DNA from: Terfezia claveryi
Lineage: Eukaryota > Ascomycota > Pezizomycetes > Pezizales > Pezizaceae
DNA length: 64,000 nt
NCBI GenBank assembly: GCA_015179025.1
Contig: WHUX01000029.1
Span: 248,001-312,000, forward strand
Direction: 5' to 3'
In this document: positions 1 through 64,000 of the stretch, piece by piece
Position numbering within the stretch: position 1 is the first letter of the stretch
Layout: every line of letters begins with the position of its first letter
Translations under genes and position numbers: made by a program
Notes under the pieces: model-generated
Told to the model about the DNA's origin: nothing
The model's database searches: none
Seen by the model: the letters and a program-made list of their open reading frames with translations, nothing else

Positions 1-797
1 TTCCAAACTTTGGCGCTTGTGGTGGTAAGACATCAGGGTAACTCTATGATACACTAGAGTCCACTCTCAACGATGATACCCGCTATTTATTTGATAATAA
101 GGTTCTAGTCCTATTCGATCGCCGTTCAAATAAAAAAGATTCCAGTATGTAGGTCCAGGTGGCCGAATGCCAGGCCAGTGTACGAGTCGGCCCTTTGATC
201 TCTCTAACTCAGGAGATTAAGTCGTTCCATACAAATGTTAGCAGGTAGTTTTATTATGAACGGGAAAGTGTAAAAGGCGTTACCCTGAAGCAAATCTAGT
301 TTACTCAGCCGCGCACCCAATAATTACCTAATTCGAAAGCAACTTCAGAAGGTACCAGTATTTTACCTGAACCCCTTTTGTTTGTCTTCTCTGTGGTAAC
401 AGTATAGGGAGTAGCCTTCGTCGACTATCGCCAGGAAAGATCTAAATTGTACTCTCAGTGACCACTTTCCATTCTTCATTATCTTTAGGAATCATACGAC
501 ATACATCCACTGATAAGCACATGGAGAAGATCCTCGCCCTGTGGTTTTTTTTATTTAGGGAAACAAGAGGAATCGCAGTATAAAGGTAAAACAACATAAA
601 ACACAGAAACCCAGAGCTGCCACATACGCAAACTTCTTAGATCTTGTTAAAACTAGCAGGTACCCCAAGGCATCACTTCACCGCTGCAGAACCCAAGGAA
701 CAACCAATAAAGCGATAAGCAAGTACAAATATTCCTCGCAAAGTGGATTCTGAGTAGATTTGATACCCGAAACACTTCTGTCGTAAGGCATGGCAAT
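1..797. other. intergenic, no gene seen
   Basis: Spacer downstream of the SUB2 stop codon. All frames are broken by stops and I recognise no RNA gene, repeat or coding fragment. The part next to 797 presumably holds the SUB2 3' UTR. Confidence 0.5.
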
Positions 798-2702
798 CTA
801 TGTGTTCATGTAGCTAATGTAAATGTTAGATTTATAAAGTACATCAGGGAAACGAGGAAACTTACGTGGATGCGTCAATTCCATCTTCTGGGAATGGGTC
901 CAGGGAAACCTCAAATCTCTCCATAATCTTATCCATAACCTCGGCGTCCTCCTTTGATGAAACGAACGAGATACTCAAACCCTTCGTACCAAAACGGCCA
1001 GCACGTCCAACTCGGTGAAGGTAGGTATCAGGGTCGGAGGGAAGATCATAGTTGATGGCCAAGTTAATCCGTTCGATGTCGATACCTCGCCCGAAGACAT
1101 CGGTGGCGACACAAATCCGCTTATTGAACTCCTTGAATTGCTTGTATCGTGCAATACTAGAAACAAGGACATTAATACTTGCAGACAAGAGGAGACAAAG
1201 TCGAGTAGACATACCGCTCTTCTTGAGATACTCCACTGTGGACTGCGATACTCGGGAAATTACATTCATTCAACAACCTGTTAAGCTCGTTCGCTCTCAA
1301 GGTACTCTTGACAAAGATGATGACCTGGTTAAACTCCAACTGGTCCAACAATTCATTCAGCTTTCTATTTTTCTCCTGCTCCTCGAGCTTGATGTAGTAT
1401 TGCTGAAGACCGTGCAGAGTGAGTTTCGTTTCATCATCGACATAGATTTCGAGTGGATTTTGCATAAACTTCTTGCAAATTGGGCGGACATCTTGGGAGA
1501 GCGTAGCACTAAACATCATCACCTGTTTTTGTTGAGGGGTTGCACGGAAGATCTCCTGTACATCTCTTCTCATATCTGTTGATTGGTTAGTGTTGCGCAA
1601 GAGCTTTGGCGAGGGAGGGGTAATAAATACCAATTTGCTCCAGCATCTTATCACACTCATCTAAGACAAAAACCTTCACACTTCCTAATCTAAGATACTT
1701 ATCACGTACCAACGCGTTGAGACGTCCAGGAGTCGCCACAATGATGTGTGGGTGTTGATCCTTGTTCTTTAGGACTTCGATATCTTTCTGCATTGGTGTT
1801 CCTCCATAGAAGACGGCGGTGCGCACTTGCGGCATGTATTTACTGAATCGGGCATATTCGTTCTTGATTTGATATGCAAGCTCACGTGTGTGACACATCA
1901 CGAGTACGGAAACTTCTCCGGCAACAGGATCGACCTGTTGGAGTGTTGTAAGAACGAATACTGCAGTTTTCCCGAGACCGGATTTCGCCTGGCAAAGGAC
2001 ATCGGTACCGAGTACGGATTGAGGAATGCAAACTTGCTGAACTGTAGTGAGAACCCGAGAAGTTATGTTAACCGCGTATTCCTTTCCATCTCCGCGTATA
2101 CTAATAAACAACGTGACGAACAAAGCAAAGGCGATTGAAGATGATGATGTGGCGTCCTCGCGTCTCTTTGTTCTCCTCGCCCCCCCAAATCACCATGGTG
2201 GCAAGCAACCTGACCACTGATATGATATCAATAGGGATGTGCCCTGTAGGCCCCAACAACGACTGCCACGAATAGTGACAGGCAGAGTTATATCAAGATA
2301 TAATGGATGGGTTTTGGTGCATTGGAGAACGCTTCTTTCTGTCGGTGGGGACGAGCGAGGACGAACGACGTAAAGATGAGGAGGACGCCAACCAAGCGGA
2401 GATAATGACATAGAGAGTAGGGAGGATGTAATTTTCTAGTATAGGAGGAAAAATGACTGACCCTCGGAGGGATGCTCGAACCCGCAGTCGGTGATAGCAC
2501 GTAAAAGCTCTGGTTTTAATAGGAAATCTCGAAATCCGGTTGAGTGAATGCCAACATATGATCCCTTCTTGTCTGAAGCTGTGGCTCCTGATGGAACCAA
2601 ATCTTTCTTTACAGTAGTAACGCCATTGACAGCAGACGTCGGCACCTTTGTTGTCTCAAGCTCCTCGTCGGAATAGTCGATCAAATCTTCCTCGCCCGAC
2701 AT
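798..2702 (-). CDS. SUB2: ATP-dependent RNA helicase Sub2 (UAP56), DECD-box
   Basis: Nuclear DEAD-box ATPase of spliceosome assembly and TREX-coupled mRNA export. Exons on the minus strand: 2702-2462, 2041-1631, 1575-1215, 1156-866, 813-798, joining to 439 residues (yeast Sub2 446). Visible motifs: N-terminal acidic [21 protein letters not shown] before the Q-motif region; Walker A AKSGLGKT near residue 100; DECD in place of DEAD near 208; SAT near 241; [10 protein letters not shown] near 390. The open frame runs into a TAA just past GIDAST, but that TAA lies in a GTAAGT donor. Splicing a 52-nt intron with a CTAAC branch site gives the conserved tail GIDASTYMNT. The first intron is 420 nt, while the other three are 52-58 nt. 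The start fits the family N terminus. Confidence 0.96.
2042..2461 (-). other. long first intron of SUB2 (420 nt)
   Basis: Donor GTCAGT and acceptor ACTACAG join HPSE to [10 protein letters not shown] in frame. It is about seven times longer than the other introns of this gene. It contains stops in all forward frames of the gene, so retention would truncate the protein before the Walker A motif. Confidence 0.85.
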
Positions 2703-3075
2703 AATTGAAAAAAATCACGAGCTGATGACGAATAGGAGTGGGGATAATAGTAAGGTCCTTAAGCCGAAGGCCTAATTGGTCGTAAAGGGGCGTAAATAGC
2801 AGTAAAAAGGACGATACGTGGATATTGTGATGAGTAGAGGTTGCCTGGACTGAGGAAGGAGAGGTGATGAAAGGTTTCGTTGGCGAAGAACAGAATAAAG
2901 CCAGCAACTAGTCAGCCTTAGCCTAGGAGTCACCCCTAACCCTTGAATGACTAAGCAAATTGTAAGGAATAGTCAGCCACGTGATGGTCTCTGAATGAAC
3001 CGTGTTAAAATTACTTCAATGCTTCATTGATCAAGTTTCCATAGCCTAAGAAGTCTAAAGTACCTCCGAGGGTCT

Positions 3076-3112
3076 AGTCAAGCCTAGTCTGGCCGGCACC
3101 GGAAGTCAAGCC
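3076..3112 (+). mobile_element. micro-insertion with 9-bp target duplication
   Basis: AGTCAAGCC (3076-3084) and AGTCAAGCC (3104-3112) are perfect 9-bp direct repeats. They flank a 19-nt insert, TAGTCTGGCCGGCACCGGA (3085-3103). The TAG terminus abuts the left copy. Confidence 0.7.
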
Positions 3113-3495
3113 GACTATTAAGTACTTAACATACATAGTCCGATCCGACGATTTTCCTAATATTAGCATAATGTCACACTTTACAGTACCGAGCGATATT
3201 GAGTAAGTACGCAATGATCCAAGCTCCTACAGACTTGTCTCTCACAGCTTATCTAGGCACGAGATCAAGTCAGGTTCTAAGTGTTCACAGTAGATGCACA
3301 GGGGGTCTTCAGTCTCAAATAATGCGGTATTAGTGGCGCGCGAGTGTAAATAAACTTTGATACTCGCTAGTCTCGTAACTCAGATTATGCCTATCACCAT
3401 TTTTAAATGCGAGATTGATAGTCACGTCATTAGGACGGTCCAGAGTCGAGACTACTTACATAGCAGTACGGTTCACAGAGGAGGGTCATGCAACA

Positions 3496-3518
3496 GGTTG
3501 GCACAAGCCCCTCCACAG
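3496..3518 (+). repeat. partial copy of the extended TAGTCTGG motif
   Basis: GGTTGGCACAAGCCCCTCCA matches the inner part of the motifs at 12586 and 31092 but lacks the TAGTCT terminus. No flanking duplication is seen. Confidence 0.45.
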
Positions 3519-3530
3519 TCTGAGTTGTAA

Positions 3531-3552
3531 CTGTTTAGCTAGTCTGTTTAGC
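3531..3552 (+). mobile_element. footprint: TAGT between 9-bp direct repeats
   Basis: CTGTTTAGC (3531-3539) and CTGTTTAGC (3544-3552) flank only TAGT. This has the same architecture as the longer micro-insertions and may be the minimal retained terminus, but a 22-bp site alone could also be a chance duplication. Confidence 0.45.
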
Positions 3553-4838
3553 GAAAAATTCCTGCTACCTTCTAGAACTACGTTCCTACTTATAGTGGCG
3601 TGACTATACTTACGCCTGCCAACAGGATTCTGTGAACGAGATCACATGTCACCTAGTTCGACGTTGCCAAGGTTCCCCACTATAAATAAGATGTCGGCAA
3701 CGTTTATTCAGCTTCTGCATAAAGGTTCTATCTAGTTCCATAATGGTAAACACATCTGCTAATTAACCTTTAGGTGACAACCCTTTTTAAAGCGCGGGTT
3801 TAACTCTTTTAAAGTGCTAGCCCCTTGTAGAGTTATATTCTGTATAGTAAGAAAGCTATCCCTTATATCTTACCGTGAGAAAACCTAGTCCTGACATGAG
3901 CGTAGCAACCAGTTGGCCTCCCTGCAAATCGGATGTTCCGCAAGACTTGCATACAGACTTACAGGCTTGAAATTCAGGAACGGGCCAGAGGCGCCACCTC
4001 CGTTGATCGATCCCTGCAGGAAGTGTGACTACTTAAGCTGTTTAGAGATGTCGAGTTTGTGAACTGTGAACTAGGTGTTGGGTAGGTAATGCTAGATCAG
4101 TCTAGTCTTATTGAGTTGTTTTTTGTTTGGTTTGTTTGGACTGGTTTGATGTAAGCGGGTTACTATAGATAAAAAGTCCGGCCCAACATCGGCAAACCCC
4201 GTGACGGCACGTTCCTTCTTGATTCAGTTGGCAGTTGTACGAGAAATTAACAAACAGCTACATGTACCGAACATACCATTCTAACTACCAGACTACCGTG
4301 CATTCTACAAACAGACATGCAACTCAATTTTATCATTTACCGTTTTCAGCCCATTTTGAAGTGGCAACTAGCCCTATCAGGGAAATTTAGGTTCTGTAAG
4401 GCCTAGAAGTGGATATCTTGGCATTTGCGATGACGTACGATCACCCGAAACTGGAGCTTCCTTTGGCCCCAAACGCAAGTAAACTTATCTGACTTATGCA
4501 TTGGCGCATCTCTGCCTCCATCTGGGTACCGGTAGATCTGTCTCCAGTTAGTTGCAATTGTCATGTATGCGGGCCCCCCGCGCCATCTCAACTTCTCTGG
4601 GGCAGCTTTTGGCCTAGTACAACGAATCAGTGCATATGCTGAGAGTGGCGAAGAAGCTCCGAGTAGAGATGTATCCCAGCCAATACTGCTTTGAGTTTAA
4701 AGATTTCGATGGTGGAATTTTTTCTGCATAGATGCTTTATGTGGAGCCCAGTTGATTTACCCCTACAGTTTTTCCCTATCGCTGGCACAGGTGACCGAGA
4801 ACCAACCCATCACTCGCCCTGGATTATATTTGCTTAAG

Positions 4839-4871
4839 CTTGAAACCCTAGTCTGGTTGGCACTTGAAACC
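4839..4871 (+). mobile_element. micro-insertion with 9-bp target duplication
   Basis: CTTGAAACC is repeated perfectly at 4839-4847 and 4863-4871. It flanks the 15-nt insert CTAGTCTGGTTGGCA. Confidence 0.75.
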
Positions 4872-5844
4872 ATGTGAAGTAAGCCTGTTGGAGATGAGAT
4901 TTTGTGGAACGGTAGACGCACGTTATATGTGCCGAGTGCCTGATTGCGACTTTTTTTCCTGGATCGCGTACTTACTCTCGCACTTCCAGGTACCACTTCA
5001 CTGCACCTCCATAACCGCTCTGTGATTTCTCGCCCTCGCCATCTCTGCCTCCGGCCTACGAGGTCACCGTTCCGGACGCGTAATGCGTGCTGCAGGAGCT
5101 TTGCAATCCATCTCCATGTGTGCAGTAGCACCGCACAGGACGGCTTGCGATATCTGCTGCTGTCTCTCGCGGCAGCCTACCTAGACCTGGGGGGGTGAGA
5201 TAGGTACATAGGTAGGCAGGATAGTAGGCAGTAGTAGGGCAGGCCGGGTTTGGTTTTTTTTCCTTGCGCACTCAAGCTGCTACCTAGCCTGCTCGTCTGC
5301 AACGCACTTACGTTGCGGTGCATCCTTGGATCGCAACCTGTCGTGGCCCCTCGTTCGCGCGGCGGTCCCCTCAGCAGCACCGGCGTTTCCCTGAAGCCAA
5401 AGCCAAGTGCCTCCAGATTCTATTCTTACTCTCTCACATTCTAAAAAATAAACCCCCCATTTCTTACCAGTGCTAAAGTGCTGTTCCGCCTCTCCCTTGT
5501 CCTGCAACCTCTCGCTGCTGCTGCTTCAACTTTCCTTGTCCATCCCTCATTTTCTGAAACGGCACCATCAACAATCGGGCTGGTCATTGACGACCACTTC
5601 TTAGGCCTCGTACGTTAGCCCAGCACCGGTATCTCCGGTCTTTTTTCTTTGCTTACTGACCTGTCCACACTTATCTTTGTCAGTTCCTCTCACTCACGAA
5701 GTTGAATCGGCCTTTCACTCGCTTTTGTCATCGTTTTTCAGATACCAACGCTCGTTTTGGCATTCAGTTGACGATTTGAGTTCAAGTGGGAACTTTAGTA
5801 CACCTCAACCAAACATACAAACCAACAGCTATCCACACCTACAC

Positions 5845-8414
5845 ATGGCACCATCTGCGTCTCCCCGGTTACGGGTTTTATCTGGTATGTTAGGACTGCA
5901 ACTATTCAATTCTAGGCTGCCCTGCTAATTTTAATCTTCAGTTGGTGGAAACGCCGTTTCGGCATTTTTATCTTGGAGGTTACAGGCGACCAATGCTTGC
6001 GATGTGACCTTGGTTTGGAAATCTGGTTTCGAAGTAGTCTCTCAATACGGAATCTCCTTTAAGTAGACAACCTGATGTGGTTACAATTCTATTTATAGCT
6101 AATTCTGGACAAGGTCAAAACAGCTTGGGAATGAGCGGTTCAAGCCTCGTTCTGGTTTGTGCTACATTCTCTCTACCCCTTTTCCCTAATCTAACAAAGA
6201 TATCAGTCGTTCGATCCCCCGAAGATGCTGCATGCGCCGGAGGTTTTGACTACATTTTGCTATGTATCAAAGCACTTCCGGATGTTTACGACCTAGCAGC
6301 CGTCATCGAGTCTGTCGTTACACCACAGCATACCTGCATTCTCGTCAACACAACCAATTCTTTGGGCATAGAACCATTCCTTCAGACACGATACCCAAGC
6401 AATGTAATATTATCGCTCGTTTCTGGAGCGAACATAAGCCAGGTGGGCCCTAGTGATTTTGAGCATCTGGGGAATTCCGATGTATGGGTGGGGTCGACAA
6501 TAAAAAACTCAGAAATACCTACTAGTGTTCAGATGGATATGGCGGAAGCTTTGGCATTGACTCTTATCTCCGGCAATGTTGAATGTCATGTTTCTGCAAA
6601 TATTCGGCAGCAGCAATGGGAAAAGATGATTGGGTAAGTGAAAATGTTGTTTGCTACTTATATGGCCTCTGACGAATCTTTGCATATAGGCCAATCGCGT
6701 TTCATCCTCTAAGTGTACTGCTAGATTCACCAAATCATATAGCCATGCTGGAAAAACCAGGTATCAGGAAATTGGTCAATGACTTGGTCGAGGAGCTTAT
6801 CAGTATCGCTACTGCAGAGGGGAGTAAATTTCCAGACGATTTCAAAACTAAGATATTGGAGACCATGGCTCAGCCTTCAGATCATCAGAGTACCATGTAC
6901 CAGGACTATACCAGTCGGCGTCCAATGGAAATTGAAGTATATCTTGGTTCTCCAATAAAGATTGCCCAGCTGGTGGGTGTGAAAGCACCTCATTGTGAAA
7001 CTCTTTACAGTGTTCTCCACCATATAAATCAGGCCAATCAGGCAAAATCCCCGAATTCTTCTCCACCATCGACTGCGACACCGCCTTCCTCACGGCAAGT
7101 TCCGCCTCGTACCCAAATGAGCATCCGGGGGAAGCCACCCTCAAATCAGGGGCCATCGCCGGGGCCTCCGGGTAGGCGACCGCCTCCTGGAATGAATGGG
7201 GGGCCACATCTATCAAACGGCCATGGAGGAAGAGTTCATGGCGGCTATTCACCGAAACCACCGTCAAATGGAATCTCTAGGAGAAATTCCTTTGAGAATG
7301 ATCTCGAAGAATTTGGACATATAGCGATGTATGGGGATAGTTTAGAAGCTGACGATAGCCACTATCTTCCCGATGGTGGGGTGGGTCATCAAGGTCACAT
7401 GGGGGGGAACACGGCCGCCCCCGAGGCCAGTCAGCGGAAGAGTTGGCACTACGGGAACGTGAATTGGCTCTCAGGAGAAGGGAATTGGAGCTGAGGGAGC
7501 ACGATCTGATGAGGCGCAGTGAGGGAGCTAGCCGAGGACATGGGCGTGGTGGACCAGGAAGTGGGACCCGGAGGCAGAGTCAAATATATGAGGATGATGA
7601 TGACGAGGATGATGTTTACTATGACAATGGCCCGTTACCTCCATCAGTGGACCCTGATACTATCGACATGATGAGCGTAACGTCTAGGCGCAATAGGCGT
7701 GTACCGAGTGCTGGAAATTTGAGGAACATGGATCCTGGTGCGGTTCCCGCTTCACGAGGTCTACGACATCCAATGGCAAATCAACGGCCAGCAGCGATAA
7801 GAAATCGGACAAGCGCAAGACTAGTCAGTGAAATTCCTTCACTACACGACAATATATTAGAGAATCCTTTGATGGGTTATTCATCAAACAGATATGGCAC
7901 TGTTGATAGAAAGATGCTACACGATACGTCTCGGGCGAATTCATTATCTGCGACTCGTTTAGGAGATATAGGAGATGATCCGGCGTTTTCAAATCTGGGA
8001 CAGCGTGGTGGCCCATATCCAGTCCATGGATCTATGCCACGTCAAGGTGGACCACCTCCAAATATGAGGCCGAGCGGAACCCCAGGCCCTGGGAATGGTT
8101 ATCTGCCAGATACACGCGGCAGGGGGCCACCACATGGTCGGCCGCCGGTGCGACAGTCCATGCCACGCTATCTTCCTGGCCCTGGCGAACTGCAAATTCC
8201 GTCTCAAGTGGATCACCACAATTATGATCCTGTAAGCCAATCCCATCTGAATATTGGTCCACCAAGTAACAAAAACCGAAGCACGACGGGTAGTGCTAGC
8301 GCCAGCGCAGGCAGTGGGGACAGCGGCAGTGGCGTCAGTGCCCTCCTTGATTCCGAAAACTCAGCCTACAGCAGCTCCAGTAGCCTAGACAGAAAGGCCG
8401 GATATATCAAATGA
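5845..8414 (+). CDS. ketopantoate reductase-like (ApbA/PanE family) protein with disordered C-terminal extension
   Basis: Exons: 5845-5884, 5942-6062, 6114-6154, 6207-6633, 6690-8414, with GT..AG introns of 51-57 nt. The N-terminal Rossmann segment begins LRVLSVGGNAVSAFLSWRL. It is followed by LGNERFKPR, the central stretch CIKALPDVYDLAAVIESV and the helical C-terminal domain (NIRQQQWEKMIGPIAFHPLS). This resembles the fungal family that includes S. pombe Mug72; its in vivo substrate is not established here. After about residue 400 the chain is Pro/Gly/Ser-rich with a charged helix (LALRERELALRRRELELRE). The frame changes near the G7 tract 7401-7407: one more G gives a continuous 784-residue protein. 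A tiny intron is the alternative but shows no branch site. Confidence 0.85.
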
Positions 8415-9254
8415 GCGCAACATCTAGGGACGAGTCGCGACTATAGACCACTGGTGTATCTTGTATATGATGCCGCGATGCTAGCATCACTGCATTGTTT
8501 ATTCGTTGATTTCAATCTTACAGTTCCTATCTTAACCACTGGTTGTCATTATGAAGGAATGTTAAAGGCAGCCAATTGCAGGTGGGGTGTTGGTGCATCG
8601 GGTTCTCGTATAAATTGTTTGCTTTTCTTTGGGTTGGGTGGTCGAATACATGGTGTCATGATGGATTTCGCCGGGGGGGTTTCCATATTTTGTTTTTTGT
8701 CGTATATCAACTCGCTCGTGCTCCTCGCACACGAGACAATTTTTCTTCTGATGATCATCTTGTACTTTTCCAGAAAAGAGTACGCAGAGTCTTTTTACTC
8801 ACCTTCTTTGCGTATAACCCTTTTCATTATTAGTCTTAGTGGTCATAATTATACCCCGAGCTTGAGATTTATTATACCCTCTTCTCTGGACTTTGCTTAG
8901 TACCTAATTTTACTTGCTGAAAAATGTGTCGAATATACGGTTGTAACAACTTATATACTCTTTGTGCCCTCTTTTCATTAGATGATGTGACTTCATGGGT
9001 TACCCTCTACAGCTATGATACTGAACTTCAAAACATAAACTAAGTAAGGTACGTGGTTATCTAGTGGTCTATAGTGTATTAAGTAATCAATGTATATTTA
9101 ACAATTATGGATTCTTATACAGGTGATAATCCTCATTATGTAAGTATACCTTATCAAAAAATCAATCCCCTTATGATATCTATCTACGTGGGAATCATGA
9201 AAAAGTCATCATATCCATGTTAAAGTCCCGCCAATAGTATATTATAGCTATATT
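8415..9254. other. intergenic between convergent genes
   Basis: 3' flanks of the reductase-like gene and of the phosphatase gene. AT-rich from about 8900. The ORF at 8454-8900 is hydrophobic and T-rich without recognisable features, so I do not call it. Confidence 0.5.
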
Positions 9255-11206
9255 TCACGTCACATGCACTCTCCCCGGTTGCCTCAAGAACGTTAGTCTA
9301 TCAGGCGCCCACTCGGGTAACCCACAAGTCTTTCTAAAATCACCGCCCATGCTCCCTCGTTCAGCCACATGTGCCATGAGCCTGTCCAAAGGACAACTCT
9401 CCCCTGGCCCCGAGTCACATCCGGGGAGTGCCACGATCCCGTCGTTGACGTTAAAGCGGATGAACACACCAGCTTGAGAATCGTGGCTAGGGTCGGCTGA
9501 GCAAACCATACGCTGAAGAAGGATACGTCCGCCCATAGGGACAATCTGCGAGGTTCTCCACCGCCGGTTGGTATAGACTTCATCGGTGGGAAGTTTTTTT
9601 TCATCGTCAAAGAGCCCTAGGGCAGCAAGCATGGGGATAATATCACCGTCGTGGCCACTGGCAAAAGGGCGCGTTAGTATTATATATAAGAACTGGTGTG
9701 GGTAACAACCAACGTACAAACTAAGGAACACAGGGCCTGCTTCAGGGCCCTTCTGAATCAAGTTTGCGGTAGCGTTGAGCCAGAGCCAGCCCATTGCCAT
9801 TGCATATGGATTTCCAGGGCCGGCGCGGTAGAAATGAATGACATCACGGGCATATTCGAATTTCAGCCATTCGTCTTGAGTAAAGACATTGCACCATTTG
9901 CTGCTACCTCGAACTGTGGTTTCAAAGCCGCACATTTCTTGCATGCTGTAGATCTCAGAGTCTGGAGGTGGGTTAGCCCCGGCGTTGAGTCAGTCCATAA
10001 GGGAGTACGGACCAGTAAACTCGAATCCGGGGTTCTCCTCCTCAAGCCGTTTTGCAATGGCTGGTAGGTATGTAGACCTATACTTGAATAGCATCTGCTC
10101 CCCAAGAATACGTCCAGTCTCTAGATCCTCAAGGTATTTCGTGCAGGTATCACTAATATGGACATTAGACTTTGTATTTACGGGTCTACATTGTCCCTTA
10201 CCCAGGAGTTAACGTATTTCCACCCTTGTCCGCCGCCTCCGAAATGATCTCCAGCTTTGCTCTTCCAGACTGTTCGTAGTCTAGCCCAAAGAAACCCGCG
10301 CCGAAGTACTTGGCAGTATCAACAACTCGGTCTGCCTCAGAAGCCCAGAATAATGTGGGAGGCGGATGAAGAGTAGTATCGTTCCAGAGGTGGTGATACC
10401 GGGTTCGAAATTTCACACCAGTCCCGAATGCCTCGAGAGTCCCAGCATAGGGTCCTGTTGTCGTGAGTTGCTCGAAATGCTGATGAGGAGCTGCTAGGAA
10501 GTATACGATTAATACATGAGAAATTGGACATAAGCATAGACTGCGCCTTACCATGAGAGAAATAGTCCCAATGGTTCATGAAGGTAAGGGCCCCTCTCAT
10601 TTCCCTTCCGTTGGATTTTATCCGCTCCACCAACGCAATCATGCCTGCCCCGGTGACCTTAAAATTAGTTGGAGTTCAGAAGTGTGATTTGCTTTTAATG
10701 CCCGTATGTAGTCAACTTACGTTCGCCAGCATTTTGAGTTGGATATCTCTCGCCATGTCGTGACATCTTTTTTTGTCAGCTCGCGACCCCTGAATCACAA
10801 CAAAAAGCAAAAATCCTACCATATGGATCATGTCTATTTTGCACCCATTGGGGATGGCAATTCCTCCATCAACGACACCTTCGATTTTGGGTATCCATGG
10901 TCCATTTCCTCCCAGATGGTAAAGTATGTTCCATTGAGTGCTTAGTTTATCAGTTGCCTGTTGCTTAACGAACTTGAATGGCGGAATCAGATGAAGTGGA
11001 AACGACTGGGGTAAGAGGAGTAGTAGTATTGATGCTGCGAAGCAAAAGAAGGACAAGGCCAGGACGAAATATACTCCCATTCTGACCAACAAAGAACTGC
11101 AGCGCCTTGACGGCAAAAACATGTCGCTACTCTCCGAATATGCTGGCAGCTTCAGTCGACAGCCGTCGTCGTCGCTGGCGCTTTTCTCCTGAAGTACAGC
11201 AGGCAT
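9255..11206 (-). CDS. histidine acid phosphatase (phytase-like), membrane-anchored, with in-frame TGA
   Basis: Two-domain histidine phosphatase: phosphomonoester hydrolysis through a phosphohistidine. Exons on minus: 11206-10820, 10766-10721, 10644-10552, 10490-10202, 10152-9718, 9657-9255, coding 550 codons. Residues 43-66 form one hydrophobic segment with no obvious cleavage site, so a type II membrane anchor is likely. The catalytic motif SRHGERYPT (His133) is created only by splicing out the intron at 10767-10819. The second motif GHDGDIIP (His419-Asp420) is created by the GTACGT..CCAG intron. Paired cysteines and N-glycosylation sequons are present. Codon 326 (9990-9992) is TGA inside an otherwise continuous conserved stretch, LMD-stop-LNAGANPPPDSE, where Trp would fit. 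The gene is therefore a recent pseudogene, has a base error, or is read through. Confidence 0.85.
9990..9992 (-). other. in-frame TGA within the phosphatase exon
   Basis: Frame checked from the preceding splice junction: 10151 minus 9992 is 159, a multiple of 3. No GT donor or AG acceptor pair nearby removes it while keeping the flanking residues. Confidence 0.85.
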
Positions 11207-12810
11207 TTTGACACAACGGGACGTGTTCAGGTGGGTGGTTGAGAGCCGCTGTGATAAATCAGTGAAAAGCGACAGGGATTGCGACAGCCTCGGGAGGCCA
11301 TCGAATCAAGTTCAGCGAAGAGCACACGCGGGTTTCACAGTTTTAAAGCATAGGTACCCATCAGGTACAAGATTTGAAAAAGCTCAATGAATTAAAAACA
11401 CAAAACGCCAAGTTGAAAGCCCCAGCTGGTGTGATTATATGGCCACAGCAGCCCGAAGTAGTTGTATTCCCAGCTTCGAATAAAGCTCCACCCATTTTGA
11501 TCCTAGAAACCCAGATGTGCTCAAAAAAAGGTACCTCTAATCCGCTGATACATATGGCCATAGACAGATTTAAAGAAATGTCGTTCTCAACGTGCCATGC
11601 ACGACTGAAACCACCGACTCCATCTCCACTATTTGTGCCTTGCCCCCTCTCCGAAATTCGTGCGTCGTGATATTGGCTATTTATGCGGTTGTATTGGGGT
11701 TCATCTAAAGCACCCGTCAATATCAACTGGCTTTTGTGAAGTGGTATTATGAACTGACCTTTCTCTTGCCACCGGTCAAGGTAACGTTGACGAAACGACG
11801 GGTGTACCTATTCCCTCACAGAGTCAGCAAAACACCCTACCCCAGCTAGGCCTAGCCACAGATATCACATACAAGATCCTCTTCTTCGCACGTCCCTTAG
11901 GGGACTTGGGCTTCTCTTGCTTCTCAACCTATACCATCCACCTCGCATCAGCTTCATATTTCTCCTCTAGCAGTTCCCCCTCGCACACAAAATAGACTGA
12001 TTCGGAGTGTCGGTATGCCGTACCTTTGGGGTTTGAGACTTGACTTTTCCGGCACGAGCCAAGGATCCGTGAACTTTTCCCATATTTGCGGTTGCGTTGA
12101 AAGTTGCTTAAGCTGCGCTGTTTGGCGATGTCTAGATAATCAAAGAATTGTCAACGCCCAGTCCAAACTTGTGGTATATCATGCAATCGATGGAGGGGGT
12201 AATACCTATTAGCGATACGTTTGGCTGATAGCGATTCGACGGCTCTTTGGTGTGAATCGTGCCTCATCCATGGTCGCGTAGTGACGGTTAGGGTTGGCCC
12301 TCTGGCACGCCACACGTGGCGTCTCAGTAAAGTCCCGTACGCTTACTTTTGTTCATTCATTATTAGGTAAAAATGTAAAGTTTTAAAAAATAAACGAAAG
12401 AAAATAATAATATAGAGTTCTAGTTACTGTTTTACTGTCAAGGAGGATACAGAGCCTTCCTTCCAGAACGTATCATTCAGACCTCTCTTTACAAAAGATG
12501 TGCTGTAAGCTGGTGATGACAAGATTCGATTTATTTGTGGTAGACAACACACTGTGGCAACTCTCCACATATGTTGTTGAGTATGTAGTCTGGTTGGCAC
12601 AATCCCCTCCGTGTAAATTGTTTAGTCTGACTCGTTGAACCGAGGGACGGAACTTGACGCTGCCTTCTTCCAAACGTTTATATATAACTCTTGGGATCTT
12701 ATCACTATCCACTACTCGGAGGGAGACGAGCACACCTACCCTACCTTGGTTCTTTGCTATCTAAATAAACTGCTGCGAACCTCACATAGCTTCCCTGTAG
12801 CAAACTGATA
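11207..12810. other. spacer upstream of peroxiredoxin
   Basis: Divergent promoter region between the phosphatase and the peroxiredoxin. I recognise no protein in it; short ORFs at 11361-11726 and 12473-12733 have no motif. A copy of the TAGTCTGG motif lies at 12586-12611. 12370-12420 is very A-rich. Confidence 0.5.
12586..12611 (+). repeat. extended TAGTCTGGTTGGCAC motif
   Basis: The full terminus TAGTCTGGTTGGCAC is followed by AATCCCCTCCG. It matches the extended copies at 3496 and 31092. I see no clear flanking duplication. Confidence 0.6.
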
Positions 12811-13555
12811 ATGCAACTCCAATCCGGCGACAAATTTCCAGAAGACGTTAGATTCGAGTAAGCTTTGCTCATAAACAGCATTTTCTGTAACTACGGTCTT
12901 CAAGAGGGCTAACGACTACTTTCCCACAGCTACGTCCCTTACGAAGCGGAAGATAGTGACCTCACGAAATGCGGTATTCCAACAGTTTACAATGCCTCAA
13001 AAGAATGGGCGGATAAAAAGGTTGTCTTGTTTGCGGTTCCAGGTCAGTTCAATTTGCCGCAGTAGCTCTATGTAATGTGGTCCTGATGCGGTAAAACTAG
13101 GCGCTTTCACACCTGGATGTCAAGGCACTCATTTACCTGGATTTATAAAGAACTATACGGAGTTCAAGACGAGGGGAATAGACATCATTGCGGTGATAGC
13201 CTATGACTCTGCATTTGTCATGTATGACACTCCTCGCACTCTTGGTTGTTGTTGCATTATTATTAACGCTAGATAGGGCTGCCTGGGGGAAGGCTAACAA
13301 AGTTTTCAATCAGAAGATTCTGTTTCTCAGTGATCCAGGTGCGGCATTCAGCAAATCGATTAGCTGGAACAATGGGGTACAGGCGGCGAGATACGCCATT
13401 GCGCTAGATAAAGGTGTCGTAGTCTACGCCGGGAGGGACGAAAGGGGGAAATTCGATGTGAGACGAAAGGGCAAGACGTTCCCTAGCTTGTGCGGTCTAC
13501 TGACTTTCATTTATATTAGAATTCCTCTGCAGATACTGTTTTAAGGAAACTGTAG
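12811..13555 (+). CDS. atypical 2-Cys peroxiredoxin (Asp f 3 / PMP20 / Ahp1 type)
   Basis: Thiol peroxidase that reduces hydroperoxides with thioredoxin. Exons 12811-12857, 12930-13042, 13101-13221, 13277-13457 and 13520-13555 join to 165 residues, the usual length. PGAFTPGC carries the peroxidatic Cys60. Cys30 in [19 protein letters not shown] sits where fungal homologues have their second conserved cysteine. Further family blocks are [25 protein letters not shown] and the tail [10 protein letters not shown]. The open frame alone runs into unrelated residues after GKFD; splicing GTGAGA..TTAG restores the family tail. The C-terminal RKL is not a canonical peroxisomal SKL-type signal, so a cytosolic location is at least as likely. 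Confidence 0.92.
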
Positions 13556-13826
13556 TAGTACAACCGGTGTCAGAGAGCTATTTGGATTCCAACCATGGGC
13601 CACTAATATTCCCATTTCTTGTCTCGATTTCGGATCTAGGCTCACTTAGTATATTATTGATGGAACATCTGCCTGGAAGTCTACCTACCTAATTGGCCTG
13701 GGCATGCGAATGGTACGGAGCGAGACTGGGATGGCATTACTGTATGAGCTGGAACTTACCAAAGATTTATAATAAGTCCTCGGCAACTGGCTAATTTTAC
13801 ACTTATTTTTTTTTTTTCGTGAAGAG

Positions 13827-14186
13827 TTATATTTGCCCGCTGCCTTGGGACTTTATGCATGCTGGGCTGGCTATTGCACTATGAACAATACTTTCCTCAA
13901 AACCGAAAGAAAGGAGAGTATTTTCGGGGCTGGCTTGGTTTATAGGGATTACCTTTATCCTAACAGAATGGAATGGAATATATAAGTGCTGTTTGACCTC
14001 ATCTTCTTCAGCCCATTGCTCACACAGACTGGAAAAGCCCCATTCTCCAGGGCTCCCATCATCGACATTTACGACCGTGGGAACTTTGGGAACAAGTAGG
14101 CTCAGAAGCCGCGCTTGATGAATGGAAATCAATGGGCCTGCCGGGGAAACATAGTAATTCACATCAGGATCGGCCATGGCAGTCAA
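13827..14186 (-). CDS. hypothetical protein, 119 aa
   Basis: Uninterrupted frame. The first 70 residues have plausible protein composition (VPTVVNVDDGSPGEWGFSSL, then CEQWAEEDEVKQ); the second half is less convincing and may be an intron read through. No domain, signal peptide or membrane segment was recognised. It could be a fragment of a decayed gene. Confidence 0.3.
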   Translation of the reverse strand: MTAMADPDVNYYVSPAGPLISIHQARLLSLLVPKVPTVVNVDDGSPGEWGFSSLCEQWAEEDEVKQHLYIPFHSVRIKVIPINQASPENTLLSFGFEESIVHSAIASPACIKSQGSGQI

Positions 14187-14228
14187 AGTATGCTAAGCAG
14201 AACGTTATAAGGTGGTTTACTATCCAGA

Positions 14229-14256
14229 TACGAGTGTAGTCTGGTTGGTACGAGTG
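14229..14256 (+). mobile_element. micro-insertion with 8-bp target duplication
   Basis: TACGAGTG (14229-14236 and 14249-14256) flanks the 12-nt insert TAGTCTGGTTGG. Confidence 0.7.
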
Positions 14257-15089
14257 GACAATTTCTGATCTTATATAGGAAGTGTGGGTTGAGGAACCGG
14301 CTTTGAGGAAGGTCCAAGACGTTCTCTTCTATAAAGCATCGGAAGCGGATATGTCCTTGGAGCTATGGGTTGTTATGGCGATTCCCAATAACATTCAGGA
14401 AAAATACCAGTGATACAAGGGCGATTATAATCGTCTGATATGTTTGCGCATGCGTGCGCCAATTGATTACTTAAAATACTTGGTACAAAGCTTGGTTTCG
14501 AGCGTTCTTGGAGGGTGGGAGTAATTATCTATACACCACCTGGTATTGGTATTTTGTTATGGCGCTTCGGAATAGATTGAGGGGTTGTATAATTTTCTGA
14601 GTAGATTTGCTAAATTATCACACAATAATATATATTAGACTATATATCGGCATGTATATTGTCGGCAATAAACGGCATCGCAATTTACTCCTTTCCACCG
14701 TGTGACTCACTTGCGTATCCCGTACGTGGAACCAGGCTGTAGGTAGGGTAAGGGTTGAGTTTGTTTCAGTCATACAGCCTGTGAGTGCTATAAGAGATAG
14801 CTAGTGTCCACTTTTTTCCTCTCTTCTCCTTCTCTTCTCTTTATGTTTGCTTGGGTTCTGGGCACCAGAAACCAGACAACTACAGCCATTAAGCAAGGTT
14901 TGTACAACTGTGGCACAGGCTGAACTTTACTGCTAAGTCAGGCTTACTTTATTGCTTACTCAGCAATCTGCCTCCAGCACAGCCATAAAGATAAATTTGA
15001 TTTGCAACCATCTTGCAACCTACCTGAAATACCAGCTGCAAGAGTACAAACTTGCTTTCACTTATTCCTTCATCCAGCTCCCAGCAAGT

Positions 15090-15186
15090 ACTCTTTAAGA
15101 AGCACTCCTTAAGAAGCAACTCCTTAAGAAGCAACTCCTTAAGAAGCAACTCCTCAAGAAGCAACTCTTTAAGAAGCACTCTTCAA
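15090..15186 (+). repeat. 15-bp minisatellite, about six units
   Basis: The unit TCCTTAAGAAGCAAC is repeated in tandem with minor variants, about 165 bp before the DUF262 start codon. It may be transcribed in the 5' leader. Confidence 0.85.
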
Positions 15187-15350
15187 GAGCCCACTTCAAG
15201 GTCTGCCCACCACACAAGGACTTTCCCCAGTACATTACAGTCTGTTCACTTTGCAGGCATCCTCAAAGGGCACAACTAGACCTTTGTACTGTCATTGACT
15301 TTGCGGAGCCCCTTTACTTTCTTTGCGAGCGCCTTTTGCATCATCGCATC

Positions 15351-17623
15351 ATGGCTCGCGGACGCCCTGCGGTCAAAGTCGAAGCTGAAATTGAGGAGTT
15401 TGAGGCCGCAAACGACTCCGACGAGGAAGAAGAGGAGGACGATGTTGAAGATAATCCAGATGACTATATCCCACCGAACAAATTGGAGCAGTGGGTGTCC
15501 TTGTTTAGTTTAACATGTAGTGCGTATTGTCTAATGAGTGTAATTACAACAGATGCAATTGGGCTAGGCGCACGATTGCAGAGCTCAGCGAAATGATGGA
15601 AACACCATGGCTTGTACTTGACCCGGACTACCAGCGAAACGTGGTGTGGTCCAATGATAGGATGTCGAGGCTCATTGGGTCGTTAATGTCGAATTATTAC
15701 GTTCCGCCGTTGATCTTCAACGTCAAGAAGGTAGCCACTGAGAACGGTTCGCTGAGATATCAGAGTACGTCAGAGACTGGTCATGATAAGGCCATGCTCA
15801 AGCAGCGTGGGACATCTTATCCAATTTGTTTCTGCAACGGCGCTGGCTTGTTTAGGATAAATTCTAACGCACGTGATTTTAGGAATTTGTATTGATGGGA
15901 AGCAGCGCCTTTCCTCTATCAAAGCCTTTGTCAAAGGCGAGATTCCATGTCTTGATAACAGAAAGCGAAAATGGTGGTACTGTGAAGGAGACGGGAGGGG
16001 GAAACGCAAGCTTTTGAGCGATGCATGGAAAGATCATTTCCAGAGTCTCGAAATGCTGTGTGTTGAGTACAACGAGCTCAAACTTGAACAGGAGGAAGAA
16101 CTGTTTGCCAGGGTTCAAATGGGTATGGAGCTTAGGCCCGCTGAAAAGCTGAAGGCTAGGAGTGGGGAATGGCAAAAGTTCACTATTGAGGTGGAGAATC
16201 AGTATCCGGATTTGATGGCCAGTCAGTTACCCTGAAACCACTCACCGCAGCCTTATGCTAACGTATCCACCCAGAAATTGACAACAAACGCGGTCGCGCA
16301 TTTCAGACTCTATTAACAACGTTCAAGATCATCCTCACGGATGATGACAACCCTGTCTACTCGACAGGCGCTAGTACCCTTGGTCCATTCTTGGAGAAAC
16401 CCCAGCTTTTGGATGAGTCTTTCAAAAAATTAGTACACCGGATCTTCGTGGCGTATTATAAAGTTTTCAAGGGACACCCGCATGTTTTTGAGAACAACAA
16501 TTACCGGCACTCTGTCAAATTTGCTCCTATCGAGTTCACTGGTGTTGCCTTGTTGATCCACAGACACCCAGATAGATCTACTGGTCTTCTAGCTGGAGAC
16601 ATCAAGCGTATGAGAGAGGTACTCAGGGAACAGAGACAGGAGTTGAGAAGTAACTCCACTACTTTTAAGGCAATAGTGGCGTACATAGACAACTTGGAGC
16701 AATACAGAGGTGGCCAGGGGGTTCTTCCTATAGATGAAGACAAACAAGGGGAACCAGACGATCCTCAGGATGGTGATTATGAAGGGGGCCGCGAAAAAAA
16801 ACCAACGACACCCAAGTCAAATAGAATTTCCTTACCTCCGCCACCAGGAACGGCTAGCTCTTCAGGCACACGGAGAGGCACGAGCAAAGGAGCTGGAAAG
16901 AAGAATAATAGCGCTCGTAATAGCTCTACTGGGGGCAGCGCTACCACCAGTATTAATGCTACCAGACCAGCTGTCCCAACTTTTGCACCGCCCACCGCGC
17001 CATTGGCATACCGGGAGAAGGAGCGACGGAAACAGCAGGAGCAGCTACAGCAGCAGATAGAACCTCCCAGTTCTGCTCCTGTTGCCCCAATGTCCCGCTA
17101 CAATAATGCTCTAGGAGATTACAAATTGCGATCGAGCTACACCGGAAGTGGTGGTCGGCCCGAGCCACCATATGCAACTGGTGCAAATCGGGTAGCTGCT
17201 CCAACCTCCTCTAGCTTCAAGGCTATCAATGCACCTAGTCCATTTCTGCCTGATTTAGATGCTGATGTATCGTATAATCAGAGGAAACGTAGGAGAGATG
17301 GGGAAGAATTTTTGGAGGATTTAGATTTGGAATTCACGGCCTCAAGGCGGCCATTGTATGGGAGGGAACAACAACAGGGTTATCAGGATGATGGGGATGA
17401 TGTTGTTATGTATGGGTATCGAGAGATGGGGAGGAGTGATGGAAGAGGAAGTAATAGTAATGGAAATAATAATGGGCCGAGGTCGTATTCTCGAGGAGGT
17501 TATAGGGGAAGGGGTGGGATGAGAGGACCTAGCTCTGGACCTGGGCGGAGGGTCAAGGAGGAAAGAGGTATCGGTGGTGGGAGGAGAGGGCCGCAATATG
17601 GACCGTTCACGATGGAAGATTGA
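15351..17623 (+). CDS. DUF262 (GmrSD-type) domain protein with RGG-rich tail
   Basis: Exons 15351-15490, 15553-15764, 15883-16221 and 16275-17623 join to 679 residues. The N terminus is highly acidic (Glu/Asp runs, residues 14-41). The DUF262 core follows: LDPDYQRNVVW near residue 70, the YVPPLIFNVKK strand, then ICIDGKQRLSSIKAF near residue 120, the equivalent of the DGQQR motif. A helical region follows to about residue 350. The rest is low-complexity Ser/Pro/Gly with GRGG and RGG repeats typical of nucleic-acid binding tails. DUF262 is best known from prokaryotic GmrSD restriction systems. Fungal copies are chromosomal genes of unknown function, and I do not infer nuclease activity. Confidence 0.87.
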
Positions 17624-18017
17624 GAGCTCTTGTTTGGGCAAACTCAATTGTTATCGGGATATTTTTAACGGTCAACAAAATATCGGCAACTGCGTGGTGG
17701 ATTCTCGATGGCTTTTTCTCAGTGGATAATGGTCTCCCTTCTCATCTTCTGCTCTGAGGCAACCACAAATTTTTTTTTTGATTATCTATAAAAGACCTTG
17801 TATTTTCTAAAGTTTATTGAAGGTAGTTAAGCGAATATGCTTGAAGCGTGTGGAGGAGTCCGAGTATGTATGTAATATACATCCCAAATTGACCACCTCT
17901 TTTCCATCTGTGTACAAAACCGTCAACAATTGGCAAAGGAAATACCCATCTATACGTCTAGGTTTGCCAATTCCATCCCTCCAGGTTGGCATGTTCTAGA
18001 CTAGACCCTCCCCTCGC
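17624..18017. other. convergent 3' intergenic region
   Basis: Short spacer between the DUF262 stop and the POP1 stop. T-rich around 17770. Nothing else seen. Confidence 0.5.
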
Positions 18018-20927
18018 TCAAATAAGCTCCCACCTTGCCAACCTCCCCACCGACTCTCCCACATCCCTCACCACACAAACTCTACCCACCGCCCCCTTCT
18101 GCTCCCCCGTCCTGGCATCCGCCATCCACTCCCCGAAAACCCTCGAAAACGCCAAACTCGCAATCCCCATTCCCCTCCCCTCCTTCAAATTAAAATTCCC
18201 GCTCGAAACAAACCCAATCAAGTCCTCTTCTCCAGGCACAGCAGGGTACCCTTCCATTCCTGGTTGCAATAGCGGTTTTTGTAGCTCGGCCCTGAGCGGG
18301 GGAAGGAGTGCTACTCTGTGGCAGCGGGATGCGCCTGGATCCACCGGCTTATGCGATACAAATTCATGGCCCGCAGAATCTTCGGCGAGGCTCATATCCT
18401 TCAACGCATTCTTTTTCCGATATCGGAATTTCGAGTCCTCATACTTTTCGTGGCTATCTAGCAAGTCTTTCCACCCTTCACGGATTTTCCTCGCGAGGGG
18501 ATCACGCCCTGCATGGGACTTGCTGGGGAGTCGGTAGATCCTTGCTCTGGGCTCTGGGGTACCACGGTGGAGGTATACCATTTTGACAGAGAATAGTGAT
18601 TTTGCGAGGGTTTCTTGTGAGAGTACCGAGAGGGGAAGTTGAATGGGGATATGTGGGGAGAAGAGGAGAGGGGCTATAAGAGAAGTGGGGATGTTCCAAG
18701 GCGAGGATGGGGAGTGGAAATGAGTGGCAGTATCTTGTGAGTTTAAGGTCGTTATGGATGATGCTGGGATAATAGGGGGCGGAATTTGGCCTGCAGGGGG
18801 AATAGAGGCATCATCGTGGTTCATGGAACCAGTTGTTGGCCCAGAGAAGGTGAATATAGCGTTATGAGGTTGAGCGGGGACGGTAGATAAAGGCTTGGTG
18901 GCTACCTTCGTTTTCTGCTCTTTTGCAACCAGAGCGATGAGATGTTCCCAATCACACCAGGCACCTTGCCCCAGCTCACCTTTTCTCCCCTCCCCAAGGT
19001 CTACACTCCCCCACGCCGTGCGTTTCTGCTTTGGCCTCTTCTCCCAGATTTGTTCCCTTACTGCAGCTTTTCTTCCTTCCTCTTCTAACCCCGCTCTAGT
19101 TCCTGGGAAGTCGTCAGGAAATGAACCAATTGCGTTCTCATACTGAATCTGGTTGCTCTCGCTTATGCCGCCGAATCGTACACCTGGGAGATTAACAAGT
19201 GAATACCATACTGGCAACACCCATTTCCATGGTAGTATGACTGTCCAGCTGCCAATAGCATTAGATGTTGATACAGAGAATTTCTTATTGTGAGAAGGGA
19301 CCGCCGAGGGTTCACGGTTGGTGAGAAGGATGATCGGAATATATGGATCTGTAGAAAGGGCTTCGGGCAACTGGCCTGGCATAGCTTCTGATTTTCGTTG
19401 ATTGATTTTCTTTTGGGAGTCCTGTGCACGAACGGAGGCCGATCTCGCTTCTCGTGAGAAGAGGGCAGGTGGGGATTGTGTCCAGTCGGGTGGCCAAGTA
19501 GAAAGTACTGAGAAGAGCTTGTTTGTTGATTCTTCGTGTTCTTGTTCCGAAAGTCGGGGCAAGCGGGGTGGAAAGGCAATTCGCGGGTCTATGATGTTGA
19601 AAGCGAGAAACGCCCCCGGTGGTAGTGATGAAGGGTTTGTGAGAAAACGGAGATTTTCCCAAACACCTTCAGGAGTGTCAGAACTTGTCGGCTTTTCCCT
19701 GGGCTGAAGACAGGCAAGTAGAGCATTTGTGGCGGCCGGCCCAGTCACTTCGAGGCTGCCAAGTTCGAAACGGAGGTCTTCCGATGTAATGGATGGGTAT
19801 GACTTGGATACCGAGAGGATTGTCATCCATAATTGGAAAAAAGCGGATGGATGTACTCTGATCAGTATGCTGCGGTGGCTTTTCTTTTTCTTAGACTCAG
19901 GTTCACTGGCAGTTTTGATTGACGGACGACACCAGAGTAAGAGTATAGGCGCGATTGGCTTAGTGGGATATCCACCCTTTTCAAAAACCCAACCCCGCCA
20001 GCTTCTCCTACCCTTTCGTATAGCACCTTTCGCAGCAGCTAGTTCTGCGTCCTCTGTGCCCAATATCTCGTGAAGCATACCCGCAAGCTCTTTTTCCTTT
20101 CCTTTCACCAATATTATTCCGTAATAAGAATGGTCCCAGGCAACAGCCCCCCGCAAAGTGCATGACCTATGGGTTGGTCTGTAGCTTTTTTCAGTAGGTG
20201 ATTCGGCAATCGCATATCTCCACCTATTTACCATATGTGCACGCTTTGCGTGCCAGATGTGGGTCGGTAGCCACGTCTTCTCTTTTTGACGTTTCCGAAA
20301 CTTGGATTTCGTTGCTGGAGGGGCACGGAGAGCGTTCTCGAGTGGCCCCTCATCGTGAAAAGATTTCTCTTTCTCTCTTCCTTCGTCTCGCTTTGCCTTC
20401 TTCTGGGAAAGGGCATGGAGTCGCTTTGCAGTTTCAACGCGAAGTCGCATATGAGGCGTCAATTTCCGCCGACGTGATGTTATCGTAGGGGTATTATCAT
20501 CAGCCATTTCCTTTGCATGCCGGGCCCTTAGTCTTTTGGGAACTCGCTTGACATTATGGCTCGCTGTCCTCCGCCGCATAGACCTTGGAACACTCTGAAA
20601 GGCTCGTTTCTTGTTGGCATGTCTGGATATTGTTTAGTTGAGACGGCACGGCACACTCATGAACGGAATTCTCTACCTTGAGTTGGAAATGGCATCCTCC
20701 AAGGCTCTTATCTCGAATTCCCTTGACTTGACGAAAGAATTGATGTTAAGTTGTCCGCCATTGAGCCCAGCTTCTGTTGATTGCACGGCGATGGCCCGAG
20801 CATCCTGAATCTTAAGCCGCTTTCGGCCATGCGCCAGATTATTGGCTCCTCTTTGCGAGGATGTGCCAGATGTTGTTTTTGCGGGGGGACCGCGTTTTCG
20901 AGGATTTGCGGTATTTGGGGGAGACAT
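18018..20927 (-). CDS. POP1: RNase P / RNase MRP protein subunit Pop1
   Basis: Largest protein subunit of nuclear RNase P and RNase MRP (tRNA 5' maturation and rRNA processing). Two exons on minus, 20927-20677 and 20622-18018, joined by a 54-nt intron, give 951 residues. The start MSPPNTANPRKRG is chosen because the upstream in-frame extension has no family character. N-terminal POP1 blocks: NSFVKSREFEIRALEDAI, RAFQSVPRSMRRRTASHN, VKRVPKRLRARHAKEMADDN and WLPTHIWHAKRAHMVNRW. The POPLD block is near residues 560-620 (LPVWYSLVNLPGVRFGG, then SFPDDFPGTRAG). The basic N terminus and Gly-rich C terminus fit the family. Confidence 0.96.
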
Positions 20928-22305
20928 TTCATATCTTCTTTCATTTGCTTGCAGACAGCAAGTTGAGATGTCTACGGAGAATTGTTGTTCCAGAAGCTTG
21001 GCAGGCCCTGGGACAATCCTATCCACCTTTTACCGTGTTGCTATATAGTACTACCGGGAAAACTGGTGAATAAGACTCCTTGTCTGTATCTTTGCTCTTT
21101 CCTTTTTGTGGTAGGCGCGTTACTAGTTGTGGGCAGATAGCGTCCTTGACTCTGATTTTGAAAGTATGATTCAGATACAGACAAGGGGTCTTATTCACCA
21201 GTTTTCTCGGTAATACATAGCTATAGGCTACGTATTTACAAAGTTTGTACACATGTACAGTACGGTAAATACTGTACTCATATACCTGACACCAACCTGA
21301 ATGTGGGGCACTCATAAACTGGATCCTATGTCTGGAGATGCTAATGTATTAGCGAGACTGGTATAGTAAATTCAGACAAATTTCAACGTCGGTGCAGCTT
21401 CGGATTGAGGCAGGCAAACATCGGACTAGTATCATTTAAAGATCAGGGTAATGATGATATTAAGCTAGGTAAACTGATGAGCCTTGGTAAGTTTTCAAGT
21501 ATGGTAACAAAATCCCCATTGGTTTACCTAGTGTGTCCGCATGTTAATACCGAAGGCAGCTGTGATACGAATGCTCTGCTTGTACTTCGGCTTCTTCTCC
21601 GCTTCCCATTTTATTGTTTACAAGTAAACTTGACTTTATATATTCCCCCCCAAAAAAAACCTACTCCAAGTCATTTTGGCTGTATATTTGCTGTTTCTTT
21701 GCCTAGAAACTGTAAATGCTTGTTAGATAATATGTTCAATATTTCTATATTAAATATCTAAAAATACTTCGATAGGCAAGCCAGACAGCGAGAGTCATAT
21801 TTCCAACTGGGTACGACACCTTCAACACCCGCAGCCGATTATCTTGTTGTATTCCAATGTTTAATATACTAAGTATGTTGAAGTGCTCCCGAAACTGGTT
21901 ATGCATTGGGATCTGTATGGGAACTTGTTACTGTCGACGATGATAAGCCCGGGGTAGATAGGGTTAGGTATGTGCCAGAGCTAATTTTTATGATATCAAT
22001 ACTGAATCAAATATAATGGCTCTAGCATGTAGAGAAATCCAATTCATGAGCTAGAAAAAAGACATCGAAATGAGAAACTGCAATATAGCAACTAATCCTC
22101 TCTACCAATCCGATGTCCCCAAATTGCTCACGCCATACCACTTAGCAAAGAAAAAACATTTCCCAGAATGTGATGCTCATCCAGATACGCCATCTAGTAT
22201 TCATAAGCCTAGCCGCCTAGATGCCACAAGGACTACATGTTTGTCATTCTAACCCCCCCCCCCCCGACCCCCCTCTTTCAAACTAGCATAGGCTCTCATC
22301 CGAAT
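20928..22305. other. spacer with MITE copy 1
   Basis: POP1 upstream region and 3' flank of UBC13. Contains the 157-bp MITE at 21054-21210 and a C-rich run at 22253-22265. No gene seen. Confidence 0.5.
21052..21212. mobile_element. 157-bp MITE, copy 1 (TA target site)
   Basis: The element 21054-21210 starts CCGGGAAAACTGGTGAATAA and ends with its near-perfect inverted copy, giving terminal inverted repeats of about 38 bp. A TA dinucleotide flanks each side (21052-21053, 21211-21212), as for Tc1/mariner-class insertion. A second copy of identical length lies at 49900-50056. Confidence 0.9.
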
Positions 22306-22962
22306 TTAGACCATAGCATGAGTTCGAGTCCACTCCCGAGCTGAAAATGATTATTTTAGAAAACAAACTGAATTTAAAGTCGATTTGGTATCTTACCTGT
22401 TTCGATGGCTGCTTTTTCATCTTCCTTCCATCTCTGTGCAACATCATTTGCCAAAGGATCATCCGGGTTCGGTGCCCCTAGCAAAGCTTGGATGCTCAAG
22501 AGGATGGTACGTATTTGCAGTGCTGGCGACCAGTTGGTCTTCAGTACATCTAAGCAGATGCGCCCGAGCTTGTCAATGTTCGGGTGATAAATTTTAGTTA
22601 GAAATCGAATCTTAGGAGGGCTCATTGGATAATCTTCTGGGAGAAAAAGTTCCAACCGGAATATTCCCTCTGTGGAAAGGAAAAAAGAATATTTAGTTAA
22701 ACAATAACATATTAAATCGTGGAATTTTTAAAGTCGATACGGAGGTGAGACGCTACCTTCATACGGCGAGGAGGCAGGGCCGTGAATGGTCACATCAAAA
22801 TATCGGAGGTTGTCTTCATGGGGTGTTGCATTGATTCCGGGGACCCTGATCAGCGAGCAACGACCATTAGTTGTTGGTTCATCGGAAGAGAGAGGTAAGC
22901 CCTTACGGGTCGGCAACCAAGCGTTCTGTTTCTTTGATAATGCGCTTCGGTAAGGCAGCCAT
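22306..22962 (-). CDS. UBC13: ubiquitin-conjugating enzyme E2 Ubc13
   Basis: E2 that, with a UEV partner (Mms2 type), builds K63-linked ubiquitin chains in DNA damage tolerance. Exons on minus: 22962-22907, 22845-22757, 22669-22397, 22340-22306; 150 residues. The start [19 protein letters not shown] is diagnostic. HPN at 77-79 and catalytic Cys87 in [12 protein letters not shown] are in the standard positions. The last exon encodes [11 protein letters not shown] and is reached through a 56-nt intron. Reading the open frame without splicing would give a false GKIPNRL end. Confidence 0.96.
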
Positions 22963-23820
22963 CTCGTGCAGAGTATTTACGCTGAGCTATGTAGTCTTTG
23001 GTGGAGGGGGAGGGATTAGCCGAGAAGCGAAGCTAATAGGAGGGGGGGTGGGGAGAGTATTTGTGGGAGGGGGTGGAGGATTAGAAGGTCCTGTGGATAT
23101 CGTAACCTACACCTGACTGTAGTCCTCTTTCTCTTAGATTTTCTTCTGCTTTAGGGGCGTTGGTGTAATGTCTGTGAGGGAGAAACGAGCTGTGACCCTG
23201 AAGTCCGGTGGAATTGTTACTGGTGATCTGATGCCGATAAGATCAGCACCTTTGTAGGGCTGTCTAAGTGCTGTCGAATGTCACCCAAGGAAGAGAACTA
23301 GGAGGTATGGAACACGAGACGAGCGAGCGGTTGCGTCAAATGAATCCCGATGGAAGGGAGCACGCGAGACGACTATTATTTAGCATGTTGTGTGGAGTAG
23401 CTGTGACTTAAGTACTGCGTGGGGCTGGTGGAGTCCAATAGCAGCTTACTAAGAGATCAATCACGAGCCAGGCAACTCGTTCTCCCTGTCGTCCAGTCGA
23501 TCAACTTTGTCGCCGCGAACATACGTATCTGTAGTCTGCGTATCTGTATATATGAGCCTTATGAGATGTTTTATTTTTTGTAGTCGTGAGCCTTCTAAGA
23601 AGTTCAAGTAATTGAGACGAGCTTGGCGATTCGGTATCAATTCATTCCCGCGCGAGCGAGCCCGAGACTTCATCGTGGCGCTAGTGACGCTGACTGCCAC
23701 CGTTGAGGCAGCCTGTTTCGAGGAACGCAGTCGCAATAAAGCCTAGGGCTCCTGAGAATGCGCCAGAGGCGTCCAGCCTGATTGTTTTGAGATACCGAAC
23801 CATCAAAGACCTCAGTAACC
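22963..23820. other. divergent promoter region of UBC13 and MTC5
   Basis: 858 bp between two divergent start codons. The part near UBC13 has purine-rich G tracts (22990-23080). No gene or RNA recognised. Confidence 0.5.
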
Positions 23821-26800
23821 ATGGGCTCTCCAATGTCGGCCCGTGATACCACATCGGCATTCGATTCGCCAACATTTAATCTGGACATGAGTATCAGGGT
23901 TGATCAACCAGTTGGATCGATGTAAACATCCCACATCATATCCTTCAAGCACTACGAAACTGACAGAAGGGGTCGGAGGTGAGCATAGGTCGATATCGCC
24001 TTCCGGGAGAGATGTGGTTTTGGCCTCGTACGTGGATATTCTTCCCACTCATGAATTGTATCGGCTAAATTGAGACTCCGTAGTCGTCAGGGCCTCCATA
24101 TCGTAGATCTGGATAATCCTTATGATCCACCACGATTTCTCCAACATCGCACAGCCTGGGAAGTTGCTGATGTACAATGGTCACCATTCGCCGCTCGGGA
24201 CTACTGGGTTGTCTCAACGTCTAACCAAAAAGCAATGGTCTGGAACCTTGCTATGCCGTCTAGACGGGCAATTGAGCATGTTCTGCACTCTCATACACGA
24301 GCAATTACGGATATCAATTTCTCAGCTCATCATCCAGACATATTGGCTACGTGCTCGGTAGACTCGTTCGTTCATTGCTGGGATTTAAGAGATCCACGAA
24401 GGCCTGCTATATCATTCTGTGACTGGTTCGCTGGAGCAACTCAAGTCAAGTATAACAGGCAAGATGAACACATATTGGCAAGTAGCCATGACAAATATCT
24501 CCGTATCTGGGATGACAGAAAAGGGGCATATCCATTACGTAGCATTTGCGCACATACAACCAAAATATATGGGGTGGATTGGAATAGGACACGGCCGACA
24601 GGAATAGTGACTTGTGCTTTAGATAAAACGATCAGGTTTTGGGACTATTCTAACCCAGAGGATGAGCCGGAGAGGGTCATAAGGACATCTTTTCCCGTCT
24701 GGAGAGCAAGGCACACGCCATTCGGTTGGGGTTTGTTGATTATGCCACAAAGAGCAGATAATATACTCTATCTTTATGATCGGAGAGCCGCAGGCGACGT
24801 CCCTGCCGACCCTGTTGCAACGTTTGAGGGACATACAGATAGCGTCAAGGAGTTTCTATGGCGGTTTAGAGGAGGCCAAAGCCCGGACAAGGACGACAGA
24901 GAATTTCAGCTTGTTAGCTGGTCGCAGGACAAAGACATTCGGCTCTGGTCAATAAGCAGGAAAGTAATGCAGGGGGTTGGACATGACCCTGAAGCAAAAG
25001 TCAGGTTTAGAATCACGAGGAAGGGTGCTGCATACAAGACGTTTAGACATGAGCAAAAATTGGGAAAGGTGGTTATGGGAGACGGTATGACTCCAGGAAA
25101 GAGACTATTTGGGCCACGGTACCTTGGGGAGGGCATATTGGGCAGGCAGCTGCCATTTGGGGATGGACAGTTCACTCGGAGACAACAAGCAACCATGGGT
25201 ATCTCAAGAGGTAAGATGAAGATTGACAATCCGATTGCTTGGATGAAGGGTATCAAGATTTCGAAGCCGAAACTTAGCACCTGGGATAATCCCGATACTC
25301 TGGGCGAGGAGATATCTTTGGTTGGTGCAACATTCCCCAAAGTGAACTTTGAGAAGGTTAATGTTACTGGAAGGACTTGTACTATTTCACTTCATGGGCC
25401 ATGGGGCACAGATTCTAAGTGGGTATTTCTGAGAGCAGAAGTGCAATTCCCCAGTGGGTATCCGGAATCAGCTATACCTATCTTTACAATCGAGAAAACC
25501 AACTCAATTCCCGGATACCAGATGGAGGCTATGGCAATGCAGTTAAAAAAAATCTCAGAGACTCACATGGAGCACAAGAAAACGTCTCTCGAAGCCTGTC
25601 TAAAATTCTTGCTGGGCGAGCCTGTGGAGCATTCAATGGTTTCGGGCGACGAAAGGGGAAGTAGCAGTGATGACGAGGAAATTGATCCGCAGCAAAGCGA
25701 GGTCAAAGACCTGATTGCAAAAAATAATCAAGCAAGTGTTCCACTCCCTAGGGCGTGCGGGGCAACATGGAGCCATGATGGGAGACTCATTTGCTTTTTC
25801 CCGCCAAAGGAAGAGAGCACTCGCCGGGAATTCGGTGGTGGGGGTTGTTGGTGGAATCGAGACCTCTTCAATAGCGCCTTTGGATGGAGAGAGGGCGCAG
25901 ATAGAGGGGGGCGGAATGGGAGATTATTTGAAAATTTTGGGCGCTTCTACATGTCATCTCCTGGGCCAAGAGGGTTTCGTGGGATTCCCTCGGCTGGCGA
26001 AAGCTCTAGTGGTAGTGAATACGACAGTTCGACAACTGATGAGAGTGATTCGGAGGATGACAGATCCACTCTACGGCCTGCTTGGAGCTGGCGACTACAG
26101 GGCAATGCTAGTGGAGTCATGGGCCAGACGTTCCACAGTGGACGAAGGGGTGGGGCTTCTACGGACCGCTCAACCCAGCGGAGTGGGACTGTAAGGCAGA
26201 TGACAGCGGGGCCCGCTCTCTGGCGGAATAGCGGACAGAGCAAAGGTAAAAATGTGGTACGAATTATCAATCTATCGCATATCTTACCTTCCAAGAAAGA
26301 ACTTGCCGAGGAATATATTGTTTATGGCCATCCTAGCGAAGTTTGTCAACATAACGCCGAAGTTGCTAGGAGGAATGGTTACTTAGATCTTGCAGACGTA
26401 TGGACTTTGGCTCAATTGATAATCTCAAGGGACGTACCACTTGAAGTCGTACCGCAACCATGGTGCAAGGATCCAATTCTGGTAGTGGCTAGGAAACTAG
26501 TAGCTGAGGCAAATAGGAGAAATAGTAATTTTGGCGATGATGATCATGAGGAGGAGGGAGGGTATCTTGATCATTCTCAGTTTGCCTTAGAGGAAGACTC
26601 CGATGATAGCTTAAGTTGGGTGATGGTATCAACAAGACGAAAGATCAATGGGAAGATCAAGTGGGGAGGGCATCCCTTGGGTGGAAGTTGGCTGATAGAT
26701 CAACTGTAAGCTCGACTGCTATTTCTTTCGGGCAATTGCTAACCCAATTACCAAAAGCTTTTCGTATTTCGAGATGAAAGCTGATGTTCAGATGCTTGCC

Positions 26801-28661
26801 ATGTTGGCAAGTGTATTTTGTGAAGTGGGGTATAAGCCTGGGGAATCTACCCCGTGGCTTGATATGGAGAACGGCAGCGTAAGTTCATGAGATAGTATAC
26901 GACTTGTTCTAACTAGTTTCACAGGAGCTGCTCTTGATGATGGAAGGCCCTGCGTACTCCTATGACTATTATCCAACATATGATGCTGCAAAGGACGAAT
27001 TTCCATCACTTTACGTTTCCCCACAGACTCATTCCGCTGCTGCGACGCCAGGCATACTCACGGCCCATGGGTCATTCTCATCATACAATGGTTTTCTAGG
27101 TAGTATAGACCCTTTCTCGGGCGCATACTCCACAGGGAATACCCCTCCTGTGAGCTTGGGATTTCTAGCAAGAAGAAGCATGGATGAAGTTAGTCACCAT
27201 AGCTTATCTAGTAGTCCTGAATTCACTCACCACCCAAATCATTCGAGGAAGTCGACAAGTGCAGTGAACTTTGCAGCTGGATTTGCTAGAGCATTCAATA
27301 CCACAAGCAGCAACTCAAGCCCTCCAACAAGACGAAGGCCGAGCCCCGCGGAAAGTATCCTCAATATAGCAACAGGTACTGGGGTAATCACTTGGGGTCA
27401 AAATACCATCATTGGCAGTGGCTCTCGTGGTGGATATGGTGCTGATGGAGGTGGCAGAGGTGGAAGTTCTATCCTTACGGAAACAGAAGAAGATGAATAT
27501 GATGGTTCGATGGACATCAAGATTGAGATATTGAACAGTGGGTTATTTGATGACGAGTGCGTCGCGAGCAAGCCGCCCTTGTTGAACCCAAAGAAAGCAA
27601 AATTTTATAGAGCCTACAGAGAAGAGTACGCAAATCTCCTCTACGCTTGGGGTTTACAGGTCAGGAGGCTAGAGGTGCTCAAGTTTAATGGGGTAAAGGG
27701 AGTCGTTGATGAAGAAGGCGAAAAACTGGAGTTATGTAGTGGTAATCCTGGTGGTAACTTTGTCAAAAAGAACATGAAGAAGGGTGATAGCAGATGGCCT
27801 GGCTTAGGTGAGTCAATCACACACCAGCACCTGAACATTCTTCAGTACTGATATCTAGCAACAGAAATTGTTGGGACGTGTCCGAAATGTCAATCTGCGG
27901 GCACAATAGTTCATACACCTCTCTTAAGCACCGTAAATACAATCTCCCGTACAGCCAGTACATCTGCAACCCGCAATTTACAACCAATGACAAAGCCAGG
28001 CTATTCTCATCATCCCCACACCCCAACAGTGCTTTCGGCCCAGACCTCTCCAACTCCTGGCCCAATCCTACCGGCTGCATATACCCCTGCCCGGAACGCC
28101 AAGTCAGAGTGCGCTCAGTGCGAAGGGAAACTCAAGCCTCCAGCCTTGATCTGCATTATTTGTCAGGTCTCCATCAAGGGGCTATACGGAGCATGCCTTA
28201 TGTGTGGGCACGTGGCCCATTCAAACTGTCATCGTGACTGGTTTTGCCCTGATAGCAATAACGATGATGAACACAACGGTGATGAGGAACTTTGCGAGAA
28301 GGAATGCCCAGCTGGGTGTGGATGTCACTGCATGGGTTATGCAGAAGATGGATTTGGCTTTCTTGTGGCTCCACCTATGCCTCCACCAATCAACCTACCT
28401 CAACCTATGGTAATAAGTAAACAACCGTTTACTTTGGTAGGAAACAAGAGGATCTCAGCCAGTGATGACCAGGGCAGAATTGGATCAGGGGGCGCTGGGG
28501 GAAATTACCTGGGGTTAGATGACGATTATTTTGAGGACAGGATGGTAAGCCAGGAAGACGAGTACGATGAAGAGGATGAAGGGATCTTTGGGGATGAAGA
28601 TGAAGAAGACGGAACTATGTTTGAGCTGCATAATCCCATGGTGCATGTCTCTGAATACTAA
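23821..28661 (+). CDS. MTC5: SEA/GATOR2 complex subunit Mtc5 (WDR59 homologue)
   Basis: Vacuole-associated regulator of TORC1 amino-acid signalling. Exons 23821-23921, 23989-24027, 24075-26705, 26758-26878, 26925-27807 and 27865-28661 join to 1523 residues. A WD40 propeller occupies about residues 30-350, with repeats ending in VWNL, CWDLRD, RIWDDR, RFWDY and LWSI. An RWD domain lies at about 455-560. A C-terminal RING-like zinc module lies at about 1340-1415, with CAQCEGKL, CIICQ, GACLMCGHVAHSNCHRDWF and CPAGCGCHC. Acidic and Ser-rich linkers separate them. Domain order and the N-terminal block VDQPVGSM..SRQGLHIVDLDNP match fungal Mtc5. The first two introns were inferred because the first 47 residues lie on small exons. 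Confidence 0.93.
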
Positions 28662-29623
28662 GCGTCAAGCTAATTTTTCAGACCTGCGAGCGATTCAGCT
28701 TACCTCAATTCCTAAGGCCCCAGGTTTTCACACATGTACAAACTCACTCCTATTGTATATGACTCAGTGCTCTGCATGTTTTGGGAAACTTCACTTTTTC
28801 GTTTTGGCAGGCGTTCACTTCTTTCTCTGGAGTACATCTCGTTCGGCGCATAAATATTCTGTTACAACTAGATATATCCATCCTCCTGCATAGTGAATAT
28901 CGAATAATGCTCGAACAATCAGGAATGCAAAGAAATATACATACTATTGACCAAACCAGTGTGAAACCAGGTGCATATTTTATGTGTACCGACGGACAAA
29001 GTTCAGGGTAACCAACACTAGAACCAGATTTGACAGTACCCGCACGCAATTCCACTAGTACTAATCATGTTCAGGTTGTCTCATTATGGTGGCATGCCAT
29101 ATTCGCCGAGTTCATGAAAGTATTTCATACTTCGTGTGTAGATGAGGCTCCAATGACGTTACGCTTCCGATCAAACCAGATAAACGTTGTTTTTCGAAGT
29201 GGATACCCTTCCCAAAAGTATTATCAGCTAAGTGATAGTCACCATCGCACTGCCACATCTGCTTGCCGCACAGTAGAGATTTGAGCCAGATTACCCAATG
29301 GCTTATTGAGAACCTTACCACTAGCCTCCCAAGTGGTAGAAGACAGGAGGCACCCAATATACCAAGGTGGTTTTTGGCAAATGCCAACTTTTAATATAGT
29401 GGTTTCAGCTCATAGTCTCTCAGGAAGTGCTTTGTCGCGCGAGGCGGCACTGGAGTTGAGGGTAACTACTGGCTCTCCTCGGAGCCAGTATCGGCACCCC
29501 ACGCTGTGCAGCAAGTCTGATTTGGTCCTGGTTGTCACTCCCTTACTACCTGGCCTAGCGGCTTCGACCTAAGATATTGAGGAATGCACTATGCAATAAT
29601 CTCCCACACTCTCAGCAGAGCGG

Positions 29624-29656
29624 GGCGCCCAGGTGCCAACCAGACTAGGCGCCCAG
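29624..29656 (-). mobile_element. micro-insertion (reverse orientation) with 9-bp target duplication
   Basis: GGCGCCCAG is repeated perfectly at 29624-29632 and 29648-29656. It flanks GTGCCAACCAGACTA, the exact complement of TAGTCTGGTTGGCAC. The fixed terminus now abuts the right copy, as expected for an inverted insertion. Confidence 0.78.
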
Positions 29657-31082
29657 AGAGTGCAGCAGCGTGGGGCAGCAGAAGGGGGAAGAGGCAGAGC
29701 AAGAGCATAGTATTGCATATGAGGGCAGAGCATAAGCCATGAATACCATAGGGGGTTTGATATTCGCACAAGGACTGCTGCTTGAACTATAAGTTCCTCT
29801 TAGCCATAGCTTGTTGTGGCCTTCAACGCTCGTTCTATTCCCATAATCACTATCTGGCTGCCAAGTGGAGCCGGCTACTGAACACATTACGTACCTTAGA
29901 ACCCACATGGCATGTTGGACTGGTGCACTTCAAATTCTTTAACCAATCTGGTAACCGCAGGGAGTGCAAAATGATTTCCTTGCTACTCAAGCGAGAATCA
30001 GACAAATGAGATTTCGGAGAACCGTTCTGTATTGATTCCTGTACAAAATTGACTTTCGAATATATGATGTCAATGGCGTAGGGGCGTAACATATTGGAAC
30101 ACCTGATACGTCAATGGATACCGCTAATCTCAACATCACATCCATGCCTGAACCCCTTAGATATGTTTGTTAACTGTGCACAGACATGTCTTTCCAAATG
30201 GATATCCCATCCAAATAATGTGGAGGCGCTTAAAGCACACCAGGACTATGGATGGTAAATGGTCCAAGATTCATGACCAAACCATTTCAGATGCTGACAG
30301 GTACATTGACACCTTAGGCCATATCACATTATGGTGTCTCAGCAGAATGTACAGCATCCAGGGTGTGTGCCATACCACCACTAGAGTAAGAACACCATAT
30401 GTTCTGCACCTGGTGTAGTATTCTCTAGAAGTCACGACACCGTCAAATACAAGATTTGCTGGCAGAATCCTCTATCGGCTAGCCTTTCTGCTCTGTGGCC
30501 TGAAAACAATGGGGACAGTGATTTTCCCACTTCTCAGTGGGTGATGAAACAGGGATCAAGGGAAAATTCTCTAGGATTGGTATACAAGCCTATGAAGCTA
30601 TATCCGATACCCAGGCCTCCCCTCGAGTGGGCTGCATCAACGAAGGGGCTGGTATCAGTTCCTCTCTAGAGTAGAGGGCTCCTGAGCCAGAAGACAATAT
30701 TTGGCTCCAAGGTGACGTGCAAAACCAGATCGACCAAAGCCTTTCTTCCTCGGTCAATGTGGCAGGGTTGTGGGGAATTGAAAATGCTAATGAAAGCACT
30801 ATGCAATCTACATAGCTGTGGCTTATCTATTGACCCGATCGCTCGGGGCCTACACCCTACAGGAATCTAGTATTGATGCCTAGATTTTCAACCAGCCAGT
30901 GAGGTACAGATTGGGGATGCTAGTGAGGGCTCGAAAGCTAGGGTAATCTACGCAAGTGAGGGGCCGCAAGGAGAATGCGCTTTGCAGTTATAGTTGCGGG
31001 TGTGTGGTCTCATCTGCAAAATAAGGTCGCCCCAGGGCCTAGGCCTGGAAGGTGGTATCCCTTAGCCAAATGTTTAGGGCTG

Positions 31083-31128
31083 GCTGTGGACTAGTCTGGT
31101 TGGCGTAAGCCCCTCCATAGCTGTGGAT
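31083..31128 (+). mobile_element. 28-nt micro-insertion with about 9-bp target duplication
   Basis: GCTGTGGAC (31083-31091) and GCTGTGGAT (31120-31128) flank 31092-31119. The insert starts TAGTCTGGTTGGC and continues into GTAAGCCCCTCCATA. It is the longest single-ended member and shows the sequence beyond the terminus. Confidence 0.7.
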
Positions 31129-31496
31129 ATGGCTCGAGATGCTTCGCAAAAAGGAGGGCTACTTCTATAGGCAAGGGGCCAGGTACGACCTAATGGGACT
31201 ACTGTATAGGCATCGCTCACATCAAATCAGTGGCACCTCTGGGTCCCAAATGGGTGGGTTATATCATAAAGAATGATCGACAAAAGGTACCCGGAAATGA
31301 CAGGACCACGCCCATATCTTGGCCAAAGGTACTGAAATTACTGGTATAACGTACTTGAAATACGGCGGAAATAGTCAGACGATACGAGTGCCACAAAGCC
31401 AATAAAAGCACGATAAGTACCTATGCTATTGTAAAAGAGGGGTATAGATATAATGGCCAACAGTTAGTAAAGTGTCCAGTGCGTGCTACTATCTCA

Positions 31497-31660
31497 GCGA
31501 TGTCAGCCAATATTCCTCTAACTAAGCAGCGGCGAGAAATGTCAGATCTAGAGAAGGGCAAGATTCTGGCATATTTGGAATGTCAAATGCCACTCGATGA
31601 AATTGCAGTCCGCGTTGGAAGAAATAAGCAGACAGTAAAGAGTTTCTTAGATAAAATATT
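31497..31660 (+). pseudogene. Tc1/mariner-like transposase, N-terminal helix-turn-helix relic
   Basis: The frame reads KQRREMSDLEKGKILAYLEC, then DEIAVRVGRNKQTVKSFLDK. This resembles the paired HTH that opens fungal Tc1-like transposases. The frame then degenerates and no DDE catalytic part follows before 32950. Confidence 0.45.
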
Positions 31661-32567
31661 AGCGATTTCCTTTTTATGTTCATGTTTCATGTATGCATAT
31701 ATGCGAATATACATGCATATATTTATGGAATATGTGATATGCATGCAATTTAAGCCGCGGCCTTGGCGCTGCGCGCTTCTCTGCAGAAGACTTTTTTCAT
31801 GTGAGTATATATCGGCCAATTGTCAATCCCACTGGATGAAAGAATCATTCCTCGACTGTCCTCAATCTGTTCTATGGGTAGTCGCGTGCCATTATCGTAG
31901 TTACTCCTACACACATAAGTTTTTCCCGACTGCGCCAAGTTGAGGGTAATCCGATGCTCAATGTGGCGTCTATATCGGGACTAGCCACGAAATCGATTTT
32001 CGATTGGACCGCTTAAAAGCTGCGGGCCGGGCCGACGGCCCCAGATTGCTTTCGCTTATCGCATCATAGACCATCATCCGAAAATTCCTGCTGTCTACAA
32101 AATTTTTTCCACTCTGAAAATCACATTGTTCAATTAACCAATATACTCTGTTAAAAGAATTTTTTTACTAGGCTCGTTCAAATTTTAAATGGTTCTTTCT
32201 TTCGGTGGTACTCAAGCGATACTAGAAGTATAACTTAGTCTGGCTGACAGACTACAGTAAGTAGAACTAGAGAACAGAAAAAAAAAGCTCCGGACCGAAG
32301 AGTATGTTGAATATCTTCAGTATCTACAGTACTAAAAGATCACCTATGGCAAAATAGCAAATAATGTTTCAGTCATTAATTTTTCAAATAACCCTATGAT
32401 TCCTCGTCCTCGTAGAGGGTCTGATCGAGACAAACTTGATTACTTAAACAAGTAACCAAGTGGTATTCAATGAATGTTGCACGTGATGACGAAATTCTCC
32501 ATATGTTATATACATACAGGCTATGTCTCTTGGCATGTGCGTCCCCATACTGAACTCCTTTCAGTAT

Positions 32568-32596
32568 TGCAAGGCTAGATCGAGACTATGCAAGGC
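32568..32596 (-). mobile_element. micro-insertion of the GATCGAGACTA type with 8-bp duplication
   Basis: TGCAAGGC (32568-32575 and 32589-32596) flanks TAGATCGAGACTA. Read on the minus strand the insert begins TAGTCTCGATC, so it shares the TAGTCT terminus with the main family. Confidence 0.55.
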
Positions 32597-32704
32597 TTTC
32601 CGTATGCGTACCGTACTACATGTCGCATAGATGTGGAATATGGACAAAGAGGACTGAAGTACGTGGCACTTGGCACAGCAAGACGTACTTGTACCTGATG
32701 CATG

Positions 32705-32715
32705 GTAGTCTGGTT
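32705..32715 (+). repeat. TAGTCTGGTTG motif without clear duplication
   Basis: Terminus-like motif 8 bp before the micro-insertion at 32723. Its own flanks do not match. Confidence 0.4.
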
Positions 32716-32722
32716 GTGGCAG

Positions 32723-32747
32723 GGTAAGCAGTCTCGATCGGTAAGCA
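32723..32747 (-). mobile_element. GTCTCGATC between 8-bp direct repeats
   Basis: GGTAAGCA (32723-32730 and 32740-32747) flanks the 9-nt GTCTCGATC. It belongs to the same motif as the copies at 32415, 32576, 32787 and 49882. Confidence 0.5.
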
Positions 32748-32786
32748 AGACCTGCCAGGTGCTTGCGCTTCCCGGGTCAGGTTACG

Positions 32787-32804
32787 AGGGTCTGATCGAG
32801 ACTA
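32787..32804 (+). repeat. GGTCTGATCGAGACTA motif
   Basis: The flanks GGTTACG (left) and GGTTGTACG (right) differ by a 2-nt gap, so a decayed target duplication is possible. Related copies lie near 32415 and at 49882-49899. Confidence 0.4.
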
Positions 32805-32816
32805 GGTTGTACGGCA

Positions 32817-32822
32817 TATAAA
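32817..32822 (+). promoter_or_regulatory. possible TATA element
   Basis: TATAAA lies 137 bp before the start codon of the orphan ORF at 32959. Its position is plausible but there is no other support. Confidence 0.3.
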
Positions 32823-32912
32823 GGAACGAATCTGATTGTCTGGTTCATTCCATCTCCTTGGCACTTACTGTATCGTCGGGCATGAAGCACGATGACGCGG
32901 AAGCACCGACAT

Positions 32913-32945
32913 CGGCTGGAGTAGTCTGGTTGGCACCGGCTGGAG
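32913..32945 (+). mobile_element. micro-insertion with 9-bp target duplication in the leader of an ORF
   Basis: CGGCTGGAG (32913-32921) and CGGCTGGAG (32937-32945) flank TAGTCTGGTTGGCAC (15 nt). It ends 13 bp before the ATG at 32959. Confidence 0.78.
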
Positions 32946-32958
32946 TCAGTTTTCAAGC

Positions 32959-33423
32959 ATGGGCGCATCGCGGGCATTTGGAGCAATAGAAGGCTCTGAA
33001 GTTACAATATTGAAGAATATCTACATCGATCACAAATATGACCAGCCAAACTGGCATGAGGCCCGGCGGTATAGCATCCATTATAGCTATAATGTTACTG
33101 GCGCGCAAATGGGATTGCAGAGGTTTGGGAAATTAACTGTTCACGTTCAGGGCACATGCACTTTCGCCGACGATTGGTGGATACGGCAATTGTCAGATAC
33201 GAGCGGCAAGGAATACGACAAATATATTCTCTGGAAGGATAATCAGCCAGCTGCAGATGGCAATAAGGAGATGTCTGCTGTGGCCGAGATCGATCCCTCA
33301 TCAGCACCACTTGCCTACTTCGCTCGCAGTGGGCAACAGCCTAATGCTACGAAAATATATTACTCGATTCTCCTGGTTGTCGCTGGGAAGCAAGTGAGCT
33401 GCTATCCAGACAAGCACACGTAA
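32959..33423 (+). CDS. hypothetical protein, 154 aa
   Basis: Uninterrupted frame with balanced composition (start MGASRAFGAIEGSEVTILKN; internal FADDWWIRQLSDTSG). There is no signal peptide, membrane segment or domain I recognise, and no intron is needed. A TATA-like box lies upstream. A 36-codon upstream ORF starts at 32882 and overlaps the start codon in another frame. A copy of the micro-insertion sits in its leader. It may be a lineage-specific gene or a fragment of a decayed one. Confidence 0.45.
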   Translation: MGASRAFGAIEGSEVTILKNIYIDHKYDQPNWHEARRYSIHYSYNVTGAQMGLQRFGKLTVHVQGTCTFADDWWIRQLSDTSGKEYDKYILWKDNQPAADGNKEMSAVAEIDPSSAPLAYFARSGQQPNATKIYYSILLVVAGKQVSCYPDKHT

Positions 33424-33699
33424 ATGCATCCTGCTGGCAGTCTCCCAATTTTAGTTACCAGCCAACAGCCGATAGATAATTTGCCCTAAATCAGAACCCC
33501 GTGCAATGATAGCCTATCCATTTATATAACAGAGGCCGGGCTTCAACTTTTCGGGACATTGGTTTGTACGAAAGATGCTCACGAACCGTCTATAAACAAT
33601 ATGCATGCTAGCGGTCAACAGCATTGGGTTTGCTTGGTCTCAGACCCTGTCTCAAAAATTAAGTGCTGGGACTCAGCGTTTCAAGAATTTCCGGGTATA

Positions 33700-34076
33700 A
33701 GAACTGTAATCGTGATAAAGCAATTAATTAGGCATTGCACAGCCGGACAGGGAAGGGTAAGCTAGGTTGGTGGAGGTACACTTTGGACCCCTATGAGGAC
33801 CCAATCTGCGCGGAGTGCTTGGAGCTGGAGACCGGGAAGCATGTGGCACTCTTCTGTCCAGCGGGGGAATGGTTGGGAAGAAGATGGAGTTCCTGGGAAC
33901 AGGCGGATGATAGGAAGATCTGGTTACGCAAGGAAAAGCAGGATGACGGGGAGGTGGTGTTGGACCGAGTGGAGCCAGTTAAACCTCTAAAGTCACTGGG
34001 TATCGGGGGGGTTATATCTTTTTTTTGGGGGGGGCAGGGAGTGGCGTGGCGGTGGATGAAGTTTATGGTTATTTAG
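33700..34076 (+). pseudogene. non-LTR retrotransposon C-terminal relic (zinc-knuckle part)
   Basis: RTGKGKLGWWRYTL is followed by ICAECLELETGKHVALFCP. The spacing C-x2-C-x7-H-x4-C resembles the zinc knuckle after the reverse transcriptase/RNase H of fungal LINEs. The upstream part is in another frame (33559-33765) and no reverse transcriptase core is present. The poly-A run about 90 bp downstream would fit a LINE 3' end. Confidence 0.4.
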
Positions 34077-34273
34077 AAACCCGTTGTTCCGTGGGTGTAC
34101 CGAGTCTTTTAAGATAAGGGAAGGGGACCGCCGCATGACTCTAAGTCGAATCGGCGTATAGACTTTAAAAAAAAAAAAAAAAAAGGCATTGTACAGATCC
34201 ACCATGAAGGTCGTAAAAATACCTGATATTACACCAAAATAGTGAAAAGTCAATCTGGTTCCGTCACGTTACA

Positions 34274-34307
34274 ACATATACCAGTGCAAGCCAGACTAAC
34301 ATATACC
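34274..34307 (-). mobile_element. micro-insertion (reverse) with 9-bp target duplication
   Basis: ACATATACC (34274-34282 and 34299-34307) flanks AGTGCAAGCCAGACTA, whose complement starts TAGTCTGGCTTGCA. Confidence 0.7.
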
Positions 34308-34325
34308 GGTACCTACTCCAGCGAT

Positions 34326-34338
34326 TAGTCTGGTTGGC
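34326..34338 (+). repeat. TAGTCTGGTTGGC motif without clear duplication
   Basis: Exact motif. The flanks do not repeat, so the duplication may have decayed. Confidence 0.45.
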
Positions 34339-34386
34339 TCATGTAATTATTAGTCTAGTTAAGTAATATATTATGGTGTAAATCAT

Positions 34387-34419
34387 TGCTAGCACTAGTC
34401 TGGTTGGCAATGCTAGCAC
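34387..34419 (+). mobile_element. micro-insertion with 9-bp target duplication
   Basis: TGCTAGCAC (34387-34395 and 34411-34419) flanks TAGTCTGGTTGGCAA. Confidence 0.78.
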
Positions 34420-34666
34420 GAAGGAAAGGACTCCATGACTAAGCGCTGTACGTAGGGCATCCTGGGACCCTAAGCCCTAAGCTGAATGTCAGACCACGTG
34501 ACGGTACGGCACCCACAAACTAGCACAAGCCTCGCCGTGACTTCCATTCCCCAAAACAGCAGAGGAAACTTAGCAGACTAACCGCTTGGTACTTACACAC
34601 ACGACGACGACATAGATTCACATCAACCACCTCCCCCGACAACCACCAACACCGAAATATACAACA

Positions 34667-35409
34667 ATGAAGGTATTTGGGACACCGTGGCTATTGGGAG
34701 GAGATATGGAGGGAACGAAATGCTGATTGGAGGGGTACTCGTCAGACCGAACTCGACTCCTTCTCTGGTGCTAAGATATACCCTTCCAAGGTACAACCAC
34801 CAACATTCCCGACCGCCTTTCCATCGGTGTTGCCTACCAACGAGTTATGGAATGAGTGGGTTACGGAAGAGATTTGCTAATGAGGAGGGAGTTTTCTCGA
34901 ACTTTAGGGTAAACTTTACGTCCGTGGTGACTCCAAGATCTTCCGTTTCGTAAATGGAAAATCCGAGTCTCTATTCCTCCAGCGAAAGAACCCCCGCCGC
35001 ATTGCTTGGACGGTTCTTTTCAGGCGCATGCACAGGAAGGGTATCTCTGAGGTTTGAGCCTACATCCCCAACTTTACTCTATATTTGGTAAAAGCCTCTA
35101 ACTGCATCATCTTCTCGTCAACAGGAAATTGCTAAAAAGCGAACCCGCCGTACCGTCAAGCACCAGCGTGCCATCGTCGGTGCCACTCTTGACGTCATCA
35201 AGGAGAAACGATCCATCCGGCCAGAAGTCCGTCAAGCTGCCCGTGCTGAGGCCATCAAGGCCGGTAAGGCCAAGAAGGCTGAGGCTGAGAGCAAGAAGAA
35301 GGCGGAGAAGGCGAAGCTCGCAACTACCGCTGCAAAGGGACAGGGAGCCAAAGTCAGCAAGCAGGGCGCCAAGGGTGCTGCAACAAAGCCCGCCGCCAGA
35401 ACTCGTTAA
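34667..35409 (+). CDS. RPL24: 60S ribosomal protein eL24
   Basis: Large-subunit ribosomal protein. Exons 34667-34672 (only Met-Lys), 34746-34790, 34908-35051 and 35125-35409 join to 159 residues (yeast 155). The spliced start reads [18 protein letters not shown], then [40 protein letters not shown], and [19 protein letters not shown] in the last exon. The tail is Lys/Ala-rich. A two-codon first exon followed by an intron is common in fungal ribosomal protein genes. Confidence 0.96.
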
Positions 35410-36314
35410 GATTGACAATATAAATGGGTATGCGTTGCGGGGTGTTGGGTCTCTTTTTTTTTTTTCGATTTTCTTTTATTGTGTAATTTTTGCTCACTAC
35501 TTACTATCCATGGGTTTGTCGGGTTCTTTTCATTTGGCCACGGGGCGCTATTCAGAATGTGGGATACAAAGACGGATACTTGGATTGGCGGTCGGCATGC
35601 TGGGTAAGTTCTGGGAGGATCTTTGTTTTTGATATTCGGAAAGCAATCTAGTATCCCTATGCCCATGAAGGCGGGCTTACATAGCCCGGCCGTCGATCGG
35701 AGAATGCCATGACATCGGGTTCTACCGAGGACTGCCTGGTGCCGGACTGGGTGACCGGATGATGATGAGTCAAAAGAAATTTCAAAATGAAGTGTTTAAC
35801 CATCAATACGAACGTGCATGGGAACTATGATTGCCGGAGCGTTAAAAAATTAGACACACCGTCGCGGGTGCATTCCCCCTTTTTCGTCGATTGTTATTGC
35901 CAAGCAACAGCGCGGCTGCCCTCTCGCTTCAACATTCACACGCGGTCCATCCCCCCACGGCGTCCAGCTGTTGCTACAATTGCAGCGGATCGCCATACAA
36001 TCCCTGTATGTGGAACCCCTTCCCTGGCGCAATGTGCCTGAAGGGGCATGGAAAGGATCCAGATGCCCTATAATCTCTTTCGCCCATTGGCCCGTTGGGC
36101 GTGGGCGGATGGGAGGCAACTTTAACATGATCAGCCCTCTCTTTCTTTCCTTCTCCTTTCAAACTCCCCAGGCTTGTCAAAAGCCCCTTCCAATCGCTTA
36201 ACCTTTGCCGTGGATCAACCACCCCCCCGTACTTACCCAGTGTATACGTCCTTTCGCTCTTGTGTTTTTTTTTGCAAACTGGATAATTCAACGCCAGATA
36301 CTGATCTCGTAGCA
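35410..36314. other. intergenic with pyrimidine-rich leader
   Basis: 3' flank of eL24 and promoter of the membrane protein gene. C/T-rich from 36140 to 36260. No gene seen. Confidence 0.5.
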
Positions 36315-37017
36315 ATGCATATTACCCAGTCCCAAGACTCCTTCCTGGAGAACAACCTCTATCTTGCACCTCCTTCCCATCCACCACGCCGGAAATCCTT
36401 AGTATTTTTTCTACTGATTACAGTGGACCTTGCGGCATTTGCTGTCTTTGTATTATGCATATCACGTCTTGGCAGGGAGATGCGTGGAGGCGATTTAACG
36501 GTCGGATGGTTCAAGGTATTGTATGTCATAAGCATGAAATAGAAGTTGTATACAATACCTGAAGAACATATTGCTTACATGTCGTCACAGTTCAATCGGT
36601 TACACCATCACACTCACCATTGCCACGATATTATTCCTTACGATTTCAATTTCATTCTTCAAAGTGGTTTATCCAGCACCAGCACCGTTCCGCTCCAGCT
36701 TTTCTGCTCTCAAGAATGGCTCAAAAGTAGTCGTCATATCTAATTTTGTGTTTTCAACACTATGGTGTGCTGGGTTGGGAATTCAGACAGGGGAATTGTG
36801 GACAACTTTGAACCGAGATATCAGGAATGACAACGGCTTGCCCCGAGTGGAAAGTGATGGTAGATTTTGGGTGCGAATAGGGATCTCGGCAGGGATCATG
36901 GTGGGATTACTGGCCTTGGGGTGGTGCTCGTTGCAGGGAGTTTGGAGGAACAAGCATCACAGGCATCTGGCTAATGAGCTATCGACAAGAACGGAGTTGA
37001 GGTCGGGGTTTGATTGA
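36315..37017 (+). CDS. four-TM membrane protein of unknown function
   Basis: Exons 36315-36520 and 36591-37017, 210 residues. Donor GTATGT rather than the GT five bases upstream keeps the frame and continues a hydrophobic helix. Four membrane segments are visible: SLVFFLLITVDLAAFAVFVL, a second beginning YTITLTIATILFL, a third around VISNFVFSTLWCAGLGIQT, and a fourth beginning WVRIGISAGIMVGLLALGW. The tail is short, basic and cytosolic-like. The layout is that of small fungal four-helix plasma-membrane proteins, but I recognise no family signature. Confidence 0.7.
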
Positions 37018-39408
37018 GCTCGAGCTTAAGCTTAAGTTGACGAGAATAATTGGATCTTGGTCAAGCGGGGCTATCTTAATGCAGTAGCGGAGGATGGTAT
37101 TATGGGCGAATGGTAAAGACTGGTTTCGCCAGACATGGGCTGCTTGGAGCATGGCGAGGTGTTAGTCATTTCTATTCGATAAAACTCGGTAAGGGGCAGT
37201 TTGGAGCAGGCGTTTTTCTGGTGTTAAGTTGTCATTTTTGTCGAAGCTTTTCCATTATTTTCTTTACACTGTGGGCCATATTCTCTGCACTTCTCGTGTG
37301 ATGGTCTCAAACGGCTTTCCTGAAGTTGGATACTACTAATTATCTTTGGCTTAGCACAGCGTTGTTATGCCACCTATATCATATAGTCTAGTGGGTCGCA
37401 GGGAGTATAGGACAAGGTCTTCAGTGTATCACTTACTCTGTATTGCAATTCTCAAAATATCGCACAAAAGGTACCCCTGCACCCGGAAACCCCCGTACGG
37501 CTACAACGGATTTGTATTATTAGTTACTAAAATACCAAGTACAAATATTTATGGTCAATATGGATCTGTACGGTTGAAAGATGAAAAATGTTACCGCTTT
37601 CTTTGCAGTGTGCTCATTACCCCAATACGGTCTGTAATTGTACAATTGATATCCAATAAAGTTCTCAAGGTCGGCTCAGTATACGAAATATGGACTACGG
37701 TAGGTAAGTGTCTTATGTGAAGGAGACTGATCAAATTTTTTCCTTACTCGTATTTTATCGTTATATCCTCTATTTCCAGTACGCTTTGTCTCAGGCATTA
37801 ATGTCTCTTGTCTATCATTATTAGAGAGGTTTTGCTAGTTCCGATTGACATCGCTTGTTAGTAATCCTGAACTTATGTACGATCGCAGATAACATGCTTA
37901 TGTTAGGGGTGCTCAAGATTAACTAGGCAGCGAGTGCTTGCGGAATCCTCCTCTAATGATTACAATGATCACAGGACACCTCTATATCGAGCTCAATCAC
38001 ATATGAGAGGAAGGGTGCTCATAATAAATGTCTGTATCGGATATTTACGAGCTTGATGTGATTTTTTGAATTCGTTACACGTAAGGCATTTTGTATACTA
38101 CGTGCAAAGCCTAAAAACTACCTTCAGATGTTTGTTGTGGACAACAATGCCAAGATCCTCCGAGTTTTCTGGACGACATCGATATCAAGACGACATTCTT
38201 TTTATCCCTGACGGTCTTAATTAAGCACGAACCTGGCAGGTGCATAGAGCTAGTCGGGTTGCTGTAGTTACTGTCAATCAATTTCGCAAGGGTGCAAAAC
38301 CTTCTCTATCTATTGGCTATCGAGTCATGCCAAGATTCAACTACCAGTTTCTTTTTCTATTTTTTTTGGCAAGGGGAGAGAGAGAGAGGGGGGGGGTGGA
38401 GATGTTACCCTGAAAGACCGGTCCTCTGTATTTCATATTGCGAGGACATAGATTTTTTTCATTAAATACTTTCGATAAGTCAAGCACAAACTACTTGAAA
38501 CTCTACATAATATATATATCGTATTGTAGCCATAAAATACATCCAGGGAGGAGAACTGTGAATATTAATTCCCGTGAGAAGAGATAGAAAAAACGGGGGA
38601 GGGGGGGAAGAAGGGGTAAAGTATGCTTCCTTGGGCAGTTTGTACTCGAGCCTTGTGGTCTCTTAGCTATCCACCAAGTTTCTTGTATTTCCTTTTGCAG
38701 GAGTTTCTATGATTTTAACTCATGTTATTCGTGTTTTTAAAGCAACTCAACTATTCGATTGAGATACTGTACATATATATATCTTAGGCATATTAGATGT
38801 TAGTGAACGAGTCTAAAATAAACAAATAATACAACCTAAGAGATTTAGTCTCCCTTAGACGGGAAATTTTATCAGCGCCACACACACACGCGCAAGCAAG
38901 CTGGCATCTTGTCGCAGCAAGAATTCCATATCGTTAATAGATTAGAAACACTGAAAAACCGAGAAATGTCTAGCTTCTCGGGCTATACACACACACACAC
39001 ACCCTTTCTAGTAAAACTTTATAACTGGCATTAATCGCACCGAATTTGCTTAGTTTAAAGTTCTTTTCTTTGTTAATTCAAATATTTGCTCTCTTCACTG
39101 CCCTAATCAAGAAGATATCGTTACATCTTAGGAGATAATTACCCTGATTTGTGATTTATTGTCGGTTCAGGGTAACCGAAACTCGTTTTGCGTTACCTTG
39201 CGAGGTGCTTTGTTTGGATAGAGCAAATACATAGTTTGAGTTATAGGATAGGCTGATCTATTTATGAAAGCAACTATTGAATGGCTAGTATCAAGACGTG
39301 CAAATTTAGCGCGTAGTAAATAACCAAGCATTTTAGCGGAGGCCTAAAACTTCAAGTGCTGGAATTGAAGTACATAGGGCGAAAGATATTATATTTGTGT
39401 TGCGGGGG

Positions 39409-39418
39409 TAGTCTGGTT
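39409..39418 (+). repeat. TAGTCTGGTT motif, no duplication
   Basis: Ten-base match to the terminus. The flanks do not repeat. Confidence 0.3.
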
Positions 39419-41599
39419 AAAACTCTACCAAATGGCTAGTGTGCAAGTCTACATAAACACAAACATGCCCTTCAAAGTATACACTTTCTTGGTTTATTGT
39501 TTTACAGACCTTTGGATGGTCCGATGTACCCCGTATTTTTTTTTCTGAAAATCAGAGCTCGTAAGCTGAATATGCCAGTGAACTGAAAGCTGTCCTAGGG
39601 TCTCACTTTTTGCCGGCCACTATGATATCGTCGATCCTATCATTTCTATGATCTGTGGCTATATATTGAAATTCTGGAGGCTTGCCTACATGCAATGAGC
39701 AATACTGAATGCGTGTCGTATTGGGGTGGCACAGTAAAATATTAAATGTCATAAAATGAGTCTAGATGCAAGTCTGAATAGGGCAGGCAGTAACTTCGCG
39801 CCGTAAATAGCAGGGACCCAACAGTACGCAATTATGCCAGGTCGGATCAAATGACCACATAGGTATTGCACCCACCAGAAGTTCCGACAGTGAACCATTT
39901 CCCAAAGTCAGACAAAGCAGGTATGGGTTCTCTTGATGAACACATACATACAGTCGATGGTACTTCCACCTTAATGAGCTATGTCTCAATCCCCGTATCA
40001 ATCTGACACCAACTTCTCGCTCCCCATGGTATGGTCCTTGGCTGGGCAGGATGGGCTGTATTCACTGGGCAAGGAGTTAAGTAAAAGTATAGACTCGTAG
40101 GTTCAAGTATAGGCTCGTAGGCCTATAGGCCCAGACAAGTCCACTCGAGAAATTTCTCTAACATTTAGAGTCGTGTGCTGGTGAGTATGCGAAGTTTACC
40201 ACCCCTGCTCCAAGTGCCCTTGGCTGAGATGCTTATCACTAACCTCGCCTAAAGCGGGAAGTATCAGGGATCGATAGCCTTACCTTAGCTCCCGCCCAGT
40301 ATTGCAACCTGCGAACTAAACGCTCCTTGTTGCATAGCCGTATAATAATACTGCATTCATAGGCGAACAACATTCCCAGTCAAGAAGCGGGCCGAGCTTA
40401 CGCAGGGAAAGTCAATAGAGGGTGACTGGGGATATTATTTCTCGGTCATTCACCAGTCTAGTTATTAAAAAGGCATTTTTTTCCTCACTGACTGTATTTC
40501 AAGGAGCCTGTTATAGTACGGGTCTGGAATCCAAATTCTGCTGGGTTCTGCTGACAGCACCACAGATAGCCAATTGCCACTCATGATTCTATCCACTGTC
40601 AGTGTGACCTTCGCAAAGGAGTTCCCCTTACTTTGCATATTTCCGATTTCCACTCAAGAGTCGATCCACATTCCACACTCAAGAGTTTTTGCGCCCTATA
40701 ATGCAGGGCTATACGTAGGTTTGGGAGTTGCCAGGTGGAAGACAGTCAGTAGCCCTTCAGGTTTTTTTTTTTTGTTTTTTAGGTATGTCTCGGTCGACCT
40801 TTGTTCTGAGGGTGAGGACGGGCAGTTTCAGTCAGCACTAAACTCCTTAATAGATCACAAAGCAAAGGAAGCACTCCAGTGCACTTAGATATGTGGCTTC
40901 ACGGTTTACCCTTGCAATTGTTATCTCTCCATTTTGTGACTCTTTCCTTTCTTCTTACCGCACTGTACTGCCAAGTCTTCCCACGTCGGTATACATATGG
41001 ATATAGTCCACCAGGGTCTACTGATTGCAAGGTAGTCAAACATACCTTGGGATGCAAGCAAGGGTGGGATGTCAACGGGACGGAAGGCCCGAGGCGGGGG
41101 AAGGGATTGTGGATCGCCAGTTGATACCAACATCTCTGATTTCCCACACATCGTCCCATCCCCCCTTATCGAAGCAATTTGTTCCCCTGTGACCTATACT
41201 ATTATATGATATACAAGCCATTCGTCAGTCAGCCTTACCCACCTTCGCGAGCTGATAGCTATACTCCTTTCGCCGCTCTTGTCAGGAATCCACCCGCCAT
41301 CCACGTACACGTGTACTTCAGGCCACCAGCCCAGTAATCTGAGCTATTTGAGGTACGTAACAAAAACAAAGCTTTCTGTCTGGTAAAGTGGCGTGGATGA
41401 ACCCGGTTGTCAAAATGCAGTAACTGCTCCCCTTATAGCAGGTGTGAGTATCGATATTAATTTTTCAAAGGTCTTGAAGTCGAAAGAAGCCGATCCTGGC
41501 TAGGATAATATAATCCCGGCCACAGTCATGAATAGGTACGAAAACCCATGGGTAGTACAATTTTCTTAAGCCATGCGTCTGCAGACTGCGGGAAAAACC

Positions 41600-41610
41600 T
41601 AGTCTGGGCG
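41600..41610 (+). repeat. TAGTCTGGGCG motif, no duplication
   Basis: Degenerate terminus-like motif 260 bp from the palindromic element. The flanks do not repeat. Confidence 0.3.
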
Positions 41611-41861
41611 GGAGTGGAAGCAAGGAGTTAGGTAGTTAAGGAGTTGCTTCGCGTAATTGCAGAGCTAGTCTACAGGGGTGCATGCCAACTTCCGGGAGCG
41701 GGCCGAAGATTGGCGAATGCCGCATTCTTGTTCTCCTTCCGTCCTTAGCTAAAACACGTGATTGAGTCTGGAGGGACAATGATATCCAACCACCATTCCA
41801 TACCATACCGTGGTCTGGCTAGCCGTATCGCAAAAACTGGAAAGCAAGAACCCTGTCTGCC

Positions 41862-41921
41862 TAGTCTGGCTGCACCTGACAAGATTCGTTGCCACAGTGC
41901 AGGGGCAGTGCAGCCAGACTA
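41862..41921. mobile_element. 60-bp palindromic element with TAGTCTGG termini
   Basis: Begins TAGTCTGGCTGCAC and ends GTGCAGCCAGACTA, a perfect 14-bp inverted repeat. It carries the family terminus at both ends, so it may be a complete tiny element. No flanking duplication is visible. Confidence 0.6.
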
Positions 41922-42117
41922 AGTGCGACTGACACACTCGGGATATCTTCCCATTACTGTTATTTGAGCAGATCTCACTGGTTCTTGCAAATATGACTCA
42001 GCTGCTTGGAGTTTCCGTCTTCGATCACGGAAATGTTATCTAGTAAAACTTTCAACTAATATGGACCATTAGGGGTGCGCAAGCAATTTCCTAGATTCAG
42101 AAATCATCACTACGGTA

Positions 42118-43228
42118 CTACAGGGCGAGAAGTTGTTCAAAACCAAATGGCTCTTCTTCCTCCAATTTTCCTGGGAGACACCCCTGATTCTGACTTTTTA
42201 TCAGTTCATTCAATTTAGACTTTCTCTGTAGGCCTTCCAACTTCATTCTCTTCTTTCTTATCTCACTGTCCTCCCACTTTGGATTTGAAACTAGGTTACT
42301 GTTAACTGTCTCCTCGAGGAGTAAATGCACAGCATTTGAGAATGAATCCCTTCTGTTTTCATTCTCCCTGAACCGAGAGTTTGCCACACTGACAAGCATC
42401 TCCAGATATGAATCATCAACCGTTTGACAGACCTTTCCTGAGCTGGTATCGTAGTGACCTATGATACAGTCGAATGAAAGGCCTGCCGTTCGTATGGCGA
42501 GCGTTGCGGGGAGTGTAGGGTTCATGATTCCTGATTCGCGGTACCCACAAGATAGAGCAATCTTGAGAATATGGTGAGCCAATTCCAGGGTGTTGGTCAT
42601 AATGTGTAAAATCTAGGCGACGCCACAAACCGGGGGTCAGCCGATCCTTCGCAGTACCTAGGAATCTGTTGCTTTGAAGACATACCATAGGTTCGAACTT
42701 GAAATGTAGGAGCCTACTCTCTTCACCGATAACATGGGTGTTTGTATGAGGCGACGTATGTGCGATACTGCCTTTACCCTCATTACAAGATAGATAGCCA
42801 TTGATGGTATCACCATTTAGTTTTTGCCATGTGAGCAGCCCATTTTGCACTGGGGCGTGAGAGACAAAAATCCATTGCCCACCAGGCCCTTTACCACCTA
42901 TTCCTGCTCGCTTAGGGGCGCCATCTTCGAGACCGATATCTATATTGACGCTACTATAATCCAAGTTGCCTCGAAGCCCATCAGGTAGCCTTTCACGTTC
43001 TAGAGAGGTTGGTTCAGCGTTGGCCGCAAGTTCCTTCTTGACACCCTCTAAGAACACCGCTATCCTCCCGGCACAGCTACTCGTAGTGACTATTCCATTG
43101 TGCTTGTTCAGTTGGTCAACTAGGGGCCGTATTTCCTCGTCGACGTAGCCTTTCGGTGAGGCGTCAGGAGTGTCAAGTGCAAGTCTGGTGAGAATATTAA
43201 GTTTTTTTTGCTGGAAGTGGGTTGACAT
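42118..43228 (-). CDS. TYW3: tRNA wybutosine-synthesizing protein 3 (TYW3)
   Basis: S-adenosylmethionine-dependent methyltransferase step of wybutosine formation at position 37 of tRNA-Phe. Exons on minus, 43228-42686 and 42612-42118, with a 73-nt intron; 345 residues. The start MSTHFQQKKLNIL fits the family; an in-frame Met 30 codons upstream adds a low-complexity leader. Signatures: GIVTTSSCAGRIAVFLEG near residue 50, WIFVSHAP, LLHFKFEPMILHI across the splice site, and SCGYRESGI. It is divergent from the DUF2461 gene with 708 bp between start codons. Confidence 0.93.
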
Positions 43229-43936
43229 TGAGTGTGAGGGAGGATAGGCGCTTTTTGCGCAAACTGCTGAAGGGGGAGGTTGTCTGGTTGGATCTGAGAC
43301 GGTTTCGTGCAATGCCAAGACGCAGACTCGGTGTCGGTTTGGTTTGGTTTGGTTTGTGACTCAGCGATGTGCCAAGGCTTTCCGGGGCCAGGGTCCTATT
43401 GCATGCACGCGCGGGTATGTACCCGTACTGTATGGGCGCCAAGGCAGCGGGAGAGACCTGGGGTGCAGGTAGTTACCGAATGACCTCATTCCATGTGCAA
43501 AGCGTCTCGAGTGGCTCCGCATCTGGAACCTGCTCCCCAGATAATCGCCAGGCGATGCCGCGATGGCCAATTGGAAGGGAAATGCGTCTAGGTGGCTCTG
43601 ATCCCGGGAGATTCTTTGTCTTGCATCGCGCCGTGCCAGCTTCAAACCCCTGCAACGTTCGTTGCGGCGTACTAAGCCTAACTAAGTACCGGTCGGGAAG
43701 TGTGGCAGACATCATCAGCCAACAAAACTAGCTACGCAAAAGTACGCACGACAGCGAACGAACAAGACGAGGTACCGAACTATTAAACTAAGTAGCGTCG
43801 AATTTCACTTTCGTCTGAACAAATTGAGCAAGGGCAATAGTCAACCAGCGGCAGCTACAGCTCCATTCTAGCACTCCTCAAAAGAAGTCCGAGTTCGCGA
43901 GTTATATCGTAAGTGCTTTGCTGGACTCAAGCTCAG
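43229..43936. other. divergent promoter region of TYW3 and the DUF2461 gene
   Basis: Contains a short GGTTT repeat (43338-43356). No gene seen; small ORFs on both strands lack motifs. Confidence 0.45.
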
Positions 43937-45961
43937 ATGGCCACCTACAGGAAAGGTTCCCCACCCCCGCACAGTCACAATCAAACTACCCTGACCCAAC
44001 CGGGCACATCTGCTAGTGGGCTTGGTGGAAGCCTTCGCAGTCGATTGCGAAGCGAGAAAGATAAGGCATCGACGAGGAGTAAATACTTTGAATGGTCCGA
44101 GGAAGATGAACTCGCTAGTAACTATAGTAACTATTCCACTCGTCACGAGGAGGCTGGGCTGGGAAAGATCGAAGATGAGATACATGTGGCAGTCGGCGAG
44201 GATGAGGACGATATGGATGAGGCCAGCATGGCATCAAAACAAAGAAGGAACAAGCGGAAGTCAGGTACTGCATCGCAGAGAGCGGATAAGCAAGTGAAGA
44301 AGGCGAGACCGACTATTGGCCAAATTCCTGGGGACTATCCAACTGGCGACTGTAAAGGTTCTGATGCAGATTTAATTGGCAATGAATATCGAGACAATAT
44401 AATCCATCCTAATACGATGGCCTTCTTAAAAGGTAGGATCACAGAATGCTGCAAAGCAATCACATCATGTGGGGTTATGCCAATTAAGGACTAACTATGC
44501 TTACATCAAATTTTTAGAGCTCGGAAAGCACAATAATCGCCCTTGGTTTGCAGGTGAGAAATCTCGGGTTCTAGATATAATTACTCACTGACTGTGATGG
44601 GTTAGAGAATGAGATACTTTATCGTACTGCTAAGCAAGATTTTGAGAGTTTCATTGAGAAACTTAGTCAGAAGATTATTGAGGAGGTTGATACAACCGTA
44701 CCTGAGCTGCCATTAAAAGACTTGGTATGTGGCTTATAGTGTTCAGCTTTATGCAGTACCCATGTGAGACTTTATTTTTTTAGGCTGCGGGTTACCTGCT
44801 TCTGACTTCTGTAGTTACTAAGTGTATTTGCTAACGATGTCTCTTAGATTTTCAGAATCTACAGAGATATTCGCTTCAGCAATGACCAAACCCCATACAA
44901 GGTAGGGAACTTCTCTCAGGTTTGGTTCAACACTAATCCATACTCACCTTTATTCTAGATTTACTTCTCCGCAGCTTGGTAAAGGCTCCTAATTTATTCC
45001 TTTATCCAAAACCCTGCCAAGCAATACTCCTCAATACCTGGGGTGCAAGGCATTTAGACAAATATAGTCAACCCGTCTTCTTCCCCAATGCTACACAGAT
45101 ATCTTAGAGGAACTACCGACTGATGGTCATAGGTCACGAACTGGAAGAAAAGGCCCCTATGCTCACTATTACATTCAGATCCAGCCATATGGAAAAAGTA
45201 TGATTGGTAAGTAAGAGGCCTCGTATCAGTTCATAGTCAATTTGCCTCATTGGTCAAGGTCCAATTCAACCTAATGCTTCTGAGTGTATAGTGCGCTCAG
45301 GTAAATATCTCTATTCCCATACACCATGCTAATTAGGCCATTGAGAATATAGGGGGAGGTATTTGGCATGCTGATGCACCGCCTCTCAGACTTCTTCGAC
45401 GCGCCATTTCGAAGAGACCTGGCCAGCTAAAACAGATTCTGCTTATGGATGAGATAGCAAGAGATTTTCTTGATATAAAGGGGCATGATGACGAGCAAAG
45501 AGTCATTGATGCCTTTGTAGCTAGAAATTCTGAGGATGCATTGAAGACGGCACCGAAGGTGATTGTCATCCCCACGCACACCTCTGTCATTTTCGGCTAT
45601 CCACCATAGAAATTGTGCCTCATGAAACCAAAACTTCAGAGTGGAAGGAAGGTGATATTGACAGTGTTGATTTTGTGCCAGGGATTCCCTAAAGATCACC
45701 CCGAAATCGCGCTCCTCAGACTTCGCAGCTTTACTGTCGGGAGGCATCTTACGGATGACGAAGTGTCTAACCCTGGTTTCCTTCACCAAACAGTAGATCT
45801 ACTGTCAAAAATGGAGCCATTTGTGTGTATTGCTGCCATTTGTGATTCGCATTTCTGGCTGATTAGAACATGTGTTGTCACAGATCACCTACCTCAACAG
45901 TATTGTAATGCCAGACATGAACATGGACAACTCTAGTGAGGACATTGAGACGAATGCTTGA
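43937..45961 (+). CDS. DUF2461 (TIGR02453) family protein
   Basis: Nine exons: 43937-44432, 44518-44553, 44606-44724, 44848-44901, 44959-44978, 45133-45206, 45353-45558, 45682-45822, 45884-45961, joining to 407 residues. The N-terminal 150 residues are disordered and basic/acidic (QRRNKRKSG, EDEDDMDEA). The DUF2461 domain follows: FLKELGKHNNRPWFA, IFRIYRDIRFSNDQTPYK, GRKGPYAHYYIQIQPYGKS, GGGIWHADAPPLRLLRRAIS, HPEIALLRLRSFTVGRHL and the C-terminal ITYLNSIVMPD. Introns of 123-154 nt are unusually long for this window. The biochemical role of the family is unknown. Confidence 0.9.
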
Positions 45962-46548
45962 CGTCTGGGACTTGCGAGATCTAGCTTTCTTTGACTCCCG
46001 TTTACAACGCTTTATTATTCTTTAATCTTTCAGTCTTCTTACACTCCATTGATTTGAGCCAGACGGGATATGTCAGTCTCTAGACCAACTAGGTTATATC
46101 GAGAAATCCCTATTGTTTTTACCATGTACCTTTTTCGTAAAACTATTACTGTAGTATGACCAGTTTTTCTAGCGATAAAGCGACGCGGCGGCAATACTCA
46201 TAACATATGATACCCAGCCCGGTAAAGTCAATCTACAAACAAGGATACTTGGGGAATACTTTGTACAACTTGGAAGGTACTTTCAGCCAGTATGCTTAGC
46301 AGTTACTCTCCAATCAAGTCTCGAATTACCCAGGCATATTTATTACCCAATCGCCTTGTATTTCTTCAGTGCAATCTACTGCTCTGTGGGCTCGGCAGCG
46401 GGCCGCACCTGGCGAGCCAGAATAACAGGTCTAACTAGCCTCATTCATTGGCTATAGTCACGAATCAATAGATATACTGCAGGGAAAAAAAATATCTCGA
46501 AACACACTTTTCTTCTATTAAATGAGTATCCACGTGACGCTTGTCTGG

Positions 46549-46654
46549 CGATGATCAGGATCAAATATTAATCTCCAAGCGAGATTCACGATGATCAGGA
46601 TCAAATATTAATCTCCAAGCGAGATTCATCACCAAGCGAGATTCATCACCAAGA
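46549..46654 (+). repeat. tandem duplication, 40-bp and 17-bp units
   Basis: A 40-bp unit containing GATGATCAGGATCAAATATT occurs twice in tandem (46549, 46589). It is followed by a repeat of its 3' part with unit GCGAGATTCATCACCAA. Confidence 0.85.
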
Positions 46655-46977
46655 TTGTTCGCGCATTCGGCATGCCGTATTGTCCACGCGTCTATTCCAA
46701 CGTTCAGTTAGAAGCCAGACATAAGGTTGTGAGGGCGAGATCCCGAAGCCGTGTGGAAAGCTCTGACAGTACGAAGACCATACATGTGGTAGTAGAAGGA
46801 CGTTCCTGTATAAGAACGAGATCTACGGTTTATAGTTCAATGGAAAGAGGAGGAAATGTCATCCACCCGAGTTTCCGAGTGGGACCGAATAGGAGTAATG
46901 AATATTTTTTTTTTAAAAAGAAAGAAAAAGGGAAATGTTATTTTTATTTACAGAGCATTAACAGTCGGGAACTTTCG

Positions 46978-46992
46978 TAGTCTGGTTGGCAC
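46978..46992 (+). repeat. TAGTCTGGTTGGCAC motif
   Basis: Exact 15-nt motif. The flanks GAACTTTCG and CGAACTCG are only loosely similar. Confidence 0.5.
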
Positions 46993-47021
46993 GAACTCGC
47001 TCGTTGTTCCCGTTTGGAGTA

Positions 47022-47114
47022 GTCTACTTGTGCCTCGTACAAACCAGTCTGTTGTCTATGGGGGAAGTTGCGAGGTCACGAATTATTAACCTGGGTACGA
47101 GGCTAGTCTACCGG
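47022..47114. mobile_element. 75-bp inverted-repeat element, copy 1
   Basis: Insert 47031-47105 begins TGCCTCGTA and ends TACGAGGCTA. The flanks GTCTACTTG and GTCTACCGG match at 7 of 9. The interior AACCAGTCTGTTGTCTATG and the following GTTGCGAGGTCACGAA are shared with the copy at 57703. Confidence 0.65.
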
Positions 47115-47142
47115 TACTTGTATGTACTAACCTTCGTCAGTA

Positions 47143-49781
47143 CCCTTGCAAGCCTAGTAGTGCACAGCCACCGTCTAGTGCACACACCTGAAACACCTCT
47201 TGCAGGCCCCCCCTGCAATATAAATACATGATATACCTAACCATTTGGGCGACAGTCCAACTCTAGCTATATGTACAACTATGGAAACAAATACGCTCTA
47301 CAATATGGTTACCCTCACACTTCACTCAAATAAACACAAGCCTCAATACCCTGCCCTTCTAATATACACTTCCCGAAATCCCCAATGAACCCCCCCTTAT
47401 CCTTCCATCCTCCGCTACATACCAAATACCATACCAATATAGCCCTAGCTCTTAGAGCATCTCAACTATGCATCTAGTTACTCATGTTAGATGAATATGT
47501 AAGGGAATAGCTTCATAATGAGTGAAATGCAGACTGATACGTAGGGGCACTAACCTCTGCAAAATAACCAATATCAAGGTTTCTCATAGAATCTGCTAAA
47601 TCCTCCCCATCTATCTCTTCCTCAACCTCCTCGTCAACCCCTACTTCAAACCACACTTCCGCCCTATCCTCCAAGTCATTCTCAACTACTATAGAGAGAT
47701 CACTACCTCCACTACCCCCTCCTTTAGGCTTAAGTGGTCGTTTGGGTCGGGGAGGGTGGGAAGGCTTTCTCCCGATCCTTTTTGACCCCTTCGCGGCAGC
47801 CTTCACAATAGCCCATGCTTCGTCGATCTCCGTACATTCCGCTTGCCATGCTGGTACCTCAACCTCCTGATACCGCTGAAGATCCGCCTTCCACTGCTTG
47901 TTAATGGTATCTCTACTAGCCTTTTTTTCCTCCGCAATCCTCTTCTTTTAATTGCCGCCTCCTGCCTCCTAGCCTTAGCTGCTGCTGCTTCTGCATTCCT
48001 CTTAAGCTCATCATTAACGTACTGGTGGGTTAGAACACGAGCTTCACCAACATACTTTGTACTTTTCTTCTCCTTCCGCACTTTCCCATCCCTTAGCTTT
48101 TTAAGGGTATGTGCACGAGGAGCAATATCCCGATATTTAGTAACCTTTTCCGTCGCAAGATCAATATAGTCATGAATGAGAGTCTTTTGAATAGGCTTAA
48201 GATTATCACGAATCATATCTTCAACCTCTCGGGAGAGCTGGCGCAGCAGCGCAGGGGTATCTAAGACAGCACTAGTAGCATTCAAGTTGGCAGCTGAGAC
48301 ATTGGCACGTGGGGGGGTTGGTGGGGGATGAAACACGCGATCGATAGGCCAGCAGCGGGCTGCCCGCCACGCACTATAGATGATCTCCTCCGTAAATACC
48401 TGCTCTCGTGTCTGCTGAAGAATATCAAGGAACTCAACCTTTGATATGCCTAATAGAGGATTCTCACGCAGCCATATACTGAGGTTGCGTTCATAGGTTG
48501 TTTGTAGGAGGGAAAAGCAACCGACATCAAGAGGTTGAAGAAGATGCGTAGACTTGGAAGGAAGACAAATTGGGTGGATATTGTGGTTGAGAGCGTATTT
48601 GACCACTCGCCATGCAATATGAGAGGAATGGCCATCAACAATAAGACATCGTGGACCTCCGTCCTCCTAGTATATGGCTCAAAATACTGCTTCATATATT
48701 CCAACCCAAGCTCATCATCCATATATCCACTAGGTGAGACTGCGAATGTTGCTTCATGTTCCACCCCCCCTCCCGATAATATGATTCTCGGTGAGTCTTC
48801 CCCTGCCATACAATAAATGGAGGAATAACCACCCCCCCTGCACTGACTGTCTCCAAAACACTGCAAAACTCACAAGACCCATCTGTCATGACAGTACTTC
48901 TGCGCCCCACTCGTACAATTGCCATGACCCTCCTACTATTTCTTCCCATAGTTATTCCCTTCTCATCACAATTCCAAATATCTTCCTGAGCTATCCTCTT
49001 CCGTCGTACCAGGTTTGCAAGCTTGTGGAGAAAATCTGCCTGCAACTCTATATCATTGGTTGCCGCCGCTCTTGCTCTCTCCTGGTATCGAATATAGACT
49101 TTTTTGAACCCTGAGTTGCGTTCAAGAAATCTATCTACCCAGTGGATGCCAACAATATGTATTGGGGGGGTGGTGGAGGCGGAGGTGCTAGTGGAGGCGG
49201 GTATTGCACCTTGTCGTTGTATACGCTGGTTCCTCTGGTCGCGAGGCTTGACGGCAAGTTGTTGAGGACCCACAATACCCCCCCCTTGACCTTGTTGGGG
49301 TATTTGCCTTTCATTAACAATCCCTTGCGCAATCTGCCGTAAAAGGTCGGGATTCAGAGGAAATCCTGCATCCGCCATGACTCCAGCATAGTCTGCAATT
49401 GCCTTCTCTTCACCCGTAGAGAACAGCTGCTCAATCTGGTGAGCTATAGACCTATCCTGGTGGGTCCCCAGCACTCTCTGACGCAATGTGGTGCGCTCTA
49501 CCCCATAGAGGTCTGCAATACGTATGGTAGGTACGTCTGGCTCTCGTAGAGCATGCTTGACTGCATCTCGCAGCTGTTGTTCTGTATACTTGGGCATTTC
49601 TGTATCGGGGGCCCCTTGGTGGTGTTGCCCTAGCTTCCGTGATTCGACTGATATAGGTTGATACCATTCTGTTTGTTAGGGGGTGTACTGCGGCTGGGGA
49701 AATGCTGAGGAGGCAGGTGCATATGTATATCTTAGACAGTGTGCACTACACGGTGGCTGTGCACTACTAGGCTTGCAAGGG
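47143..49781 (-). mobile_element. complete pogo/Fot1-type DNA transposon (2639 bp)
   Basis: 41-bp terminal inverted repeats (47143-47183 and 49741-49781) start CCCTTGCAAGCCTAGTAGTG and differ at one base. A TA dinucleotide flanks both ends (47141-47142, 49782-49783), the standard target duplication of the Tc1/mariner superfamily. It carries one transposase gene on the minus strand. Confidence 0.92.
47513..49597 (-). pseudogene. pogo/Fot1 transposase (DDE endonuclease) with three frame breaks
   Basis: The N-terminal HTH (MPKYTEQQLRDAVKHALREP, then ADLYGVERTTLRQRV) is followed by a CENP-B-like second DNA-binding region and the DDE core: NCDEKGI, CLIVDGHSSHIAWRVVKYAL and LLQPLDVGCFSLLQ. The C terminus is rich in Lys/Glu. 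Frame breaks occur at the C7 tract 48764-48770, near 48668-48671 and near 47943-47949. Each is corrected by one additional base, giving about 695 residues. As written the enzyme is broken after the first catalytic Asp. The near-identical terminal repeats argue for recent activity, so the breaks may be very recent or sequencing errors. Confidence 0.88.
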
Positions 49782-49881
49782 TACCGACTGTCTTGGCATT
49801 GCCGTGCAGCAAAACCGCTCTAACCCGTTAAATAGAAAACGGGCACGATTTGGACTAGTTTCGTGAGAGTAAACCCTCTAC

Positions 49882-49899
49882 GAGGTCTGATCGAGACTA
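49882..49899 (+). repeat. GGTCTGATCGAGACTA motif abutting MITE copy 2
   Basis: Ends in the TA that served as target for the MITE, so the motif was present before the MITE inserted. Confidence 0.5.
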
Positions 49900-50058
49900 C
49901 CGGGAAAACTGGTGAATAAGACTCCTTGTCTGTATCTTTGCTCTTTCCTTTTTGTGGTAGGCGCGTTACTAGTTGTGGGCAGATAGCGTCCTTGACTCTG
50001 ATTTTGAGAGTATGATTCAGATACAGACAAGGGGTCTTATTCACCAGTTTTCCCGGTA
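49898..50058. mobile_element. 157-bp MITE, copy 2 (TA target site)
   Basis: The element 49900-50056 has the same length and termini as 21054-21210, with very few differences between the copies and TA on both sides. Its termini differ from those of the pogo element 120 bp away, so that element is not its obvious parent. Confidence 0.9.
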
Positions 50059-50095
50059 ATATAAACAGTTGCGCCCACCAGACTAATGTAAACAG
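50059..50095 (-). mobile_element. micro-insertion (reverse) with 10-bp target duplication
   Basis: ATATAAACAG (50059-50068) and ATGTAAACAG (50086-50095) flank TTGCGCCCACCAGACTA, complement TAGTCTGGTGGGCGCAA. It lies directly beside MITE copy 2. Confidence 0.62.
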
Positions 50096-50639
50096 GAACC
50101 GCTCCCCGGTAGTGTACTTTCAATACCATCCTCCTAAAATTCGTTAGGAATGTCAGGTGCGACTGAGTAGGTAGAACCATAGAGGTGGAAATTCCCCAGG
50201 GTAAGGATCGGCGGCCCTGATGCAGCCAAACACTTAAAACATTGTCTAAACTATTACAGTAGTAAATAAGTAGATAGAGTTAAGTCATTCAGGTACGCAT
50301 TGCCTTCGGCTCAGGTTCGCTTCATTGACAATGTTAGTTGACCGTTCTTTGGGTCAGTTTTACGATGCGACATCCCCGGAGGTCGCTTTAGGAGGAATAA
50401 TTCAGAATGAAGGCAACTTTCTGGACATTCTGGGGATCCTGCTTATTACGGGGAAGCCTATCCGAATACAAGAGAGAGGTATGAAGAAAAAATACTAGGC
50501 TGGAGGCCGGACACTATGATGTCTATTGCAATAGTAAGTGCTGGGCTGTAGGAGTATGCTGATTGATGCAAACGAATGGGTAGGTCATATTAATGTGAAC
50601 GATGAGCTATGGGTATATCCCATCATGTCTCATAACGTA

Positions 50640-51170
50640 TCAGGCACATGCTACTGAAATTCGTGCTCGTGATGTGGAAGATGTTGCTTATTTCTGGAGT
50701 CGTGAATCCAATATTGAGAGTTGATCGTAGAGCGTGGAGCGTGGGTTTCGAAGCAGCGCATATTTCTTCCTTAAATGCGGAGAAACTATGGATTAAGGAG
50801 GTGGATGACACAAACGGAGTGTCGAAGATCAACTCACCACAAAATGGGATGTTGCTTCGGTCAGATATTCATCATATGTTGAAATCAATACACGATATCG
50901 GTAAATTTAGATGTGTGAGTAATTTATTGCTGAATTTATACTATTTACACTAACAAAGTAGCAGGACAGTTACAAGGCCGTCGTCTTTGATGAAGATTAT
51001 TTAGGACTGGACGGAAGAGTGCTTGATCCAGTTTGTCGAGATCCGAAAAATGTGCATCGTGTCTCGGACGAGCTATTGAGATGGTATTAGGTACAGTCAA
51101 TGTGTGTTCGATAACGGGAGAGCCGATATTCGAGCAAGATTTTTCAGGGGGGATCTGATTGGGGTAATAA
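50640..51170 (+). pseudogene. HNH (HNH_2-type) endonuclease relic
   Basis: Fragments in more than one frame match the common fungal HNH_2 proteins: GVVNPILRVDRRAW, FEAAHISSLNAEKLW, INSPQNGMLLRSDIHHML. After a still recognisable intron (donor GTGAGT, acceptor near 50962) follow YKAVVFDEDYLGLDGRVLDP and SDELLRWY, then, in another frame, GEPIFEQDF. At least two frame shifts and a stop make it non-functional. Confidence 0.65.
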
Positions 51171-51634
51171 GCAAAGGAGCTGTATGCAAAAGGGTGAAAA
51201 TGGAAGTCGAGGCTAGATTGAAAGGGTAGTCTAGTTTGTGTATTACTAGGTTTAGTAGAATTTATTATCATTCGGAGGATATCTAATTATTTTATTACTG
51301 AAGGAGGGGGCCCCGCGAAGCCCAAAGTGGATCAGAACTATTATTTAACATGAGTAAGCGAGAAGGAGATTTTAGGAGGCAGAGCTATTCTATGCATTTC
51401 ATTGGAGCCCTGTGTCTGTCTATCTTTCCCTGGCAGGTCGACGCGGTTGCTTCCTAATGTACTCGCCGGCGAGGGAAAGCACGATGACATATACGACACT
51501 AATAACGTTAGGTTCAAAGAGATTTACACCTGGCAACCGATAGCTTTTCTCCGTTTGGGTGAGAGACATCGTGGCTCATCATGATAACTAGTGCCTATTG
51601 GAAGCCTACACACTTGCTGTTTTGTTCTTTTCCA

Positions 51635-51664
51635 CGATTTCTGTAGTCTGGTTGCGATTTTCTG
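51635..51664 (+). mobile_element. micro-insertion with about 9-bp target duplication
   Basis: CGATTTCTG (51635-51643) and CGATTTTCTG (51655-51664, one extra T) flank TAGTCTGGTTG (11 nt). Confidence 0.6.
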
Positions 51665-52030
51665 TAGAGTGATGTCAACTATCATGTGGCAGATTACTTT
51701 GAAGGTTCCTTTTGCTCAGGCGTAACGTTGCCTGTGAATCTGCACAGGACATACGTGAGTTATTATACGGGCGAATCCACCACGAAACAGAAAATGAGGA
51801 TGCGCTGTCAGTTTTTACCAAAATGGTGCTCCGATGCCCACAACTCGAACCGGAGCCGCATCTTGATTATGCTTTTAGACGACAGTAGTCTCGGCACCAT
51901 GATAAGAAGCAATCGGAAAATAATTGTACACAATTGATCCCGGGAACGTGCCAGTATACCGGCAAACACATCTATACCACGCCCACTCGCTCGGAAGCAT
52001 AACGAATTCGAGTTCGTGAATCCCTCACTA

Positions 52031-52061
52031 CCTTATTCCTAAGTCTGGCTGCCCTTAATCC
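52031..52061 (+). mobile_element. micro-insertion with about 9-bp target duplication
   Basis: CCTTATTCC (52031-52039) and CCTTAATCC (52053-52061) flank TAAGTCTGGCTGC (13 nt). One mismatch in the duplication and one extra A in the terminus. Confidence 0.5.
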
Positions 52062-52643
52062 TGCAATTGGCTAGCAATTGGCGGATACCCGCGTTGTGCA
52101 TACTGCAGAAGCGTCCTTGACTTTGGGCGAATAGCTAGTGAAGTTTCTATGACCCCAACTTGTAGTTTTTGTGTGCCTCTAAGGTATCAAGAATTAGTAT
52201 GTAAGGCAGCTGTTGATAATCAGCGGCACTATAACAGACCTTTGCTTTTTTTCATGCTTGGATGTTGTTATCCGGTACTTCATGGTTGCAATGTGAAAAT
52301 CATGGTCTCAATTTCATGATCACCACCTCGGAGTCTCATGCTTCCTGTGGCTTGCAGCACACTTATGTTACACGGAAAATAGGATGCCATATGAAGGAGT
52401 TACAGCTGTGATATAAGTAAGGTATCCCGGGCCAATTTCGTGGTATACGACGTTGCACATGCAGTTCCTTTGGAGACGACATGAGGGTCGTATCAAATAA
52501 TACAAACCGGCTATAAATGCCCATATTTGGTTTCTTTTCTTTTTCCGCTGGAGCTAAGAATATCCAAGCTTTGGCTCTTATGATAAATGAATCGTCTGAA
52601 GTCTTGAGAAGTCCAAGCTGTGTGGAGCCTCGAGCTTGTTGAA

Positions 52644-52688
52644 TGTATGTACCATGTACCATATGTATGTACCATGTACCATGTACCA
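52644..52688 (+). repeat. short tandem repeat, TACCATG units
   Basis: A unit ATGTATGTACCATGTACCAT occurs about twice and is itself built from TACCATG repeats. Confidence 0.8.
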
Positions 52689-53187
52689 GTCTGCATGTAG
52701 CTCTGGCTTCCAGTTGGTGCATGTCAGTACCCAGACACGGTTAATTTTTCCAATGGTGTACCCCATACTCACTGTATCGTCCCTGGCGATCGGGAGCATC
52801 GGACAGTTATGTCTCCAGAATGACGGAGTGGTTCCGTGAAAGGTACGGTACATACCTAAGTACTTTCCTTCTAGATCTAACTATCGTCCCGGCGCCGGTA
52901 GGCTCGGAACACCACCCCCCTCTCGCTTCCACGGCTGGTTTGTGCATTGCCGCATCATCACAAATGTCACAATTATAATTAACTCAAGGTTACATGTACG
53001 GGAAAGCTTTACTCGCCTCCACTGTGCCGCGGCTGTACATGGTATTTGTCTATTTGTCGAGCCCCCGCCCTGCTGGCCTACGGCGTTGGACTGTGTAATA
53101 CTCGACGGCCGTGGTGTTCCGGCCTCTGTGGTGCCTGATTCCTGCTTACTCTGCTCAGCCAGTGCGAGCACTCGCATGGAACATCGT

Positions 53188-53213
53188 CCCTCATACTAGT
53201 CTGACCCTCATGC
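53188..53213 (+). mobile_element. micro-insertion with about 9-bp target duplication
   Basis: CCCTCATAC (53188-53196) and CCCTCATGC (53205-53213) flank only TAGTCTGA (8 nt). Confidence 0.5.
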
Positions 53214-53970
53214 TCCACATTATAATCGCATGCAGCGATCGTTGTTCTAAGGGCTGCTAGGTTTTCACAGCTATTTCTGTAGTTGAACATATTTCCGGGG
53301 GTACTCCCACACGCACATCTGCTGCCCTGGGGCACTGGCTCAAGATACATGATTAGAAGAGTGAGTGGGTGAGGGAGGATCTATGCTACTTTTACTCTAG
53401 AGTAGCTATGGCACTTGCAGTCAGTCCACTGCAATTCATCAGGCACCTTGCTTGACCTGCATGTTTATTGTCTCCTCTTGCAAGCTGTCCCGCAACCGCT
53501 CGATGATAGCATCTCATATAAGCTCTTTCCATTCCTAAACCTGCCGTGATATATTTTTTTTTTTCCCTGACGGAGAGGGAAGCGACTACTTACTGTTGCA
53601 CTGCTTGGATCTCTCTCACGGAGGCATTCACCTCTTCCAAAGAACGCCGTGGGGCCAACAAGGCTACCTTCCCTCTCGCTGCCTCCTGGCTCATCGCTCT
53701 GTCCCTGCCGCACTCCCTCTGCGAGCTTAGTGTCTCACACTCACCGCTGCACAAACTTAGAAAGTCTTCGGCGAAGCCAGTCGGCCTGCCTGCAGTATGG
53801 CCATTATATTACTTGTATGAGGAGGGAAAAAAAAAAATAAAGTGTAGGCTCAATATAACAAAACAGAGTCATAAGCCCATCATACAGCAACATAATAATA
53901 CTAGAATTCACCAGTTGTGGGTCACAGGCGTCTTTACGTTCACCTGCTCCATCACACGTCGTGGCTTCAA

Positions 53971-53992
53971 CCCCCCCCCCCCCCCCCCCCCC
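53971..53992 (+). repeat. poly-C tract, 22 nt
   Basis: Uninterrupted C run. Its length is unlikely to be exact in any assembly. Confidence 0.9.
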
Positions 53993-55066
53993 GCAACCCT
54001 TCTCCTACCGCCCCTACGTCCAGCTCCCACCATCACCACCTCCCACCGCCGGCGTCAACACATACCCCTCCATCCCCGCGAGAGAGAAGGTCCTAGCTCC
54101 TCCGGATCCACAGCGATCCAGGATTCACCTGCTCGCCAACCCCAGGCCGACGTACGCCTAAACCGTTGCACCAATCACCTGCTCCACGCATGCAAACCAC
54201 TTCAGCACTCCTAGCAGATCAGCCAGCCTGACATCCCTTCCCCTCCCCTTCCCCTACCCCCCCCTCCCCACACCCTTCGAAAACCCAACCCACACACCCA
54301 CCCACCCAGCATCCCAGCAAGGACAACTGCCTCTGTTTTGCAGCCTTTGCAACCCGAGGATACGTTTTGACTGGCAATCTGAAAGAAGGGGTTTACCTCT
54401 CCAGCGGAAAGGAAATACACACAAGAGCCCCAGGCACCGTCCAGTCGTTGTGTTAGACGGGAGGATAGCGAAAACGTGCTAGCACTCGAAGCCCCACTTA
54501 GATTTTCTGAACCCCTGGGCTTCCTGCTGCGTAGTTGCGGTTTGCGGTACCAGGGCTTTGGAAAGGTTATAATCACGCGCGGCGGGGGCTTTAGCATTCT
54601 ATAGCGTCCGCTCCCTCTCTCTCCCCGACCGAACCCCTCTCTTCTTCCGTTTATTTTCTCGAGCCCCTTCGTCATCTCGGAACCAAGCCATCCATCAGCA
54701 TCCGTGTTACGAGGCAGAAAATAAAAAAAAGGAAAAAGGAAAAAAGCCCTCTTCGCACTTGTCAGACTAGATTCAGATCGTCTCAGCGGGAAACGATCTG
54801 GTACCTGCAACCGGGCCTGCATCTCGCCTTCCCCGCCTGTGTTATAGATCTCCTCATTCCCAATTACCTGGGTCCAATACTCTCAGAATTTTGAACCGGC
54901 AGATACACCCACCACCACCCAGGTTTGTGTATCCTTCCTCCACTCGACAATTAAGCAAATTACTTTTACCCAGGTCTCGTCATCACATCGCATCCGAATA
55001 CTGGTCGTGTGATCTCGCATAAGCATCTCACCTACCCTTTTCCCCGTGAAGCCTTTATAATAACCT

Positions 55067-56599
55067 ATGTACCCATCGAATACCAGCCCTCCCCAGCCGT
55101 GGCAACAGGAAGAAGGTAGTGATCGAAGTAGGTATCCTCCAATTGAAGGTGGCGCATATCCTCCCCCATTGGATCATCTCTACCATTCTGCTCGTGGAGA
55201 GCAACCACCGAACGGCTTCACTGGCAGAGAGGACGGAAACCGACATCCTTCCCGGGAAGATAATCGCTATAGCTCCCGGGAGCACGCTTACACTAGGTAC
55301 CCTCAGAGAGAAGAGGTTGGTGTTCCCGTTACCCCCCCTCTACTCCCACTCCCAAAACCCCATCCGTATGTTGCCGTTATACCTTCTGCAGGGGGCAAAT
55401 TGGCCTTCATTATTAGTAGTGGGCGGCCAGACTGAAGATACTGAACTGTGCAACTGCTTTTAGGACCATCGCAATCAACCCTCTCCATTGCATTCGCATT
55501 CCCAAAGGCCATCGTCTCCACACCTGGCCGAATCTCAAGGCTTGCCACTTCCCAAAGCAGAACCTCATCCAATGGGCCCCAGCATGGCTAATCCCGATTC
55601 GTATCGCCTCCCGCCTCAGGTGATGCCGGCGCAGGATCCATACAGCCGGATCCAACATCAGCATATGTCATTTACACAACCTGCACCACGGCAGAGGACC
55701 GCAATTGCGTGTCGTTATTGTCGACGACGAAAGGTGAGAAATTGGCGTTCTGGTTTACTACTTTGCAATACTGACTGTAATAGATTCGATGCTCCGGGTT
55801 CGAATCCTCTCAAGACGGAAGATGCAGCAATTGTCAACGATTCAACCAAGAATGCATCTTCACTCCCGTATCATCGCAGACGCAGGCGTTCGTACCTGCC
55901 CATACACAGTATCCGCAGATGAGACAAGTACCTGGTAGAGGCGGTCGCCCAGAGTTTTCGCCAGTTGGCGTACAACTGTATGGCGCTCATGGCCAACCGT
56001 TGAGCGTCCAGCCCCCTCCACCGAGTGATTATCAGTTACCTGGACATGGATATGCCCGCTCCTCGAGCCCTGGCCCATTTGAATTTGACCAGGGCCCATT
56101 TGGCGAATCTAGGGACGGCAGACCGGCCTCAGATGTACATTCAATGCTACCTCCATTGCCTAGAAGAAGCTCCCAGGGTGATTATCCGAGCTGGAATCGT
56201 CAAGATCAACCTAACTCGCCCCCGATTCTTCCCCCGCCAAGGGGATTTTCCCCCGCTCCTACCTCTAGCTCCAATCCTACTTTTGGGTATGGAGAATCAG
56301 CGCCGAGCACGTTTTATCAGCCTGGTCCGCCTGGGCCAGGTAGACGTTCATCACCACCACCACCACCGCCACCACCACCATTTGTAGAACGCCCCGCGAG
56401 CATTTCCCCTCATCCTAGCATTCATCCATCGATGTGGTCAGGGCCTCAAAGACCTGAATCTACTGGACCCACCATTGGAACTTCAGGTCAAACGCCTTCG
56501 CTGCGCATGGGGCTGCAAAATGTCCTTGATACACCAGCAGGTACGCAGCGGTCCGCTCATGACCATGAGATGTTGAACCAATTGAAAAGGGGATTGTGA
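55067..56599 (+). CDS. Zn(II)2Cys6 transcription factor
   Basis: Exons 55067-55365, 55464-55733 and 55784-56599. The zinc cluster is split by an intron after CRYCRRRK and continues as IRCSGFESSQDGRCSNCQRF, then NQECIFTPV. It has all six cysteines (CxxC, x6, C and CxxC, x6, C patterns) near residue 190. The flanks are long Pro/Ser/Gln-rich regions, with a poly-Pro run near residue 380 and no fungal-specific middle homology domain, so this is a short regulator. Joining exon 1 to exon 2 in frame through the GTATGT donor needs one more base, most simply in the C7 tract 55332-55338; that gives 461 residues. Without it no donor of good quality fits. Regulated genes are unknown. Confidence 0.85.
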
Positions 56600-57023
56600 G
56601 GGTTTTTCGACTTTATCCTACTCTACCCTATCTATGCTCCACGGAGATATGTGGAACTCTGAGCTCCATTGCTGTCATCAGACGATATGTTGAACTATTC
56701 AATTCTTTTACTCTCATTCTGGCTCCTCAATTTCATTTGAATTTTCCTACCTTCATTTCTAAATTGTGAATTTTTTGGCTTACGTTATTTATTGATTTCA
56801 AAATGAATTAGGTTGGGAGGTAGCATGCTGGGTGACTGTTTCTTTTAACTATTCATACTATCACGAGAGATGAAGAGATGTTTTCAATGCAAAGACAACA
56901 ATAGACCTGGTTTTCGAGGGGTCGACTACTGGAGACGGAGATTTTTCTTTTGGTTTAGTTTACCCGAGTTATGCAAAAAATAATACCATGGAGGCTTTTG
57001 TTTGGTTTTTTCCTTCCCCCCCC

Positions 57024-57080
57024 GGTTGGTTAGCAGGCTGGTTGGTTGGTTGGTTGGTTGGCTGGTTGGCTGGTTGGTTG
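57024..57080 (+). repeat. TTGG microsatellite
   Basis: About a dozen GGTT/GGCT units in tandem, 425 bp after the Zn2Cys6 stop codon. Confidence 0.9.
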
Positions 57081-57693
57081 CATGTCCCTTTATTTTTTAC
57101 TTGCGTCTACCATATGCATCTTTTCTCTTTTTTTCCCATCCAACTTATCTCTGTTTTAGAGACCAAACTGTTGCTCGACACACAGACATCATTTCGACAA
57201 GATTGTAGTATCTTTGACAGAATCAAATTACATGCAGGTTTGGAATGGTCTTGTTACTCGTTCAGTTCTACAATCTCTTGCTCGACTGGTTCTATATCAT
57301 CCCTTCATTTTGTTTTGTGTTCGAAGTACTCACTAGCATAGCCTATTTCAGCAGACTACAGTCAGCGTTGCGCGTGTGGTCATCCGGTTTGTTCTGGATC
57401 AAATACAATCGGAAAAGAAACGTCTACACCTACAGCCTGTGCCTCTCAATTCATCATTTCTCTTGAGATTTACTGCTCCCACCCTCATGCGAATGAATTA
57501 CTCGTTTGCCCTCACCCTACCCTCCACAACTGTCACCTATGCTGTCACCTCTAGCTGCCTTATACCTGAACCGAGGCCTCTCCGTTGACATGTACTGGCC
57601 GAGCTGCATGCATTACTATTCAGTGCTCTCAGGAGTGGCACTAGGGGTTCGTTGCACTAACCCTACTGTCGACCCTTCTGCTATGCTTTCTGG

Positions 57694-57801
57694 CTCTCAG
57701 CCTAGCCTCGTAGTAACCAGTCTGTTGTCTATGAGGGGAGTTGCGAGGTCACGAACTCTACAAATATATTAAGATTGGTTTATACGAGGCTACTCTCAGC
57801 C
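57694..57801. mobile_element. 90-bp inverted-repeat element, copy 2, with 9-bp target duplication
   Basis: CTCTCAGCC is repeated perfectly at 57694-57702 and 57793-57801. The insert 57703-57792 starts TAGCCTCGTA and ends TACGAGGCTA, a perfect 10-bp inverted repeat. The interior matches copy 1 at 47031-47105. Confidence 0.82.
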
Positions 57802-59691
57802 GGCTCTTGCCTTCCCTCCGCTTCCCCAGCTGTCAGATGTGAGCTAGCAAATTATGAGTAGCATATACTGGGCTAGCTGTTGGATGTCGTTTTTTCGACA
57901 TTTGATAAGATACACAGCAAAGCACAGAGAAATGCAGGACTTTGAATACTCAGACAGCGAGGCCTTGCTAGCCATGCTGCCATAGGTGATATCACTCTCC
58001 TCTCATACCTACCTACATACCTCTGTTTGAACAATGATACCCGCAGATTTACCAGATGTTATTTCTGCTTTGTCTTTTAGGTATGGCTTGATGTGATTCA
58101 TCTGGCTGCTCTGTTTGCTAAACAACGACTGGCAATGCATGAAACCGCCATTGCCCATGAGAAAGTCTGCTGGATATCAGAGGTAGCAAGACTGCTTATT
58201 TTCTTGTGGAAAGTTCCATACGAATCAACCCCTCTTTTAGCACCTTACTAAGTGGAGGTCAGTCTGAACTATTGTTTTCCGGATTAGCCTCCACCGAACT
58301 AGCTACTCTTGTTCCCAGGTCGGTGAGGTGTTTCGGCTCAAGGGCTTAGGTGCGACTAGCACGAAACAAAACCGGGATAAACAACTTTTCCACGGGCTGC
58401 ACCTCATGTCAATGCACACTCTATTCCCCACTCTGCTACATTAGTTCCGATTTTGGGCGGGATCTCCGTTAACCGTACCCGATCATCTCCAGCAATGGCC
58501 CTTTTGCACCGCTGTCTGCATTTTCATAATCCCCCCTTCTCACAGAGTTTAGGCCTCAAGTCACGAAGACAATGGGGCGCCGGCAGGGGAGGATGACTCG
58601 AAAAGATAGTGTGACGGTTTCGCAACCCACTTTGACCCGGTTGTAGCCAGTAGCTTGTCGACAACACACACACATGTATGTAGATATACACATGCCAACG
58701 AACAGTTGCTGTCAATATGGCCCGGATAGATAGCTGACGTTGCTTCTGTCAGGTGTGGCAAGACCGGAGTGACTACATGCTTTTAGTAGGATCATCTGAA
58801 CATTTACTTTCAGCGGTGTAGTATGCTTTGTGGTACGATTGAGCAACGAGTATTTTTCTGCAGGTAGGGGAGATTGGGAATCCCACTGCCATGTCCATAG
58901 AGCAAACAGGTCAACAGTGACACTTCAGTCGGTGTTCAGTTAGTCTCTGTTACTAGTGAGTAAGGCTGGCTGTATTGGTTTTTATTTAGACTCGCACGCC
59001 ACTGTTCGATGGTGTACAGCCCAGCCCAAACCCAACGTATTCCCTCAGGCACTCGCCCAGTCTTCTTGGTAAAGACTCGTTCTCGAAAGCCTCTCCCCAT
59101 TCACCACCCGAACGGCCATATAGTAGAGTATCTAGCGGCTGTAGCGGTTTCTCCCCCATGTACACTATTTTGTTTCCTTCCTGTGTTTCACACCTGGTTC
59201 GACACACTTTAGGGCCAGCGAGCCAGGCTTAAATGCAGCCCTCCTCCCGGTTGCCTATCAAACCCCTCGCCCGTCAACACTTTTCGAGTGTGCTCGGAAG
59301 CGGTAAACTCGGGCATTCCTGCCTTCTTCCCATCTCCTCACATGCAGGTGCTAGGGTCGGATCGAGGCATCTACCTTAGGAGCACGAAACTTACCGTACG
59401 GCATACGGGATACGGGAATGTACTTGGGCTACAGTACTAAAATAATTAGCGAACCCTCCTGCTGGTGGCTTTTTTTCCCACATTTTTACCTTTGTACACT
59501 ATGAAACGGACCACGAGGATGCCCCAGAATGGGAATGCCAGCCAAGGAATTTCAGTCGTGCTACCCTTCATAGACCAATCATGATTGTGCCCAATTTGTG
59601 CTCTATCCCACACATTTCATACTGTTGGTTCTCGGCAGCTAAGTCTATATCTCTGCAAGAGAGATTGACTTGTAGTGGTGCCACATCCATG

Positions 59692-59943
59692 CTAAGTATT
59701 CCCCTTTGCATTTAATAATTTTTCTCGTATCAAAGTCTCAAGTCCTTCTGTTGATAAAGCCAGCTTAGGAGCTCCTAACTGGCAAGCCAATCTCTCGGTG
59801 TCTGAGGGCATCCAGTCACTCTCGCAGGGGCTGACATTAGAAAACACCTGTGTTGGCTCAGATCGTCCCTGCCGGCGCAGTTGAGACGCATACGGGTAAC
59901 ACCTGGCAGGCGCGCGATTGCTGTTATGGGTCGGCGAATCCAA
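59692..59943 (-). pseudogene. possible retroelement fragment with SAP-like motif
   Basis: The 83-residue frame ends ERLACQLGAPKLALSTEGLE, then TLIREKLLNAKGNT, which resembles the helix-extended loop-helix of SAP motifs seen in some fungal retroelement proteins. There are no neighbouring gag or pol parts. Very tentative. Confidence 0.2.
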
Positions 59944-60229
59944 AGCATCAAGTGATATATACCTGTTAAAGTATCATGCGTTGGAAGAGATTGGGCCATA
60001 CCGTTCTCATATCGATCCATCGTACAGAGGCAGAATCGAAAAAAACATGCAACGATTGCATGTTCGTGGGGCACCATGGGCACCACGGGCACCAAAGACG
60101 TTACAACATGATGCTGTAATCTTTTGCTGCATCAAAATTACCACCGGTAATGATCAGTTCAAAGACCCGAGACTTACAGTTTACAACACGACTCGACTGC
60201 ACAGATCGTTATCACTGACAGATTTACCC

Positions 60230-60241
60230 TAGTCTGATTGC
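60230..60241 (+). repeat. TAGTCTGATTGC motif
   Basis: Degenerate copy of the terminus without visible duplication. Confidence 0.3.
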
Positions 60242-62659
60242 AGGGCCTCTCATCAAAGAATGACTCCCTCGCAAGATCACACCACTTTTTTGATACGTTG
60301 TCGTAGAATATCACGATAACACAGCCAATGCAACCTGGGTTATGATCCCCAAATCTCCCATCCCACCACAAAAATTTGAGCCTTATCTGGGGAACACCGC
60401 CGAGGCGATCAGATCATAGTTCAGAAGGTATAAATGTTATGCATGCAGAGCCTGTGGTCAGCGTCCGAGAATGTTATAGCATTACTGCGCAAAATTGAGT
60501 CCTCACTATTTCATACCAAAGCCTATTGGAGGACATAAAAGCATTTAAAGCATCGGCTAGAAACCGTACCAAAATATTATATCGTTAAGTCCATCCATCA
60601 AAGTCTATATGATATTTCATCAAGAGCTGACAAAGATAGTTCACATGCCTGATGGTCTAAAGCACATTCTTTCATTCATGGGGTCCAAATTTCCAGGCGT
60701 CAAGGCTGACCGCATCTCGCAAAAATAGATTGAAGGAGCGAGTGCCATGTATAGGTAAGTTGTGCACACATCGACATATCGAGATTCGAAGAATGGGGAG
60801 CCCTTTGTCAGCTATTCGACTATAGCTTCTCTGCCACTTATATACTTTAAACGATAGTAGCTGGCCGAACGCAGTCTACTTTCGTTTACTGGTGCCCGAA
60901 TCTGGTACAGGTTATGCATCTGTTAGAGACGTGAAGTGTTGAGGGCCAAGGATAGCGGGACCCATAGAACCACGAGACCTGATGCCCGAGGGTGAGAGTG
61001 ATCACCACTGTCTGATGAACACGCAGGCTTCTGTGATGACTTACAAGTGTTTGGGATCCAACGGTTGATTTTTCAATGCTTAATCTGAGCACACTTCCTC
61101 ACTTTATTGGACCATCTTCCTGCATGATGTGGGCAGCCATGAACGCGTTCATATATTCCAGCTCTATGGTCGATATCGCAGGTCCGTTCACTTATCAGCT
61201 TATAATATGCACTACAAATACAGGCGAAAAAAAAGGCTAACTGAGCTGCAGAAAAGTCGGCTTGAATTATGGAGACGACATATCACATCCTATTCGACTT
61301 TCGCTAAGGGCTGACATCCTTCTTTCAGGCTCAAATCCGTTAGCTAGCATGTGAGGGGGACACTACTTCGCATCTGTGCGCGGTCTGATATCCTGAAACG
61401 AGCTAGCCTACTGACGGGTACGGGAACGGGACGGACCGGTGGATAATCTGTGCGAGGGCGAGGAATTTCGGATGTGGTTACTCCCTGTACGTTACGCTCG
61501 GCGCCTAATCTAGAACACACGTGCAATGGATTAAAACAGAACACATTACCACGCGCAGATGAGTGTTCATATATTTTTCTTCACTTGGGTTTTCACAATT
61601 CTTGCACCACTCAAACTTTTACGGAGAAAAAGGCAGGGTAATAGCTCTTTAGGTGTGGGTGTGCTGGCACTTATGCTTCTTTCTTTGGAGCGCGTCAGGC
61701 TTAATTGTAGCTATTTTGGGATATTGGTGGGAAGGTCTGGAGTGGGGATTCTTCTAAATCCAGGGACGCATTATCTGCTCTAGTGGGAACAATTGCTGTC
61801 AAGCTGTTACATGAGAATTGTTGATGCATTGCCAATTTTGATGATCCTTAGATTTCAAAGCCTGCAATATATCTCCTTTCCACTGCCAGTCCTCTGAGGT
61901 TATTTCAGTTCTTAGTAGTCTACTTCACTGAATTGTTAATATTAAATACAACTCCATCTTTGAATCAAGAAACGGCAAGTCACTTTGGTAGTCAGCGTAG
62001 TGAAACTAACTACAAGGATTCACCATAGTTAAGCAATACCATTGTACTAAAATGCAGCCTTACCCTGAGCAAGTGCAAGGTTAGTGCTATTCATAGAAGT
62101 TGAGGCTCACTAATGACCCATCATCTTCTTATGACTTCAATAATTCAAAGAGCTGCTCAGGCCTGTCTGAACTAACCTTCCTAGCGTCAACCTGCACGGA
62201 AAGGGTCTTCAGTAGATTAGCCTGAAGCCACGCCCGGTGTAAAAAGGACCAGATGTTCAAAGCCTCACCCGTTATTAGCAGCAGCCATTTCGTCAGATGT
62301 TCGTTTAATTTCTCATTGCGAATTTTCAGTATTCCAACCATGCATGAAAAGCATATGATGCTGAGGGTCAAAATACGCTGATTCTCCGCAGGCACATGCA
62401 CGCACGTTCAAATATTACTTCTGCTTTAAGTAAGTAGTGGTGGAGTTGCTTGCAAGGGGGTTTTTTTTTCTTAAAAAGCCATTTGATACGAGTGTTGGGG
62501 GTTCGGAGGGTGAGGATTGGGGGGGGGGGGGGCGGGATCTACTACTCAATCAGGTAATCTTTCAGTTTGCACCCCTAGTGAAAAGACTAGTGAGCTGTGG
62601 CCGGGGATAGCCGTATACGAAATTTTACTGGGAAATTTTGAGCAACAGGGGAGAGAGGG

Positions 62660-62746
62660 TGTGAGAGAGTGAGAGAGTGAGAGAGTGAGTGAGTGAGAGA
62701 GTGAGTGAGTGAGTGAGTGAGTGAGTGAGTGAGTGAGTGAGTGAGT
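62660..62746 (+). repeat. GAGT/GAGA microsatellite
   Basis: Long run of GAGT units with GAGAGAGT interruptions. It generates Ser/Leu/Thr-rich spurious minus-strand ORFs. Confidence 0.95.
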
Positions 62747-62975
62747 AAGAAGAGAGAGATTGAGAAAGAGAGAGAGAGATCGCAAATAGCAAAAAGACTG
62801 GGGACTGAGGGGGGGGAAGGGGAACACACACAACACACACACACCCGTACATCCAACAATCAAGTATGATGTAACTATTTGAAAGTAGGAAATATCCAGC
62901 TAATGCCTTTTTTCTTTCCCTTGGGACCTGAGGGAAAAAGAGGTGAATTTCGCAAAAGTTTGCAAAGTTGCTTAG

Positions 62976-63046
62976 TTTTTTTTTTTTTTTTTGTGGGGTG
63001 GGTGTGTGTGTGTTTTTTTTTTTTGTGTGTGTGTGTGTGTGTGTGT
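62976..63046 (+). repeat. poly-T and GT microsatellite
   Basis: A T run of about 17, then GT repeats, a second T run and a second GT run. Confidence 0.95.
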
Positions 63047-64000
63047 CTAATATTAAAATCTCGCATGAGGCGGGTGGGGCGAGGTTTAGGTTACCTTCCT
63101 TATCGAGGAGGTAAGAAAAGAGGAAGAGGAGGGGGGGAAAGAAGGGGGGGGGGGTGGTGGGGGGGTAAGAGCCCCTTCAGTTTGCATGCATTACTGTAGG
63201 TCTTTAATACGCGTATCCTTTTACTCTCTTTTTATTTTTATTTTTTATAAATTGCGCCTTGGGAGGAAGGAGGTGGTGCAGGAGGAGAAGGGGGCTTTTG
63301 GGGGGGTGGGAATGAAAATGAGAGGGGTTCAGTGGCACAGTGGCACAGCAAAGATTGGTTGGGGAACTGATTCATCGACGAACGGGGGCGGGCATCATTA
63401 GAACCCTATTTGGGTGAAAAGTAAACTACTACGTTCACTGCGTCATGCAATGGTGTGGTGGTGGTGGTGGTTTTTGTTGTGCTTGGGTGGGACATGCCCG
63501 GCGGGGTACATACCGTGCGTGGTCCTCGTTGGCAAGTAGGTGATGCGGGATATCTGTAGTCTCCTCATGCCAGTTGACGAGCGTAAGCAACCAAGATGGT
63601 TTGTTTTCTACAAGCATCCTGTTTACATGTCACCGGGCAGTTGCAGTTGCGACTTGCACTTTTTCCTCTGTTGTGCAAATTGGTCTCAAATTTGATGGAC
63701 ACGTATAGGGCCAGCGAGTTCACATACTTGAAACAAATTGTGTGCGTGCTGCTAGCTTATACTTTGCGCAGGTGAAGGGCACATCGAATTCACCGCAGCT
63801 GAAATTTCGAAGAAGAAGATAAGAGTACCGTCAAGCAATACTGACTACGTGTATGTCCATGGAATATTAGTTGCAAAGATATTGTTCAATTGTAAAACTC
63901 CTAGTCTCTCATGCACAAAACAAACATGACATGTACCTCTCATTGGTAGAAAACGCAACCGTATCAGCTATAGTTGGCCTTGCTAGGTCTAAGAAACCAC

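Follow-up and report, generated by a model that had tools for sequence, protein, structure and literature searches.

The 64-kb window, that is, the whole stretch of Terfezia claveryi DNA analysed here, carries a family of very short inserts whose fixed end typically reads TAGTCT and which lie, in either orientation, between direct repeats of 9 bp (Table 1). All 13 sites proposed in a sequence-only reading of the window were located. Six of the seven perfect 9-bp repeats reported there directly adjoin the TAG end (3076, 3531, 29624, 32913, 34274 and 34387), and the seventh (4839) is perfect after a shift of 1 bp; a single mismatch is present in the repeats at 14229, 31083, 50059, 52031 and 53188. 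TAGTC itself has 15 matches in the window with a flanking repeat at no more than one mismatch, two of which (15630 and 32236) are doubtful as inserts. Among 59 permuted 5-mers that served as a control, the overlapping register AGTCT gave 13 matches, and the other 58 averaged 1.1 and reached 6 at most, the latter for CTAGT, which likewise overlaps TAGTC. A tRNA scan of the window found no tRNA, and Rfam gave no match there at gathering thresholds.

Table 1. Short inserts and their flanking repeats in the 64-kb window (SOR, sequence-only reading).
Position	Strand	Insert	9-bp repeats	Remark
3076..3112	+	TAGTCTGGCCGGCACCGGA (19 nt)	perfect, AGTCAAGCC	
3531..3552	+	TAGT (4 nt)	perfect, CTGTTTAGC	
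4840..4872	+	TAGTCTGGTTGGCAC (15 nt)	TTGAAACCC/TTGAAACCA	perfect as CTTGAAACC with the register 1 base to the left
14228..14256	+	TAGTCTGGTTG (11 nt)	8/9	
23523..23546	+	TAGTCT (6 nt)	8/9	probable insert; absent from SOR
29624..29656	-	TAGTCTGGTTGGCAC (15 nt)	perfect	
31083..31128	+	28 nt	8/9	extends into second predicted hairpin region
32568..32597	-	TAGTCTCGATCT (12 nt)	perfect	CGATC subfamily; absent from SOR
32913..32945	+	TAGTCTGGTTGGCAC (15 nt)	perfect	
34274..34307	-	TAGTCTGGCTTGCACT (16 nt)	perfect	
34387..34419	+	TAGTCTGGTTGGCAA (15 nt)	perfect	
50059..50094	-	TAGTCTGGTGGGCGCAAC (18 nt)	8/9	
51635..51663	+	TAGTCTGGTTG (11 nt)	imperfect	3 mismatches ungapped, better with an indel
52031..52061	+	TAAGTCTGGCTGC (13 nt)	8/9	decayed; end reads TAAGTCTGG
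53188..53213	+	TAGTCTGA (8 nt)	8/9	

A search of the whole 72.6-Mb assembly, suggested in the same reading, revealed 2,885 copies of the 15-mer TAGTCTGGTTGGCAC (1,432 + 1,453) against 0 for the reversed control. The 14-mer is present 3,193 times and the 17-mer 1,616 times, so that the count falls sharply only past the 15-mer. The seed TAGTCTGG[TC]TG was found at 110 sites in 273,045 bases, a sample biased by the stretches L009-L028, which were chosen for containing 15-mers. An exact 9-bp repeat adjoins 38 of these sites (50 shuffles: mean 0.6, maximum 2) and a repeat with at most one mismatch adjoins 58 (mean 2.1, maximum 5); flank matches are thus far above those at shuffled positions, a comparison that had also been proposed. 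The length of the maximal exact repeat peaks at 9, with 29 of the 59 seed sites that have a repeat of at least 6. When all 256 4-mers were ranked by exact 9-bp flanking repeats, TAGT came first (67/2,143, against a median rate of 0.46%). Of 20 extra sites chosen by the 15-mer alone, the repeat is present at 9, being exact at 6 of them and having one mismatch at 3, and is missing from 11. The subfamilies have only TAGTCT in common. No strong base preference was seen in 65 distinct targets, to which 71 exact entries were reduced. Bare 9-bp tandem duplications (gap 0) are not enriched (2, compared with 3 of 8 bp and 2 of 10 bp). Paralogous sites that lack both the insert and the second repeat were identified, at least four for an 11-nt insert (the 9-mer being diverged in two) and at least one for a 34-nt insert. 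Chance-level flanks and the absence of any empty orthologous site in close relatives had been named beforehand as outcomes that would refute the reading; as far as this could be tested, on flanks and on paralogous sites, neither was observed.

The lengths of 103 distinct one-ended inserts, sought in the range of 6-55 nt only, are bimodal: 53 fall at 6-16 nt, 5 at 17-24, 38 at 25-36 and 7 are longer. The same classes held 58, 5, 40 and 7 of the 110 one-ended entries before duplicates and tandem entries were removed; these 110, gathered with eight overlapping loci omitted (L001-L003, L007, L008, L029, L030 and L033), include four copies of a MULE-borne insert (L047-L050), two entries from the L017 tandem repeat and at least one nested composite. 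Two-ended entries numbered 17, mostly counted on both strands. Two hairpins are predicted behind TAGTCT, and the insert stops coincide with them. Hairpin 1 lies directly behind TAGTCT, and hairpin 2 is of the CCCTC-loop-GAGGG type; stops cluster near the loop of hairpin 1, and between the loop of hairpin 2 and its 3' base. Of 28 distinct long inserts, 12 have hairpin 1 with a stem of 4 bp or more (500 composition shuffles: mean 3.75, maximum 9) and 9 have hairpin 2 (mean 2.5, maximum 8), figures that rest on related sequences and on shuffles of composition only. Both hairpins are weak by predicted energy. The lengths of the inserts suggest that small DNA hairpins determine where each one ends.

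In a minority of cases two end pieces face each other. Head-to-head pairs occur 136 times and tail-to-tail pairs 73 times. Head-to-head inserts of 30, 50, 50 and 54 bp are also bounded by perfect 9-bp repeats, and the two arms of two-ended inserts differ in length independently of each other, within a range of 11-31 nt. With end sequences drawn only from other inserts, 24 of the 50 head-to-head inserts listed (20 of 46 distinct) were scored as direct joints. At 8 of the 20 direct joints the pieces overlap by at least 3 nt (12% in simulation, p about 0.002), and at 9 of 20 by at least 2 nt (27%, p about 0.07). More than 8 nt separate the end pieces in 16 of 50, and many pairs are therefore not simple joints. 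At one-ended junctions there was no excess of microhomology (27 of 44 had none, 28.9 expected; 17 of the 71 exact inserts were not assignable to the consensus list and were left unused).

The search for a long element ending in the motif, likewise proposed earlier, led to a single 2,320-bp foldback element (L017:4949-7268). Both of its ends begin TAGTCTGGTTGCAC and it is flanked by the repeats CTAGTATCG/TTAATATCG (7/9). The long, tandem-repeat-rich inverted repeats and the 9-bp duplication (7/9) place this element with the foldback type, an assignment that does not extend to the short inserts. In L031 the same end continues beyond hairpin 2 into sequence common to the L017 element family, a 31-base internal pattern of which occurs at 8 places in the genome. 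This was the only long element found bearing both ends, and its duplication is imperfect, compared with thousands of inserts. No convincing long element with a GGCAC-type end was present in the stretches examined. The supposed right end of L042 was discarded as an element end on proving to be a 28-nt insert that is flanked by a separate repeat (GGTATGGCC/GGTACGGCC). The genome of T. claveryi, for which POP1 gives desert truffles as the nearest named relatives, contains thousands of tiny insertions, mostly of 10-35 nt, which copy only the tip of a transposon end.

The repeats of the inserts fall within the 8-11-bp, mostly 9-bp, duplications of MULEs. There are 21 MULE-domain matches in the genome, and two kinds were inspected as candidates for the autonomous partner. 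One (L035/L036) has the ends CGGACTGACT.. and 9-bp duplications; in the other (L037-L040) the inverted repeats, as read in L040 and L038, run out at other sequences. Both were rejected because their ends differ from TAGTCT. An old TAGTCTGGTTG insert with the duplication GGTTTAGTG lies inside the inverted repeats of the L040-type MULE in L047-L050, where it is a passenger and not the end of that element. The P transposase profile PF12017 gave no match, here or in the control genomes, and the repeat length peaks at 9 rather than at the 8 bp of the P element. Most inserts are one-ended, whereas each copy of a MITE has two terminal inverted repeats. The constant 9 bp, the lack of a tail in the inserts listed and the lack of a strong preference in the 65 targets differ from LINE/SINE target-primed insertion, which is marked by a 3' tail, duplications of variable length and a preferred nick site.

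We read the inserts as excision scars of a cut-and-paste element with a 9-bp target-site duplication, closed by end joining, with a probability of about 0.5. That the inserts are one-ended excision remnants had already been put forward and is the best supported part of the earlier proposal, given that the end caps the 2.3-kb element and that about half of the two-ended inserts examined look end-joined; the MULE-like label attached to it is unproven, the two MULE kinds inspected having other ends and no transposase being found linked to TAGTCT ends. An element with TAGTCT inverted ends would insert with a 9-bp target duplication, a step for which the duplication itself, the empty paralogous sites and the one surviving 2.3-kb element speak. 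The element would then depart, and end joining would close the break, one end of which, or more rarely both, may still carry or have re-copied the terminal 4-36 nt, the two hairpins beside the end presumably fixing the reach of the retained piece. In the favoured route, repair synthesis would run into the element from one side only, and the new strand would be freed on folding into hairpins and then joined across; trimming at the hairpins of a long 3' overhang, like that of the P element, would account for the data nearly as well. The lack of enrichment of bare 9-bp tandem duplications would follow if breaks without element sequence rejoin via the two 9-bp copies and regenerate the empty site. 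We at first set aside independent retention at the two ends, as the zero class is missing, and later reconsidered it because such rejoining, for which Muta1 and mPing offer precedents, would erase that class.

Known systems offer partial parallels. After excision of the Drosophila P element, repair products retain the target duplication together with as much as 17 nt from either terminus, and their junctions use microhomology within these tails (PMC2895639). The inserts likewise consist of a target duplication and a terminal piece; however, the P element has 8-bp duplications and 17-nt tails, and its tabulated products compared here retain both sides (PMC2895639), whereas in T. claveryi the duplication is 9 bp, the pieces fall into two length zones reaching about 36 nt, mostly only one side is present, and the copies number in the thousands. 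This predominance of one-ended inserts, set beside P element products that keep both sides, counts against the scar reading. The Mutator-like Muta1 makes 8-9-bp duplications without sequence preference, occasionally leaves terminal-repeat remnants of up to 13 bp and shows about 90% precise excision with the duplications present (PMC5225508). The inserts resemble it in the duplications and end remnants, but are abundant and linked to no transposase. The 2.3-kb element recalls the foldback/Mutator element Tm1, whose long inverted ends contain tandem repeats and whose duplications are mostly of 9 bp (PMC3169594); the end sequences differ, and the portion of that report used here mentions no genome-wide field of end remnants. 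Stowaway/mariner footprints are described as small (PMC4561436), unlike the long, structured pieces seen here. In rice, in contrast to the Muta1 and mPing precedents for rejoining, few excisions (8/94) leave exactly two duplications (PMC4423477). The 15-mer itself was not found in the literature searched, and titles and abstract openings on excision footprints, micro-insertions, foldback MULEs and Terfezia repeats contain no such field of inserts.

The scar reading requires an insertion and then a loss at each site, so that a route which places short pieces there directly is the simpler one. Further points against it are the single long element with both ends, the lack of any transposase found with TAGTCT ends, the missing microhomology excess at one-ended junctions, the limits of the hairpin statistics, the weakness of the hairpins and the head-to-head pairs that are not simple joints. 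It is tentatively possible that the 4-36-nt pieces were inserted as such, the structured tip of the element (two hairpins and TAGTCT) being mobilised by one-ended insertion and the hairpins setting the length.

Truncated target-primed reverse transcription, the second option of the sequence-only reading, seems rather unlikely; its template would here be a very short, structured RNA of about 27-34 nt with the 3' end ..GUGCCAACCAGACUA. A nick would prime cDNA at the fixed 3' end, and the constant duplication would come from a second cut 9 bp off; copying would end at the RNA 5' end or within a hairpin, two-ended inserts representing double priming. Such copying would need a single event per site and would accommodate the fixed end adjoining the repeat, the variable other end, the few inserts above 36 nt (7/103), the lack of enrichment of bare duplications and the thousands of copies next to very few long elements; yet the same end forms the inverted termini of a long element, the targets show no strong base preference and Rfam is silent in the window. 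Reverse transcriptase pausing is expected ahead of the first stem arm, and the stops lie, in the cDNA sense, at or past the 3' side of the hairpins, so pausing there was rejected as a poor fit.

Also unlikely, and somewhat more so, is aborted insertion, in which a transposase would join the element ends to both target strands 9 bp apart and the body would be lost at once, cut at the subterminal hairpins and the pieces joined, with no long element ever resident at the site. The 9-bp duplications, one- or two-sided end pieces, microhomology at two-ended joints and low resident copy number would all follow from one event, but the excess of one-ended inserts is left without explanation, and the element would have to be cut exactly at one junction. 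We know of no element with aborted insertion as its main outcome.

That palindromic miniature elements of 50-54 bp are mobile, the one-ended inserts reflecting later loss of one arm, is highly improbable. Three palindromic inserts of this size do have perfect 9-bp duplications; nonetheless, one-ended inserts stop exactly at the duplication, unlike random arm deletions, the two-ended arms vary independently and two-ended forms are few (136 places against 4,088 12-mers). The idea of a palindrome followed by arm deletion was dropped in view of the variety of two-ended inserts. Chance or an assembly artefact, in favour of which nothing was found, can practically be dismissed, being contradicted by the 15-mer control, the shuffles, the 4-mer ranking and the empty paralogs alike.

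Whichever the route, each event adds a duplication plus an insert, e.g. 9+15 = 24 bp, and insertions this short may easily be overlooked by repeat annotation. If direct insertion is true, it would represent a new route to a minimal mobile sequence, among the shortest known. If the inserts are scars, the genome of T. claveryi would preserve a legible record of transposon departures in their thousands, far outnumbering the resident copies found, and would show how a fungus repairs breaks with a 9-bp duplication and how hairpins control the sequence that is retained.

The short pieces that begin with TAGTCT, TAGT or a decayed form and lie between direct repeats were confirmed at all 13 sites listed in the sequence-only reading. 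The proposed 9-bp duplications also withstood comparison with shuffled positions (273,045 bases, 110 seed sites, 50 shuffles): an exact abutting 9-bp repeat was found at 38 of the 110 sites vs a mean of 0.6 (maximum 2) in the shuffles, and one with at most one mismatch at 58 (shuffles: mean 2.1, maximum 5). The length of the flanking repeats peaked at 9 across the seed sites, TAGT ranked first of all 256 4-mers for 9-bp flanking repeats, and the field of inserts exceeds chance. When sites were picked by a longer insert-start sequence (15-mer) alone, the repeat was present at nine of 20; its absence from the other 11 may reflect age, longer elements or something else.

That real insertion events had taken place, as was claimed, is supported by paralogs devoid of both the insert and the second 9-mer. 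Among the matches listed, four paralogs lack both an 11-nt insert of L034 (L numbers denote other stretches of the assembly) and one of the 9-mers (two in L017, and one each in L042 and L032, the 9-mer having diverged in both of the latter); one paralog lacks a 34-nt insert of L022. A fifth paralog of the L034 site, in L031, is too divergent for a call, and a clean single-copy site was not shown in two comparisons each of L023 and L006. Nesting is seen as well: an older insert of about 33–34 nt in L013 contains one of 15 nt that has a duplication of its own. Two adjacent inserts in L019 look as if one site had been used repeatedly.

Insertion thus described has a 9-bp duplication, a fixed TAG end and preferred stop zones. 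The 103 distinct one-ended inserts comprise 53 of 6–16 nt, five of 17–24 nt, 38 of 25–36 nt and seven longer ones, with peaks at 10–11, 15 and 27–32 nt in the list before de-duplication. TAGTCT is common to the subfamilies and the sequence behind it differs. When 15 family ends were folded under DNA parameters, most carried one or both of two adjacent predicted hairpins, the first directly behind TAGTCT and the second of the CCCTC-loop-GAGGG type. Variants of the first show matching changes (GTTG-GCA-CAAC, GGTTG-GCA-CAACC, GGCTA-GCAC-TAGCC, GGCGG-GCA-CCGCC, GGCT-GCACT-AGCC, GTCT-CGATC-AGAC). Among 28 distinct long inserts, 12 have a hairpin 1 stem of at least 4 bp (500 shuffles: mean 3.75, maximum 9) and nine a hairpin 2 stem of that length (mean 2.5, maximum 8); these counts are supportive, and they amount to no formal probability since the inserts compared are related to one another and only composition is preserved on shuffling. 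The 11 inserts of the CGATC subfamily stop at 11–12 (5), 25–27 (4) and 43 nt (2), vs 14–16 (21), 25–36 (23) and later (2) in the 46 members of the TAGTCTGGTTGG group, which are at least 12 nt by definition; therefore, the stops appear to shift along with the hairpins. Genome-wide, counts of the insert prefix fall from 3,193 (14-mer) through 2,885 (15-mer) to 1,616 (17-mer), the latter drop being partly due to subfamilies that differ at those positions.

Directly joined two-ended forms occur as well. Pairs within 53 bp are head-to-head in 136 cases, tail-to-tail in 73 and same-strand in 168, the first two being expected to be equal for independent neighbours. In 50 listed head-to-head strings, scored against end sequences taken from other inserts, the gap between end pieces is at most 2 nt in 24, 3–8 nt in 10 and over 8 nt in 16. 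Of the 20 distinct direct joints, eight have an overlap of 3 nt or more (p about 0.002 vs 12% in a simple simulation), and nine have one of 2 nt or more (p about 0.07 vs 27%). Perfect 9-bp repeats surround three two-ended inserts of 50–54 bp and one of 30 bp; two more of CGATC type (44 and 50 bp) lack such repeats at 9 bp, but by eye they seem to be flanked by 8-bp ones. The suggested search for a long element ending in the motif led to a foldback in L017, whose three outer arm segments are 95–100% complementary. The end of this foldback recurs in L031, where it runs through hairpin 2 into GTCTGGCGCAATTTATT, which also follows hairpin 2 in L017 (with GGCAC) and L032 (with a changed tip). The family is small (an internal 31-base pattern at eight places, at most three mismatches), and since its longest open frame has 110 codons, the foldback probably encodes no transposase.

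Coordinates of the elements and inserts described
Location	Feature	Size	Ends or sequence	Repeats	Remark
L017:4949-7268	Foldback	2.3 kb	Both start TAGTCTGGTTGCAC	CTAGTATCG/TTAATATCG, 7/9	
L035, L036	MULE elements		CGGACTGACTC..	TTGTTGAGG, TGCTACCTA (perfect 9 bp)	
L017:4674-4760	Tandem repeat		Unit with TAGTCTACTTGGTGTTGACTGAATGATCAC		Imitates inserts with 9-bp flanks
L019:8324-8414	Adjacent inserts, different subfamilies	28 and 29 nt		AACAAAAAT / ACAAAAATT	Overlapping targets
L047:1946, L048:1074, L049:1517, L050:612	Old insert	11 nt	TAGTCTGGTTG	GGTTTAGTG	Two copies of one large foldback-like MULE carry it in each inverted repeat; multiplied with this host
Window 41862-41921	Head-to-head pair	60 bp	TAGTCTGGCTGCAC..GTGCAGCCAGACTA		No recognisable 9-bp duplication
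Window 50059-50094	Insert at 50085				Flank 98% identical over 132 bp to window 21083-21214; shared repeat stops near insert
Window 47803-48606, minus strand	Frame				DDE_1 transposase domain match

The inserts may be excision scars of a cut-and-paste element with a 9-bp duplication, to which we give a probability of about one half. The long element would depart from the site, one break end would keep or re-copy the element tip as far as a hairpin, and the ends would then be joined. Bare 9-bp duplications showed no excess (two at gap zero), which would fit rejoining through the 9-bp copies. Such rejoining is reported for Muta1, whose excision is about 90% precise when duplications are present (PMC5225508), and for mPing. 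The nearest precedent for retained end pieces is P-element repair (PMC2895639). However, no transposase is linked to TAGTCT ends, long copies are few, the inserts are mostly one-sided and microhomology is not in excess at one-ended joints; hence the even odds. Next in rank come the target-primed copying of a tiny structured RNA and an aborted insertion, during which the element body would be lost at once. Membership of the P elements fails on duplication length, and the inserts do not show the features of LINEs or SINEs.

The assembly (72.56 Mb, 794 contigs) contains 2,885 copies of the 15-mer (reversed control: 0), 4,088 of the 12-mer TAGTCTGGTTGG (control: 34) and 379 of a second subfamily, TAGTCTCGATCAGAC (control: 2). 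The POP1 protein of the window is 92% identical to that of Terfezia boudieri and 87% to that of Tirmania nivea; judged by this single protein, the host is probably a desert truffle of the Pezizaceae. The window holds about 14 inserts and nine exact 12-mers; scaling by the 4,088 12-mers would put the genome total at roughly 6,000 inserts, the density of the 12-mer in the window being above the genome average. Footprints carrying element ends are already known; literature searches, judged by title or start of abstract, returned no report of thousands of long, hairpin-bounded, mostly one-ended footprints in one genome. The resident MULEs of L035 and L036 share the 9-bp duplications with the inserts but have other ends. 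In its behaviour, the source of the inserts resembles a cut-and-paste element that makes 9-bp duplications, and its membership of the MULEs is possible.
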